DNA of 64,000 nucleotides, from assembly GCA_948099385.1 (NCBI GenBank), contig CANUEZ040000159.1, positions 7,148,501 to 7,212,500 on the forward strand, read 5' to 3'. A program made the position numbers and the translations under genes. Origin of the DNA: Fasciola hepatica (Eukaryota > Platyhelminthes > Trematoda > Plagiorchiida > Fasciolidae). The first letter of the stretch is position 1, and every line of letters starts with the position of its first letter. Under the pieces are notes generated by a model. That model did not search any database. It was given only the letters and a program-made list of their open reading frames with translations, and was not told the origin of the DNA. This document shows positions 1-64,000 of the stretch, piece by piece.

Positions 1-271
1 CCATGCTTTTCAATGGTGAGTTGAGCGTTCAAGCTGCATGATGAATCATATCATATACAAATCTAATCTCCTTCAACTCAATTGCAAACAGTAACCAAGC
101 TGTGTAGGTTGTTCATAACGGAATGCCTTCGTTGTACTTAGGCCCCTACAGAGAAGTCATCCATCATAGAAGTGGATCGCTGTGTGGGAAGCGGGTTGTT
201 ACCGTTCAAAGCCAGTGACGGAAGGGTGCTATATCATGTAGTGTAGATATTCAACAAACCGTTGAGAGCCA

Positions 272-346
272 GCCCGGGTAGCCTTGTGGTTAAGGTGTTC
301 GATTCACAATCGTTCACCCAGGGTTCGAGTCCCCGTGGGTGCTCCA
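272..346 (+). other. tRNA-like module with CAC anticodon position and CCA-like end (reference copy)
   Basis: A 75-nt tRNA-shaped sequence. The segment at 272-278 would be the 5' acceptor strand, T279 is position 8, and the D stem pairs 281-284 with 293-296. The anticodon loop TTCACAA (303-309) carries T33 and CAC, the valine anticodon. The T arm spans 319-335 with a TTCGAGT loop, and TCCA follows at 343-346. Pairing is imperfect. The acceptor stem has several mismatches, only three pairs support the anticodon loop (300-302 with 310-312), and the T stem has one mismatch, repaired in the two 401-bp units near 2735 and 6743. It is therefore read as a tRNA-derived Pol III promoter head, as in SINEs, and not as a working tRNA. 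Its CCA overlaps the first two ribozyme bases. One copy occurs per unit at about -88 to -14 from the hammerhead C. Confidence 0.75.
279..332 (+). promoter_or_regulatory. Internal Pol III promoter, A and B boxes (reference copy)
   Basis: The A box is at 279-289 (TAGCCTTGTGG against the TRGYNNARNNGG-like consensus) and the B box at 322-332 (GGTTCGAGTCC, a perfect match to GGTTCRANTCC). They are about 32 bp apart, a tRNA-like spacing. Transcription would start roughly 10-15 bases before the A box, run rightwards through the hammerhead and meet T4 just past it. The B box is intact in most units. It is changed in the 405-bp units and in the units ending near 29185, 33187, 33987 and 35589. Promoter activity is inferred from the motifs alone. 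Confidence 0.65.
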
Positions 347-405
347 TGGATGTGCACTGCTGATGATTCCCAACAAGGATGAAACAGCTGTACAGTGCTT
401 CCATG
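345..405 (+). ncRNA. Type I hammerhead ribozyme (reference copy, present in every unit)
   Basis: All core parts of a hammerhead are present in order. The box CTGATGA is at 360-366, a stem II hairpin at 367-380 (TCC 368-370 with GGA 377-379, loop CAACAA 371-376), and GAAA at 381-384. Stem III is three pairs (384-386 with 389-391), followed by the GTA cleavage triplet 390-392. Stem I is open, which makes this type I. It pairs 345-350 with 400-405 and 354-359 with 393-398, separated by an internal loop (TGT 351-353 opposite T399) placed as in natural hammerheads, where it contacts loop II. The predicted cut is between A392 and C393. Two oddities are a U-U opposition at 367/380, where G-C is usual, and the minimal stem III. 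The fold is read by eye; activity is inferred. Near-identical copies follow in all units. Confidence 0.9.
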
Positions 406-407
406 CA

Positions 408-411
408 TTTT
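408..411 (+). terminator. Oligo-T (T4) Pol III terminator candidate after the hammerhead
   Basis: A TTTT run lies a few bases past the 3' end of the ribozyme here, and at +47 to +50 from the hammerhead C in most other units (for example 812-815). T4 is the minimal Pol III stop signal in animals. It would give a compact transcript of roughly 140-150 nt made of tRNA-like head plus ribozyme. About ten units carry CTTTGCAG and have only T3. Function is inferred. Confidence 0.5.
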
Positions 412-749
412 GATGGTGAGTTGAGCGTTCAAGCTGCATGATGAATCATATCATATACAAATCTAATCTCCTACAACTCAATTGCAAACAGTAACCAAGC
501 TGTGTAGGTTGTTCACAACGGAATGCCTTTGTTGTACTTAGGCCCCTACAGAGAAGTCATTCATCATAGGAGTGGATCGCTGTGTGGGAAGCGGGTTGTT
601 ACCGTTCGAGCCCAGTGACGGAAGGGTGCTATATCATGTAGTGTAGATGTTCAACAAACCGTTGAGAGCCAGCCCGGATAGCCTTGTGGTTAAGGTGTTC
701 GATTCTTAACCGTTCAATCAAAACCTTCTTCGAATCCCCGTGGGTGCTC

Positions 750-810
750 CATGGATGTGCACTGCTGATGATTCCCAACAAGGATGAAACAGCTGTACAG
801 TGCTTCCATG
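750..810 (+). ncRNA. Hammerhead ribozyme in a 405-bp variant unit
   Basis: Same hammerhead as the reference copy, with CTGATGA starting at 765 and the predicted cut between 797 and 798. The upstream tRNA-like module of this unit is altered. The anticodon stem and variable region read GATTCTTAACCGTTC and then an AATCAAAACC-like insertion, adding 5 bp, and the B box core changes to CTTCGAATCC. The same variant occurs in the units whose hammerhead C is at 1570, 2375 and 23985, with a hybrid at 4381. The ribozyme is unchanged although its promoter head has drifted. Confidence 0.85.
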
Positions 811-2950
811 CTTTTCAATGGTGAGTTGAGCGTTCAAGCTGCATGATGAATCATATCATATACAAATCTAATCTCCTACAACTCAATTGCAAACAGTAAC
901 CAAGCTGTGTAGGTTGTTCATAACGGAATGCCTTCGTTGTACTTAGGCCCCTACAGAGAAGTCATCCATCATAGGAGTGGATCGCTGTGTGGGAAGCGGG
1001 TTGTTACCGTTCAAAGCCAGTGACGGAAGGGTGCTATATCATGTAGTGTAGATGTTCAACAAACCGTTGAGAGCCAGCCCGGATAGCCTTGTGGTTAAGG
1101 TGTTCGATTCACAATCGTTCACCCAGGGTTCGAGTCCCCGTGGGGGCTCCATGGATGTGCACTGCTGATGATTCCCAACAAGGATGAAACAGCTGTACAG
1201 TGCTTCCATGCTTTTCAATGGTGAGTTGAGCGTTCAAGCTGCATGATGAATCATATCATATACAAATCTAATCTCCTACAACTCAATTGCAAACAGTAAC
1301 CAAGCTGTGTAGGTTGTTCACAACGGAATGCCTTTGTTGTACTTAGGCCCCTACAGAGAAGTCATTCATCATAGGAGTGGATCGCTGTGTGGGAAGCGGG
1401 TTGTTACCGTTCGAAGCCAGTGACGGAAGGGTGCTATATCATGTAGTGTAGATGTTCAACAAACCGTTGAGAGCCAGCCCGGATAGCCTTGTGGTTAAGG
1501 TGTTCGATTCTTAACCGTTCAATCAAAACCTTCTTCGAATCCCCGTGGGTGCTCCATGGATGTGCACTGCTGATGATTCCCAACAAGGATGAAACAGCTG
1601 TACAGTGCTTCCATGCTTTTCAATGGTGAGTTGAGCGTTCAAGCTGCATGATGAATCATATCATATACAAATCTAATCTCCTACAACTCAATTGCAAACA
1701 GTAACCAAGCTGTGTAGGTTGTTCATAACGGAATGCCTTCGTTGTACTTAGGCCCCTACAGAGAAGTCATCCATCATAGGAGTGGATCGCTGTGTGGGAA
1801 GCGGGTTGTTACCGTTCAAAGCCAGTGACGGAAGGGTGCTATATCATGTAGTGTAGATGTTCAACAAACCGTTGAGAGCCAGCCCGGATAGCCTTGTGGT
1901 TAAGGTGTTCGATTCACAATCGTTCACCCAGGGTTCGAGTCCCCGTGGGGGCTCCATGGATGTGCACTGCTGATGATTCCCAACAAGGATGAAACAGCTG
2001 TACAGTGCTTCCATGCTTTTCAATGGTGAGTTGAGCGTTCAAGCTGCATGATGAATCATATCATATACAAATCTAATCTCCTACAACTCAATTGCAAACA
2101 GTAACCAAGCTGTGTAGGTTGTTCACAACGGAATGCCTTTGTTGTACTTAGGCCCCTACAGAGAAGTCATTCATCATAGGAGTGGATCGCTGTGTGGGAA
2201 GCGGGTTGTTACCGTTCGAAGCCAGTGACGGAAGGGTGCTATATCATGTAGTGTAGATGTTCAACAAACCGTTGAGAGCCAGCCCGGATAGCCTTGTGGT
2301 TAAGGTGTTCGATTCTTAACCGTTCAATCAAAACCTTCTTCGAATCCCCGTGGGTGCTCCATGGATGTGCACTGCTGATGATTCCCAACAAGGATGAAAC
2401 AGCTGTACAGTGCTTCCATGCTTTTCAATGGTGAGTTGAGCGTTCAAGCTGCATGATGAATCATATCATATACAAATCTAATCTCCTACAACTCAATTGC
2501 AAACAGTAACCAAGCTGTGTAGGTTGTTCATAACGGAATGCCTTCGTTGTACTTAGGCCCCTACAGAGAAGTCATCCATCATAGGAGTGGATCGCTGTGT
2601 GGGAAGCGGGTTGTTACCGTTCAAAGCCAGTGACGGAAGGGTGCTATATCATGTAGTGTAGATGTTCAACAAACCGTTGAGAGCCAGCCCGGATAGCCTT
2701 GTGGTTAAGGTGTTCGATTCACAATCGTTCACCCCGGGGTTCGAGTCCCCGTGGGTGCTCCATGGATGTGCACTGCTGATGATTCCCAACAAGGATGAAA
2801 CAGCTGTACAGTGCTTCCATGCTTTTCAATGGTGAGTTGATCGTTCAAGCTGCATGATGAATCATATCATATACAAATCTAATCTCCTACAACTCAATTG
2901 CAAACAGTAACCAAGCTGTGTAGGTTGTTCATAACGGAATGCCTTCGTTG

Positions 2951-2984
2951 TACCCGGGCTATTAAGGAGAATTGGCCCATCAAA
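2951..2984 (+). repeat. Alternative sequence block (type b) inside a unit
   Basis: After GCCTTCGTTGTA most units read CTTAGGCCCCTACAGAGAAG and so on (type a). Here a same-length block reads CCCGGGCTATTAAGGAGAAT followed by TGGCCCATC. Type b recurs near 4153, 4957, 6557 and 16957. A third block, type c (TTTAGGCCATTAAGCAGAAT), occurs near 7756, 8156, 9355, 10960, 12160, 12557, 13358, 13760, 14155, 14957, 16157, 32969, 33762 and 35365. The sequences on either side of the block are otherwise the same in all types. Confidence 0.8.
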
Positions 2985-5900
2985 GGAGTGGATCGCTGTG
3001 TGGGAAACGGGTTGTTACCGTTCAAAGCCAGTGACGGAAGGGTGCTATATCATGTAGTGTAGATGTTCAACAAACCGTTGAGAGCCAGCCCGGATAGCCT
3101 TGTGGTTAAAGTGTTCGATTCACAATCGTTCACCCCGGGTGCGAGTCCTTGTGCGGGCTCCATGGATGTGCACTGCTGATGATTCCCAACAAGGATGAAA
3201 CAGCTGTACAGTGCTTCCATGCTTTTCAATGGTGAGTTGAGCGTTCAAGCTGCATGATGAATCATATCATATACAAATCTAATCTCCTACAACTCAATTG
3301 CAAACAGTAACCAAGCTGTGTAGGTTGTTCATAACGGAATGCCTTCGTTGTACTTAGGCCCCTACAGAGAAGTCATCCATCATAGGAGTGGATCGCTGTG
3401 TGGGAAGCGGGTTGTTACCGTTCAAAGCCAGTGACGGAAGGGTGCTATATCATGTAGTGTAGATGTTCAACAAACCGTTGAGAGCTAGCCCGGATAGCCT
3501 TGTGGTTAAGGTGCTCGATTCACAATCGTTCACCCCGGGTTCGAGTCCCCGTGGGTGCTCCATGGATGTGCACTGCTGATGATTCCCAACAAGGATGAAA
3601 CAGCTGTACAGTGCTTCCATGCTTTTCAATGGTGAGTTGAGCGTTCAAGCTGCATGATGAATCATATCATATACAAATCTAATCTCCTACAACTCAATTG
3701 CAAACAGTAACCAAGCTGTGTAGGTTGTTCATAACGGAATGCCTTCGTTGTACTTAGGCCCCTACAGAGAAGTCATCCATCATAGGAGTGGATCGCTGTG
3801 TGGGAAGCGGGTTGTTACCGTTCAAAGCCAGTGACGGAAGGGTGCTATATCATGTAGTGTAGATATTCAACAAACCATTGAAAGCCAGCCCGGGTAGCCT
3901 TGTGGTTAAGGTGTTCGATTCACAATCGTTCACCCCGGGTTCGAGTCCCCGTGGGTGCTCCATGGATGTGCACTGCTGATGATTCCCAACAAGGATGAAA
4001 CAGCTGTACAGTGCGTCCATGCTTTTCAATGGTGAGTTGAGCGTTCAAGCTGCATGATGAATCATATCATACACAAATCTAATCTCCTACAACTCAATTG
4101 CAAACAGTAACCAAGCTGTGTAGGTTGTTCATAACGGAATGCCTTCGTTGTACCTGGGCTATTAAGGAGAATTGGCCCATCATAGGAGTGGATCGCTGTG
4201 TGGGAAACGGGTTGTTACCGTTCAAAGCCAGTGACGGAAGGGTGCTATATCATGTAGTGTAGATGTTCAACAAACCGTTGAGAGCCAGCCCGGATAGCCT
4301 TGTGGTTAAGGTGTTCGATTCACAATCGTTCAATCAAACCCTTCTTCGAATCCCCGTGGGTGCTCCATGGGTGTGCACTGCTGATGATTCCCAACAAGGA
4401 TGAAACAGCTGTACAGTGCTTCCATGCTTTTCAATGGTGAGTTGAGCGTTCAAGCTGCATGATGAATCATATCATATACAAATCTAATCTCCTACAACTC
4501 AATTGCAAACAGTAACCAAGCTGTGTAGGTTGTTCATAACGGAATGCCTTCGTTGTACTTAGGCCCCTACAGAGAAGTCATTCATCATAGGAGTGGATCG
4601 CTGTGTGGGAAGCGGGTTGTTACCATTCAAAGCCAGTGACGGTAGGGTGCTATATCATGTAGTGTAGATGTTCAACAAACCGTTGAGAGCCAGCCCGGAT
4701 AGCCTTGTGGTTAAGGTGTTCGATTCACATGTGTTCACCCCGGGTTCGAGTCCCCGTGGGGGCTCCATGGATGTGCACTGCTGATGATTCCCAACAAGGA
4801 TGAAACAGCTGTACAGTGCTTCCATGCTTTTCAATGGTGAGTTGATCGTTCAAGCTGCATGATGAATCATATCATATACAAATCTAATCTCCTACAACTC
4901 AATTGCAAACAGTAACCAAGCTGTGTAGGTTGTTCATAACGGAATGCCTTCGTTGTACCCGGGCTATTAAGGAGAATTGGCCCATCATAGGAGTGGATCG
5001 CTGTGTGGGAAGCGGGTTGTTACCGTTCGAGCCCAGTGACGGAAGGGTGCTATATCATGTAGTGTAGATGTTCAACAAACCGTTGAGAGCCAGCCCGGAT
5101 AGCCTTGTGGTTAAGGTGTTCGATTCACAATCGTTCACCCCGGGTGCGAGTCCTTGTGCGGGCTCCATGGATGTGCACTGCTGATGATTCCCAACAAGGA
5201 TGAAACAGCTGTACAGTGCTTCCATGCATTTTGATGGTGAGTTGAGCGTTCAAGCTGCATGATGAATCATATCATATACAAATCTAATCTCCTACAACTC
5301 AATTGCAAACAGTAACCAAGCTGTGTAGGTTGTTCATAACGGAATGCCTTCGTTGTACTTAGGCCCCTACAGAGAAGTCATCCATCATAGGAGTGGATCG
5401 CTGTGTGGGAAGCGGGTTGTTACCGTTCAAAGCCAGTGACGGAAGGGTGCTATATCATGTAGTGTAGATGTTCAACAAACCGTTGAGAGCCAGCCCGGAT
5501 AGCCTTGTGGTTAAGGTGTTCGATTCACAATCGTTCACCCAGGGTTCGAGTCCCCGTGAGTGCTCCATGGATGTGCACTGCTGATGATTCCCAACAAGGA
5601 TGAAACAGCTGTACAGTGCTTCCATGCTTTTCAATGGTGAGTTGAGCGTTCAAGCTGCATGATGAATCATATCATATACAAATCTAATCTCCTACAACTC
5701 AATTGCAAACAGTAACCAAGCTGTGTAGGTTGTTCATAACGGAATGCCTTCGTTGTACTTAGGCCCCTACAGAGAAGTCATCCATCATAGGAGTGGATCG
5801 CTGTGTGGGAAGCGGGTTGTTACCGTTCAAAGCCAGTGACGGAAGGGTGCTATATCATGTAGTGTAGATATTCAACAAACCATTGAAAGCCAGCCCGGGT

Positions 5901-8900
5901 AGCCTTGTGGTTAAGGTGTTCGATTCACAATCGTTCACCCCGGGTTCGAGTCCCCGTGGGTGCTCCATGGATGTGCACTGCTGATGATTCCCAACAAGGA
6001 TGAAACAGCTGTACAGTGCTTCCATGCTTTTCAATGGTGAGTTGAGCGTTCAAGCTGCATGATGAATCATATCATATACAAATCTAATCTCCTACAACTC
6101 AATTGCAAACAGTAACCAAGCTGTGTAGGTTGTTCATAACGGAATGCCTTCGTTGTACTTAGGCCCCTACAGAGAAGTCATCCATCATAGGAGTGGATCG
6201 CTGTGTGGGAAGCGGGTTGTTACCGTTCAAAGCCAGTGACGGAAGGGTGCTATATCATGTAGTGTAGATATTCAACAAACCATTGAAAGCCAGCCCGGAT
6301 AGCCTTGTGGTTAAGGTGTTCGATTCACAATCGTTCACCCCGGGTTCGAGTCCCCGTGGGTGTTCCATGGATGTGCACTGCTGATGATTCCCAACAAGGA
6401 TGAAACAGCTGTACAGTGCTTCCATGCTTTTCAATGGTGAGTTGAGCGTTCAAGCTGCATGATGAATCATATCATATACAAATCTAATCTCCTACAACTC
6501 AATTGCAAACAGTAACCAAGCTGTGTAGGTTGTTCATAACGGAATGCCTTCGTTGTACCCGGGCTATTAAGGAGAATTGGCCCATCATAGGAGTGGATCG
6601 CTGTGTGGGAAACGGGTTGTTACCGTTCAAAGCCAGTGACGGAAGGGTGCTATATCATGTAGTGTAGATGTTCAACAAACCATTGAGAGCCAGCCCGGAT
6701 AGCCTTGTGGTTAAGGTGTTCGATTCACAATCGTTCACCCCGGGGTTCGAGTCCCCGTGGGTGCTCCATGGATGTGCACTGCTGATGATTCCCAACAAGA
6801 ATGAAACAGCTGTACAGTGCTTCCATGCTTTTCAATGGTGAGTTGAGCGTTCAAGCTGCATGATGAATCATATCATATACAAATCTAATCTCCTACAACT
6901 CAATTGCAAACAGTAACCAAGCTGTGTAGGTTGTTCATAACGGAATGCCTTCGTTGTACTTAGGCCCCTACAGAGAAGTCATCCATGATAGGAGTGGATC
7001 GCTGTGTGGGAAGCGGGTTGTTACCGTTCAAAGCCAGTGACGGAAGGGTGCTATATCATGTAGTGTAGATGTTCAACAAACCGTTGAGAGCCAGCCCGGA
7101 TAGCCTTGTGGTTAAGGTGTTCGATTCACAATCGTTCACCCCGGGTTCGAGTCCCAGTGGGGGCTCCATGGATGTGCACTGCTGATGATTCCCAACAAGG
7201 ATGAAACAGCTGTACAGTGCTTCCATGCTTTTCAATGGTGAGTTGAGCGTTCAAGCTGCATGATGAATCATATCATATACAAATCTAATCTCCTACAACT
7301 CAATTGCAAACAGTAACCAAGCTGTGTAGGTTGTTCATAACGGAATGCCTTCGTTGTACTTAGGCCCCTACAGAGAAGTCATTCATCATAGGAGTGGATC
7401 GCTGTGTGGGAAGCGGGTTGTTACCGTTCAAAGCCAGTGACGGGAGGGTGCTATATCATGTAGTGTTGATATTCAACAATCCACTGAATGCCAGCCCGGG
7501 TAGCCTTGTGGTTAAGGTGTTTGATTCACAATCGTTCACCCAGGGTTCGAGTCCCCGTGGGTGCTCCATGGATGTGCACTGCTGATGATTCCCAACAAGG
7601 ATGAAACAGCTGTACAGTGCTTCCATGCTTTTCAATGGTGAGTTGATCGTTCAAGCTGCATGATGAATCATATCATATACAAATCTAATCTCCTACAACT
7701 CAATTGCAAACAGTAACCAAGCTGTGTAGGTTGTTCATAACGGAATGCCTTCGTTGAATTTAGGCCATTAAGCAGAATTGGCCCATCATAGAATTGGATC
7801 GCTGTGTGGGAAACGGGTTGTTACCGTTCAAAGCCAGTGACGGAAGGGTGCTATATCATGTAGTGTAGATGTTCAACAAACCGTTGAGAGCCAGCCCGGA
7901 TAGCCTTGTGGTTAAGGTGTTCGATTCACAATCGTTCACCCCGGGTTCGAGTCCCCGTGGGTGCTCCATGGATGTGCACTGCTGATGATTCCCAACAAGG
8001 ATGAAACAGCTGTACAGTGCTTCCATGCTTTTCAATGGTGAGTTGAGCGTTCAAGCTGCATGATGAATCATATCATATACAAATCTAATCTCCTACAACT
8101 CAATTGCAAACAGTAACCAAGCTGTGTAGGTTGTTCATAACGGAATGCCTTCGTTGAATTTAGGCCATTAAGCAGAATTGGCCCATCATAGAATTGGATC
8201 GCTGTGTGGGAAGCGGGTTGTTACCGTTCAAAGCCAGTGACGGAAGGGTGCTATATCATGTAGTGTAGATGTTCAACAAACCGTTGAGAGCCAGCCCGGA
8301 TAGCCTTGTGGTTAAGGTGTTCGATTCACAATCGTTCACCCCGGGTTCGAGTCCCAGTGGGGGCTCCATGGATGTGCACTGCTGATGATTCCCAACAAGG
8401 ATGAAACAGCTGTACAGTGCTTCCATGCTTTTCAATGGTGAGTTGAGCGTTCAAGCCGCATGATGAATCATATCATACACAAATCTAATCTCTTACAACT
8501 CAATTGCAAACAGTAACCAAGCTGTGTAGGTTGTTCATAACGGAATGCCTTCGTTGTACTTAGGCCCCTACAGAGAAGTCATCCATCATAGGAGTGGATC
8601 GCTGTGTGGGAAGCGGGTTGTTACCGTTCGAAGCCAGTGACGGAAGGGTGCTATATCATGTAGTGTAGATGTTCAACAAACCGTTGAGAGCCAGCCCGGA
8701 TAGCCTTGTGGTTAAGGTGTTCGATTCACAATCGTTCACCCAGGGTTCGAGTCCCCGTGGGTGCTCCATGGATGTGCACTGCTGATGATTCCCAACAAGG
8801 ATGAAACAGCTGTACAGTGCTTCCATGCTTTTCAATGGTGAGTTGATCGTTCAAGCTGCATGATGAATCATATCATATACAAATCTAATCTCCTACAACT

Positions 8901-11580
8901 CAATTGCAAACAGTAACCAAGCTGTGTAGGTTGTTCATAACGGAATGCCTTCGTTGTACTTAGGCCCCTACAGAGAAGTCATCCATCATAGGAGTGGATC
9001 GCTGTGTGGGAAACGGGTTGTTACCGTTCAAAGCCAGTGACGGAAGGGTGCTATATCATGTAGTGTAGATATTCAACAAACCATTGAAAGCCAGCCCGGA
9101 TAGCCTTGTGGTTAAGGTGTTCGATTCACAATCGTTCACCCAGGGTTCGAGTCCCCGTGGGTGCTCCATGGATGTGCACTGCTGATGATTCCCAACAAGG
9201 ATGAAACAGCTGTACAGTGCTTCCATGCTTTTCAATGGTGAGTTGAGCGTTCAAGCTGCATGATGAATCATATCATATACAAATCTAATCTCCTACAACT
9301 CAATTGCAAACAGTAACCAAGCTGTGTAGGTTGTTCATAACGGAATGCCTTCGTTTATTTAGGCCATTAAGCAGAATTGGCCCATCATAGAAGTGGATCG
9401 CTGTGTGGGAAGCGGGTTGTTACCGTTCAAAGCCAGTGACGGAAGGGTGCTATATCATGTAGTGTAGATGTTCAACAAACCGTTGAGAGCCAGCCCGGAT
9501 AGCCTTGTGGTTAAGGTGTTCGATTCACAATCGTTCACCCCGGGTTCAAGTCCCAGTGAGGGCTCCATGGATGTGCACTGCTGATGATTCCCAACAAGGA
9601 TGAAACAGCTGTACAGTGCTTCCATGCTTTTCAATGGTGAGTTGATCGTTCAAGCTGCATGATGAATCATATCATATACAAATCTAATCTCCTACAACTC
9701 AATTGCAAACAGTAAACAAGCTGTGTAGGTTGTTCATAACGGAATGCCTTCGTTGTACTTAGGCCCCTACAGAGAAGTCATTCATCATAGGAGTGGATCG
9801 CTGTGTGGGAAGCGGGTTGTTACCGTTCAAAGCCAGTGACGGAAGGGTGCTATATCATGTAGTGTAGATGTTCAACAAACCGTTGAGAGCCAGCCCGGAT
9901 AGCCTTGTGGTTAAGGTGTTCGATTCACAATCGTTCACCCCGGGTTCGAGTCCCCGTGGGTGCTCCATGGATGTGCACTGCTGATGATTCCCAACAAGGA
10001 TGAAACAGCTGTACAGTGCTTCCATGCTTCTCAATGGTGAGTTGAGCGTTCAAGCTGCATGATGAATCATATCATACACAAATCTAATCTCCTACAACTC
10101 AATTGCAAACAGTAACCAAGCTGTGTAGGTTGTTCATAACGGAATGCCTTCGTTGTACTTAGGCCCCTACAGAGAAGTCATCCATCATAGGAGTGGATCG
10201 CTGTGTGGGAAGCGGGTTGTTACCGTTCAAAGCCAGTGACGGAAGGGTGCTATATCATGTAGTGTAGATGTTCAACAAACCGTTGAGAGCCAGCCCGGAT
10301 AGCCTTGTGGTTAAGGTGTTCGATTCACAATCGTTCACCCCGGGTTCGAGTCCCCGTGTGTGCTCCATGGATGTGCACTGCTGATGATTCCCAACAAGGA
10401 TGAAACAGCTGTACAATGCTTCCATGCTTTTCAATGGTGAGTTGAGCGTTCAAGCTGCATGATGAATCATATCATATACAAATCTAATCTCCTACAACTC
10501 AATTGCAAACAGTAACCAAGCTGTGTAGGTTGTTCATAACGGAATGCCTTCGTTGTACTTAGGCCCCTACAGAGAAGTCATTCATCATAGGAGTGGATCG
10601 CTGTGTGGGAAGCGGGTTGTTACCGTTCAAAGCCAGTGACGGAAGGGTGCTATATCATGTAGTGTAGATGTTCAACAAACCGTTGAGAGCCAGCCCGGAT
10701 AGCCTTGTGGTTAAGGTGTTCGATTCACAATCGTTCACCCCGGATTCGAGTCCCCGTGGGTGCTCCATGGATGTGCACTGCTGATGATTCCCAACAAGGA
10801 TGAAACAGCTGTACAGTGCTTCCATGCTTTTCAATGGTGAGTTGAGCGTTCAAGCTGCATGATGAATCATATCATATACAAATCTAATCTCCTACAACTC
10901 AATTGCAAACAGTAACCAAGCTGTGTAGGTTGTTCATAACGGAATGCCTTCGTTGTACTTAGGCCATTAAGCAGAATTGGCCCATCATAGAAGTGGATCG
11001 CTGTGTGGGAAGCGGGTTGTTACCGTTCAAAGCCAGTGACGGAAGGGTGCTATATCATGTAGTGTAGATGTTCAACAAACCGTTGAGAGCCAGCCCGGAT
11101 AGCCTTGTGGTTAAGGTGTTCGATTCACAATCGTTCACCCCGGGTTCAAGTCCCAGTGAGGGCTCCATGGATGTGCACTGCTGATGATTCCCAACAAGGA
11201 TGAAACAGCTGTACAGTGCTTCCATGCTTTGCAGTGGTGAGTTGATCGTTCAAGCTGCATGATGAATCATATCATATACAAATCTAATCTCCTACAACTC
11301 AATTGCAAACAGTAACCAAGCTGTGTAGGTTGTTCATAACGGAATGCCTTCGTTGTACTTAGGCCCCTACAGAGAAGTCATTCATCATAGGAGTGGATCG
11401 CCGTGTGGGAAACGGGTTGTTACCGTTCAAAGCCAGTGACGGAAGGGTGCTATATCATGTAGTGTAGATGTTGAACAAACCGTTGAGAGCCAGCCCGGAT
11501 AGCCTTGTGGTTAAGGTGTTCGATTCACAATCGTTCACCCCGGGTTCGAGTCCCCGTCGGGGCTCCATGGATGTGCACTG

Positions 11581-14500
11581 CTGATGATTCCCAACAAGGA
11601 TGAAACAGCTGTACAGTGCTTCCATGCTTTTCAATGGTGAGTTGAGCGTTCAAGCTGCATGATGAATCATATCATATACAAATCTAATCTCCTACAACTC
11701 AATTGCAAACAGTAACCAAGCTGTGTAGGTTGTTCATAACGGAATGCCTTCGTTGTACTTAGGCCCCTACAGAGAAGTCATCCATCATAGGAGTGGATCG
11801 CTGTGTGGGAAGCGGGTTGTTACCGTTCAAAGCCAGTGACGGAAGGGTGCTATATCATGTAGTGTAGATGTTCAACGAACCGTTGAGAGCCAGCCCGGAT
11901 AGCCTTGTGGTTAAGGTGTTCGATTCACAATCGTTCACCCCGGATTCGAGTCCCCGTGGGGGCTCCATGGATTTGCACTGCTGATGATTCCCAACAAGGA
12001 TGAAACAGCTGTACAGTGCTTCCATGCTTTTCAATGGTGAGTTGAGCGTTCAAGCTGCATGATGAATCATATCATACACAAATCTAATCTCCTACAACTC
12101 AATTGCAAACAGTAACCAAGCTGTGTAGGTTGTTCATAACGGAATGCCTTCGTTGTACTTAGGCCATTAAGCAGAATTGGCCCATCATAGGAGTGGATCG
12201 CTGTGTGGGAAGCGGGTTGTTACCGTTCAAAGCCAGTGACGGAAGGGTGCTATATCATGTAGTGTAGATATTCAACAAACCATTGAAAGCCAGCCCGGAT
12301 AGCCTTGTGGTTAAGGTGTTTGATTCACAATCGTTCACCCCGGGTTCGAGTCCCCGTCGGGGCTCCATGGATGTGCACTGCTGATGATTCCCAACAAGGA
12401 TGAAACAGCTGTACAGTGCTTCCATGCTTTTCAATGGTGAGTTGAGCGTTCAAGCTGCATGATGAATCATATCATATACAAATCTAATCTCCTACAACTC
12501 AATTGAAAACAGTAAACAAGCTGTGTAGGTTGTTCATAACGGAATGCCTTCGTTGTATTTAGGCCATTAGGCAGAATTGGCCCATCATAGGAGTGGATCG
12601 CTGTGTGGGAAGCGGGTTGTTACCGTTCAAAGCCAGTGACGGAAGGGTGCTATATCATGTAGTGTAGATGTTCAACAAACCGTTGAGAGCCAGCCCGGAT
12701 AGCCTTGTGGTTAATGTGCTCGATTCACAATCGTTCACCCCGGATTCGAGTCCCCGTGGGGGCTCCATGGATGTGCACTGCTGATGATTCCCAACAAGGA
12801 TGAAACAGCTGTACAGTGCTTCCATGCTTTTCAATGGTGAGTTGAGCGTTCAAGCTGCATGATGAATCATATCATATACAAATCTAATCTCCTACAACTC
12901 AATTGCAAACAGTAACCAAGCTGTGTAGGTTGTTCATAACGGAATGCCTTCGTTGTACTTAGGCCCCTACAGAGAAGTCATCCATCATAGGAGTGGATCG
13001 CTGTGTGGGAAGCGGGTTGTTACCGTTCAAAGCCAGTGACGGAAGGGTGCTATATCATGTAGTGTAGATATTCAACAAACCATTGAAAGCCAGCCCGGGT
13101 AGCCTTGTGGTTAAGGTGTTCGATTCACAATCGTTCACCCAGGGTTCGAGTCCCCGTGGGTGCTCCATGGATGTGCACTGCTGATGATTCCCAACAAGGA
13201 TGAAACAGCTGTACAGTGCTTCCATGCTTTTCAATGGTGAGTTGAGCGTTCAAGCTGCATGATGAATCATATCATATACAAATCTAATCTCCTACAACTC
13301 AATTGCAAACAGTAACCAAGCTGTGTAGGTTGTTCATAACGGAATGCCTTCGTTGTATTTAGGCCATTAAGCAGAATTGGCCCATCATAGGAGTGGATCG
13401 CTGTGTGGGAAGCGGGTTGTTACCGTTCAAAGCCAGTGACGGAAGGGTGCTATATCATGTAGTGTAGATGTTCAACAAACCGTTGAGAGCCAGCCCGGAT
13501 AGCCTTGTGGTTAAGGTGTTCGATTCACAATCGTTCACCCCGGATTCGAGTCCCCGTGGGGGCTCCATGGATTTGCACTGCTGATGATTCCCAACAAGGA
13601 TGAAACAGCTGTACAGTGCTTCCATGCTTTTCAATGGTGAGTTGAGCGTTCAAGCTGCATGATGAATCATATCATACACAAATCTAATCTCCTACAACTC
13701 AATTGCAAACAGTAACCAAGCTGTGTAGGTTGTTCATAACGGAATGCCTTCGTTGTACTTAGGCCATTAAGCAGAATTGGCCCATCATAGGAGTGGATCG
13801 CTGTGTGGGAAGCGGGTTGTTACCGTTCAAAGCCAGTGACGGAAGGGTGCTATATCATGTAGTGTAGATATTCAACAAACCATTGAAAGCCAGCCCGGAT
13901 AGCCTTGTGGTTAAGGTGTTTGATTCACAATCGTTCACCCCGGGTTCGAGTCCCCGTCGGGGCTCCATGGATGTGCACTGCTGATGATTCCCAACAAGGA
14001 TGAAACAGCTGTACAGTGCTTCCATGCTTTTCAATGGTGAGTTGAGCGTTCAAGCTGCATGATGAATCATATCATATACAAATCTAATCTCCTACAACTC
14101 AATTGAAAACAGTAAACAAGCTGTGTAGGTTGTTCATAACGGAATGCCTTCGTTTATTTAGGCCATTAGGCAGAATTGGCCCATCATAGGAGTGGATCGC
14201 TGTGTGGGAAGCGGGTTGTTACCGTTCAAAGCCAGTGACGGAAGGGTGCTATATCATGTAGTGTAGATGTTCAACAAACCGTTGAGAGCCAGCCCGGATA
14301 GCCTTGTGGTTAATGTGCTCGATTCACAATCGTTCACCCCGGATTCGAGTCCCCGTGGGGGCTCCATGGATGTGCACTGCTGATGATTCCCAACAAGGAT
14401 GAAACAGCTGTACAGTGCTTCCATGCTTTTCAATGGTGAGTTGAGCGTTCAAGCTGCATGATGAATCATATCATATACAAATCTAATCTCCTACAACTCA

Positions 14501-14780
14501 ATTGCAAACAGTAACCAAGCTGTGTAGGTTGTTCATAACGGAATGCCTTCGTTGTACTTAGGCCCCTACAGAGAAGTCATCCATCATAGGAGTGGATCGC
14601 TGTGTGGGAAGCGGGTTGTTACCGTTCAAAGCCAGTGACGGAAGGGTGCTATATCATGTAGTGTAGATATTCAACAAACCATTGAAAGCCAGCCCGGGTA
14701 GCCTTGTGGTTAAGGTGTTCGATTCACAATCGTTCACCCAGGGTTCGAGTCCCCGTGGGTGCTCCATGGATGTGCACTGC
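11581..14780 (+). repeat. Four-unit higher-order repeat, 1.6-kb period, two copies
   Basis: Private variants recur exactly four units apart. GGATTTGCACTG is at 11969 and 13569. CATACACAAATC with ATTGAAAGCC and GTCGGGGCTCC appears in the units ending 12381 and 13981. ATTGAAAACAGTAAACAAG with TTAATGTGCTCG appears in those ending 12781 and 14380. CCCGGGTAGCC appears in those ending 13181 and 14780. The second copy differs by a 1-bp deletion near 14153. Confidence 0.85.
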
Positions 14781-16780
14781 TGATGATTCCCAACAAGGAT
14801 GAAACAGCTGTACAGTGCTTCCATGCTTTTCAATGGTGAGTTGAGCGTTCAAGCTGCATGATGAATCATATCATATACAAATCTAATCTCCTACAACTCA
14901 ATTGCAAACAGTAACCAAGCTGTGTAGGTTGTTCATAACGGAATGCCTTCGTTGTATTTAGGCCATTAAGCAGAATTGGCCCATCATAGGAGTGGATCGC
15001 TGTGTGGGAAGCGGGTTGTTACCGTTCAAAGCCAGTGACGGAAGGGTGCTATATCATGTAGTGTAGATGTTCAACAAACCGTTGAGAGCCAGCCCGGATA
15101 GCCTTGTGGTTAAGGTGTTCGATTCACAATCGTTCACCCCGGGTTCGAGTCCCAGTGGGGTCTCCATGGATGTGCACTGCTGATGATTCCCAACAAGGAT
15201 GAAACAGCTGTACAGTGCTTCCATGCTTTTCAATGGTGAGTTGAGCGTTCAAGCTGCATGATGAATCATATCATATACAAATCTAATCTCCTACAACTCA
15301 ATTGCAAACAGTAACCAAGCTGTGTAGGATGTTCATAACGGAATGCCTTCGTTGAACTTAGGCCCCTACAGAGAAGTCATCCATCATAGGAGTGGATCGC
15401 TGTGTGGGAAACGGGTTGTTACCGTTCAAAGCCAGTGACGGAAGGGTGCTATATCATGTAGTGTAGATGTTCAACAAACCGTTGAGAGCCAGCCCGGATA
15501 GCCTTGTGGTTAAGGTGTTCGATTCACAATCGTTCACCCCGGATTCGAGTCCCCGTGGGTGCTCCATGGATGTGCACTGCTGATGATTCCCAACAAGGAT
15601 GAAACAGCTGTACAGTGCTTCCATGCTTTTCAATGGTGAGTTGAGCGTTCAAGCTGCATGATGAATCATATCATATACAAATCTAATCTCCTACAACTCA
15701 ATTGCAAACAGTAACCAAGCTGTGTAGGTTGTTCATAACGGAATGCCTTCGTTGTACTTAGGCCCCTACAGAGAAGTCATCCATCATAGGAGTGGATCGC
15801 TGTGTGGGAAGCGGGTTGTTACCGTTCAAAGCCAGTGACGGAAGGGTGCTATATCATGTAGTGTAGATATTCAACAAACCATTGAAAGCCAGCCCGGGTA
15901 GCCTTGTGGTTAAGGTGTTCGATTCACAATCGTTCACCCAGGGTTCGAGTCCCCGTGGGTGCTCCATGGATGTGCACTGCTGATGATTCCCAACAAGGAT
16001 GAAACAGCTGTACAGTGCTTCCATGCTTTTCAATGGTGAGTTGAGCGTTCAAGCTGCATGATGAATCATATCATATACAAATCTAATCTCCTACAACTCA
16101 ATTGCAAACAGTAACCAAGCTGTGTAGGTTGTTCATAACGGAATGCCTTCGTTGTATTTAGGCCATTAAGCAGAATTGGCCCATCATAGGAGTGGATCGC
16201 TGTGTGGGAAGCGGGTTGTTACCGTTCAAAGCCAGTGACGGAAGGGTGCTATATCATGTAGTGTAGATGTTCAACAAACCGTTGAGAGCCAGCCCGGATA
16301 GCCTTGTGGTTAAGGTGTTCGATTCACAATCGTTCACCCCGGGTTCGAGTCCCAGTGGGGGCTCCATGGATGTGCACTGCTGATGATTCCCAACAAGGAT
16401 GAAACAGCTGTACAGTGCTTCCATGCTTTTCAATGGTGAGTTGAGCGTTCAAGCTGCATGATGAATCATATCATATACAAATCTAATCTCCTACAACTCA
16501 ATTGCAAACAGTAACCAAGCTGTGTAGGTTGTTCATAACGGAATGCCTTCGTTGAACTTAGGCCCCTACAGAGAAGTCATCCATCATAGGAGTGGATCGC
16601 TGTGTGGGAAGCGGGTTGTTACCGTTCAAAGCCAGTGACGGAAGGGTGCTATATCATGTAGTGTAGATGTTCAACAAACCGTTGAGAGCCAGCCCGGATA
16701 GCCTTGTGGTTAAGGTGTTCGATTCACAATCGTTCACCCCGGATTCGAGTCCCCGTGGGTGCTCCATGGATGTGCACTGC
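14381..16780 (+). repeat. Three-unit higher-order repeat, 1.2-kb period, two copies
   Basis: Three successive units are repeated in the same order. The first has ATTGAAAGCC and CCCGGGTAGCC (14690 and 15890). The second has the TTTAGGCCATTAAGC block and TCCCAGTGGGG (about 14957 and 16157). The third has GTTGAACTTAGG and CCGGATTCGAG (about 15353 and 16553). It overlaps the end of the four-unit repeat, so the two events shared a unit. Confidence 0.8.
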
Positions 16781-19700
16781 TGATGATTCCCAACAAGGAT
16801 GAAACAGCTGTACAGTGCTTCCATGCTTTTCAATGGTGAGTTGAGCGTTCAAGCTGCATGATGAATCATATCATACACAAATCTAATCTCCTACAACTCA
16901 ATTGCAAACAGTAACCAAGCTGTGTAGGTTGTTCATAACGGAATGCCTTCGTTGTACCCGGGCTATTAAGGAGAATTGGCCCATCATAGGAGTGGATCGC
17001 TGTGTGGGAAGCGGGTTGTTACCGTTCAAAGCCAGTGACGGAAGGGTGCTATATCATGTAGTGTAGATGTTCAACAAACCGTTGAGAGCCAGCCCGGATA
17101 GCCTTGTGGTTAAGGTGTTTGATTCACAATCGTTCACCCCGGGTTCGAGTCCCCGTGGGTGCTCCATGGATGTGCACTGCTGATGATTCCCAACAAGGAT
17201 GAAACAGCTGTACAGTGCTTCCATGCTTTGCAGTGGTGATTTGAGCGTTCAAGCTGCATGATGAATCATATCATATACAAATCTAATCTCCTACAACTCA
17301 ATTGCAAACAGTAACCAAGCTGTGTAGGTTGTTCATAACGGAATGCCTTCGTTGAACTTAGGCCCCTACAGAGAAGTCATCCATCATAGGAGTGGATCGC
17401 TGTGTGGGAAGCGGGTTGTTACCGTTCAAAGCCAGTGACGGAAGGGTGCTATATCATGTAGTGTAGATGTTCAACAAACCGTTGAGAGCCAGCCCGGATA
17501 GCCTTGTGGTTAAGGTGTTCGATTCACAATCGTTCACCCCGGGTTCGAGTCCCCGTGGGGGCTCCATGGATGTGCACTGCTGATGATTCCCAACAAGGAT
17601 GAAACAGCTGTACAGTGCTTCCATGCTTTTCAATGGTGAGTTGAGCGTTCAAGCTGCATGATGAATCATATCATATACAAATCTAATCTCCTACAACTCA
17701 ATTGCAAACAGTAACCAAGCTGTGTAGGTTGTTCATAACGGAATGCCTTCGTTGTACTTAGGCCCCTACAGAGAAGTCATCCATCATAGGAGTGGATCGC
17801 TGTGTGGGAAGCGGGTTGTTACCGTTCAAAGCCAGTGACGGAAGGGTGCTATATCATGTAGTGTAGATGTTCAACAAACCGTTGAGAGCCAGCCCGGATA
17901 GCCTTGTGGTTAAGGTGTTCGATTCACAATCGTTCACCCCGGGTTCGAGTCCCCGTGTGTGCTCCATGGATGTGCACTGCTGATGATTCCCAACAAGGAT
18001 GAAACAGCTGTACAGTGCTTCCATGCATTTTGATGGTGAGTTGAGCGTTCAAGCTGCATGATGAATCATATCATATACAAATCTAATCTCCTACAACTCA
18101 ATTGCAAACAGTAACCAAGCTGTGTAGGTTGATCATAACGGAATGCCTTCGTTGTACTTAGGCCCCTACAGAGAAGTCATCCATCATAGGAGTGGATCGC
18201 TGTGTGGGAAGCGGGTTGTTACCGTTCAAAGCCAGTGACGGAAGGGAGCTATATCATGTAGTGTAGATGTTCAAGAAACCGTTGAGAGCCAGCCCGGATA
18301 GCCTTGTGGTTAAGGTGTTCGATTCACAATCGTTCACCCCGGGTTCGAGTCCCCGTGTGTGCTCCATGGATGTGCACTGCTGATGATTTCCAACAAGGAT
18401 GAAACAGCTGTACAGTGCTTCCATGCTTTTCAATGGTGAGTTGAGCGTTCAAGCTGCATGATGAATCATATCATATACAAATCTAATCTCCTACAACTCA
18501 ATTGCAAACAGTAACCAAGCTGTGTAGGTTGTTCATAACGGAATGCGTTCGTTGTACTTAGGCCCCTACAGAGAAGTAATCCATCATAGGAGTGGATCGC
18601 TGTGTGGGAAGCGGGTTGTTACCGTTCAAAGCCAGTGACGGAAGGGTGCTATATCATGTAGTGTAGATGTTCAACAAACCGTTGAGAGCCAGCCCGGATA
18701 GCCTTGTGGTTAAGGTGTTCGATTCACAATCGTTCACCCCGGGTTCGAGTCCCCGTGTGTGCTCCATGGATGTGCACTGCTGATGATTTCCAACAAGGAT
18801 GAAACAGCTGTACAGTGCTTCCATGCTTTTCAATGGTGAGTTGAGCGTTCAAGCTGCATGATGAATCATATCATATACAAATCTAATCTCCTACAACTCA
18901 ATTGCAAACAGTAACCAAGCTGTGTAGGTTGTTCATAACGGAATGCCTTCGTTGTACTTAGGCCCCTACAGAGAAGTCATCCATCATAGGAGTGGATCGC
19001 TGTGTGGGAAGCGGGTTGTTACCGTTCAAAGCCAGTGACGGAAGGGTGCTATATCATGTAGTGTAGATGTTCAACAAACCGTTGAGAGCCAGCCCGGATA
19101 GCCTTGTGGTTAAGGTGTTCGATTCACAATCGTTCACCCAGGGTTCAAGTCCCCGTGGGGGCTCCATGGATGTGCACCGCTGATGATTCCCAACAAGGAT
19201 GAAACAGCTGTACAGTGCTTCCATGCTTTTCAATGGTGAGTTGAGCGTTCAAGCTGCATGATGAATCATATCATATACAAATCTAATCTCCTACAACTCA
19301 ATTGCAAACAGTAAACAAGCTGTGTAGGTTGTTCATAACGGAATGCCTTCGTTGTACTTAGGCCCCTACAGAGAATTCATCCATTATATGAGTCGATTGC
19401 TGTGTGGGAGGCGGGTTGTTACCGTTCAAAGCCAGTGACGGAAGGGTGCTATATCATGTAGTGTAGATGTTCAACAAACCGTTGAGAGCCAGCCCGGATA
19501 GCCTTGTGGTTAAGGTGCTCGATTCACAATCGTTCACCCAGGGTTCGATTCCCCGTGGGGGCTCCATGGATGTGCACTGCTGATGATTCCCAACAAGGAT
19601 GAAACAGCTGTACGGTGCTTCCATGCTTTTCAATGGTGAGTTGAGCGTTCAGGCTGCATGATGAATCATATCATATACAAATCTAATCTCCTACAACTCA

Positions 19701-20380
19701 ATTGCAAACAGTAACCAAGCTGTGTAGGTTGTTCATAACGGAATGCCTTCGTTGTACTTAGGCCCCTACAGAGAAGTCATCCATCATAGGAGTGGATCGC
19801 TGTGTGGGAAGCGGGTTGTTACCGTTCAAAGCCAGTGACGGAAGGGTGCTATATCATGTAGTGTAGATGTTCAACAAACCGTTGAGAGCCAGCCCGGATA
19901 GCCTTGTGGTTAAGGTGTTCGATTCACAATCGTTCACCCCGGGTTCGAGTCCTCGTGGGGGCTCCATGGATGTGCACCGCTGATGATTCCCAACAAGGAT
20001 GAAACAGCTGTACAGTGCTTCCATGCTTTTCAATGGTGAGTTGAGCGTTCAAGCTGCATGATGAATCATATCATATACAAATCTAATCTCCTACAACTCA
20101 ATTGCAAACAGTAACCAAGCTGTGTAGGTTGTTCATAACGGAATGCCTTCGTTGTACTTAGGCCCCTACAGAGAAGTCATCCATCATAGGAGTGGATCGC
20201 TGTGTGGGAAGCGGGTTGTTACCGTTCAAAGCCAGTGACGGAAGGGTGCTATATCATGTAGTGTAGATGTTCAACAAACCGTTGAGAGCCAGCCCGGATA
20301 GCCTTGTGGTTAAGGTGTTCGATTCACAATCGTTCACCCCGGGTTCGAGTCCCCGTGGGGGCTCGGTGGATGTGCACTGC

Positions 20381-23300
20381 TGATGATTCCCAACAAGGAT
20401 GAAACAGCTGTACAGTGCTTCCATGCTTTTCAATGGTGAGTTGAGCGTTCAAGCTGCATGATGAATCATATCATATACAAATCTAATCTCCTACAACTCA
20501 ATTGCAAACAGTAACCAAGCTGTGTAGGTTGTTCATAACGGAATGCCTTCGTTGTACTTAGGCCCCTACAGAGAAGTCATCCATCATAGGAGTGGATCGC
20601 TGTGTGGGAAGCGGGTTGTTACCGTTCAAAGCCAGTGACGGAAGGGTGCTATATCATGTAGTGTAGATGTTGAACAAACCGTTGAGAGCCAGCCCGGATA
20701 GCCTTGTGGTTAAGGTGTTCGATTCACAATCGTTCACCCCGGGTTCGAGTCCTTGTCGGGGCTCCATGGATTTGCACTGCTGATGATTCCCAACAAGGAT
20801 GAAACAGCTGTACAGTGCTTCCATGCTTTTCAATGGTGAGTTGAGCGTTCAAGCTGCATGATGAATCATATCATATACAAATCTAATCTCCTACAACTCA
20901 ATTGCAAACAGTAACCAAGCTGTGTAGGTTGTTCATAACGGAATGCCTTCGTTGAACTTAGGCCCCTACAGAGAAGTCATCCATCATAGGAGTGGATCGC
21001 TGTGTGGGAAGCGGGTTGTTACCGTTCAAAGCCAGTGACGGAAGGGTGCTATATCATGTAGTGTAGATGTTGAACAAACCGTTGAGAGCCAGCCCGGATA
21101 GCCTTGTGGTTAAGGTGTTTGATTCACAATCGTTCACCCCGGGTTCGAGTCCCCGTGGGGGCTCCATGGATGTGCACTGCTGATGATTCCCAACAAGGAT
21201 GAAACAGCTGTACAGTGCTTCCATGCATTTTGATGGTGAGTTGAGCGTTCAAGCTGCATGATGAATCATATCATATACAAATCTAATCTCCTACAACTCA
21301 ATTGCAAACAGTAACCAAGCTGTGTGGGTTGTTCATAACGGAATGCCTTCGTTGTACTTAGGCCCCTACAGAGAAGTCATCCATCATAGGAGTGGATCGC
21401 TGTGTGGGAAGCGGGTTGTTACCGTTCGAAGCCAGTGACGGAAGGGTGCTATATCATGTAGTGTAGATGTTCAACAAACCATTGAAAGCCAGCCCGGGTA
21501 GCCTTGTGGTTAAGGTGTTCGATTCACAATTGTTCACCCAGGGTTCGAGTCCCCGTGGGTGCTCCATGGATGTGCACTGCTGATGATTCCCAACAAGGAT
21601 GAAACGGCTGTACAGTGCTTCCATGCTTTTCAATGGTGAGTTGAGCGTTCAGGCTGCATGATGAATCATATCATATACAAATCTAATCTCCTACAACTCA
21701 ATTGCAAACAGTAACCAAGCTGTGTAGGTTGTTCATAACGGAATGCCTTCGTTGTACTTAGGCCCCTACAGAGAAGTCATCCATCATAGGAGTGGATCGC
21801 TGTGTGGGAAGCGGGTTGTTACCGTTCAAAGCCAGTGACGGAAGGGTGCTATATCATGTAGTGTAGATGTTCAACAAACCGTTGAGAGCCAACCCGGATA
21901 GCCTTGTGGTTAAGGTGTTCGATTCACAATCGTTCACCCCGGGTTCGAGTCCCCGTGTGTGCTCGGTGGATGTGCACAGCTGATGATTCCCAACAAGGAT
22001 GAAACAGCTGTACAGTGCTTCCATGCTTTTCAATGGTGAGTTGAGCGTTCAAGCTGCATGATGAATCATATCATATACAAATCTAATCTCCTACAACTCA
22101 ATTGCAAACAGTAACCAAGCTGTGTAGGTTGTTCATAACGGAATGCCTTCGTTGTACTTAGGCCCCTACAGAGAAGTCATCCATCATAGGAGTGGATCGC
22201 TGTGTGGGAAGCGGGTTGTTACCGTTCAAAGCCAGTGACGGAAGGGTGCTATATCATGTAGTGTAGATGTTGAACAAACCGTTGAGAGCCAGCCCGGATA
22301 GCCTTGTGGTTAAGGTGTTCGATTCACAATCGTTCACCCCGGGTTCGAGTCCTTGTCGGGGCTCCATGGATTTGCACTGCTGATGATTCCCAACAAGGAT
22401 GAAACAGCTGTACAGTGCTTCCATGCTTTTCAATGGTGAGTTGAGCGTTCAAGCTGCATGATGAATCATATCATATACAAATCTAATCTCCTACAACTCA
22501 ATTGCAAACAGTAACCAAGCTGTGTAGGTTGTTCATAACGGAATGCCTTCGTTGTACTTAGGCCCCTACAGAGAAGTCATCCATCATAGGAGTGGATCGC
22601 TGTGTGGGAAGCGGGTTGTTACCGTTCAAAGCCAGTGACGGAAGGGTGCTATATCATGTAGTGTAGATGTTGAACAAACCGTTGAGAGCCAGCCCGGATA
22701 GCCTTGTGGTTAAGGTGTTTGATTCACAATCGTTCACCCCGGGTTCGAGTCCCCGTCGGGGCTCCATGGATGTGCACTGCTGATGATTCCCAACAAGGAT
22801 GAAACAGCTGTACAGTGCTTCCATGCATTTTGATGGTGAGTTGAGCGTTCAAGCTGCATGATGAATCATATCATATACAAATCTAATCTCCTACAACTCA
22901 ATTGCAAACAGTAACCAAGCTGTGTGGGTTGTTCATAACGGAATGCCTTCGTTGTACTTAGGCCCCTACAGAGAAGTCATCCATCATAAGAGTGGATCGC
23001 TGTGTGGGAAGCGGGTTGTTACCGTTCGAAGCCAGTGACGGAAGGGTGCTATATCATGTAGTGTAGATGTTCAACAAACCGTTGAGAGCCAGCCCGGATA
23101 GCCTTGTGGTTAAGGTGTTTGATTCACAATCGTTCACCCCGGGTTCGAGTCCCCGTGGGTGCTCCATGGATGTGCACTGCTGATGATTCCCAACAAGGAT
23201 GAAACGGCTGTACAGTGCTTCCATGCTTTTCAATGGTGAGTTGAGCGTTCAGGCTGCATGATGAATCATATCATATACAAATCTAATCTCCTACAACTCA

Positions 23301-23580
23301 ATTGCAAACAGTAACCAAGCTGTGTAGGTTGTTCATAACGGAATGCCTTCGTTGTACTTAGGCCCCTACAGAGAAGTCATCCATCATAGGAGTGGATCGC
23401 TGTGTGGGAAGCGGGTTGTTACCGTTCAAAGCCAGTGACGGAAGGGTGCTATATCATGTAGTGTATATGTTGAACAAACCGTTGAGAGCCAACCCGGATA
23501 GCCTTGTGGTTAAGGTGTTCGATTCACAATCGTTCACCCAGGGTTCGAGTCCCCGTGTGTGCTCGGTGGATGTGCACTGC
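20381..23580 (+). repeat. Four-unit higher-order repeat, 1.6-kb period, two copies
   Basis: Diagnostic variants recur 1,600 bp apart. CTTGTCGGGGCTCC with GGATTTGCAC is at about 20753 and 22353. GTGTGGGTTGTTC is at about 21323 and 22923. GAAACGGCTGTAC is at about 21601 and 23201. GCTCGGTGGATG is at 21961 and 23561, and also at the left edge, 20361. The copies differ by several point changes, so this duplication is older than the 805-bp dimers. Confidence 0.8.
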
Positions 23581-26500
23581 TGATGATTCCCAACAAGGAT
23601 GAAACAGCTGTACAGTGCTTCCATGCTTTTCAATGGTGAGTTGAGCGTTCAAGCTGCATGATGAATCATATCATATACAAATCTAATCTCCTACAACTCA
23701 ATTGCAAACAGTAACCAAGCTGTGTAGGTTGTTCATAACGGAATGCCTTCGTTGTACTTAGGCCCCTACAGAGAAGTCATCCATCATAGGAGTGGATCGC
23801 TGTGTGGGAAGCGGGTTGTTACCGTTCAAACCCGGTGACGGAAGGGTGCTATATCATGTAGTGTAGATGTTCAACAAACCGTTGAGAGCCAGCCCGGATA
23901 GCCTTGTGGTTAAGGTGTTCGATTCTTAACCGTTCAATCAAAACCTTCTCCGAATCCCCGTGGGTGCTCCATGGATGTGCACTGCTGATGATTCCCAACA
24001 AGGATGAAACAGCTGTACAGTGCTTCCATGCTTTTCAATGGTGAGTTGAGCGTTCAAGCTGCATGATGAATCATATCATATACAAATCTAATCTCCTACA
24101 ACTCAATTGCAAACAGTAACCAAGCTGTGTAGGTTGTTCATAACGGAATGCCTTCGTTGTACTTAGGCCCCTACAGAGAAGTCATCCATCATAGGAGTGG
24201 ATCGCTGTGTGGGAAGCGGGTTGTTACCGTTCAAAGCCAGTGACGGAAGGGTGCTATATCATGTAGTGTAGATGTTCAACAAACCGTTGAGAGCCAGCCC
24301 GGATAGCCTTGTGGTTAAGGTGTTCGATTCACAATCGTTCACCCCGGGTTCGAGTCCCCGTGGGTGCTCCATGGATGTGCACTGCTGATGATTCCCAACA
24401 AGGATGAAACAGCTGTACAGTGCTTCCATGCTTTTCAATGGTGAGTTGAGCGTTCAAGCTGCATGATGAATCATATCATATACAAATCTAATCTCCTACA
24501 ACTCAATTGCAAACAGTAACCAAGCTGTGTAGGTTGTTCATAACGGAATGCCTTCGTTGTACTTAGGCCCCTACAGAGAAGTCATCCATCATAGGAGTGG
24601 ATCGCTGTGTGGGAAGCGGGTTGTTACCGTTCAAAGCCAGTGACGGAAGGGTGCTATATCATGTAGTGTAGATGTTCAACAAACCGTTGAGAGCCAGCCC
24701 GGATAGCCTTGTGGTTAATGTTTTCGATTCACAATCGTTCACCCCGGATTCGAGTCCCCGTGGGGGCTCCATGGATGTGCACTGCTGATGATTCCCAACA
24801 AGGATGAAACAGCTGTACAGTGCTTCCATGCTTTTCAATGGTGAGTTGAGCGTTCAAGCTGCATGATGAATCATATCATATACAAATCTAATCTCCTACA
24901 ACTCAATTGCAAACAGTAACCAAGCTGTGTAGGTTGTTCATAACGGAATGCCTTCGTTGTACTTAGGCCCCTACAGAGAAGTCATCCATCATAGGAGTGG
25001 ATCGCTGTGTGGGAAGCGGATTGTTACCGTTCAAAGCCAGTGACGGAAGGGTGCTATATCATGTAGTGTAGATGTTCAACAAACCGTTGAGAGCCAGCCC
25101 GGATAGCCTTGTGGTTAGGGTGTTTGATTCACAATCGTTCACCCCGGGTTCGAGTCCCCGTGGGTGCTCCATGGATGTGCACTGCTGATGATTCCCAACA
25201 AGGATGAAACAGCTGTACAGTGCTTCCATGCTTTTCAATGGTGAGTTGAGCGTTCAAGCTGCATGATGAATCATATCATATACAAATCTAATCTCCTACA
25301 ACTCAATTGCAAACAGTAACCAAGCTGTGTAGGTTGTTCATAACGGAATGCCTTCGTTGTACTTAGGCCCCTACAGAGAAGTCATCCATCATAGGAGTGG
25401 ATCGCTGTGTGGGAAGCGGGTTGTTACCGTTCAAAGCCAGTGACGGAAGGGTGCTATATCATGTAGTGTAGATGTTCAACAAACCGTTGAGAGCCAGCCC
25501 GGATAGCCTTGTGGTTAAGGTGTTCGATTCACAATCGTTCACCCCGGGTTCGAGTCCCCGTCGGGGCTCCATGGATGTGCACCGCTGATGATTCCCAACA
25601 AGGATGAAACAGCTGTACAGTGCTTCCATGCTTTTCAATGGTGAGTTGAGCGTTCAAGCTCCATGATGAATCATATCATATACAAATCTAATCTCCTACA
25701 ACTCAATTGCAAACAGTAACCAAGCTGTGTAGGTTGTTCATAACGGAATGCCTTCGTTGTACTTAAGCCCCTACAGAGAAGTCATCCATCATAGGAGTGG
25801 ATCGCTGTGTGGGAAGCGGGTTGTTACCGTTCAAAGCCAGTGACGGAAGGGTGCTATATCATGTAGTGTAGATGTTCAACAAACCGTTGAGAGCCAGCCC
25901 GGATAGCCTTGTGGTTAAGGTGTTCGATTCACAATCGTTCACCCCGGGTTCGAGTCCCAGTGGGGGCTCCATGGATGTGCACTGCTGATGATTCCCAACA
26001 AGGATGAAACAGCTGTACAGTGCTTCCATGCTTTTCAATGGTGAGTTGAGCGTTCAAGCTGCATGATGAATCATATCATATACAAATCTAATCTCCTACA
26101 ACTCAATTGCAAACAGTAACCAAGCTGTGTAGGTTGTTCATAACGGAATGCGTTCGTTGTACTTAGGCCCCTACAGAGAAGTCATCCATCATAGGAGTGG
26201 ATCGCTGTGTGGGAAGCGGGTTGTTACCGTTCAAAGCCAGTGACGGAAGGGTGCTATATCATGTAGTGTAGATGTTCAACAAACCGTTGAGAGCCAGCCC
26301 GGATAGCCTTGTGGTTAAGGTGTTCGATTCACAATCGTTCACCCCGGGTTCGAGTCCCCGTGGGTGCTCCATGGATGTGCACAGCTGATGATTCCCAACA
26401 AGGATGAAACAGCTGTACAGTGCTTCCATGCTTTTCAATGGTGAGTTGAGCGTTCAAGCTGCATGATGAATCATATCATATACAAATCTAATCTCCTACA

Positions 26501-29500
26501 ACTCAATTGCAAACAGTAACCAAGCTGTGTAGGTTGTTCATAACGGAATGCCTTCGTTGTACTTAGGCCCCTACAGAGAAGTCATCCATCATAGGAGTGG
26601 ATCGCTGTGTGGGAAGCGGGTTGTTACCGTTCAAACCCGGTGACGGAAGGGTGCTATATCATGTAGTGTAGATGTTCAACAAACCGTTGAGAGCCAGCCC
26701 GGATAGCCTTGTGGTTAAGGTGTTCGATTCACAATCGTTCACCCCGGGTTCGAGTCCCCGTGTGTGCTCCATGGATGTGCACTGCTGATGATTTCCAACA
26801 AGGATGAAACAGCTGTACAGTGCTTCCATGCTTTTCAATGGTGAGTTGAGCGTTCAAGCTGCATGATGAATCATATCATATACAAATCTAATCTCCTACA
26901 ACTCAATTGCAAACAGTAACCAAGCTGTGTAGGTTGTTCATAACGGAATGCCTTCGTTGTACTTAGGCCCCTACAGAGAAGTCATCCATCATAGGAGTGG
27001 ATCGCTGTGTGGGAAGCGGGTTGTTACCGTTCAAACCCGGTGACGGAAGGGTGCTATATCATGTAGTGTAGATGTTCAACAAACCGTTGAGAGCCAGCCC
27101 GGATAGCCTTGTGGTTAAGGTGTTCGATTCACAATCGTTCACCCCGGGTTCGAGTCCCCGTGGGTGCTCCATGGATGTGCACTGCTGATGATTCCCAACA
27201 AGGATGAAACAGCTGTACAGTGCTTCCATGCTTTGCAGTGGTGATTTGAGCGTTCAAGCTGCATGATGAATCATATCATATACAAATCTAATCTCCTACA
27301 ACTCAATTGCAAACAGTAACCAAGCTGTGTAGGTTGTTCATAACGGAATGCCTTCGTTGTACTTAGGCCCCTACAGAGAAGTCATCCATCATAGGAGTGG
27401 ATCGCTGTGTGGGAAGCGGGTTGTTACCGTTCAAAGCCAGTGACGGAAGGGTGCTATATCATGTAGTGTAGATGTTCAACAAACCGTTGAGAGCCAGCCC
27501 GGATAGCCTTGTGGTTAAGGTGTTCGATTCACAATCGTTCACCCCGGGTTCGAGTCCCCGTGGGTGCTCCATGGATGTGCACAGCTGATGATTCCCAACA
27601 AGGATGAAACAGCTGTACAGTGCTTCCATGCTTTTCAATGGTGAGTTGAGCGTTCAAGCTGCATGATGAATCATATCATATACAAATCTAATCTCCTACA
27701 ACTCAATTGCAAACAGTAACCAAGCTGTGTAGGTTGTTCATAACGGAATGCCTTCGTTGTACTTAGGCCCCTACAGAGAAGTCATCCATCATAGGAGTGG
27801 ATCGCTGTGTGGGAAGCGGGTTGTTACCGTTCAAAGCCAGTGACGGAAGGGTGCTATATCATGTAGTGTAGATGTTCAACAAACCGTTGAGAGCCAGCCC
27901 GGATAGCCTTGTGGTTAAGGTGTTCGATTCACAATCGTTCACCCCGGGTTCGAGTCCCCGTGGGTGCTCCATGGATGTGCACTGCTGATGATTCCCAACA
28001 AGGATGAAACAGCTGTACAGTGCTTCCATGCTTTGCAGTGGTGATTTGAGCGTTCAAGCTGCATGATGAATCATATCATATACAAATCTAATCTCCTACA
28101 ACTCAATTGCAAACAGTAACCAAGCTGTGTAGGTTGTTCATAACGGAATGCCTTCGTTGTACTTAGGCCCCTACAGAGAAGTCATCCATCATAGGAGTGG
28201 ATCGCTGTGTGGGAAGCGGGTTGTTACCGTTCAAAGCCAGTGACGGAAGGGTGCTATATCATGTAGTGTAGATGTTCAACAAACCGTTGAGAGCCAGCCC
28301 GGATAGCCTTGTGGTTAAGGTGTTTGATTCACAATCGTTCACCCCGGGTTCGAGTCCCCGTGGGTGCTCCATGGATGTGCACTGCTGATGATTCCCAACA
28401 AGGATGAAACAGCTGTACAGTGCTTCCATGCTTTGCAGTGGTGATTTGAGCGTTCAAGCTGCATGATGAATCATATCATATACAAATCTAATCTCCTACA
28501 ACTCAATTGCAAACAGTAACCAAGCTGTGTAGGTTGTTCATAACGGAATGCCTTCGTTGTACTTAGGCCCCTACAGAGAAGTCATCCATCATAGGAGTGG
28601 ATCGCTGTGTGGGAAGCGGGTTGTTACCGTTCAAAGCCAGTGACGGAAGGGTGCTATATCATGTAGTGTAGATGTTCAACAAACCGTTGAGAGCCAACCC
28701 GGATAGCCTTGTGGTTAAGGTGTTCGATTCACAATCGTTCACCCCGGGTTCGAGTCCCCGTGGGTGCTCCATGGATGTGCACAGCTGATGATTCCCAACA
28801 AGGATGAAACAGCTGTACAGTGCTTCCATGCATTTTGATGGTGAGTTGAGCGTTCAAGCTGCATGATGAATCATATCATATACAAATCTAATCTCCTACA
28901 ACTCAATTGCAAACAGTAACCAAGCTGTGTAGGTTGTTCATAACGGAATGCGTTTGTTGTACTTAGGCCCCTACAGAGAAGTCATCCATCATAGGAGTGG
29001 ATCGCTGTGTGGGAAGCGGGTTGTTACCGTTCAAAGCCAGTGACGGAAGGGTGCTATATCATGTAGTGTAGATGTTGAACAAACCGTTGAGAGCCAGCCC
29101 GGATAGCCTTGTGGTTAACGTGCTCGATTCACAATCGTTCACCCCGTGTTCGAATAACCGTGTGTGCTCCATGGATGTGCACTGCTGATGATTCCCAACA
29201 AGGATGAAACAGCTGTACAGTGCTTCCATGCTTTGCAGTGGTGATTTGAGCGTTCAAGCTGCATGATGAATCATATCATATACAAATCTAATCTCCTACA
29301 ACTCAATTGCAAACAGTAACCAAGCTGTGTAGGTTGTTCATAACGGAATGCCTTCGTTGTACTTAGGCCCCTACAGAGAAGTCATCCATCATAGGAGTGG
29401 ATCGCTGTGTGGGAAGCGGGTTGTTACCGTTCAAAGCCAGTGACGGAAGGGTGCTATATCATGTAGTGTAGATGTTCAACAAACCGTTGAGAGCCAACCC

Positions 29501-29585
29501 GGATAGCCTTGTGGTTAAGGTGTTCGATTCACAATCGTTCACCCCGGGTTCGAGTCCCCGTGGGTGCTCCATGGATGTGCACTGC

Positions 29586-31185
29586 TGATGATTCCCAACA
29601 AGGATGAAACAGCTGTACAGTGCTTCCATGCATTTTGATGGTGAGTTGAGCGTTCAAGCTGCATGATGAATCATATCATATACAAATCTAATCTCCTACA
29701 ACTCAATTGCAAACAGTAACCAAGCTGTGTAGGTTGTTCATAACGGAATGCCTTCGTTGTACTTAGGCCCCTACAGAGAAGTCATCCATCATAGGAGTGG
29801 ATCGCTGTGTGGGAAGCGGGTTGTTACCGTTCAAACCCGGTGACGGAAGGGTGCTATATCATGTAGTGTAGATGTTGAACAAACCGTTGAGAGCCAGCCC
29901 GGATAGCCTTGTGGTTAAGGTGCTCGATTCACAATCGTTCACCCCGGGTTCGAGTCCCCGTGGGTGCTCCATGGATGTGCACTGCTGATGATTCCCAACA
30001 AGGATGAAACAGCTGTACAGTGCTTCCATGCTTTTCAATGGTGAGTTGAGCGTTCAAGCTGCATGATGAATCATATCATATACAAATCTAATCTCCTACA
30101 ACTCAATTGCAAACAGTAACCAAGCTGTGTAGGTTGTTCATAACGGAATGCCTTCGTTGTACTTAGGCCCCTACAGAGAAGTCATCCATCATAGGAGTGG
30201 ATCGCTGTGTGGGAAGCGGGTTGTTACCGTTCAAAGCCAGTGACGGAAGGGTGCTATATCATGTAGTGTAGATGTTCAACAAACCGTTGAGAGCCAGCCC
30301 GGATAGCCTTGTGGTTAAGGTGTTCGATTCACAATCGTTCACCCCGGGTTCGAGTCCCCGTGGGTGCTCCATGGATGTGCACTGCTGATGATTCCCAACA
30401 AGGATGAAACAGCTGTACAGTGCTTCCATGCATTTTGATGGTGAGTTGAGCGTTCAAGCTGCATGATGAATCATATCATATACAAATCTAATCTCCTACA
30501 ACTCAATTGCAAACAGTAACCAAGCTGTGTAGGTTGTTCATAACGGAATGCCTTCGTTGTACTTAGGCCCCTACAGAGAAGTCATCCATCATAGGAGTGG
30601 ATCGCTGTGTGGGAAGCGGGTTGTTACCGTTCAAACCCGGTGACGGAAGGGTGCTATATCATGTAGTGTAGATGTTGAACAAACCGTTGAGAGCCAGCCC
30701 GGATAGCCTTGTGGTTAAGGTGCTCGATTCACAATCGTTCACCCCGGGTTCGAGTCCCCGTGGGTGCTCCATGGATGTGCACTGCTGATGATTCCCAACA
30801 AGGATGAAACAGCTGTACAGTGCTTCCATGCTTTTCAATGGTGAGTTGAGCGTTCAAGCTGCATGATGAATCATATCATATACAAATCTAATCTCCTACA
30901 ACTCAATTGCAAACAGTAAACAAGCTGTGTAGGTTGTTCATAACGGAATGCCTTCGTTGTACTTAGGCCCCTACAGAGAAGTCATCCATCATAGGAGTGG
31001 ATCGCTGTGTGGGAAGCGGGTTGTTACCGTTCAAACCCGGTGACGGAAGGGTGCTATATCATGTAGTGTAGATGTTCAACAAACCGTTGAGAGCCAGCCC
31101 GGATAGCCTTGTGGTTAAGGTGTTCGATTCACAATCGTTCACCCCGGGTTCGAGTCCCCGTGTGTGCTCCATGGATGTGCACTGC
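29586..31185 (+). repeat. Two-unit higher-order repeat, 800-bp period
   Basis: The units with boxes at 29985 and 30785 share GCATTTTGATGG, TCAAACCCGGTGACGG, TGTTGAACAAACC and AAGGTGCTCGATTC. The unit between them lacks these, giving an alternating pattern over two periods. The support is moderate because the intervening units are close to the common form. Confidence 0.6.
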
Positions 31186-31587
31186 TGATGATTTCCAACA
31201 AGGATGAAACAGCTGTACAGTGCTTCCATGCTTTTCAATGGTGAGTTGAGCGTTCAAGCTGCATGATGAATCATATCATATACAAATCTAATCTCCTACA
31301 ACTCAATTGCAAACAGTAACCAAGCTGTGTAGGTTGTTCATAACGGAATGCCTTCGTTGTACTTAGGCCCCTACAGAGAAGTCATCCATCATAGGAGTGG
31401 ATCGCTGTGTGGGAAGCGGGTTGTTACCGTTCAAAACCGGTGACGGAAGGGTGCTATATCATGTAGTGTAGATGTTCAACAAACCGTTGAGAGCCAGCCC
31501 GGATAGCCTTGTGGTTAAGGTGTTTGATTCACAATCCTTCACCCCGGGTTCGAGTCCCCGTGGGTGCTCCATGGATGTGCACTGCTG

Positions 31588-34500
31588 ATGACTCCCAACA
31601 AGGATGAAACAGCTGTACAGTGCTTCCATGCTTTTCAATGGTGAGTTGAGCGTTCAAGCTGCATGATGAATCATATCATATACAAACCTAATCTCCTACA
31701 ACTCAATTGCAAACAGTAACCAAGCTGTGTAGGTTGTTCATAACGGAATGCCTTCGTTGTACTTAGGCCCCTACAGAGAAGTCATCCATCATAGGAGTGG
31801 ATCGCTGTGTGGGAAGCGGGTTGTTACCGTTCAAAGCCAGTGACGGAAGGGTGCTATATCATGTAGTGTAGATGTTCAACAAACCGTTGAGAGCCAGCCC
31901 GGATAGCCTTGTGGTTAAGGTGTTTGATTCACAATCGTTCACCCCGGGTTCGAGTCCCCGTGGGTGCTCCATGGATGTGCACTCTGCTGATGATTCCCAA
32001 CAAGGATGAAACAGCTGTACAGTGCTTCCATGCTTTTCAATGGTGAGTTGAGCGTTCAAGCTGCATGATGAATCATATCATATACAAATCTAATCTCCTA
32101 CAACTCAATTGCAAACAGTAACCAAGCTGTGTAGGTTGTTCATAACGGAATGCCTTCGTTGTACTTAGGCCCCTACAGAGAAGTCATTCATCATAGGAGT
32201 GGATCGCTGTGTGGGAAGCGGGTTGTTACCGTTCAAAGCCAGTGACGGAAGGGTGCTATATCATGTAGTGTAGATGTTCAACAAACCGTTGAGAGCCAAC
32301 CCGGATAGCCTTGTGGTTAAGGTGTTCGATTCACAATCGTTCACCCCGGGTTCGAGTCCCCGTGTGTGCTCCATGGATGTGCACTGCTGATGATTCCCAA
32401 CAAGGATGAAACAGCTGTACAGTGCTTCCATGCTTTTCAATGGTGAGTTGAGCGTTCAAGCTGCATGATGAATCATATCATATACAAATCTAATCTCCTA
32501 CAACTCAATTGCAAACAGTAACCAAGCTGTGTAGGTTGTTCATAACGGAATGCCTTCGTTGTACTTAGGCCCCTACAGAGAAGTCATCCATCATAGGAGT
32601 GGATCGCTGTGTGGGAAGCGGGTTGTTACCGTTCAAAGCCAGTGACGGAAGGGTGCTATATCATGTAGTGTAGATGTTCAACAAACCGTTGAGAGCCAGC
32701 CCGGATAGCCTTGTGGTTAAGGTGTTCGATTCACAATCGTTCACCCCGGGTTCGAGTCCCCGTGGGTGCTCCATGGATGTGCACTGCTGATGATTCCCAA
32801 CAAGGATGAAACAGCTGTACAGTGCTTCCATGCTTTTCAATGGTGAGTTGAGCGTTCAAGCTGCATGATGAATCATATCATATACAAATCTAATCTCCTA
32901 CAACTCAATTGCAAACAGTAACCAAGCTGTGTAGGTTGTTCATAACGGAATGCCTTCGTTGTACTTAGGCCATTAAGCAGAATTGGCCCATCATAGGAGT
33001 GGATCGCTGTGTGGGAAGCGGGTTGTTACCGTTCAAAGCCAGTGACGGAAGGGTGCTATATCATGTAGTGTAGATGTTCAACAAACCGTTGAGAGCCAGC
33101 CCGGATAGCCTTGTGGTTAACGTGCTCGATTCACAATCGTTCACCCCGTGTTCGAATAACCGTGTGTGCTCCATGGATGTGCACTGCTGATGATTCCCAA
33201 CAAGGATGAAACAGCTGTACAGTGCTTCCATGCTTTTCAATGGTGAGTTGAGCGTTCAAGCTGCATGATGAATCATATCATATACAAATCTAATCTCCTA
33301 CAACTCAATTGCAAACAGTAACCAAGCTGTGTAGGTTGTTCATAACGGAATGCCTTCGTTGTACTTAGGCCCCTACAGAGAAGTCATCCATCATAGGAGT
33401 GGATCGCTGTGTGGGAAGCGGGTTGTTACCGTTCAAAGCCAGTGACGGAAGGGTGCTATATCATGTAGTGTAGATGTTGAACAAACCGTTGAGAGCCAGC
33501 CCGGATAGCCTTGTGGTTAAGGTGTTCGATTCACAATCGTTCACCCCGGGTTCGAGTCCCCGTGGGTGCTCCATGGATGTGCACTGCTGATGATTCCCAA
33601 CAAGGATGAAACAGCTGTACAGTGCTTCCATGCTTTTCAATGGTGAGTTGAGCGTTCAAGCTGCATGATGAATCATATCATATACAAATCTAATCTCCTA
33701 CAACTCAATTGCAAACAGTAACCAAGCTGTGTAGGTTGTTCATAACGGAATGCCTTCGTTGTATTTAGGCCATTAAGCAGAATTGGCCCATCATAGGAGT
33801 GGATCGCTGTGTGGGAAGCGGGTTGTTACCGTTCAAAGCCAGTGACGGAAGGGTGCTATATCATGTAGTGTAGATGTTCAACAAACCGTTGAGAGCCAGC
33901 CCGGATAGCCTTGTGGTTAACGTGCTCGATTCACAATCGTTCACCCCGTGTTCGAATAACCGTGTGTGCTCCATGGATGTGCACTGCTGATGATTCCCAA
34001 CAAGGATGAAACAGCTGTACAGTGCTTCCATGCTTTTCAATGGTGAGTTGAGCGTTCAAGCTGCATGATGAATCATATCATATACAAATCTAATCTCCTA
34101 CAACTCAATTGCAAACAGTAACCAAGCTGTGTAGGTTGTTCATAACGGAATGCCTTCGTTGTACTTAGGCCCCTACAGAGAAGTCATCCATCATAGGAGT
34201 GGATCGCTGTGTGGGAAGCGGGTTGTTACCGTTCAAACCCGGTGACGGAAGGGTGCTATATCATGTAGTGTAGATGTTCAACAAACCGTTGAGAGCCAGC
34301 CCGGATAGCCTTGTGGTTAAGGTGTTTGATTCACAATCGTTCACCCCGGGTTCGAGTCCCCGTGGGTGCTCCATGGATGTGCACTCTGCTGATGATTCCC
34401 AACAAGGATGAAACAGCTGTACAGTGCTTCCATGCTTTGCAGTGGTGATTTGAGCGTTCAAGCTGCATGATGAATCATATCATATACAAATCTAATCTCC

Positions 34501-35589
34501 TACAACTCAATTGCAAACAGTAACCAAGCTGTGTAGGTTGTTCATAACGGAATGCCTTCGTTGTACTTAGGCCCCTACAGAGAAGTCATCCATCATAGGA
34601 GTGGATCGCTGTGTGGGAAGCGGGTTGTTACCGTTCAAAGCCAGTGACGGAAGGGTGCTATATCATGTAGTGTAGATGTTCAACAAACCGTTGAGAGCCA
34701 ACCCGGATAGCCTTGTGGTTAAGGTGTTCGATTCACAATCGTTCACCCCGGGTTCGAGTCCCCGTGTGTGCTCCATGGATGTGCACTGCTGATGATTCCC
34801 AACAAGGATGAAACAGCTGTACAGTGCTTCCATGCTTTTCAATGGTGAGTTGAGCGTTCAAGCTGCATGATGAATCATATCATATACAAATCTAATCTCC
34901 TACAACTCAATTGCAAACAGTAACCAAGCTGTGTAGGTTGTTCATAACGGAATGCCTTCGTTGTACTTAGGCCCCTACAGAGAAGTCATCCATCATAGGA
35001 GTGGATCGCTGTGTGGGAAGCGGGTTGTTACCGTTCAAAGCCAGTGACGGAAGGGTGCTATATCATGTAGTGTAGATGTTCAACAAACCGTTGAGAGCCA
35101 GCCCGGATAGCCTTGTGGTTAAGGTGTTCGATTCACAATCGTTCACCCCGGGTTCGAGTCCCCGTGGGTGCTCCATGGATGTGCACTGCTGATGATTCCC
35201 AACAAGGATGAAACAGCTGTACAGTGCTTCCATGCTTTTCAATGGTGAGTTGAGCGTTCAAGCTGCATGATGAATCATATCATATACAAATCTAATCTCC
35301 TACAACTCAATTGCAAACAGTAACCAAGCTGTGTAGGTTGTTCATAACGGAATGCCTTCGTTGTATTTAGGCCATTAAGCAGAATTGGCCCATCATAGGA
35401 GTGGATCGCTGTGTGGGAAGCGGGTTGTTACCGTTCAAAGCCAGTGACGGAAGGGTGCTATATCATGTAGTGTAGATGTTCAACAAACCGTTGAGAGCCA
35501 GCCCGGATAGCCTTGTGGTTAACGTGCTCGATTCACAATCGTTCACCCCGTGTTCGAATAACCGTGTGTGCTCCATGGATGTGCACTGC
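31588..35589 (+). repeat. Large segmental duplication inside the array, ~2.4-kb offset
   Basis: Four consecutive units (boxes 31987, 32387, 32787, 33187) match four others (34389, 34789, 35189, 35589) in order. The pairs share the GCACTCTG insertion with TGTTTGATTC, then AACCCGGATAGC with GTGTGTGCTCC, then the common form, then the TTTAGGCCATTAAGC-type block with TTAACGTGCTCG and GTTCGAATAACC. The offset is 2,402 bp, or six units. Confidence 0.65.
31972..32034 (+). ncRNA. Hammerhead copy with 2-nt insertion in stem I
   Basis: Here the strand before the box reads GCACTCTG instead of GCACTG, adding two bases to the 5' strand of stem I next to the catalytic core (box C at 31987). The same insertion occurs in the unit with box C at 34389, about 2.4 kb away. 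Stem I can still form with a bulge, but core geometry may suffer. The insertion accounts for the 402-bp length of these two units. Confidence 0.75.
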
Positions 35590-37589
35590 TGATGATTCCC
35601 AACAAGGATGAAACAGCTGTACAGTGCTTCCATGCTTTTCAATGGTGAGTTGAGCGTTCAAGCTGCATGATGAATCATATCATATACAAATCTAATCTCC
35701 TACAACTCAATTGCAAACAGTAACCAAGCTGTGTAGGTTGTTCATAACGGAATGCCTTCGTTGTACTTAGGCCCCTACAGAGAAGTCATCCATCATAGGA
35801 GTGGATCGCTGTGTGGGAAGCGGGTTGTTACCGTTCAAACCCGGTGACGGAAGGGTGCTATATCATGTAGTGTAGATGTTCAACAAACCGTTGAGAGCCA
35901 GCCCGGATAGCCTTGTGGTTAAGGTGTTCGATTCACAATCGTTCACCCCGGGTTCGAGTCCCCGTGTGTGCTCCATGGATGTGCACTGCTGATGATTTCC
36001 AACAAGGATGAAACAGCTGTACAGTGCTTCCATGCTTTTCAATGGTGAGTTGAGCGTTCAAGCTGCATGATGAATCATATCATATACAAATCTAATCTCC
36101 TACAACTCAATTGCAAACAGTAACCAAGCTGTGTAGGTTGTTCATAACGGAATGCCTTCGTTGTACTTAGGCCCCTACAGAGAAGTCATCCATCATAGGA
36201 GTGGATCGCTGTGTGGGAAGCGGATTGTTACCGTTCAAAGCCAGTGACGGAAGGGTGCTATATCATGTAGTGTAGATGTTCAACAAACCGTTGAGAGCCA
36301 GCCCGGATAGCCTTGTGGTTAAGGTGTTTGATTCACAATCGTTCACCCCGGGTTCGATTCCCCGTGGGTGCTCCATGGATGTGCACTGCTGATGATTCCC
36401 AACAAGGATGAAACAGCTGTACAGTGCTTCCATGCTTTGCAGTGGTGATTTGAGCGTTCAAGCTGCATGATGAATCATATCATATACAAATCTAATCTCC
36501 TACAACTCAATTGCAAACAGTAACCAAGCTGTGTAGGTTGTTCATAACGGAATGCCTTCGTTGTACTTAGGCCCCTACAGAGAAGTCATCCATCATAGGA
36601 GTGGATCGCTGTGTGGGAAGCGGGTTGTTACCGTTCAAAGCCAGTGACGGAAGGGTGCTATATCATGTAGTGTAGATGTTGAACAAACCGTTGAGAGCCA
36701 GCCCGGATAGCCTTGTGGTTAAGGTGTTCGATTCACAATCGTTCACCCAGGGTTCGAGTCCCCGTGTGTGCTCCATGGATGTGCACTGCTGATGATTCCC
36801 AACAAGGATGAAACAGCTGTACAGTGCTTCCATGCTTTTCAATGGTGAGTTGAGCGTTCAAGCTGCATGATGAATCATATCATATACAAATCTAATCTCC
36901 TACAACTCAATTGCAAACAGTAACCAAGCTGTGTAGGTTGTTCATAACGGAATGCCTTCGTTGTACTTAGGCCCCTACAGAGAAGTCATCCATCATAGGA
37001 GTGGATCGCTGTGTGGGAAGCGGGTTGTTACCGTTCAAAGCCAGTGACGGAAGGGTGCTATATCATGTAGTGTAGATGTTGAACAAACCGTTGAGAGCCA
37101 GCCCGGATAGCCTTGTGGTTAAGGTGTTCGATTCACAATCGTTCACCCCGGGTTCGAGTCCCCGTGTGTGCTCCATGGATGTGCACCGCTGATGATTCCC
37201 AACAAGGATGAAACAGCTGTACAGTGCTTCCATGCTTTTCAATGGTGAGTTGAGCGTTCAAGCTGCATGATGAATCATATCATATACAAATCTAATCTCC
37301 TACAACTCAATTGCAAACAGTAACCAAGCTGTGTAGGTTGTTCATAACGGAATGCCTTCGTTGTACTTAGGCCCCTACAGAGAAGTCATCCATCATAGGA
37401 GTGGATCGCTGTGTGGGAAGCGGGTTGTTACCGTTCAAAGCCAGTGACGGAAGGGTGCTATATCATGTAGTGTAGATGTTCAACAAACCGTTGAGAGCCA
37501 GCCCGGATAGCCTTGTGGTTAAGGTGTTCGATTCACAATCGTTCACCCCGGGTTCGAGTCCCCGTGTGTGCTCCATGGATGTGCACCGC

Positions 37590-39989
37590 TGATGATTCCC
37601 AACAAGGATGAAACAGCTGTACAGTGCTTCCATGCTTTTCAATGGTGAGTTGAGCGTTCAAGCTGCATGATGAATCATATCATATACAAATCTAATCTCC
37701 TACAACTCAAATGCAAACAGTAACCAAGCTGTGTAGGTTGTTCATAACGGAATGCCTTCGTTGTACTTAGGCCCCTACAGAGAAGTCATCCATCATTGGA
37801 GTGGATCGCTGTGTGGGAAGCGGAATGTTACCGTTCAAAGCCAGTGACGGAAGGGTGCTATATCATGTAGTGTAGATGTTCAACAAACCGTTGAGAGCCA
37901 GCCCGGATAGCCTTGTGGTTAAGGTGTTCGATTCACAATCGTTCACCCCGGGTTCGAGTCCCCGTGGGTGCTCCATGGATGTGCACTGCTGATGATTCCC
38001 AACAAGGATGAATCAGCTGTACAGTGCTTCCATGCTTTTCAATGGTGAGTTGAGCGTTCAAGCTGCATGATGAATCATATCATATACAAATCTAATCTCC
38101 TACAACTCAATTGCAAACAGTAACCAAGCTGTGTAGGTTGTTCATAACGGAATGCCTTCGTTGTACTTAGGCCCCTACAGAGAAGTCATCCATCATAGGA
38201 GTGGATCGCTGTGTGGGAAGCGGGTTGTTAACGTTCAAACCCGGTGACGGAAGGGTGCTATATCATGTAGTGTAGATGTTGAACAAACCGTTGAGAGCCA
38301 GCCCGGATAGCCTTGTGGTTAAGGTGTTCGATTCACAATCGTTCACCCCGGGTTCGAGTCCTCGTGGGGGCTCCATGGATGTGCACCGCTGATGATTCCC
38401 AACAAGGATGAAACAGCTGTACAGTGCTTCCATGCTTTTCAATGGTGAGTTGAGCGTTCAAGCTGCATGATGAATCATATCATATACAAATCTAATCTCC
38501 TACAACTCAATTGCAAACAGTAACCAAGCTGTGTAGGTTGTTCATAACGGAATGCCTTCGTTGTACTTAGGCCCCTACAGAGAAGTCATCCATCATAGGA
38601 GTGGATCGCTGTGTGGGAAGCGGGTTGTTACCGTTCAAACCCGGTGACGGAAGGGTGCTATATCATGTAGTGTAGATGTTCAACAAACCGTTGAGAGCCA
38701 GCCCGGATAGCCTTGTGGTTAACGTGCTCGATTCACAATCGTTCACCCAGGGTTCGAGTCTCCGTGGGTGCTCCATGGATGTGCACTGCTGATGATTCCC
38801 AACAAGGATGAAACAGCTGTACAGTGCTTCCATGCTTTTCAATGGTGAGTTGAGCGTTCAAGCTGCATGATGAATCATATCATATACAAATCTAATCTCC
38901 TACAACTCAAATGCAAACAGTAACCAATCTGTGTAGGTTGTTCATAACGGAATGCCTTCGTTGTACTTAGGCCCCTACAGAGGAGTCATCCATCATTGGA
39001 GTGGATCGCTGTGTGGGAAGCGGAATGTTACCGTTCAAAGCCAGTGACGGAAGGGTGCTATATCATGTAGTGTAGATGTTCAACAAACCGTTGAGAGCCA
39101 GCCCGGATAGCCTTGTGGTTAAGGTGTTCGATTCACAATCGTTCACCCCGGGTTCGAGTCCCCGTGGGTGCTCCATGGATGTGCACCGCTGATGATTCCC
39201 AACAAGGATGAATCAGCTGTACAGTGCTTCCATGCATTTTGATGGTGAGTTGAGCGTTCAAGCTGCATGATGAATCATATCATATACAAATCTAATCTCC
39301 TACAACTCAATTGCAAACAGTAACCAAGCTGTGTAGGTTGTTCATAACGGAATGCCTTCGTTGTACTTAGGCCCCTACAGAGAAGTCATCCATCATAGGA
39401 GTGGATCGCTGTGTGGGAAGCGGGTTGTTACCGTTCAAAGCCAGTGACGGAAGGGTGCTATATCATGTAGTGTAGATGTTCAACAAACCGTTGAGAGCCA
39501 GCCCGGATAGCCTTGTGGTTAAGGTGTTTGATTCACAATCGTTCACCCAGGGTTCGAGTCTCCGTGGGTGCTCCATGGATGTGCACTGCTGATGATTCCC
39601 AACAAGGATGAAACAGCTGTACAGTGCTTCCATGCTTTTCAATGGTGAGTTGAGCGTTCAAGCTGCATGATGAATCATATCATATACAAATCTAATCTCC
39701 TACAACTCAATTGCAAACAGTAACCAAGCTGTGTAGGTTGTTCATAACGGAATGCCTTCGTTGTACTTAGGCCCCTACAGAGAAGTCATCCATCATAGGA
39801 GTGGATCGCTGTGTGGGAAGCGGGTTGTTACCGTTCAAAGCCAGTGACGGAAGGGTGCTATATCATGTAGTGTAGATGTTCAACAAACCGTTGAGAGCCA
39901 GCCCGGATAGCCTTGTGGTTAAGGTGTTCGATTCACAATCGTTCACCCCGGGTTCGAGTCCCCGTGTGTGCTCCATGGATGTGCACTGC
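37590..39989 (+). repeat. Diverged three-unit higher-order repeat, 1.2-kb period
   Basis: The units with boxes at 37989 and 39189 share AACTCAAATGCAAAC, CATCATTGGAGTGG, GCGGAATGTTACC and the GAATC ribozyme change. The units between and after them are less alike, so only part of the duplicated block is still recognisable. Confidence 0.6.
37974..38034 (+). ncRNA. Hammerhead copy with altered GAAA box (GAAT)
   Basis: The CTGATGA box is intact at 37989, but the downstream box reads GAATC (38010-38014) instead of GAAAC. That replaces A15.1, which closes stem III against U16.1, so cleavage should be impaired. The same change recurs 1,200 bp later (39210-39214), and both units also share TGGAGTGG and GGAATGTTA differences, so they are copies of one variant. 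All other units inspected keep GAAA. Confidence 0.8.
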
Positions 39990-42900
39990 TGATGATTCCC
40001 AACAAGGATGAAACAGCTGTACAGTGCTTCCATGCTTTTCAATGGTGAGTTGAGCGTTCAAGCTGCATGATGAATCATATCATATACAAATCTAATCTCC
40101 TACAACTCAATTGCAAACAGTAACCAAGCTGTGTAGGTTGTTCATAACGGAATGCCTTCGTTGTACTTAGGCCCCTACAGAGAAGTCATCCATCATAGGA
40201 GTGGATCGCTGTGTGGGAAGCGGGTTGTTACCGTTCAAAGCCAGTGACGGAAGGGTGCTATATCATGTAGTGTAGATGTTCAACAAACCGTTGAGAGCCA
40301 GCCCGGATAGCCTTGTGGTTAAGGCGTTTGATTCACAATCGTTCACCCAGGGTTCGATTCCCCGTGGGGGCTCCATGGATGTGCACTGCTGATGATTCCC
40401 AACAAGGATGAAACAGCTGTACAGTGCTTCCGTGCTTTGCAGTGGTGAGTTGAGCGTTCAAGCTGCATGATGAATCATATCATATACAAATCTAATCTCC
40501 TACAACTCAATTGCAAACAGTAACCAAGCTGTGTAGGTTGTTCATAACGGAATGCCTTCGTTGTACTTAGGCCCCTACAGAGAAGTCATCCATCATAGGA
40601 GTGGATCGCTGTGTGGGAAGCGGGTTGTTACCGTTCAAAGCCAGTGACGGAAGGGTGCTATATCATGTAGTGTAGATGTTCAACAAACCGTTGAGAGCCA
40701 GCCCGGATAGCCTTGTGGTTAAGGTGTTCGATTCACAATCGTTCACCCAGGGTTCGAGTCCCCGTGTGTGCTCCATGGATGTGCACCGCTGATGATTCCC
40801 AACAAGGATGAAACAGTTGTACAGTGCTTCCATGCTTTTCAATGGTGAGTTGAGCGTTCAAGCTGCATGATGAATCATATCATATACAAATCTAATCTCC
40901 TACAACTCAATTGCAAACAGTAACCAAGCTGTGTAGGTTGTTCATAACGGAATGCCTTCGTTGTACTTAGGCCCCTACAGAGAAGTAATCCATCATAGGA
41001 GTGGATCGCTGTGTGGGAAGCGGGTTGTTACCGTTCAAAGCCAGTGACGGAAGGGTGCTATATCATGTAGTGTAGATGTTGAACAAATCGTTGCGAGCCA
41101 GCCCGGATAGCCTTGTGGTTAAGGTGTTCGATTCACAATCGTTCGCCCCGGGTTCGAGTCCCCGTGGGTGCTCCATGGATGTGCACTGCTGATGATTCCC
41201 AACAAGGATGAAACAGCTGTACAGTGCTTCCATGCTTTTCAATGGTGAGTTGAGCGTTCAAGCTGCATGATGAATCATATCATATACAAATCTAATCTCC
41301 TACAACTCAATTGCAAACAGTAACCAAGCTGTGTAGGTTGTTCATAACGGAATGCCTTCGTTGTACTTAGGCCCCTACAGAGAAGTCATCCATCATAGGA
41401 GTGGATCGCTGTGTGGGAAGCGGGTTGTTACCGTTCAAAGCCAGTGACGGAAGGGTGCTATATCATGTAGTGTAGATGTTCAACAAACCGTTGAGAGCCA
41501 GCCCGGATAGCCTTGTGGTTAAGGTGTTCGATTCACATTCGTTCACCCCGGGTTCGAGTCCCCGTGGAGGCTCCATGGATGTGCATTGCTGATGATTCCC
41601 AACACGGATGAAACAGCTGTACAGTGCTTCCATGCTTTTCAATGGTGAGTTGAGCGTTCAAGCTGCATGATGAATCATATCATATACAAATCTAATCTCC
41701 TACAACTCAATTGCAAACAGTAACCAAGCTGTGTAGGTTGTTCATAACGGAATGCCTTCGTTGTACTTAGGCCCCTACAGAGAAGTCATCCATCATAGGA
41801 GTGGATCGCTGTGTGGGAAGCGGGTTGTTACCGTTCAAAGCCAGTGACGGAAGGGTGCTATATCATGTAGTGTAGATGTTGAACAAACCGTTGAGAGCCA
41901 GCCCGGAAAGCCTTGTGGTTAAGGTGTTCGATTCACAATCGTTCACCCCGGGTTCGAGTCCCAGTGGGGGCTCGGTGGATGTGCACCGCTGATGATTCCC
42001 AACAAGGATGAAACAGCTGTACAGTGCTTCCATGCTTTTCAATGGTGAGTTGAGCGTTCAAGCTGCATGATGAATCATATCATATACAAATCTAATCTCC
42101 TACAACTCAATTGCAAACAGTAACCAAGCTGTGTAGGTTGTTCATAACGGAATGCCTTCGTTGTACTTAGGCCCCTACAGGGAAGTCATCCATCATAGGA
42201 GTGGATCGCTGTGTGGGAAGCGGGTTGTTACCGTTCAAACCCGGTGACGGAAGGGTGCTATATCATGTAGTGTAGATGTTCAACAAACCGTTGAGAGCCA
42301 GCCCGGATAGCCTTGTGGTTAAGGTGTTCGATTCACAATCGTTCACCCAGGGTTCGAGTCCCCGTGGGGGCTCCATGGATGTGCACTGCTGATGATTCCC
42401 AACAAGGATGAAACAGCTGTACAGTGCTTCCATGCTTTTCAATGGTGAGTTGATCGTTCAAACTGCATGATGAATCATATCATATACAAATCTAATCTCC
42501 TACAACTCAATTGCAAACAGTAACCAAGCTGTGAAGGTTGTTCATAACGGAATGCCTTCGTTGTACTTAGGCCCCTACAGAGAAGTCATCCATCATAGGA
42601 GTGGATCGCTGTGTGGGAAGCGGGTTGTTACCGTTCAAAGCCAGTGACGGAAGGGTGCTATATCATGTAGTGTAGATGTTCAACAAACCGTTGAGAGCCA
42701 GCCCGGATAGCCTTGTGGTTAAGGTGTTCGATTCACAATCGTTCACCCCGGGTTCGAGTCCCCGTGTGTGCTCCATGGATGTGCACTGCTGATGATTCCC
42801 AACAAGGATGAAACAGCTGTACAGTGCTTCCATGCTTTGCAGTGGTGATTTGAGCGTTCAAGCTGCATGATGAATCATATCATATACAAATCTAATCTCC

Positions 42901-43573
42901 TACAACTCAATTGCAAACAGTAACCAAGCTGTGTAGGTTGTTCATAACGGAATGCCTTCGTTGTACTTAGGCCCCTACAGAGAAGTCATCCATCATAGGA
43001 GTGGATCGCTGTGTGGGAAGCGGGTTGTTACCGTTCAAAGCCAGTGACGGAAGGGTGCTATATCATGTAGTGTAGATGTTGAACAAACCGTTGAGAGCCA
43101 GCCCGGAAAGCCTTGTGGTTAAGGTGTTCGATTCACAATCGTTCACCCCGGGTTCGAGTCCCCGTGGGGGCTCCATGGATGTGCACTGCTGATGATTCCC
43201 AACAAGGATGAAACAGCTGTACAGTGCTTCCATGCTTTTCAATGGTGAGTTGAGCGTTCAAGCTGCATGATGAATCATATCATATACAAATCTAATCTCC
43301 TACAACTCAATTGCAAACAGTAACCAAGCTGTGTAGGTTGTTCATAACGGAATGCCTTCGTTGTACTTAGGCCCCTACAGAGAAGTCATCCATCGTAGGA
43401 GTGGATCGCTGTGTGGGAAGCGGGTTGTTAACGTTCAAAGCCAGTGACGGAAGGGTGCTATATCATGTAGTGTAGATGTTCAACAAACCGTTGAGAGCCA
43501 GCCCGGATAGCCTTGTGGTTAAGGTGTTTGATTCACAATCGTTCACCCAGGGTTCGAGTCCCCGTGTGTGCTC

Positions 43574-43634
43574 GGTGGATGTGCACTGCTGATGATTCCC
43601 AACAAGGATGAAACAGCTGTACAGTGCTTCCATG
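43574..43634 (+). ncRNA. Last hammerhead ribozyme of the array
   Basis: The final complete ribozyme core, with CTGATGA at 43589-43595, GAAA at 43610-43613, and the predicted cut between 43621 and 43622. The distal stem I strand reads GGTGGA instead of CATGGA, as also seen near 20363, 21963, 23563 and 41973. This weakens outer stem I and removes the CCA of the tRNA-like module. The array stops about 50 bases further on. Confidence 0.85.
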
Positions 43635-43686
43635 CTTTTCAATGGTGAGTTGAGCGTTCAAGCTGCATGATGACTCGTATCATATA

Positions 43687-43919
43687 GTTAGTAGATCTTA
43701 TTTCATTGCAACAACCTTTACCTGTTCGTCGATTGCGCCAGCATACCGTTTCCTACTTCCCAGAATCAACCCAAGCCTAATATCTAGTCGATCATCGGGA
43801 TTGTTATTTAGGAGCATGCTCTAAATAATCGTTTCATTTTTGGCTGTTGAATTGCGCAACTAAAAGTGACACTTTTCACGTCAAACAATCGTCTTTCTGC
43901 ATGTGATCATCGGGTAATT
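43687..43919. other. Array-edge spacer, no gene seen
   Basis: Similarity to the unit is lost at 43672-43686. The following ~230 bases are AT-leaning, unique within the window and contain no recognisable gene. The only local structure noted is a perfect 15-base inverted repeat, AAAAGTG-A-CACTTTT, at 43862-43876. Confidence 0.6.
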
Positions 43920-44134
43920 GGATCTATGAGTCGTGTCGCCCTCTTGCTTGCTTGCTTTTGTGCGACTATTTCCTGTGACAGGATAAGTCGTCTTCTTGAG
44001 CATTTCTGGTGGTAGCTGTCTACGCTTCCCGGTCTGAAGCGAGGTCTGCACACTGGGGAATCCAGTTTCTGCGCCAGTCGCGCACTCAGAAGACCAACTG
44101 GAGGGCTAGGCAATCCATGTTTGCTTCAATAGTG

Positions 44135-44653
44135 CTAACCCGCGTCTTCAGTTTGCCACCAACCCAATCTGAGAAAGGTGGTGGTGGTAGGCTCCTCCTC
44201 GCAAGTTCCGTTTAGAGTCGTCGCAAGACATGGCCAGACCACTGCAGGTGACGCTGTCGGAGGAAGGAAGGAAGTCGTTCTGTGTTTGCACAGTGACGGC
44301 TTACAGAGGAGTATGTGATGCGATCGTGCCACTTGATTTTGGCCATGTAGCGGGGGCGCCATTGGTCGAAGCTTTCTAGCCTTCTCGTGTCGTCTACTCT
44401 CCGCGGTCAAGTTTCGCAGATGTGCGTAAGAACTGGGTGGACGGCAGCGCTGTACATGCGCAGATTTGTGTGAAGGCTTGCTTCGCTGCGGGACCACAAT
44501 GATTTGCAGGGCTGCAAGAAAGCGCTTTCTGTGCGGTCCACATGGGGCTCGACCTCGTACCCGACCTGACCGTTTGGCCGGATAGCAGAACCGAGGTACT
44601 TGAATTGGTGTACCTCCTCCAGATGTTGGCTTATAAGGTGTGTTGAGCCTCAC
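44135..44653 (-). pseudogene. RTE-like LINE: C-terminal (thumb and tail) fragment
   Basis: The 172-codon open stretch is only partly in the true frame. The homologous reading hops between frames: FKYLGSAIRPNGQ, then RMYSAAVHPVLTHICET (the YLGS and LLYGCETW-type motifs of RTE elements), then a RRLESFDQW block and LQWSGHVLRRL (the LRWLGHVLRR motif). Past the left edge a further piece reads GGKLKTRVSTIEANMDCL and RRNWIPQCADLASDREA, the C-terminal tail of the protein, ending near 43990. Frame changes and stops mean no intact product. Confidence 0.75.
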
Positions 44654-44982
44654 GGAGTTATGAAGCCTTTCGTTTTTGTAGTGCTCGCTTCCAGACTGAA
44701 GGCCCTAGCTTCTTATACAATAGGGTCGAGAACCGGATGCAGGGTTGCGGGATCCCCTCCTAGAATGACAGTATTGTCGGCGGATTCGCGGTGTGTACCT
44801 GAGAGCCGCAGCCAAGTTATATTCCTCGGAATTTGCTGCGGGCACGACTCACTGCCCAGTCGATATCTTAGTTAAATAGGACTAGGGAGACAGAACATCT
44901 CTGGAAGAAGCCACAGTCTATTGGAAACTCGAAACTTTTTGCCGTAGGCGCGGTTTCGCACCCGTATTACCAAGTGGTATGA

Positions 44983-45444
44983 TCACATCAATCTGATGTG
45001 TTTTTCGAGCATTCCGTAGCTTTGCAATACACTCCACAGTGACATTCTGTCAATGGAGTAAAATGTTGCCCGAAAGTCAGCAAAGCACGCTGTGACGGGT
45101 TGTCGCAACTCATAGCGATGTTCTAGGGCTCCACGTGGCCCGGAGATCTCGTCAACACGGCCTCTTCCACGGCGAAAACCACACTGGTTGGAGCATGTTC
45201 GCGCATCCCAAATAGCAGCAAAAGCGATCGGGCACAATGGCAGCAATTCAACCACTATATACATGAGGCTGAGACACCTGTAAGCTGCGCAGACAGCCCC
45301 GTCCCCATTTTGGCGTAGAGGAAAGGATAGAGATTTACCAACCTTTTGGAAACATTTCGGCGAACTAGGCATGACGGAAGAGCGTGCTTGATGGGTCCAA
45401 CAGAATTGGCAAACAGGATTTGAAGATCTCAGGTGATATGCCAT
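44983..45444 (-). pseudogene. RTE-like LINE: RT core fragment
   Basis: Frameshifted continuation of the RT domain. NQCGFRRGRGRVDEI corresponds to the usual NQ-GFR-GRGC-DQIF motif. It is followed by LEHRYELRQPVTACFADFRA, equivalent to the LEHR...FLDF-AAFD motif with the first catalytic aspartate visible in FADFRA, then a SIDRMSLW block. Beyond the left edge, other frames carry remnants of the next RT block, but the active-site YADD motif was not found. The product would be non-functional. Confidence 0.8.
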
Positions 45445-45892
45445 CCTCTTCCGGTGACATTTTGTTTCCCATGGTTTGATCTGTAGGGACGGCTCGTGGT
45501 TTGTTCCGAGGCTCGAGGTCGGTCACATATCGTTCAATGTCACCCGCTGTCGTTATAAGGATGGACTGGATTGGAGGACGACTAAGCAGCTGACTGAATT
45601 GTTCGACCAACCTTTGGAGCTTCTGGTCGCATTCCAATTTGGGGTGGCCCTTATCGTCGCATATCGTGGGAGAATGAGGATGGGCCTTCCTCGAAGAGGA
45701 GCGCATGAGTCGGAAAAGCCTCCTGAAGTCCCTCAAGAGCGGCTGCTGTCTCCATCCGGCCTGTGATTTCAGACCAATATCGTTTACAGTTGCGCCTCGC
45801 TGAGCGTGTAGCTTTGCGGCTAAGGTTATGGTAATCGGGAGTCTCACTCCCCCAAACCATGGCGCAGCGAGTAACCTCTCAGTTTGCCTCAA
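45365..45892 (-). pseudogene. RTE-like LINE: region before RT and start of RT
   Basis: This open stretch of about 175 codons matches the segment ahead of the RT core in flatworm RTE-like elements. It contains an FRRLFRLMRSSSRKAH block (in related elements KLFQLIRATG or similar), a QKLQRLVEQFSQLLSRPP block (the WAEHF-type helix), and SPEEDGISPEIFKSC, the start of the RT fold. The apparent start codon is not meaningful, because the element is truncated and joined to other DNA there. The frame is lost at the left edge and continues in a different frame. It is a remnant with no intact product. Confidence 0.75.
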
Positions 45893-46890
45893 TGAATGGA
45901 CACTGTTCCAGGCCGAAACAGGTTACAAGCGCTGTTATACAGGGCAGCTTTCTTAGCCCTCTGCTTTTCCTCATGTACATTAACGGCATATTCCTCTCAG
46001 TGAGTCAAGGCTCCCCGTTTCTTTTTCCTGATGACAGTAAGGTGACCTACTAGTTCAAGCCTGGTTTCCCAGCTTTGGCTATCTTAAACTTTTCTAAAGA
46101 CATATATGCGCACTTGACAGAAAGTGCTCAACTCGGCAGATGAATTTTTCAGCTGACAAGCTTGAGGTACTCACATATAAATGCAACTTACCTCTTGGGT
46201 CTCTTGCCGTTTGTAGTCCATCCATTACTAGAAAACATGTTGCTCGGGACATTGGCTTGAGCTATTCCTGCACACTTGATTTTTCAGATTATTGGGCCTC
46301 GCAAGTCGCTAGGCTGAGGAAGTGCCAAAGCCTAATATTTTGCTCCTTCCGACTTCGAGACTGCATTCACCGGCTCTATAGATCTCACTCCAGGCCCCTA
46401 TCAGAATACTACCCGTTGATCCTTTCTCGCATGTGCAAATCAGACAGAACTGGTATCGAATCATTCCAAAGTGGCCTTACTAAACGGCTGACTGGAGAGA
46501 GTTCAACCCTCACTTATAAAGAATGCTGCATATTTTCTAAACTGGACCCTTTACGTCTTCGTCTTTTTAAGCTGAACCTTATCTTTCTATATAACGTCTC
46601 CGACAGCCGGACATATACCGCTAATCCATTGTGCTCTCAGCCTGTTTCTAGCTATCCAAAGCTTTCTGAAAGTCTTATCCTTTGAACCCCTTTCACCAAC
46701 ACTAAGGGAAGTTCACACCTCTTTATCACAGTTTACCCTGAATTATGTAATGAATTACCATTACGTGTACGCATTTCTACTTCCAGCCATCAGTCTGGAA
46801 TTGCGCTGGATAAGTTCCTCACCGTTGCCCGAACCTTACTGCGCCTCAACGTAAACATACACTATGACCACGTCTATGGGAAGGGTATGG
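45880..46890 (+). mobile_element. CR1-like LINE remnant, RT C-terminal half and 3' end
   Basis: A 5'-truncated plus-strand LINE. Reading begins with PKQVTSAVIQGSFLSPLLF and LMYINGI, the RT block normally ending GPLLFL-YIND, then FLFPDDSKVTY, where the active-site box F/Y-ADD reads FPDD. After a stop at about 46050, the frame from 46140 gives MNFSADKLEVLTY, a DIGLSYSCTLDFSDY block, RPLSEYYPLILSRMCKSDR, TKRLTGESSTLTYKE and LDPLRLRLFKLNLIFLYN, the thumb and C-terminal motifs typical of CR1/Jockey-type elements. The end near 46740-46880 (YPELCNELPLRVRIS) matches the usual LWNSLP-type tail. Stops and frameshifts make it a pseudogene. Confidence 0.8.
46140..46682 (+). pseudogene. CR1-like RT C-terminal open segment (181 codons)
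   Basis: This is the longest clean part of the CR1-like remnant. It covers the region after the RT active site: a KLEVLTY block (normally K-LM-Y), a DIGLSY strand, a QVARLRKCQSLIF helix, RPLSEYYPLILS (normally RP-LEY-PVW/FILS), and a basic TKRL segment leading into LDPLRLRLFKLNLIF. The methionine is not a real start, since the homology continues upstream beyond a stop codon. It is isolated from any promoter and from the rest of the element. Confidence 0.75.
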
Positions 46891-49800
46891 GCCTTCGAGT
46901 CGTGCAGACACCGGCAGTCCATGACGGAGGAATATGAGTAGAAATTCTTAGTTTATCTGCCTTCCACATATGAAAAACTGGTCCCAGAGAGTAATTGTCC
47001 ACTGATGTTGCCTGTTTATGTCAATTACCATTTAACCTCAGCTGGGGGCATCTCAGACTGCGTTTCCTTACTTTTTCTCTATTTCCAGACAACATTCTTG
47101 TGTACTTCTCTCTCGATGACTTTTAATACTCTGGAGACCACGTTGGTCACTAACCTGGCCTATGCACCCACTTGACGGTCAGCTATTCACAAGCTACCCA
47201 ACCGACGCTCCCTTGGTTACTTTCCTGGATCCACTGAAGCGTGGTCACCTGATTGCGGACTATCTGATACCTACGGCCTTTTTGCCCCAACAGGGAGACT
47301 CATGTCAATCCCAACAGTGCGGGGAGCGGTCAGATCCACCTCTTTGGCCGGAGCACACCGGTCGTGCAGGTCGTCCGCAACGATGTGCGGGCTCAACTAG
47401 GCTGACATGTCGCACCCCCCGTCACCAGAAGCGTTATTCAGCTTCGGTGTCCAGAGCACGGCCAGCCCAACCCATTAGAACCAGTAGTGGATGAAAAAAC
47501 AAAGTCACCTGTATCGTATTGCTGCCACCCGTCGCTTCCTCCAAAGTTCCTGAAAATCATCTGCCATACACCCGGTCAGGTCCCTAATCGATACGTGCAC
47601 ACATCAGTTCGGCTCAGAAATGGGCCCTACTATTTGATACCACTGAGATTTATCTCCACCGGCTTGCCTTCTATCTACCTGAATCCATCCCACGTTTACA
47701 ACCATTCTAACCCGTCTAGTTACCGGATCTGTACCCCGAAACAAGGAACGGTTTCACTTTAAGATATCTTTATTATGCACATCACAATTTCCGATAAACT
47801 TTTGAAGTGACAATTCTTCCACTGGGCGATTTTTTCGTCACCACTTCATTCGTCTGAGCAAAATCTCCATTTAAGTATCGTTTCTAACCTGCAAACAATG
47901 TCACAAAACACGAACTGACCCCCCTCCCAGCGCCTCACCTGTGTGACACCAGCTCTCTGATCCATTGCATCTCTCTCCTGCATCTCCCGCCATTCAGTCA
48001 TTTGCATTTCCTCACAGTCGCATTGGCAATGAATTATCCACAATCCACGATGTTACTCATTCGATTACTTCCTCAGTGCCCCATGTTAGAATATCCAGCT
48101 GTGCAGTCCCCTGCACTTCCTGAGAGATGTTCATATGAATTCTTACACGACTCTGCCAGTCCACCAGATGTCCACCTCCTACCAACGTTTGATGCTCCCA
48201 TGCTACTCACCGATATACCCAAGCAAATCGACGATTGTATCGCACTTCACTGATCTATGAACCTCTGTCGCTGTTCTACGAAATTATCATAATCTTCCAC
48301 ATACGGCTCAACCAACTGACAGCTTTTTCTATATCTCCAGCTGAAAATCAACTACCAGTAGTTTGGGCTGCGGTCATTCCGTTTGCCCTCCCAGAGTCAC
48401 AGGTTAAATTCTCCTTAACACGCCCAGTCACACAATTATCCGCGCTTTTTGACGGTTTCAGCAATGTATTACTTCTGGCTGATTCTGTCATATATAAAAC
48501 ATATATGCCGCTATTATGCTCACTTTGTTGTAAATCTGTATTCCTTATCTGTCACTCTTGGAGTCACCTCCGATGAACCCATGGTTGAATACAGTTTCAC
48601 TCATCTTTTACCTACTGCAAACTTTTCCAATAATTTCCCACTATTGGGCATCTACACCAAATACCACTTTGGAGGCCGCCTCTCTGAGACTTCGCTGGAA
48701 ATGAACTAGACGTATGCCGATTTACTGACCGTCCGGTAGTTTCTCGAAAGTCCCATGTCAATCTCTCATCAGCATATCCCGTAAAGCTGAAGTCTGCATG
48801 TTTTGACGGTACCACTTATGCACCATTCCCATATGACATCATAAGATCATGGAACATCACCTCCTCCGCCTACCCTGCTGTCAACTTGTGTTCACTGATT
48901 ACCCTAAAACAAACCCTTTACTTGGATCGTATTTGATCCACCTGTCAACTTTTGTTACTTCGGTTCACCAAACTTCCAGGCTCAGGCATCCAAATACACC
49001 CCTACGTGAGTAAGTCTTCCACGACCTCTTGATGAATAGTAAGTACTTATTCTGTGGCAAATCGAACTCTGTTTCGTTTGCACAATTCTCCTTCTCAGTA
49101 AACGCCTTGCAGCGAATTTTGGCATTATATTTTTGCTATTTTGCAGGTCATTTGAGCCATTGGCTCAAGTTCATATCCGTCACCAAGAATTTTTCAATTT
49201 TTCGTCGGCGTCATTTCGAAAACTTTTCCGCCAGTATGCTCCCCTCTGCCATTGTATATCGATACCGTCCGAATTTTCGAGCGTTTTTACTCCATCCCTG
49301 CTTTATTTGATTGAGTATCTTGACCGCGGAGCCCATTTCACTCAATACTGGGTGATGTGTCCATTTGAACCTCAAAAGTCAGTTTCCCAGGACATTCATC
49401 CATGCGACCACAAAACCTCTACACTCTTTTGCGCAGCATTCACTCGGCCGAATATCCTAGAATCCCTTATGTGATCTTACATTTACCATGCGATCATGTC
49501 ACCAAGCATGCTTCGGGTGTCCCCGAAACAAACCATTATAATTAGTGGTTTTTTATTTCATCCTCATATGCCAAGTTGCGTCTATGTCTAGCAACGGCCG
49601 TAAGCCAGTTCCATTTTGAAAATATCCCTAGGTGTCCCTGGACTATGACTGCTGACCTTCGGCCCGTTTTCACGCGCGTGAAGCTGGCTTTGAAGCACAC
49701 CCCTGGCAGGCGGGTGCATTCGTTGCTTGTCGATAATTGATCTCCCTTCGCGTGACATTGCTGCTCTGATACGCTGGGTAATGTTCAACAACTGTTCTCA

Positions 49801-49929
49801 AGCAGCCATGAAGGACGAAGATGTCCATAGCTTTTCCGCCAAAATCATTCGGAATATAGCGGCTTATCAGAAGGACAGTTATGGCTCGTGAAAAACAGAA
49901 AAACGCAGCAGCTGCCAAAGTGACTGTTT
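46891..49929. other. Unassigned stretch between LINE and gypsy remnants
   Basis: No convincing gene is visible. Short open frames at 47162-47494, 47487-47762 and 49133-49474 show no recognisable motifs. They are pyrimidine-rich or compositionally biased and lack supporting context. The part just after 46,890 may be the 3' untranslated region of the CR1-like element. Around 48,740-48,950 the plus strand reads through a block ending FPYDIIRSWNITSS that loosely resembles the C-terminal end of LINE proteins. This is weak, but it would make part of 47,900-48,960 another LINE relic. Confidence 0.4.
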
Positions 49930-50384
49930 GGGAAAAGTGGCCCTGTTATGAGTGCAGCCATTTCCAACTCGAGGCTTCCACTCATCTTAACCCCACAGAA
50001 GCAAGAAACCAGCCATCGGTTTTATGGACGGCATCCTTTACAAGTTAGTGCCGCATTGAATTTCAGCAGCACACCGATCGCAGCTTCGAATACAGAAGCG
50101 AATTTCGAAGATCCCCTTGAATACATCCGTCTCAAGGGGTTTCAGACGCTTTTCTTCCCCCAAGTTGTTCTGTCCGTAAAGATCAAAAACTCTGTTAAGC
50201 AGCCCTGACCAGTGCAAACACCTTGGAAGCCCCTGCTCTGATCGCGCCTTTCTTCCACGTTGGTCTGGATACTATCGATATCACAAAAGGTTTGACGGGA
50301 AAGCCCCGCACTGTGAAGCCGGTTGCTCATTCTCAGGTGTAAAACAGAAAAACTAATATCGCAACGAGTCCCGCCGCTAACGCG

Positions 50385-50795
50385 GTGGGCTGCCATAATG
50401 GCGGTTGTCTGCCGCGAGCATCAGATGTGCTTTCTAATGAACCGTTCTCTCTCGACACCGGAGCAGCTGCTGACGTCATTCCAAATGAAGCAGTTGGCTT
50501 AACCACTACATCAACGTTCACTATGTATGCAGCCCAGGACACTACCATTGAAACCTACGGACTTGGGCCCCTTACACAGTTCAGGCGTGCTTTGCAATTT
50601 CCACTGGGTGCTTATAGTAGCAAATGTCCCCACACCAGGTATCGATTTCCGTTTGATGGAAGATGTTGGAGAGCTGTCGATCGACGTGCTTTACCTTCCG
50701 TAACTGTTTCACATTCCTCCGTGAATCACGTGGTTCCTCTGAACACGAAACCTCAGGCCCAACACCCGTACGCAGGATTTCCTTCATTGTATTAG
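50385..50795 (+). pseudogene. Gypsy retropepsin-like protease fragment
   Basis: The 136-codon frame contains SLDTGAAADVIPNEA, which matches the retropepsin active-site pattern (hydrophobic-DTGA-hydrophobic-V-P) with the catalytic aspartate kept. About 35 residues later, TIETYGLGPLTQFRRALQFP matches the flap-side IxTYGxxxL segment of flatworm gypsy proteases. The frame then leaves the homology. Upstream, in other frames, possible gag-end sequence runs back to about 49,930, but no zinc knuckle is clear. The methionine is probably not the original start. Confidence 0.75.
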
Positions 50796-51689
50796 GCAAA
50801 ACTCAGGCACTCTAGTCTCAAACTCGCGGCGAATGCCGCTGTCAACCACTACGCGGTCACCGAGGCTGCCCAGCTCTTAGACGACCCTGTTGCTTGGCAC
50901 CAGACAACCTCTGCATAACACAGGCTGAGTTGGAGCACATGATGACATTGGGCACAGTACGCCCGGCCGGTGATCCTCGGACCTAGCCTCTTCAAATAAT
51001 TTCCGAATCTGGTGGCGACTGGCTTCCACGTAGTGAACAGTGGGCCAGGAATTTTTCCACGATCTCAGGAAGGCCTCCGTTCCACGCACTGAAGTTCCAT
51101 CTTCGTCTCTATCCGGTTGTTCTGCTTTCAGTGGCGTCGACCTAGTAAGAGTCCACCATCAAACCCCGATGACCATGGCTGACATATCTTAAACGGCTGT
51201 CACAACTTTATCCAGACTATTCCAGTTTAGCGCCTGCATCTCGGGCTCGGCAAAGCGGCCCAAAACTTCCAAAGGTATATGAATGGAGCAACAAGCCATC
51301 TGGAAGTGTTTACTTTTACCTGGACGCTGATTTCGTTGCAACTCCTCAGGGGCAAGAAAAAATGCTACACGTGCAAGCTCCTTCCCACCGCCCCAGCCAA
51401 AACGGTGAAAAATAAGCCATACCAAATGAGAACAAGGTACGCGCACCATCACATGCCTGGGTCACGACTTTTCAGTCTCGTAGGTACAACCCCTGCCCGA
51501 CAAAGTAACAATAATTCGCGAATGTAGTGAACCTCAATCTTACCTGCCGTTGCGGCAGACGTTTGGCTTGGTTAAACTCAGTTGTCGCCTTATTATTCGC
51601 TTCAGCGATAAAAGCAGATTTGCATTAGCCTTCTGCTTTGAGGTGGGAGGCAGTTCACATTTTTCGGCGCGGCTTAGGCATTATTTGCT

Positions 51690-51926
51690 TTGATGAAAGA
51701 ATCTATCTTCTACATGGCACCCATTGCTTACCCCGACTCTTTCGCTCCTCCCGCAATAGGACCAGACACTTCGGACATGGCTGTTGGGGCAGCGTTGAAG
51801 CAATTAGTCGATAGCACTAGGCGAACAATAGCTTTCTTTCCCAACCGTTTGGAACCTTACGAATCCAAGCAGTGCACATTGAGCGGAGAAATACCTGCAT
51901 TTTGTTCGGGCATCCGACATTTCTGA
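51690..51926 (+). pseudogene. Gypsy RNase H fragment
   Basis: The frame reads DTSDMAVGAALKQLVDSTRR, equivalent to the VDASDxAVGAVLQQ start of gypsy RNase H, followed by IAFFPNRLEPYESKQCTLSGE (normally IAFFSRRLQPAETRYSTFGRE) and FCSGIRHF (normally YLAVKHFRHF). The catalytic DAS-type aspartate region and the E of the GE motif are recognisable. The frame stops at 51926, but homologous sequence carries on briefly to about 51,960 and then ends. Confidence 0.8.
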
Positions 51927-52099
51927 CACATAATCGAGGGACGAACGGCACTGGCGGAAGAAAAGCCCCGGGGTGATTTGGAGAACCGGACAAAGACTAC
52001 ATGTTGGTTTTGCATGCTGATGACAGATGTGGCTATTGAGGATATTCGGTTAAGCCGGCGAGTTCTAACATGGAAATTATGCCTGGGTACGGACGGGGA

Positions 52100-53476
52100 T
52101 GATGGGTATTGACGTGGTGTATGAGAAGGAAAGAGAACGGAGGCTTGAAAATAGGATATATAGTGGGGTTATAATAATGTTTTCAGTGATCTGTGTGGTG
52201 TAACGGTGGTAAAAGCAGATACATGACGTGCAGTGAGTGAGGAAGACCGTGGTAGGGAAGTGAATATTTCTGGGCGTGGGCGGAGTGAGTGAGTAGGGAG
52301 ATAATGAAATCGTACAGCGTGAGTCACGTGATTAGAAACCGTAGGGGTGGGGAAGAAATGAGTAGGTTTGCATGCTGTGACAGCCCCACTAAGATGGTTA
52401 GCGATAAGGGCAATGACAATAAAGATAGGTCATCATACGATGGCAGAACAAAGAAGGTAGGAGCACTCGAGCCATCGCCTGCTGTATTTGATTCGGGAGT
52501 CCGAGGGGAGTTGGAGCACGCTATCCGCAACCGGTGCTAATGGGTGAAACTGACCGCAAGCTTGCCACCTAACCTGGGAAAAGCTTCATAAAGTGACCGA
52601 CGGAAAAGTGATTCAGCGGCCCCAACGAGCCCTACACTGCTACGGATGGCGTGCGCATCCGATGTAGGCCGGCCAAAGTAGTGGACCTGATCGCGCCATG
52701 CACAGTTCAGATTGACAATAGTGATACTAGATAATTATTCGAGGGGGCATAGTAACCCCGACAATGGCATGTAGTCCGTGACCTGCTGGCCAGGTTGCAA
52801 GAGGCCTCGAGGAACGGAACCAATAAGAACAGAGACTGGTGGACGACCGTGCGGCACTGTTACCCAGATGCGCCTGACCAGTAGAGTGTCTGAAGTGTTT
52901 GACGGCCTTTGAGGTTGAATGAAAAAGGAAACCCTTTGGGCCTGGGTGGGCCTCAGCTGGGGAATAACGGTTACCGGAGAAGAAAACCGAAAAATAAACC
53001 AAGGGCTTGCCCCTGCCGTGGGTCCCTGTAACAAGTTGGGAGACAGCTGGAAAAGTAAATGACCATAACCTGTTGGATTCCCCTGGGTACACACAGTGGG
53101 CAACTGTGATAAGCTATCGCACCGAGGGTAGGGGATAAACTGGCAGCTGATCAGGGGTAGCAACGGCTATAGTTCGAGGTAATAAGGAGATGGAATGGGC
53201 TGGGTACGGGACATGGTATTGGCTCCTGGAGCATAGATAGCAAGGTTACAGGGTGAGGCCTCTTCCGAAGGCCAGGTAGGTGGAGACGCTCAACAGTTAG
53301 CAATATAGCATTGCTGACACTTAAGTCGGAAGGAATGGTGCTCCGAATAGCGTACTGCTAAGAGGCAGCACTTACACTGAGGGGAAGCTCGTCCTGGATT
53401 TTGGAATAAGCCGACAGGAGGAATCGAGACCTCAAATAGGGATCAGATAGAGGCACGGGGAGAAAAAGCACACACC
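52100..53476. other. Purine-rich stretch, no assignable domain
   Basis: The minus-strand frames at 52727-53092 and 52735-53163 overlap each other and are Pro/Ser-rich, like LINE leader sequence, but show no motif that fixes their identity. The plus-strand frame 52289-52540 also lacks recognisable motifs. The segment probably belongs to the decayed LINE cluster. Confidence 0.35.
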
Positions 53477-53529
53477 GTGACGAAGAGGGCAGAAGCAAGG
53501 ATCAGTGAATGGGACAAAGTAGGAAGTTT

Positions 53530-53720
53530 ATGCTTGGTTAATGACTGTATATTTCGGATGAGCCCTAAGCGTGCTAGGGTGCAGGATCAGATGGTTCGAG
53601 TGAAGTCAGGATCGGAATTTTCAAAAGGGTACAACGTGTTTGCACAGATTATTAAGAAGAGTGGTCAAGTGGACCAAGACGATGATAATGCCCGGCAAAT
53701 GTTTAGTTCACGGTCAAATG
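53530..53720 (-). repeat. Diverged duplicate of the segment at ~54,850-55,080
   Basis: Both segments share an ordered set of matches: TATTTC followed by GAT-A-CCC, a GCGTGCT-A core, CA-GATCA-A-GGT, CGGAATT or CCGAATT, and GCCCGGCAAAT (53,689-53,699 and about 54,999-55,009). The spacing is similar and identity overall is roughly two thirds. They are likely the 3' regions of two related LINE copies on the minus strand. Confidence 0.5.
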
Positions 53721-54813
53721 GCCGGTTTGGTTGGTGGTGGTTGGAGTCAGTTTTAAAGGAGGAGTATATGCATAAATAGCACTGTAAATAATCAAGACAC
53801 TTGAAATTCCAGCAAAAACAAGGGATATTTGTTAAAAGAAGAGCTTACCAGGGGAAATTCAAAGAGCCGTTTGCACACCGCAGGGTGTGAAAAGTATATG
53901 GAGAGAAAACTCGGCGACGTAAAAGAATGGATACTCCGGGATGAAATGCCATGGAGAAACTGCAAGTAAAGTGGTAAACGTTTGACGGTGAGAAGCCAAC
54001 GGAGTCAATCACAAGGAAAGAGGACAACAAATCGGCTGAATAGAGGGGGATTTCAGGGGCGGAGATAGGAGGAATAGCCAGAGGAAAGCTGTTGAGTGAT
54101 CAACAAATTAATTACATCCATATAGGTATGTCACAAAGTATCAGCAAGGAGATGGAATCACAGCAGTGAATCAAGTTGGCGTGCATTTTATGGCGATTGC
54201 AGAGGCAAACAGCTTGTAGAAGCCATAATAGTGTAGAGAGTAGATAAGTGGCCTGATGACCGTTGTGATACGGGGATTACATTATAACGATAAGGAGACG
54301 ATTACGGGACCATTCAGTCCGATACGAAAATCAGGAACGGTAGGTGGGATTCAGAATAATAAAAAACGGTCGACATAGGTAGCAGTAGAAATTGGTGGAT
54401 GAATACTGGTGGGGTCGGTTGTATAGTGAACGAGCGACACCTCTGGAGGTATAGGGAGACCACCAAAGTGGTGATAAAGGAAAGGCCGGAAGAAAACAGG
54501 GTCAGGCAAATTGCTTGCCTATATTGGGTTTGTAGGGAGGCACCGTGTGAAAGAGGAAGATAAACCAATATTGGGTGAGCACAGCTACGGCGATTACAAA
54601 GGCCAATAGTTCGCTGAAGAGCCGACAGAGTGAATGGCAGGTAAGTGCGAAGCAGTTAGTGAACATTGTATCACGCGTACTGTGCAACAATGACGGGCAA
54701 ATAGAGCTGCGTGACGGGCGGCTGAGAAGGTGGGGGTGTAACAACACCTACAGCATTAAATAATTCAAGCGTCGGGGATAGTGTTAGAAATGGGTGCTGG
54801 TTACTCACGGAGT

Positions 54814-54850
54814 TATATATATATATACTGGTAATGGTAATAATGATAAT
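54814..54850 (-). repeat. (TA)7 microsatellite with ATT-rich tail, possible LINE 3' end
   Basis: A (TA)7 run at 54814-54827 is followed by GGTAATGGTAATAATGATAA. Read on the minus strand, this is an ATT-rich tract followed by the dinucleotide run, resembling the short tandem tails at the 3' ends of CR1-like LINEs. Related sequence starts just to its right. Confidence 0.45.
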
Positions 54851-55298
54851 GGTTTATTTCAGATAACCCCGAGGCGTGCTGCAACGCAAGATCAAACGGT
54901 ACAATTGGACGTAGAGTCCGAATTCCGAGGGGATGATTCAGGTATGTACACTCGATGTTGCACAGGAAAAAGTATTTAAGTTACTCTTTAAGACGGCGCC
55001 CGGCAAATTTGAACTCAAGGTCGGGAGGCCAACCCGGTCAAGTCAGGGTGGAGCAGGTCGGAGGTAGTAGACTCTTCCTGAAATAGTACAAAAAGAGGGG
55101 CTATGCAACGACGGAGTCAAACAGAATTAACGAAATTTTTGTTCACCTTGAGGAAAAAGAAGTTTTCAAGTGAGACATGAACCAGCTATAGCTCTCCGCG
55201 GAGTATGGCACGGCTTTAGATTGGAAATGAGACGATCAAAGGGATGAATTAGTGGACAAAGAACAAGAGAAATCTTTCGAAGATTACCCTTGTAACGT

Positions 55299-55562
55299 TC
55301 AGTGACCGGATATCGGCTGGGCCAGCCAAATACCCAGTGAAGAACTCATTTGTGGAGAGACATTGCCTAGGTGATGGTGGAAGAAGTGGCCGGATGTAAA
55401 CATGTGATCTTTGCGCACATTGTTTATTTTCAGGAAGGTGGAGTGTGATGCACCAAAATGGAAATGGGAGCTGGGCGACAAATCAACTTGCGGAGCGTAG
55501 CCATGATAGTCGCAGATACACGGTTTGCAAAGTAGATGAGTATGCAGATGACACGTAAGCAT
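55299..55562 (-). pseudogene. Possible LINE RT fragment after the active site
   Basis: The 87-codon minus-strand frame contains HFGASHSTFLKINNV and further on a HLGNVSPQMSSSLG stretch. These loosely match the region after the RT active site in CR1-like elements (LHFGxxNPxxxYxxN... DLGVxVSxxL). The YADD box itself is not seen in this frame. The position, between endonuclease and tail, is the expected one. The assignment rests on weak pattern similarity only. Confidence 0.35.
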
Positions 55563-56149
55563 TTACGTAATGATTATCGTTATCTAAGGGCTGAACAGAC
55601 CAGCTTAAATAAAAAAGCAGGTTGAGCCCCATACGGCGAATCCGCAGCGGGTCGGTTTGTAGAGGCTAACAGAATTTGGCGATGTGCAAAGGCTACGGAT
55701 ATACCCAAGAACCTTTTGGTGGAGAAACAACGGAGGTTTTTAAAGGGTATAAGAAAGGAACGCGGCCATCGAGGGGAAGCATTTGGGCAGTATTCCAAGG
55801 GTTTTCTTACAGGTGAGAGATACAAAGAAAGGCCACAGGTTGGTGGTAAGAAAAATCCGTGAATCGGGCCTAGAGCTAGCCGAGCCTTGGCCATTTAAAA
55901 GGGCTCCCGTTACGGTAAGTTAGAATATCGGGAACACGGCATGCCAAGGTCAGAAACGGCGGGGTGGACAGGGCTGAAAAGATCTTCCATAATGGTTTGA
56001 CCAGGCGGTGTGGCTTGCTTGTAGGGAATTGGGGGGCTTTATCCCCCGACGAGAATTTCACGAAACAAGGCAGTGCAAATACCAGGGGTAAGAAAGAAGT
56101 CGTCTCCATTTTGGGAGAGTATTACATCTGGTACGAGTGGCCAGTTGTA

Positions 56150-57010
56150 TGAACGGTAAAAGTGAGGACAGGGTGTTTTTTGGATTGGGACTGCAAAGGC
56201 AGCTAAATTCAAGCAAATTATACGGTGGCCACTACCAGGGAGTAAGTCAGTGACTGCGTCGGTGATAACAGAATTAAAGACGAAGAATACTAGGTCCACG
56301 TAGTTGTTCCCCAGTGTGGGGAGGAAATATGTTGGCTCCTCTCCTCGAGATGGGGACAGAAAAGGAAGGTGAAAGAAGTGGGATGGCTCATATGAGAATC
56401 AGCAGAAATGAAGACGGCTGAAGCCATCTGCAACAATTTTCACACTGAAAGGGTAGACAAGGGCAGCTCTAAAATCATCCAGTACAGAGTCTTTCTGGGG
56501 GGGGTCCGAAGCCGGAGGAAGTAGAAGCAGCTAGAGAGGAGGTTTTCGTGTGGGAATGAATAGATAACCGTAGTGGATCTTCAATAAAGACAAGAGGTTG
56601 TTGGTCAATAAAGCGAGCGCAGATAGTGCTTTCGACAGGGACAAGGCACCCCTCACCGTGCGTAATCCGGCAAGCGCTGCAGAAGCAATGATATCCATCT
56701 TTGCGAACAGGTCATAATGAGGTGTCTTGGGTGAGCCTTGGTTCAGTTACTAGTAATGTGGCGAGACTTGAGGTGTGCTAAGGATCGCAGATGCGATATT
56801 TTCCCAATCAGTGATCGAGCTATGATAAGAACAGGTAGAAACGAGTTCGGAGCCCAGGTGCTCGACTTACTAACGTCAGGTGATGGACAGCTGGTATTGC
56901 TATGGATATGGGCATTTGATCTGGTCAGGGATGGGGCCACGTCAAAAGTGGTAGAGGGGACGACTTTGAGAGGGTGACGATGAATGATCGAAGCGTTAGA
57001 AGGATTCCTT
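56150..57010 (-). pseudogene. CR1-like LINE endonuclease domain, copy A
   Basis: On the minus strand LPVLIIARSLIGKISHLRSL (about 56,785-56,845) matches the conserved start of the LINE endonuclease (N-ARSL-NK...L). A stop interrupts the TETWL-type motif. TPHYDLFAKMDGYHCFCSA (about 56,670-56,730) matches the xxDGY block, and CLVPVESTI (about 56,620-56,650) the following strand. LGNNYVDLVF (about 56,280-56,310) and LLPGSGHR (about 56,220-56,245) match the LDLVF and GSDH motifs near the end of the domain. The catalytic glutamate is lost to the stop, and GSDH reads GSGH, so the enzyme would be dead. Confidence 0.75.
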
Positions 57011-57076
57011 GACAGTCTTTGTTGGTGATGAAAAGTCGGGCCTGCAAAGATTCTGAAGACGTTGAACACAGGCTGG

Positions 57077-57741
57077 CTAGCCATAGGACCGGGAGTTTGG
57101 TGGGCACCGGTCCAGAAAGTAGTGTTTGTTGGCGGCGGAAAACGTACCCGTTGGGCAGTACCAGTATAGAAGGGTAGGAGGGCTTAGTGGTGAAGGTGTG
57201 TGAGTAACACTGGAATAGTGAGGGTTGGGGTTAGAACAGGGATGGCCAGTTGCCATAAAGGCCGGAAGCTCATGAGGGTTTAGGAACCTCTGCGTGGAAA
57301 AGGGAGATAATGGGAGTGGAAGAGCACGATTCAGGTCCGCATCTGGAACTGTTGGTAGGACGCTCATGCGTAGTTAAAGATATGGCGAGAAATGGGAGGA
57401 GAGGGCTGGGGCGAGCAACTGGGTCGTACTGGGACGGCATTGCTGAGGCTAGGGTCGGGTGGAGAGGAGATATATGTTGAAGATTTAGATGGATGGTTTT
57501 GACGCTGCACTTTGTCTGAAGAGGAGCAAAAATAAGGAGGTGATAAGGGGAAATTGAAGGGGTTGGTGGCACGGGATTGGCTGAGAAGGCTGTCTAGGCA
57601 ATCATGTTCGGAGGCGTCAAATGGAATTGGAGGATAGGGTAACTGCTTGGTTCCCACGAGGACGGAGAGTAGGATTTCGAGGGAACTCAGCGGGGAGCGA
57701 AGGGTAATGATCTGGATGAATCGCCGGAGAGGCCTCGACAC
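57077..57741 (-). pseudogene. CR1-like LINE leader region, copy A
   Basis: Overlapping minus-strand frames (57364-57741, 57270-57572, 57077-57367) are rich in Pro, Ser and Thr and run directly into the endonuclease, as the leader of a CR1-type ORF does. ANKHYFLDRCPPN, at the left end, has a counterpart, NNHIFLDSNPPN, in the second LINE copy near 62,690, so both derive from one family. No zinc finger or other domain is visible. Confidence 0.55.
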
Positions 57742-57828
57742 TCTAGATCAAACCAGCGTTGACGGTTTTTTAAAGGAGTTAAGGTACCCACCCATAGCAG
57801 TAACCCTCTCAAGCAACGGTACGGAAGG

Positions 57829-58293
57829 GTGCCCTCCACTGCTCACGTCGGCCTCGAATCTGCCTCACCTGCCTATTCCAAACCATGCCATCTTACCAAG
57901 GTTCTTGTTGGTTCCATCATGTTTTCAGACCAGCCAACGGAAAGGGCAGACAGCCGTGTTCGTACATGGGGGAAATGTCCCTGCCAGCGAGACAAATTGG
58001 CCGTACTCACCAACCATCAGTCTCAGGTTAATCGTTTGCTTTGCGCTCATAATTCGTGCACCAAGGCTAGGTTACTAGTTGATACTGGGGCCCAGGTTTC
58101 TTTCTTGTCGATCAGTAAAGACGAGCTAAGAGCTTTTTTGCATTGGCTGTCAGCAGCGAGTGGTTCATCCATTCCTACCTACGGCCGAGACTGCTTACGG
58201 TCGATCTCGGACTACGACGACGGTGTCAGCGGACGTCCATTCTTGCCGACGTTCCCACGGCAAAATAGCAAGCGATTTTCTGCAGCACTATGA
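57829..58293 (+). pseudogene. Gypsy protease fragment, remnant 2
   Basis: The 154-codon frame carries ARLLVDTGAQVSFLS, the retropepsin active-site strand with the catalytic aspartate of DTG intact, at about 58,067-58,111. After a frameshift, SDFLQHYESFVGSHRLRLI (about 58,270-58,330, normally GADFL-H--LLVD---RRLI) marks the end of the protease. Upstream codons probably derive from the gag-pol linker; a CPCQRDK segment is the only zinc-knuckle-like trace and is not convincing. Confidence 0.75.
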
Positions 58294-58499
58294 ATCATTT
58301 GTTGGTTCACATAGGCTGCGGCTTATCGGTCCTTCGTCGGACACTCAATTTATGGATCTCGCTGCTCAAAAAGATGTACATCGAATCACAGACTTATTTC
58401 CTAACATTCCTCACGATTTTCAGCCTTTGTTTATCAAATTTCCCGTTTTTGCTGAATCATTTGAAGAGATAGATGCAGTGACTGATCTTGTGGTGCTCT

Positions 58500-59215
58500 A
58501 CGTGTTTTACTAACGGACCACCGGTCCGGCATGACCTCGCCGACCGGCACTGGACGAGCCGGCTTTCGCCGAAGGTGAGTTTGACGGTTTACTTTTTAAA
58601 GGTATCTTTTGCCCTTCTCACAGTCCATGGGCCTCCCCTCTACAAATGGTTCCTAAAAGATGGCACTGGCCGGTGACCTTGTGGATACTATAGCGCGATA
58701 AACTCGGTTACCATTTATGACAACTATCCGCTACTCTACATATACTGCTTCGCGGCATCGCCTCACGGCACGGCTGCCGTTTCTAAGATCGATTAGGCAC
58801 GAGCTTATCACCAGACTTCAGTCGCTACTGAAGATCTCGAGACAACCTCTGTCACGGCTTTTTTTGGTTTGTTTGAGTTCCTACGTATACCTTTCGGCTT
58901 GAGAAATGCTGCCCAGATATTCCAGAGGTTTATCGATGCCATTAAACGAGATTGGGAATTTATTATTGATGGCTTGCTGATCGCACCGTCGAGTGTAGAT
59001 GAATATTTCCAACATCTGGGGCTACTATCTCAAAGTTTGTCCGAACACCGAGCAGAAGTCAGTCCCGGTGAATGTGAACTTGGCAAACCGGAACTTGTGT
59101 TTCTTGTGCCTAAAATCACTCGAGAGGACATTGCGCCTTGCGAGGATGAAGTTCGTGCTATGCTGGATTGCGCCGTGCCGTCCTCGATCAAGGAGCTAAA
59201 GGCATTTTTGGGGTA
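58500..59215 (+). pseudogene. Gypsy reverse transcriptase, remnant 2, active site broken
   Basis: RT motifs appear in order over several frames: PWASPLQMVPK (about 58,626-58,660), INSVTIYDNYPLLYI (about 58,698-58,744), AVSKID followed by a stop and ARAYHQ (about 58,773-58,820), then a clean frame from 58869 with FEFLRIPFGLRNAAQIFQRF, IIDGLLIAPSSVDEY, CELGKPELVFL and SIKELKAFLG. The metal-binding motif normally read as YIDD appears as IIDG, so the second aspartate is lost, and a few residues before it are deleted. The order, spacing and motifs leave little doubt about the family; the enzyme would be inactive. Confidence 0.88.
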
Positions 59216-59255
59216 AGTTAACTTTTGTCTTCTCACACCCCATGCCGCTGAGGTT

Positions 59256-59760
59256 TTGCCACCGTCAACTGACCTACTTCGGGGCAATCAACATAAGTTG
59301 TTGTTTAGGGACGTCGCACGAATAGAGTTCTCGGGGAATAAAGCCATATTAGCTCAGGCCACGCTTCTTATGCACCCATTTCCGTCCGCCAAGCCTAGCA
59401 TAGCGGGGAGGGGAGCATCCGACTTTGCCATTGGAGCTGTCGCGTATCAGTCTACTTCTAGGATTTGGCAACCATCAAAAGTTTGCTCTCTGCCCCTCAA
59501 TCGCATGGAAACGAAGTATAGTGATTTCGGTCCCAAAATTCCGGCTGCGTATAGTGCCGTCGACCACTTTCGTCACAAAGTCTAAGGTCGATATTGTATC
59601 CCCTATACCAACCACATGCCTCTGACGTTTGCATTACATCCCCACGAGAAATCAGACATTTGTATCATATTTCTCAGTTCACGGCTGACCTACGGCATGT
59701 CGAAGGTGAGTCAAACAGCTTTGCAGATGCGTTCCCGCTTACTCAACTTATCGTTATTAA
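59256..59760 (+). pseudogene. Gypsy RNase H, remnant 2
   Basis: The frame from 59256 contains KAILAQATLLMHPFPSAKPS, then RGASDFAIGAVAYQSTSR (normally VDASDxAIGAVLQQ, with the catalytic aspartate replaced by glycine), LNRMETKYSDFGPKIPAAYS and DHFRH. After a frame change, SPREIRHLYHISQFTADLRH and VEGESNSFADAFP (59,642-59,739) match the TPREIRHLDYISQFTxDxRHVxGxxNxVADALSR end of the domain. Several key residues are altered, so it is non-functional. Confidence 0.85.
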
Positions 59761-60109
59761 ATTTCCAGTTTTAGGCGCCTCTAACATGGCTGCAGCACAG
59801 GCACAGGATACCTCATGTATGGAAGCTGCTCAGTCACCGTTGATACAGTATCAGCCTTTACCCCTGGCCACCAGTGCTGAAACTACACTCTGAGACATGT
59901 CTATCGGCCTGCCTCGTCCAGTCGTACCTTCTTCATATTGGCCTCTCGTGTTCGATACCCACATGGACTTTTGCATCCAGGCTTCGCAGCCAGTCCGCAA
60001 CCAGTAGCAACGCCATACGTCTAGAGATCCATGGATAATGATGTTCGTATGCAGGCAAAATTGTGTTTACTGTGTCAATGATCCAAAGTACATAGGTTAA
60101 AGGCTTCAT

Positions 60110-60660
60110 CTATCGGTACCTTTGTTGCGCCTGATGCTCGCTTCAATCATATTCACGTAGGCATTGCAGGTCCATTGACCCCATCACCCGAGTATGCCTA
60201 TATAATGCCGCGCATCGATGAATTTGTCAGGTGACCTGGAGTTATTCCTAGTTCTACTGTCGCGGCCGAATCAGTGGCTTGCTAACTGATAGAACGACGG
60301 ATATCCTTATACGGTTGTCCTTCGACAGTCCCTACTGACTGAGGACAACAACTTGGATCCGACTTGTCCGCTTCATTGACTCACAAGCTGGGTACTGAAA
60401 GCATTCCCTCGACCGCGTACCATCTGGCATCGAGTGGCTTAGCCAAACGTTTCTTTCGTAAACTAAAAGCGGCCCTTAATGAACACGAGATCCCCGACCG
60501 GTACGAAACGCTACCACTAGTTGTGCTTCGTATCGGTAGTCGCTCAAGGGCAGGTGTCCCATGTTCCGCCGCAGAACCTGTCTACCGCACGGCAGTACGA
60601 CTGCCCCAGGCATTCTTCACAATACGAAGTACATGTTCATTCGCCGTATAGACTTGCCTT
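60110..60660 (+). pseudogene. Gypsy integrase, remnant 2, catalytic Glu replaced
   Basis: Frames over 60,110-60,660 follow the gypsy integrase core. A GTFVAPDARFNHIHVGIAGP segment (about 60,116-60,175) matches xFxxPDARFxHIHVDIVGPL, with the first catalytic aspartate position (VDI) reading VGI. The frame from 60364 has SIPSTAYHLASSGLAKRFFR followed by KLKAAL, matching the AYHPxxNGxVERFHRxLKAAL block that holds the catalytic glutamate, which here is lysine (AKRF). LPLVVLRIG and SAAEPVYRT follow as in the family. Two of three acidic catalytic positions are thus lost. Confidence 0.8.
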
Positions 60661-61242
60661 CATTGCTGGTCTACGTACATGCAAAATCTCCCCCCGGCAG
60701 AGACTCGAATGCGGTGGCAACGGGTTTTCTTTCCGGCCGAACTCGAATGACGTTCGCATGTATTCATTCGTGTTAATTTCGTATGCAGGCCTTTACTGCA
60801 GCTTTAAGAAGGTCCATTTCACATGATTTCCGGTCACAGTAAGACCCTCAAGGTTGCCTGGCTCGGTCACGTCGATATTTTCAGCGTCAATCGTCTTATA
60901 GCCGCGTACTTTGACGATGGCGTGTCGCCCTATGACATGAGATTCGGTGTTAATCCCGAACCACCCGCTGATGACGCTTCCGTGTCATTTCAAGGTCTAA
61001 AGTTAACATTGCCTGCCACGACTTCCAATGATACTATCAGCTCACTTTCAAATCAGCAGCCCATTGGCTCTGCTACGTCTTCGAATGGGGTTGTGGTGTC
61101 ATGTTCAATTTGGCAGCGCACGCCTACAAACCCGTCCGTGAATGAGACTTCGGTCCCAAGCTCCGGCCGGAAATTCTTTTACGCAGGTCGTTTTTGCGAA
61201 AAGGTCAAACAAGATGGTAATCATTGCACTTCGCAGTATTAA
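60660..61242 (+). pseudogene. Gypsy pol C-terminal tail, remnant 2
   Basis: After the integrase core the frames give KYMFIRRIDLPSL (normally VFIRxDxxRxxLxPPY) and, from 60823, a segment with VDIFSVNRLIAAYFDD, matching the VSVDRLKPAxFD end of flatworm gypsy integrases. The rest of the 139-codon frame to 61242 is Ser/Thr-rich and has no recognised domain. Its start codon is not the start of a protein. Confidence 0.65.
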
Positions 61243-62139
61243 CTTTCTTGTTTATCGTTTCGACACAATTTACCATACATCATTATTTATAACTGTATGC
61301 GAGTGAACTCCATTGCGAATGCAACACCGGTTTTCCCCCTCCTTCTTTCCATGGTACCTCGCCTTATGCCACTTTTAGCTGGCCCCGCAAAATTCGGAGA
61401 ATTTTGGCAACAAAGTTTGCCTTCTGGTTCGGCCCTATCCCAACGGATCCTTGTCACTGACGAACCTACCAACCTGGCTCCCGGATATCATATTGGCTAA
61501 CAATTGCCCAAAGCTAGACATTATTGATGTGGCATATCTAGCTGACGATTCATGCACTCGATGTCATCGGCAACGAATCTGATTTACGCTGGACCATCAT
61601 TCTACAGTTTCTGCGTACCACGGATCGTGCCCATCAGCATCCTACAGCACAGCTACATTCATTTATTTTGCGTGCTTTCACGTGCACTGATATCGTTTAA
61701 ATGCGTTCACCTCTCTGACATTTTTCAAAAGCTTTGCAGGCTTCCCGGCGGATGTCTGCTGTAGTGACCTCGATCGCTCTGAAAATACGACCATTTTATG
61801 GGCACCGTTTTGGACTTATTCTCTGTACGACCTTTTCTGAAGTTTGTTATCGTTCTCACTGTTTTTTTTTGGGTGCGTACGTTTACCTGGACTGACTTCT
61901 TCGAGGTTTCTGTCGATCTCATCTTGAATCACTTTCGTTTTCAGTTTTTGCTGACTGTAGGCGCTCGCGGTTCGTTTTCGGCCCAGCCGTTGCGTTCTTT
62001 TTTATTCGGTTTACTTCCCGTATCGGTGCTGTTTTGTGTCACGGTATACGGATTACACATTTGAAGCTTTCAACCAACTTGCGTCTTCTCGATTCATCCG
62101 ATAGAGAGAATTATTTTTGTATTTCGCCGTGAGACCGGA
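61243..62139. other. Spacer after gypsy remnant, nothing assignable
   Basis: Short plus-strand frames (61297-61500, 61552-61764, 61798-62064) show no known motifs. The last is hydrophobic and Phe-rich because of T-rich DNA. This could include a decayed 3' LTR of the neighbouring gypsy copy, but no matching left LTR was found near 57,780. Confidence 0.4.
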
Positions 62140-62500
62140 TAGAAAAGGTGCTCATTTGCAGCCCTCCAAGGCCTCCTATAAGTTGGCCAGAAGAACGTTA
62201 TGCATGTGGAGTCCTGAACTGCTTCTTGTGTTGGATCAGAGAGAGGAGTGGTGAGCAAGCTGTTCTCAGTGTGGATAACGCAGCCTCTTCCAAGACGACG
62301 ATCGCTTATGAAGGTTTAAAAGCCAGCAGCGGAAACTTCGTCAGTTGGGACAGGGCTATTTAGCCAGTTCACGGTCGTGACAATGATGTCGAAGTCGGAT
62401 GACATTGTCACATTATGAGGAGTGTGCGGTTTATCCAATAGTGAGCGAGCAGTAACAAGGAGCATGGTAAGTGCGGCCGCATCTTGGTGGCGCTGTGTCG
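62140..62500 (-). pseudogene. CR1-like LINE endonuclease domain, copy B
   Basis: The minus strand reads MLLVTARSLLDKPHTP (about 62,420-62,465; LINE consensus LLxNARSLxNK) and SDFDIIVTTVNWLNSPVPTD with EVSAAGF (62,319-62,400; consensus DIIAVTETWL...VPDxEVxxxGF). After a frame change CVIHTENSLL matches the GGVxIYxxxSL strand (about 62,250-62,285). The catalytic glutamate of TETWL reads valine. The domain ends near 62,140 without its remaining motifs, so this copy is truncated at its 3' side. Confidence 0.75.
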
Positions 62501-63640
62501 GATACACCGTCGTTGGGTGCTGAAGGCAAGCATAAAAAGACGGTAAACACGGCCAGTGGACACACGACGTCTGGGTTTTCATGCATAGGATCGAGGGGGT
62601 TTTAGTGGGAGTTAGAATTGGGGATCCGGCAGTGTGGAGTGAGAATTGTTGATAAGCAGGCAAGGCCGTGTTGGGGGGGTTGCTGTCAAGAAAAATGTGG
62701 TTATTTGTGGAGGTGAGACTTCCGGAGTGGGCGGAGCAAACTTGTTGGGAATTGGGTGTTGAGGCAACGGGTAAGGGCAGGTGAGATGCTGGAGTGAAGC
62801 GGTGACTGGGTTCAGCGGGATGCACAATGGGCCGGTAGTTATCGCTTGACTGGGGTCGACGGAATAATTGCAGTTGGTTGGGCTGGCCCGTCGTTTGTTT
62901 GGAAAAAAGCATGGAGTTCGCCAATCTTAACCGTTGATATTCATTCAGCCCGGGGGGTTATCCAATCTTATCACTGAAAGGGAAGGTAACTGATTATGAG
63001 GGCTTGCCTGGGGGTTTTGCACACTGCTGTTTAGTGGGACAACTATTTTGGCACGCTAATGCAGTCAGAAGAAGTTGGCTGCTTCAGGGTGACGCAGGGT
63101 TTTGTTTGGATTACTGGTAAGCGAGGATCATTTTGGGTATGCCTGAAGTGCTTTGTCGAGATTCTAGATGGGGCCCTGAGAAGAGTTTTGGATGATTACG
63201 AGAGTGGCCGGAGTAGCCAAAAGCTGAGGTGGACACAGAATTCTGTCGGTTAACGAGCCGCTTTTCTATGCGGTAGATCGCTGCTTTTATGGACGACTTG
63301 TTTCCGCGAGCCGGTGAGAGAAGAGTTGGGAAGGGGCGGACTGCTGTCGACAGACTTTCGGTGTTGAGAAAGTAGGCCGTAGGTTGGCGTAAGCTGCAGC
63401 ATCGTCGAATGCACTGGGCTAACAGTGGATTGGGCTTGGATATCGTTTCCATTTGTGGAAGCGAGGGCTGATGGTTGAAGGCAGCATTGTTTACTTGAAT
63501 GTGCTAGAGAAGGTGCAATAGTCAGGTCCAGGTCAAACGGCATAGTGCAGGCAACTGAGAAGTTTTCTGTTGGGGGTCTCCTCAACAGGCGGCGAGGCAG
63601 CGGGGTGACTGGCACTTCAGATACGGGTCGCGCTGGTAAA
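62500..63640 (-). pseudogene. CR1-like LINE leader region, copy B
   Basis: The minus-strand frames 62316-62924, 63111-63452 and 63250-63615 are Pro/Ser/Thr-rich and lead into the endonuclease, as in copy A. NNHIFLDSNPPN (about 62,660-62,700) parallels ANKHYFLDRCPPN of copy A, and TPTKTP parallels SPTKTV a little further on, so the copies belong to one family. Frames are broken and no further domain can be named. Confidence 0.55.
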
Positions 63641-64000
63641 GCTGAGATATTTTCCGGTGATCATATCAACTCCATTTAGAGGGGCTCTTCATCCAGTAAT
63701 ATTCTGATTCTCCTGAATGGGGCTGCTTTAGCAATGACTTGTCAACTGCTTGAGACCCACTTAGATATTATTTCTTTGGTGAATTGGAACCTCAAAGGAC
63801 AGTCATTGCGCTGTAACCTTTTGCGCAGCCGGGTGCAAGAGCACTCGTGATGTGCCATGCTGCACGCCTTCAGTACGGTGAGTACGGTTGAGAGCAGAGG
63901 CATTCGGTCAGTAATGTTGACATTCACAGCGTTTTTGGCGCTGGCTATACAAGTATGAAGTTCGGTTTCAACTAAGTCCACGAAACGGCCCTCCATGACT
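63641..64000. other. Window end, no assignable gene
   Basis: An 84-codon minus-strand frame (63742-63996) is present but has no motif I recognise. It may be the start of the LINE leader or unrelated sequence, and it runs close to the window edge. Confidence 0.35.

What the first reader, a model, noticed from the sequence alone, without database searches (positions are those of the whole stretch)
1..43686. A 43-kb satellite in which every 400-bp unit encodes a tRNA-like Pol III module fused to a hammerhead ribozyme
All ~109 units keep the CTGATGA box in the same place, and all but two of those inspected keep GAAA, while the rest of the unit varies. The pairing of stems I, II and III can be read directly. 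This is the architecture of the schistosome Sm-alpha satellite and of animal hammerhead satellites and retrozymes, whose transcripts become monomers and circles. The unit sequence and length may represent a new family. The array would make tens of near-identical self-cleaving RNAs per transcript.
Basis: partly seen in the sequence, partly recalled or inferred. Interest (0 to 1): 0.92.

Follow-up and report, generated by a model that had tools for sequence, protein, structure and literature searches.

The report
Ribozyme satellite with dispersed retroposon relatives
A 240-kb stretch of tandem 400-bp repeats, each with a tRNA-like head and a self-cutting-RNA motif, is related to repeats scattered through the same genome, which often sit as head-to-head mirror pairs that hint they were copied from long or circular ribozyme RNA.

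Summary
Window 1-43686 is a 400-bp tandem array with 109 hammerhead cores: CTGATGA in 109/109, GAAA in 107/109. A tRNA-like head precedes each hammerhead. The window cuts the array: the locus spans about 240 kb and flips orientation once, head-to-head.

Corrections: units are 96.8% identical, and the hammerhead is not exceptionally conserved. No unit reaches Rfam's hammerhead cut-off (best 29.3 bits), owing to a U·U at the base of stem II (410/415 units) and an off-consensus loop. Axolotl Amex2 shares that mismatch and cleaves best as a dimer (PMC7229834); the palindromic stem III here also favours dimers.

Beyond the finding: the unit has dispersed retroposon relatives. Of 21 loci fetched, 19 are related; 14 of 19 are head-to-head pairs; 27 of 29 uncut 3' ends lie at unit 41-106; target-site duplications of 12 and 14 nt flank two whole pairs. 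The arms overlap in 13/14 pairs, implying a multimeric or circular RNA template, or two RNAs.

Kind: known (schistosome hammerhead satellites, animal retrozymes); the insertion architecture may be new. Cleavage, Pol III transcription and circles are untested.

The parts
1..43686 (+). Part of the tandem array lying in the window: 400-bp units, 109 hammerhead cores; continues left of the window
1077..1148 (+). tRNA-like head of one example unit (A-box-like 1084-1094, B-box 1127-1137)
   Evidence: Rfam tRNA 34.9 bits; ARAGORN tRNA-Val(cac) 1077-1151. In the window, TAGCCTTGTGG in 107/109 and strict GGTTCGANNCC in 85/109; strict B box in 256/415 of the plus-strand locus
1159..1203 (+). Type I hammerhead of the same unit: stem I 1159-1164/1198-1203, CTGATGA 1165-1171, stem II 1172-1185, GAAA 1186-1189, palindromic stem III 1189-1196, predicted cut 1197/1198
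   Evidence: Rfam Hammerhead_1 28.8 bits, below gathering 34; positions
1212..1215 (+). TTTT shortly after the cut: possible weak Pol III terminator
   Evidence: 98/109 units in the window, 396/415 in the plus-strand locus; function untested
1212..1252 (+). Arm of the long stem predicted for the monomer RNA (partner 1433-1473; unit 15-55 with 236-276)
   Evidence: circular monomer z -4.09 against 100 shuffles; 33 pairs, 0 both-sides changes, 68 broken cells
1433..1473 (+). Partner arm of 1212-1252
1284..1293 (+). Unit 87-96 (ends ...GCAAA): place where six dispersed copies end exactly; 27 of 29 uncut copies end at unit 41-106
   Evidence: window position computed from the unit start 1198
43583..43627 (+). 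Last hammerhead before the right edge of the array
   Evidence: Rfam Hammerhead_1 28.8 bits
43630..43686 (+). Right edge: homology to the unit ends at unit position 65
   Evidence: alignment

Best explanation
The array is a satellite expanded from one member of a dispersed, non-coding, tRNA-headed hammerhead retroposon family, i.e. it works like an animal non-LTR retrozyme or the schistosome Sm-alpha element. (1) RNA spanning one or more units is made, probably from the internal tRNA-like promoter (inferred). (2) Hammerheads cut it after ...CUGUA, mainly as double hammerheads joined through the 8-bp palindromic stem III, because one copy alone has a 2-bp stem III and a weak stem II (inferred, with precedent). 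(3) Monomers may be circularised by tRNA ligase (inferred from published retrozymes). (4) A LINE- or Penelope-type enzyme copies the RNA into a nicked target, the 3' end usually lying near unit 41-106 (insertion structure shown, enzyme inferred). In 14 of 19 sampled loci cDNA apparently started from both sides of the break and the two 5' ends were joined head-to-head; the arms overlap in 13 of 14, so the template was a multimer, a circle or two RNAs. (5) One locus expanded by exchange and conversion to about 240 kb and still carries one head-to-head flip (array structure shown, origin inferred).
For: Array, motif and head. Mosaic of variant haplotypes among units. Dimer preference in the energy model: favoured over two monomers in 109/109; double hammerhead is the minimum-energy fold of 52 of 108 neighbouring pairs. 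Precedent for the U-U stem II base: axolotl HHR_Amex2, active mainly as dimer (PMC7229834 part 3). Dispersed hammerheads: 38 matches on 31 contigs, 37 over cut-off, 0 of 14 control genomes; 19 of 21 fetched loci related to the unit at 71-96% identity. Clustered 3' ends (27 of 29 at unit 41-106, six at 96) and spread 5' starts (33, unit 21-396). Direct repeats around whole inverted pairs: L095 14 nt, L094 12 nt; around a single copy: L086 10 nt; 3 of 15 loci with >=10 nt shared, random mean 0.0175, 0 of 400 random sets with 3. Array flip head-to-head at about C159:7026000.
Against: No array unit reaches Rfam's cut-off. 26 of 415 units have a broken core or cut site. In model transcripts starting at the head (1, 2 or 3 units) all cores are in the trapped fold. 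12 of 15 loci tested show no duplication of >=10 nt, and L080/L081, two near-identical loci, share only 3 nt. No duplication flanks the 240-kb array (5 nt at best), and its left edge is at unit 218, outside the usual 3'-end range. The loci were picked for a hammerhead, so they are not a random sample and crossing the cut site was favoured.
Confidence: 0.7

Rival explanations
1. Inert satellite: an ordinary homogenised satellite fixed a crippled hammerhead by drift; nothing in the array cleaves and the tRNA-like head is a relic.
For: U-U at the base of stem II in 410/415, never a standard pair; 0/109 over Rfam cut-off; hammerhead variation not exceptional among windows; strict B box only 256/415.
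Against: HHR_Amex2 has the same mismatch and is active, best as dimer. 344 of 415 units keep core and all stem pairs tested. Palindrome ACAGCTGT kept in 392/415. Fewer variant cells in the hammerhead than average.
Confidence: 0.25
2. Short self-trimming Pol III RNA: transcription starts just before the tRNA-like head and stops at TTTT, giving a roughly 147-nt RNA whose own hammerhead removes its U-tailed 3' end; monomers and circles are not the product.
For: TTTT 15-18 nt after the cut in 98/109 window units and 396/415 of the locus; head, hammerhead and TTTT lie within about 147 nt.
Against: The single hammerhead is trapped in that RNA in the energy model. Dispersed copies mostly extend past TTTT to unit 41-106, and 5' starts are spread widely, many upstream of the head at unit 280. 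T4 is a weak terminator (recalled).
Confidence: 0.2
3. The inverted pairs arose by DNA-level rearrangement or later insertion next to an older copy, not in one insertion event.
For: The array itself flips head-to-head. L080 and L081 are near-identical loci, so some pairs were copied by duplication. Only 2 of 10 pairs with both outer ends visible have a duplication of >=10 nt.
Against: Breakpoints differ between loci and 9 of 14 junctions overlap by 1-5 nt. In L094 and L095 one duplication surrounds the whole pair. Outer ends of both arms fall in the 3'-end range in 9 of 10 pairs if unit 148 is allowed, 8 of 10 if not.
Confidence: 0.15

Closest known systems
Schistosoma mansoni hammerhead satellites: Sm-alpha/W36.2 and W25.2, W26.2, W27.2 (PMC8490949, sections 6 and 11 and passages; PMC2770079, passages)
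   Same: Type I hammerhead in tandem satellite units; Sm-alpha elements score as a tRNA gene (tRNA-Gln-TTG there); W26.2 and W27.2 monomers of 399-403 bp in arrays of 41-161 kb; copies also dispersed on autosomes.
   Different: Sm-alpha monomers are 332-335 bp; the head here is called tRNA-Val by ARAGORN. The sequences themselves could not be compared (not held). Head-to-head pairs were not mentioned in what I read. Host here: 1.5 Gb, unit GC 47%.
Animal non-LTR retrozymes (PMC7229834, parts 1-3 of 6 and passages)
   Same: Non-coding tandem repeats of 150-450 bp, GC below 50%, type I hammerheads, target duplications longer than 4 bp, self-paired monomers; axolotl Amex2 has the U-U stem II base and acts as dimer.
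   Different: No RNA or circles shown here. A tRNA-like head is not described in the parts read. Insertions here are often inverted pairs.
Dolichopoda pDo500 hammerhead satellite (PMC2837043, passages)
   Same: Hammerhead in each satellite unit; double-hammerhead form proposed.
   Different: Across 12 species its hammerhead is more conserved than the rest, with compensatory changes; within this array that signal is absent or weak.
Twin priming of LINE insertions (recalled, no call)
   Same: Inverted arms joined at variable 5' ends within one target duplication.
   Different: In classical twin priming of one linear RNA the arms do not overlap (recalled); here they do in 13 of 14 pairs.

Membership tests
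Type I hammerhead ribozyme (Rfam RF00163) | Core CUGANGA, GAAA and UH at the cut | tested here: met
   107/109 in the window; 389/415 in the plus-strand locus
Type I hammerhead ribozyme (Rfam RF00163) | Three helices around the core | tested here: inconclusive
   stem I six pairs in 93/109; stem II three pairs plus U-U at the base; stem III 2 bp per copy, 8 bp between copies
Type I hammerhead ribozyme (Rfam RF00163) | Score over the curated cut-off | tested here: not met
   array 0/109; dispersed relatives do reach it, e.g. L083, L085-L090 and L078
Type I hammerhead ribozyme (Rfam RF00163) | Self-cleavage | not testable with these tools
   needs transcription in vitro
Animal non-LTR retrozyme | Tandem non-coding repeats of 150-450 bp with type I hammerhead, GC below 50% | tested here: met
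   400 bp, GC 47.25%
Animal non-LTR retrozyme | Retroposition: target duplications longer than 4 bp | tested here: met
   dispersed relatives: 10, 12 and 14 nt in 3 of 15 loci; not found around the array itself
Animal non-LTR retrozyme | Linear and circular monomer RNA | not testable with these tools
   no RNA data
Schistosome Sm-alpha element | Sequence similarity to Sm-alpha | not tested
   no Sm-alpha sequence held; Ferbeyre 1998 not held
Schistosome Sm-alpha element | Monomer of about 332-335 bp | tested here: not met
   400 bp; so not filed as Sm-alpha
tRNA-derived SINE | tRNA-like head with A and B boxes | tested here: met
   44/109 over tRNA cut-off; strict B box 85/109
tRNA-derived SINE | Full-length copies start at the Pol III start just before the head | tested here: inconclusive
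   33 visible 5' starts spread over unit 21-396; head starts near unit 280; 5' truncation and unit-spanning copies such as L078 (410 nt) blur it

The most novel reading that the evidence does not exclude
Hammerhead retroposon RNA enters the genome as concatemer or circle: cDNA starts from both sides of one target break, the two growing strands copy overlapping parts of a repeating template and are joined head-to-head, giving ready-made inverted pairs. One such pair then expanded outward into a 240-kb satellite that still carries the flip. These fossils would record in DNA that ribozyme multimers or circles are the transposition intermediate.
Probability: 0.4. Interest if true: 0.78.

Novelty: new variant of a known kind. 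Interest (0 to 1): 0.6.

Why it matters
Hammerhead satellites and retrozymes are known, but how their RNA returns to DNA is inferred rather than seen. Head-to-head insertions with overlapping arms inside one target duplication would be direct genomic evidence on the form of the template. The locus also offers some 600 natural hammerhead variants (estimate) with a weak stem II and a palindromic stem III for testing dimer-dependent cleavage, and ties a satellite to dispersed relatives in one assembly.

Tried and rejected
(1) Conservation as proof of function: dropped after the window comparisons. The 'core 11' row used a set shifted by one base; one search uses the right one (7 of 11 core sites vary; 9.7% of random 11-site sets are as low). 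(2) A 185-bp element ending where the array ends (unit 65): the other edge is at unit 218, though unit 65 does lie inside the 41-106 range of dispersed 3' ends. (3) Duplication around the whole array: 5 nt at best. (4) Higher-order repeats: only local ones; mean distance at lags 1-30 is nearly flat. (5) The long stem of the monomer as a selected structure: 0 both-sides changes, 68 broken cells. (6) That the U-U alone keeps array units under the cut-off: L085 also has U-U but a CAAATA loop and scores 39.1 bits, L089 has G-U with the array's CAACAA loop and scores 36.0, the array unit 28.8, so loop and base both count. (7) Naming the host: a gypsy RT fragment found four unnamed proteins at 37-65% identity; another frame found none. 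(8) Exact hammerhead pattern in IMG/VR and GTDB contigs, and blastn of one unit against phages: none. (9) A genome search with the head-hammerhead module: 40 of 1919 candidates scored, all 40 inside the satellite locus, so it could not show dispersed copies. (10) Counting all dispersed copies by pattern: not completed.

Caveats on counts. The overlap of L078 printed as 0 because its 410-nt minus copy exceeds one unit; I count it as overlapping (131 nt). L080 and L081 overlap by only 14 and 19 nt and are near-identical loci; L082 does not overlap; arms of L085, L089, L092 and L096 are cut by the fetched stretch. 'Single' for L086, L088, L091, L093 and L097 means no second arm within the 651-701 bases fetched. 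The random control for target duplications draws from the same loci.
Full report
OBSERVATION. Tandem Repeats Finder gives one array at 1-43686, period 400, 109.1 copies. I find 109 hammerhead cores; of the 108 units between them 97 are exactly 400 bp, the rest 399-405. CTGATGA is in 109/109 and GAAA in 107/109. The two halves of the array together give a hammerhead-clan match in 109/109 units at E<=1 and none over the gathering score (counted by hand). The tRNA model matches 89/109 at E<=1 and 44/109 over its cut-off. ARAGORN lists 26 tRNA-Val(cac), all in the array. In the right flank (43500-64000) Rfam shows no hammerhead or tRNA beyond the array's last unit.

ANATOMY. From the alignment: stem I GCACUG/CAGUGC, with an outer CAUGGA/UCCAUG helix; CUGAUGA; stem II UUCC-CAACAA-GGAU, three pairs and U-U at the base; GAAA; then ACAGCUGU, which is self-complementary, so one copy forms two pairs around AGCU while two copies can form eight. 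The predicted cut is after ...CUGUA. 92 of 109 units keep core, GAAA, six stem I pairs and stem III; 344 of 415 plus-strand units keep core and all stem pairs tested. The basal stem II pair is absent in 415/415. The tRNA-like head is immediately upstream; GCTCCATGG at its end is kept in 102/109. TTTT follows the cut at 15-18 nt (98/109).

IS CONSERVATION SPECIAL? Not clearly. Units are 96.8% identical, 93 of 108 distinct. The 45-nt hammerhead has fewer variant cells than average (29 against 84.3 expected; 0.83% against 2.38%), which favours constraint. But 87 of 400 windows, or 64 of 400 with 414 units, are as invariant, alleles per site are similar (1.07 against 1.15), and singletons are more than expected (22 against 15.0). 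Eleven hammerhead pairs show one both-sides change and 16 broken cells in 108 units. Variant haplotypes are shuffled among units. Homogenisation explains this without selection on each unit. Cricket pDo500, compared across species, does show constraint (PMC2837043, passages).

FOLDING (models only). The single hammerhead region is trapped in an inactive fold in 109/109; the active fold lies 6.2 kcal/mol higher on average, and a two-molecule complex is favoured in 109/109. Across RNAs spanning two neighbouring units the minimum-energy fold is the double hammerhead in 52 of 108. In model transcripts of 1, 2 and 3 units starting at the head all cores are trapped. The circular monomer is more stable than shuffles (z -4.09, 62.5% paired).

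EXTENT. The window is C159:7148501-7212500 of a 1.5-Gb, 656-contig assembly. I read C159:7020001-7148500 and probes to the left. Plus-strand units run from 7026002 to 7192186 (415 cores). Minus-strand units were seen in 7020001-7025983, in 18 probes between 6952601 and 7011200 and at the left edge (L047, unit 218 at about 6952114); the stretches between probes were not read. Seven further probes (6000001-6951200) hold none. The locus is thus about 240 kb, some 600 units (estimate), with one flip seen, head-to-head.

DISPERSED RELATIVES. The hammerhead model over the genome lists 38 matches on 31 contigs, 37 over the cut-off; 74 of 288,504 candidates were scored, so this is a lower bound; 0 of 14 control genomes match. 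A pattern with a G-C stem II base finds five (reversed-pattern control 0). I fetched 21 loci: those five and 16 of the 38. 19 of 21 are related to the unit, 71-96% identical over 53-410 nt; L084 and L098 are not. Of 13 scanned with Rfam (L078-L090), nine hold a hammerhead over the cut-off; L080 and L081 give none at E<=0.5, L079 and L082 only sub-threshold ones. Stem II bases among relatives include G-C, G-U, A-U and U-U.

INSERTION STRUCTURE. In 14 of 19 loci two copies lie head-to-head, 5' ends together, 3' ends outward. Junctions overlap by 1-5 nt in 9 of 14, are 1-3 nt apart in 3 and 25 and 52 nt apart in 2. Of 29 uncut 3' ends 27 fall at unit 41-106, six at exactly 96; two lie at 148 and 321. 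The 33 visible 5' starts are spread over unit 21-396. Since loci were picked for a hammerhead, copies crossing the cut site were favoured, but nothing in that choice fixes the 3' end. Direct repeats surround whole inverted pairs in L095 (AAAATCACATTTGT at 253 and 594) and L094 (AAGTAGATAATT at 198 and 559), and a single copy in L086 (ATTTTACGGA at 225 and 502). L087 has 7 nt (5% of random draws reach it). Three of 15 loci tested share >=10 nt; random mean 0.0175, and 0 of 400 random sets reach 3. Twelve of 15 do not, perhaps from age or from where local alignments end. Arms overlap in element coordinates in 13 of 14 pairs (with the L078 row corrected). By classical twin priming one linear monomer would not give this (recalled), so the template was a multimer, a circle or two RNAs.

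MECHANISM. Shown: array, motif, tRNA-like head, dispersed relatives, clustered 3' ends, duplications around two pairs and one single copy. Inferred: Pol III transcription, cleavage (best as dimer), circularisation by tRNA ligase as published, the enzyme, and growth of the array from one insertion. The best support for activity despite U-U is axolotl HHR_Amex2: the same mismatch, a two-pair helix III, 22% cleavage in an hour as monomer and much more as dimer (PMC7229834 part 3).

KNOWN OR NEW. S. mansoni W satellites include 399-403-bp monomers in arrays of 41-161 kb; four families (W25.2, W26.2, W27.2, W36.2) hold hammerhead-like sequences; of five candidates tested, variants of W25.2 and W36.2, three cleaved and two predicted inactive did not (PMC8490949, sections 6 and 11). 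Sm-alpha elements score as tRNA-Gln (PMC2770079, passages). Retrozyme-like repeats in platyhelminths are mentioned in PMC7229834. So the array is of a known kind. Head-to-head retrozyme insertions were not described in what I read; none of my ten paper searches asked for inverted insertions, so I do not claim they are unpublished.

Noticed in passing
C159:7025984-7026002 (L009, about 5984-6002): Single head-to-head orientation switch of the satellite: minus-strand units to the left, plus-strand units to the right, with differing unit breakpoints (about 358 and 132).
   Followed up: partly
window 1149-1151 and the same place in 102 of 109 units: The tRNA-like head is followed directly by CCA, which also lies in the outer part of stem I; possibly a trace of origin from a mature tRNA.
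   Followed up: no
L084 (C238:657600-658300) and C63:12448950 (L098): Hammerheads over Rfam's cut-off (39.5 and 35.6 bits) with no similarity to the satellite unit at E<=1e-3: probably other hammerhead families in this genome.
   Followed up: no
window 51678-51923 (+) and 58797-59213 (+): Remnants of LTR retrotransposons in the right flank: RT_RNaseH_2 over its Pfam cut-off and a sub-threshold RVT_1 match; 8 of 10 frames tested had no Pfam match.
   Followed up: partly
L080 and L081 (C149 near 3270759 and 3396256): Two nearly identical inverted-pair loci about 125 kb apart, likely copies of one another by duplication.
   Followed up: no
L082 2293-2397: A long near-perfect hairpin in the DNA gives sub-threshold microRNA-family matches on both strands; probably a fold-back element.
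   Followed up: no
C99:1478685(-)/1479280(+) and C25:4971121(-)/4971600(+): Further hammerhead matches in head-to-head order within about 600 bases, not fetched.
   Followed up: no
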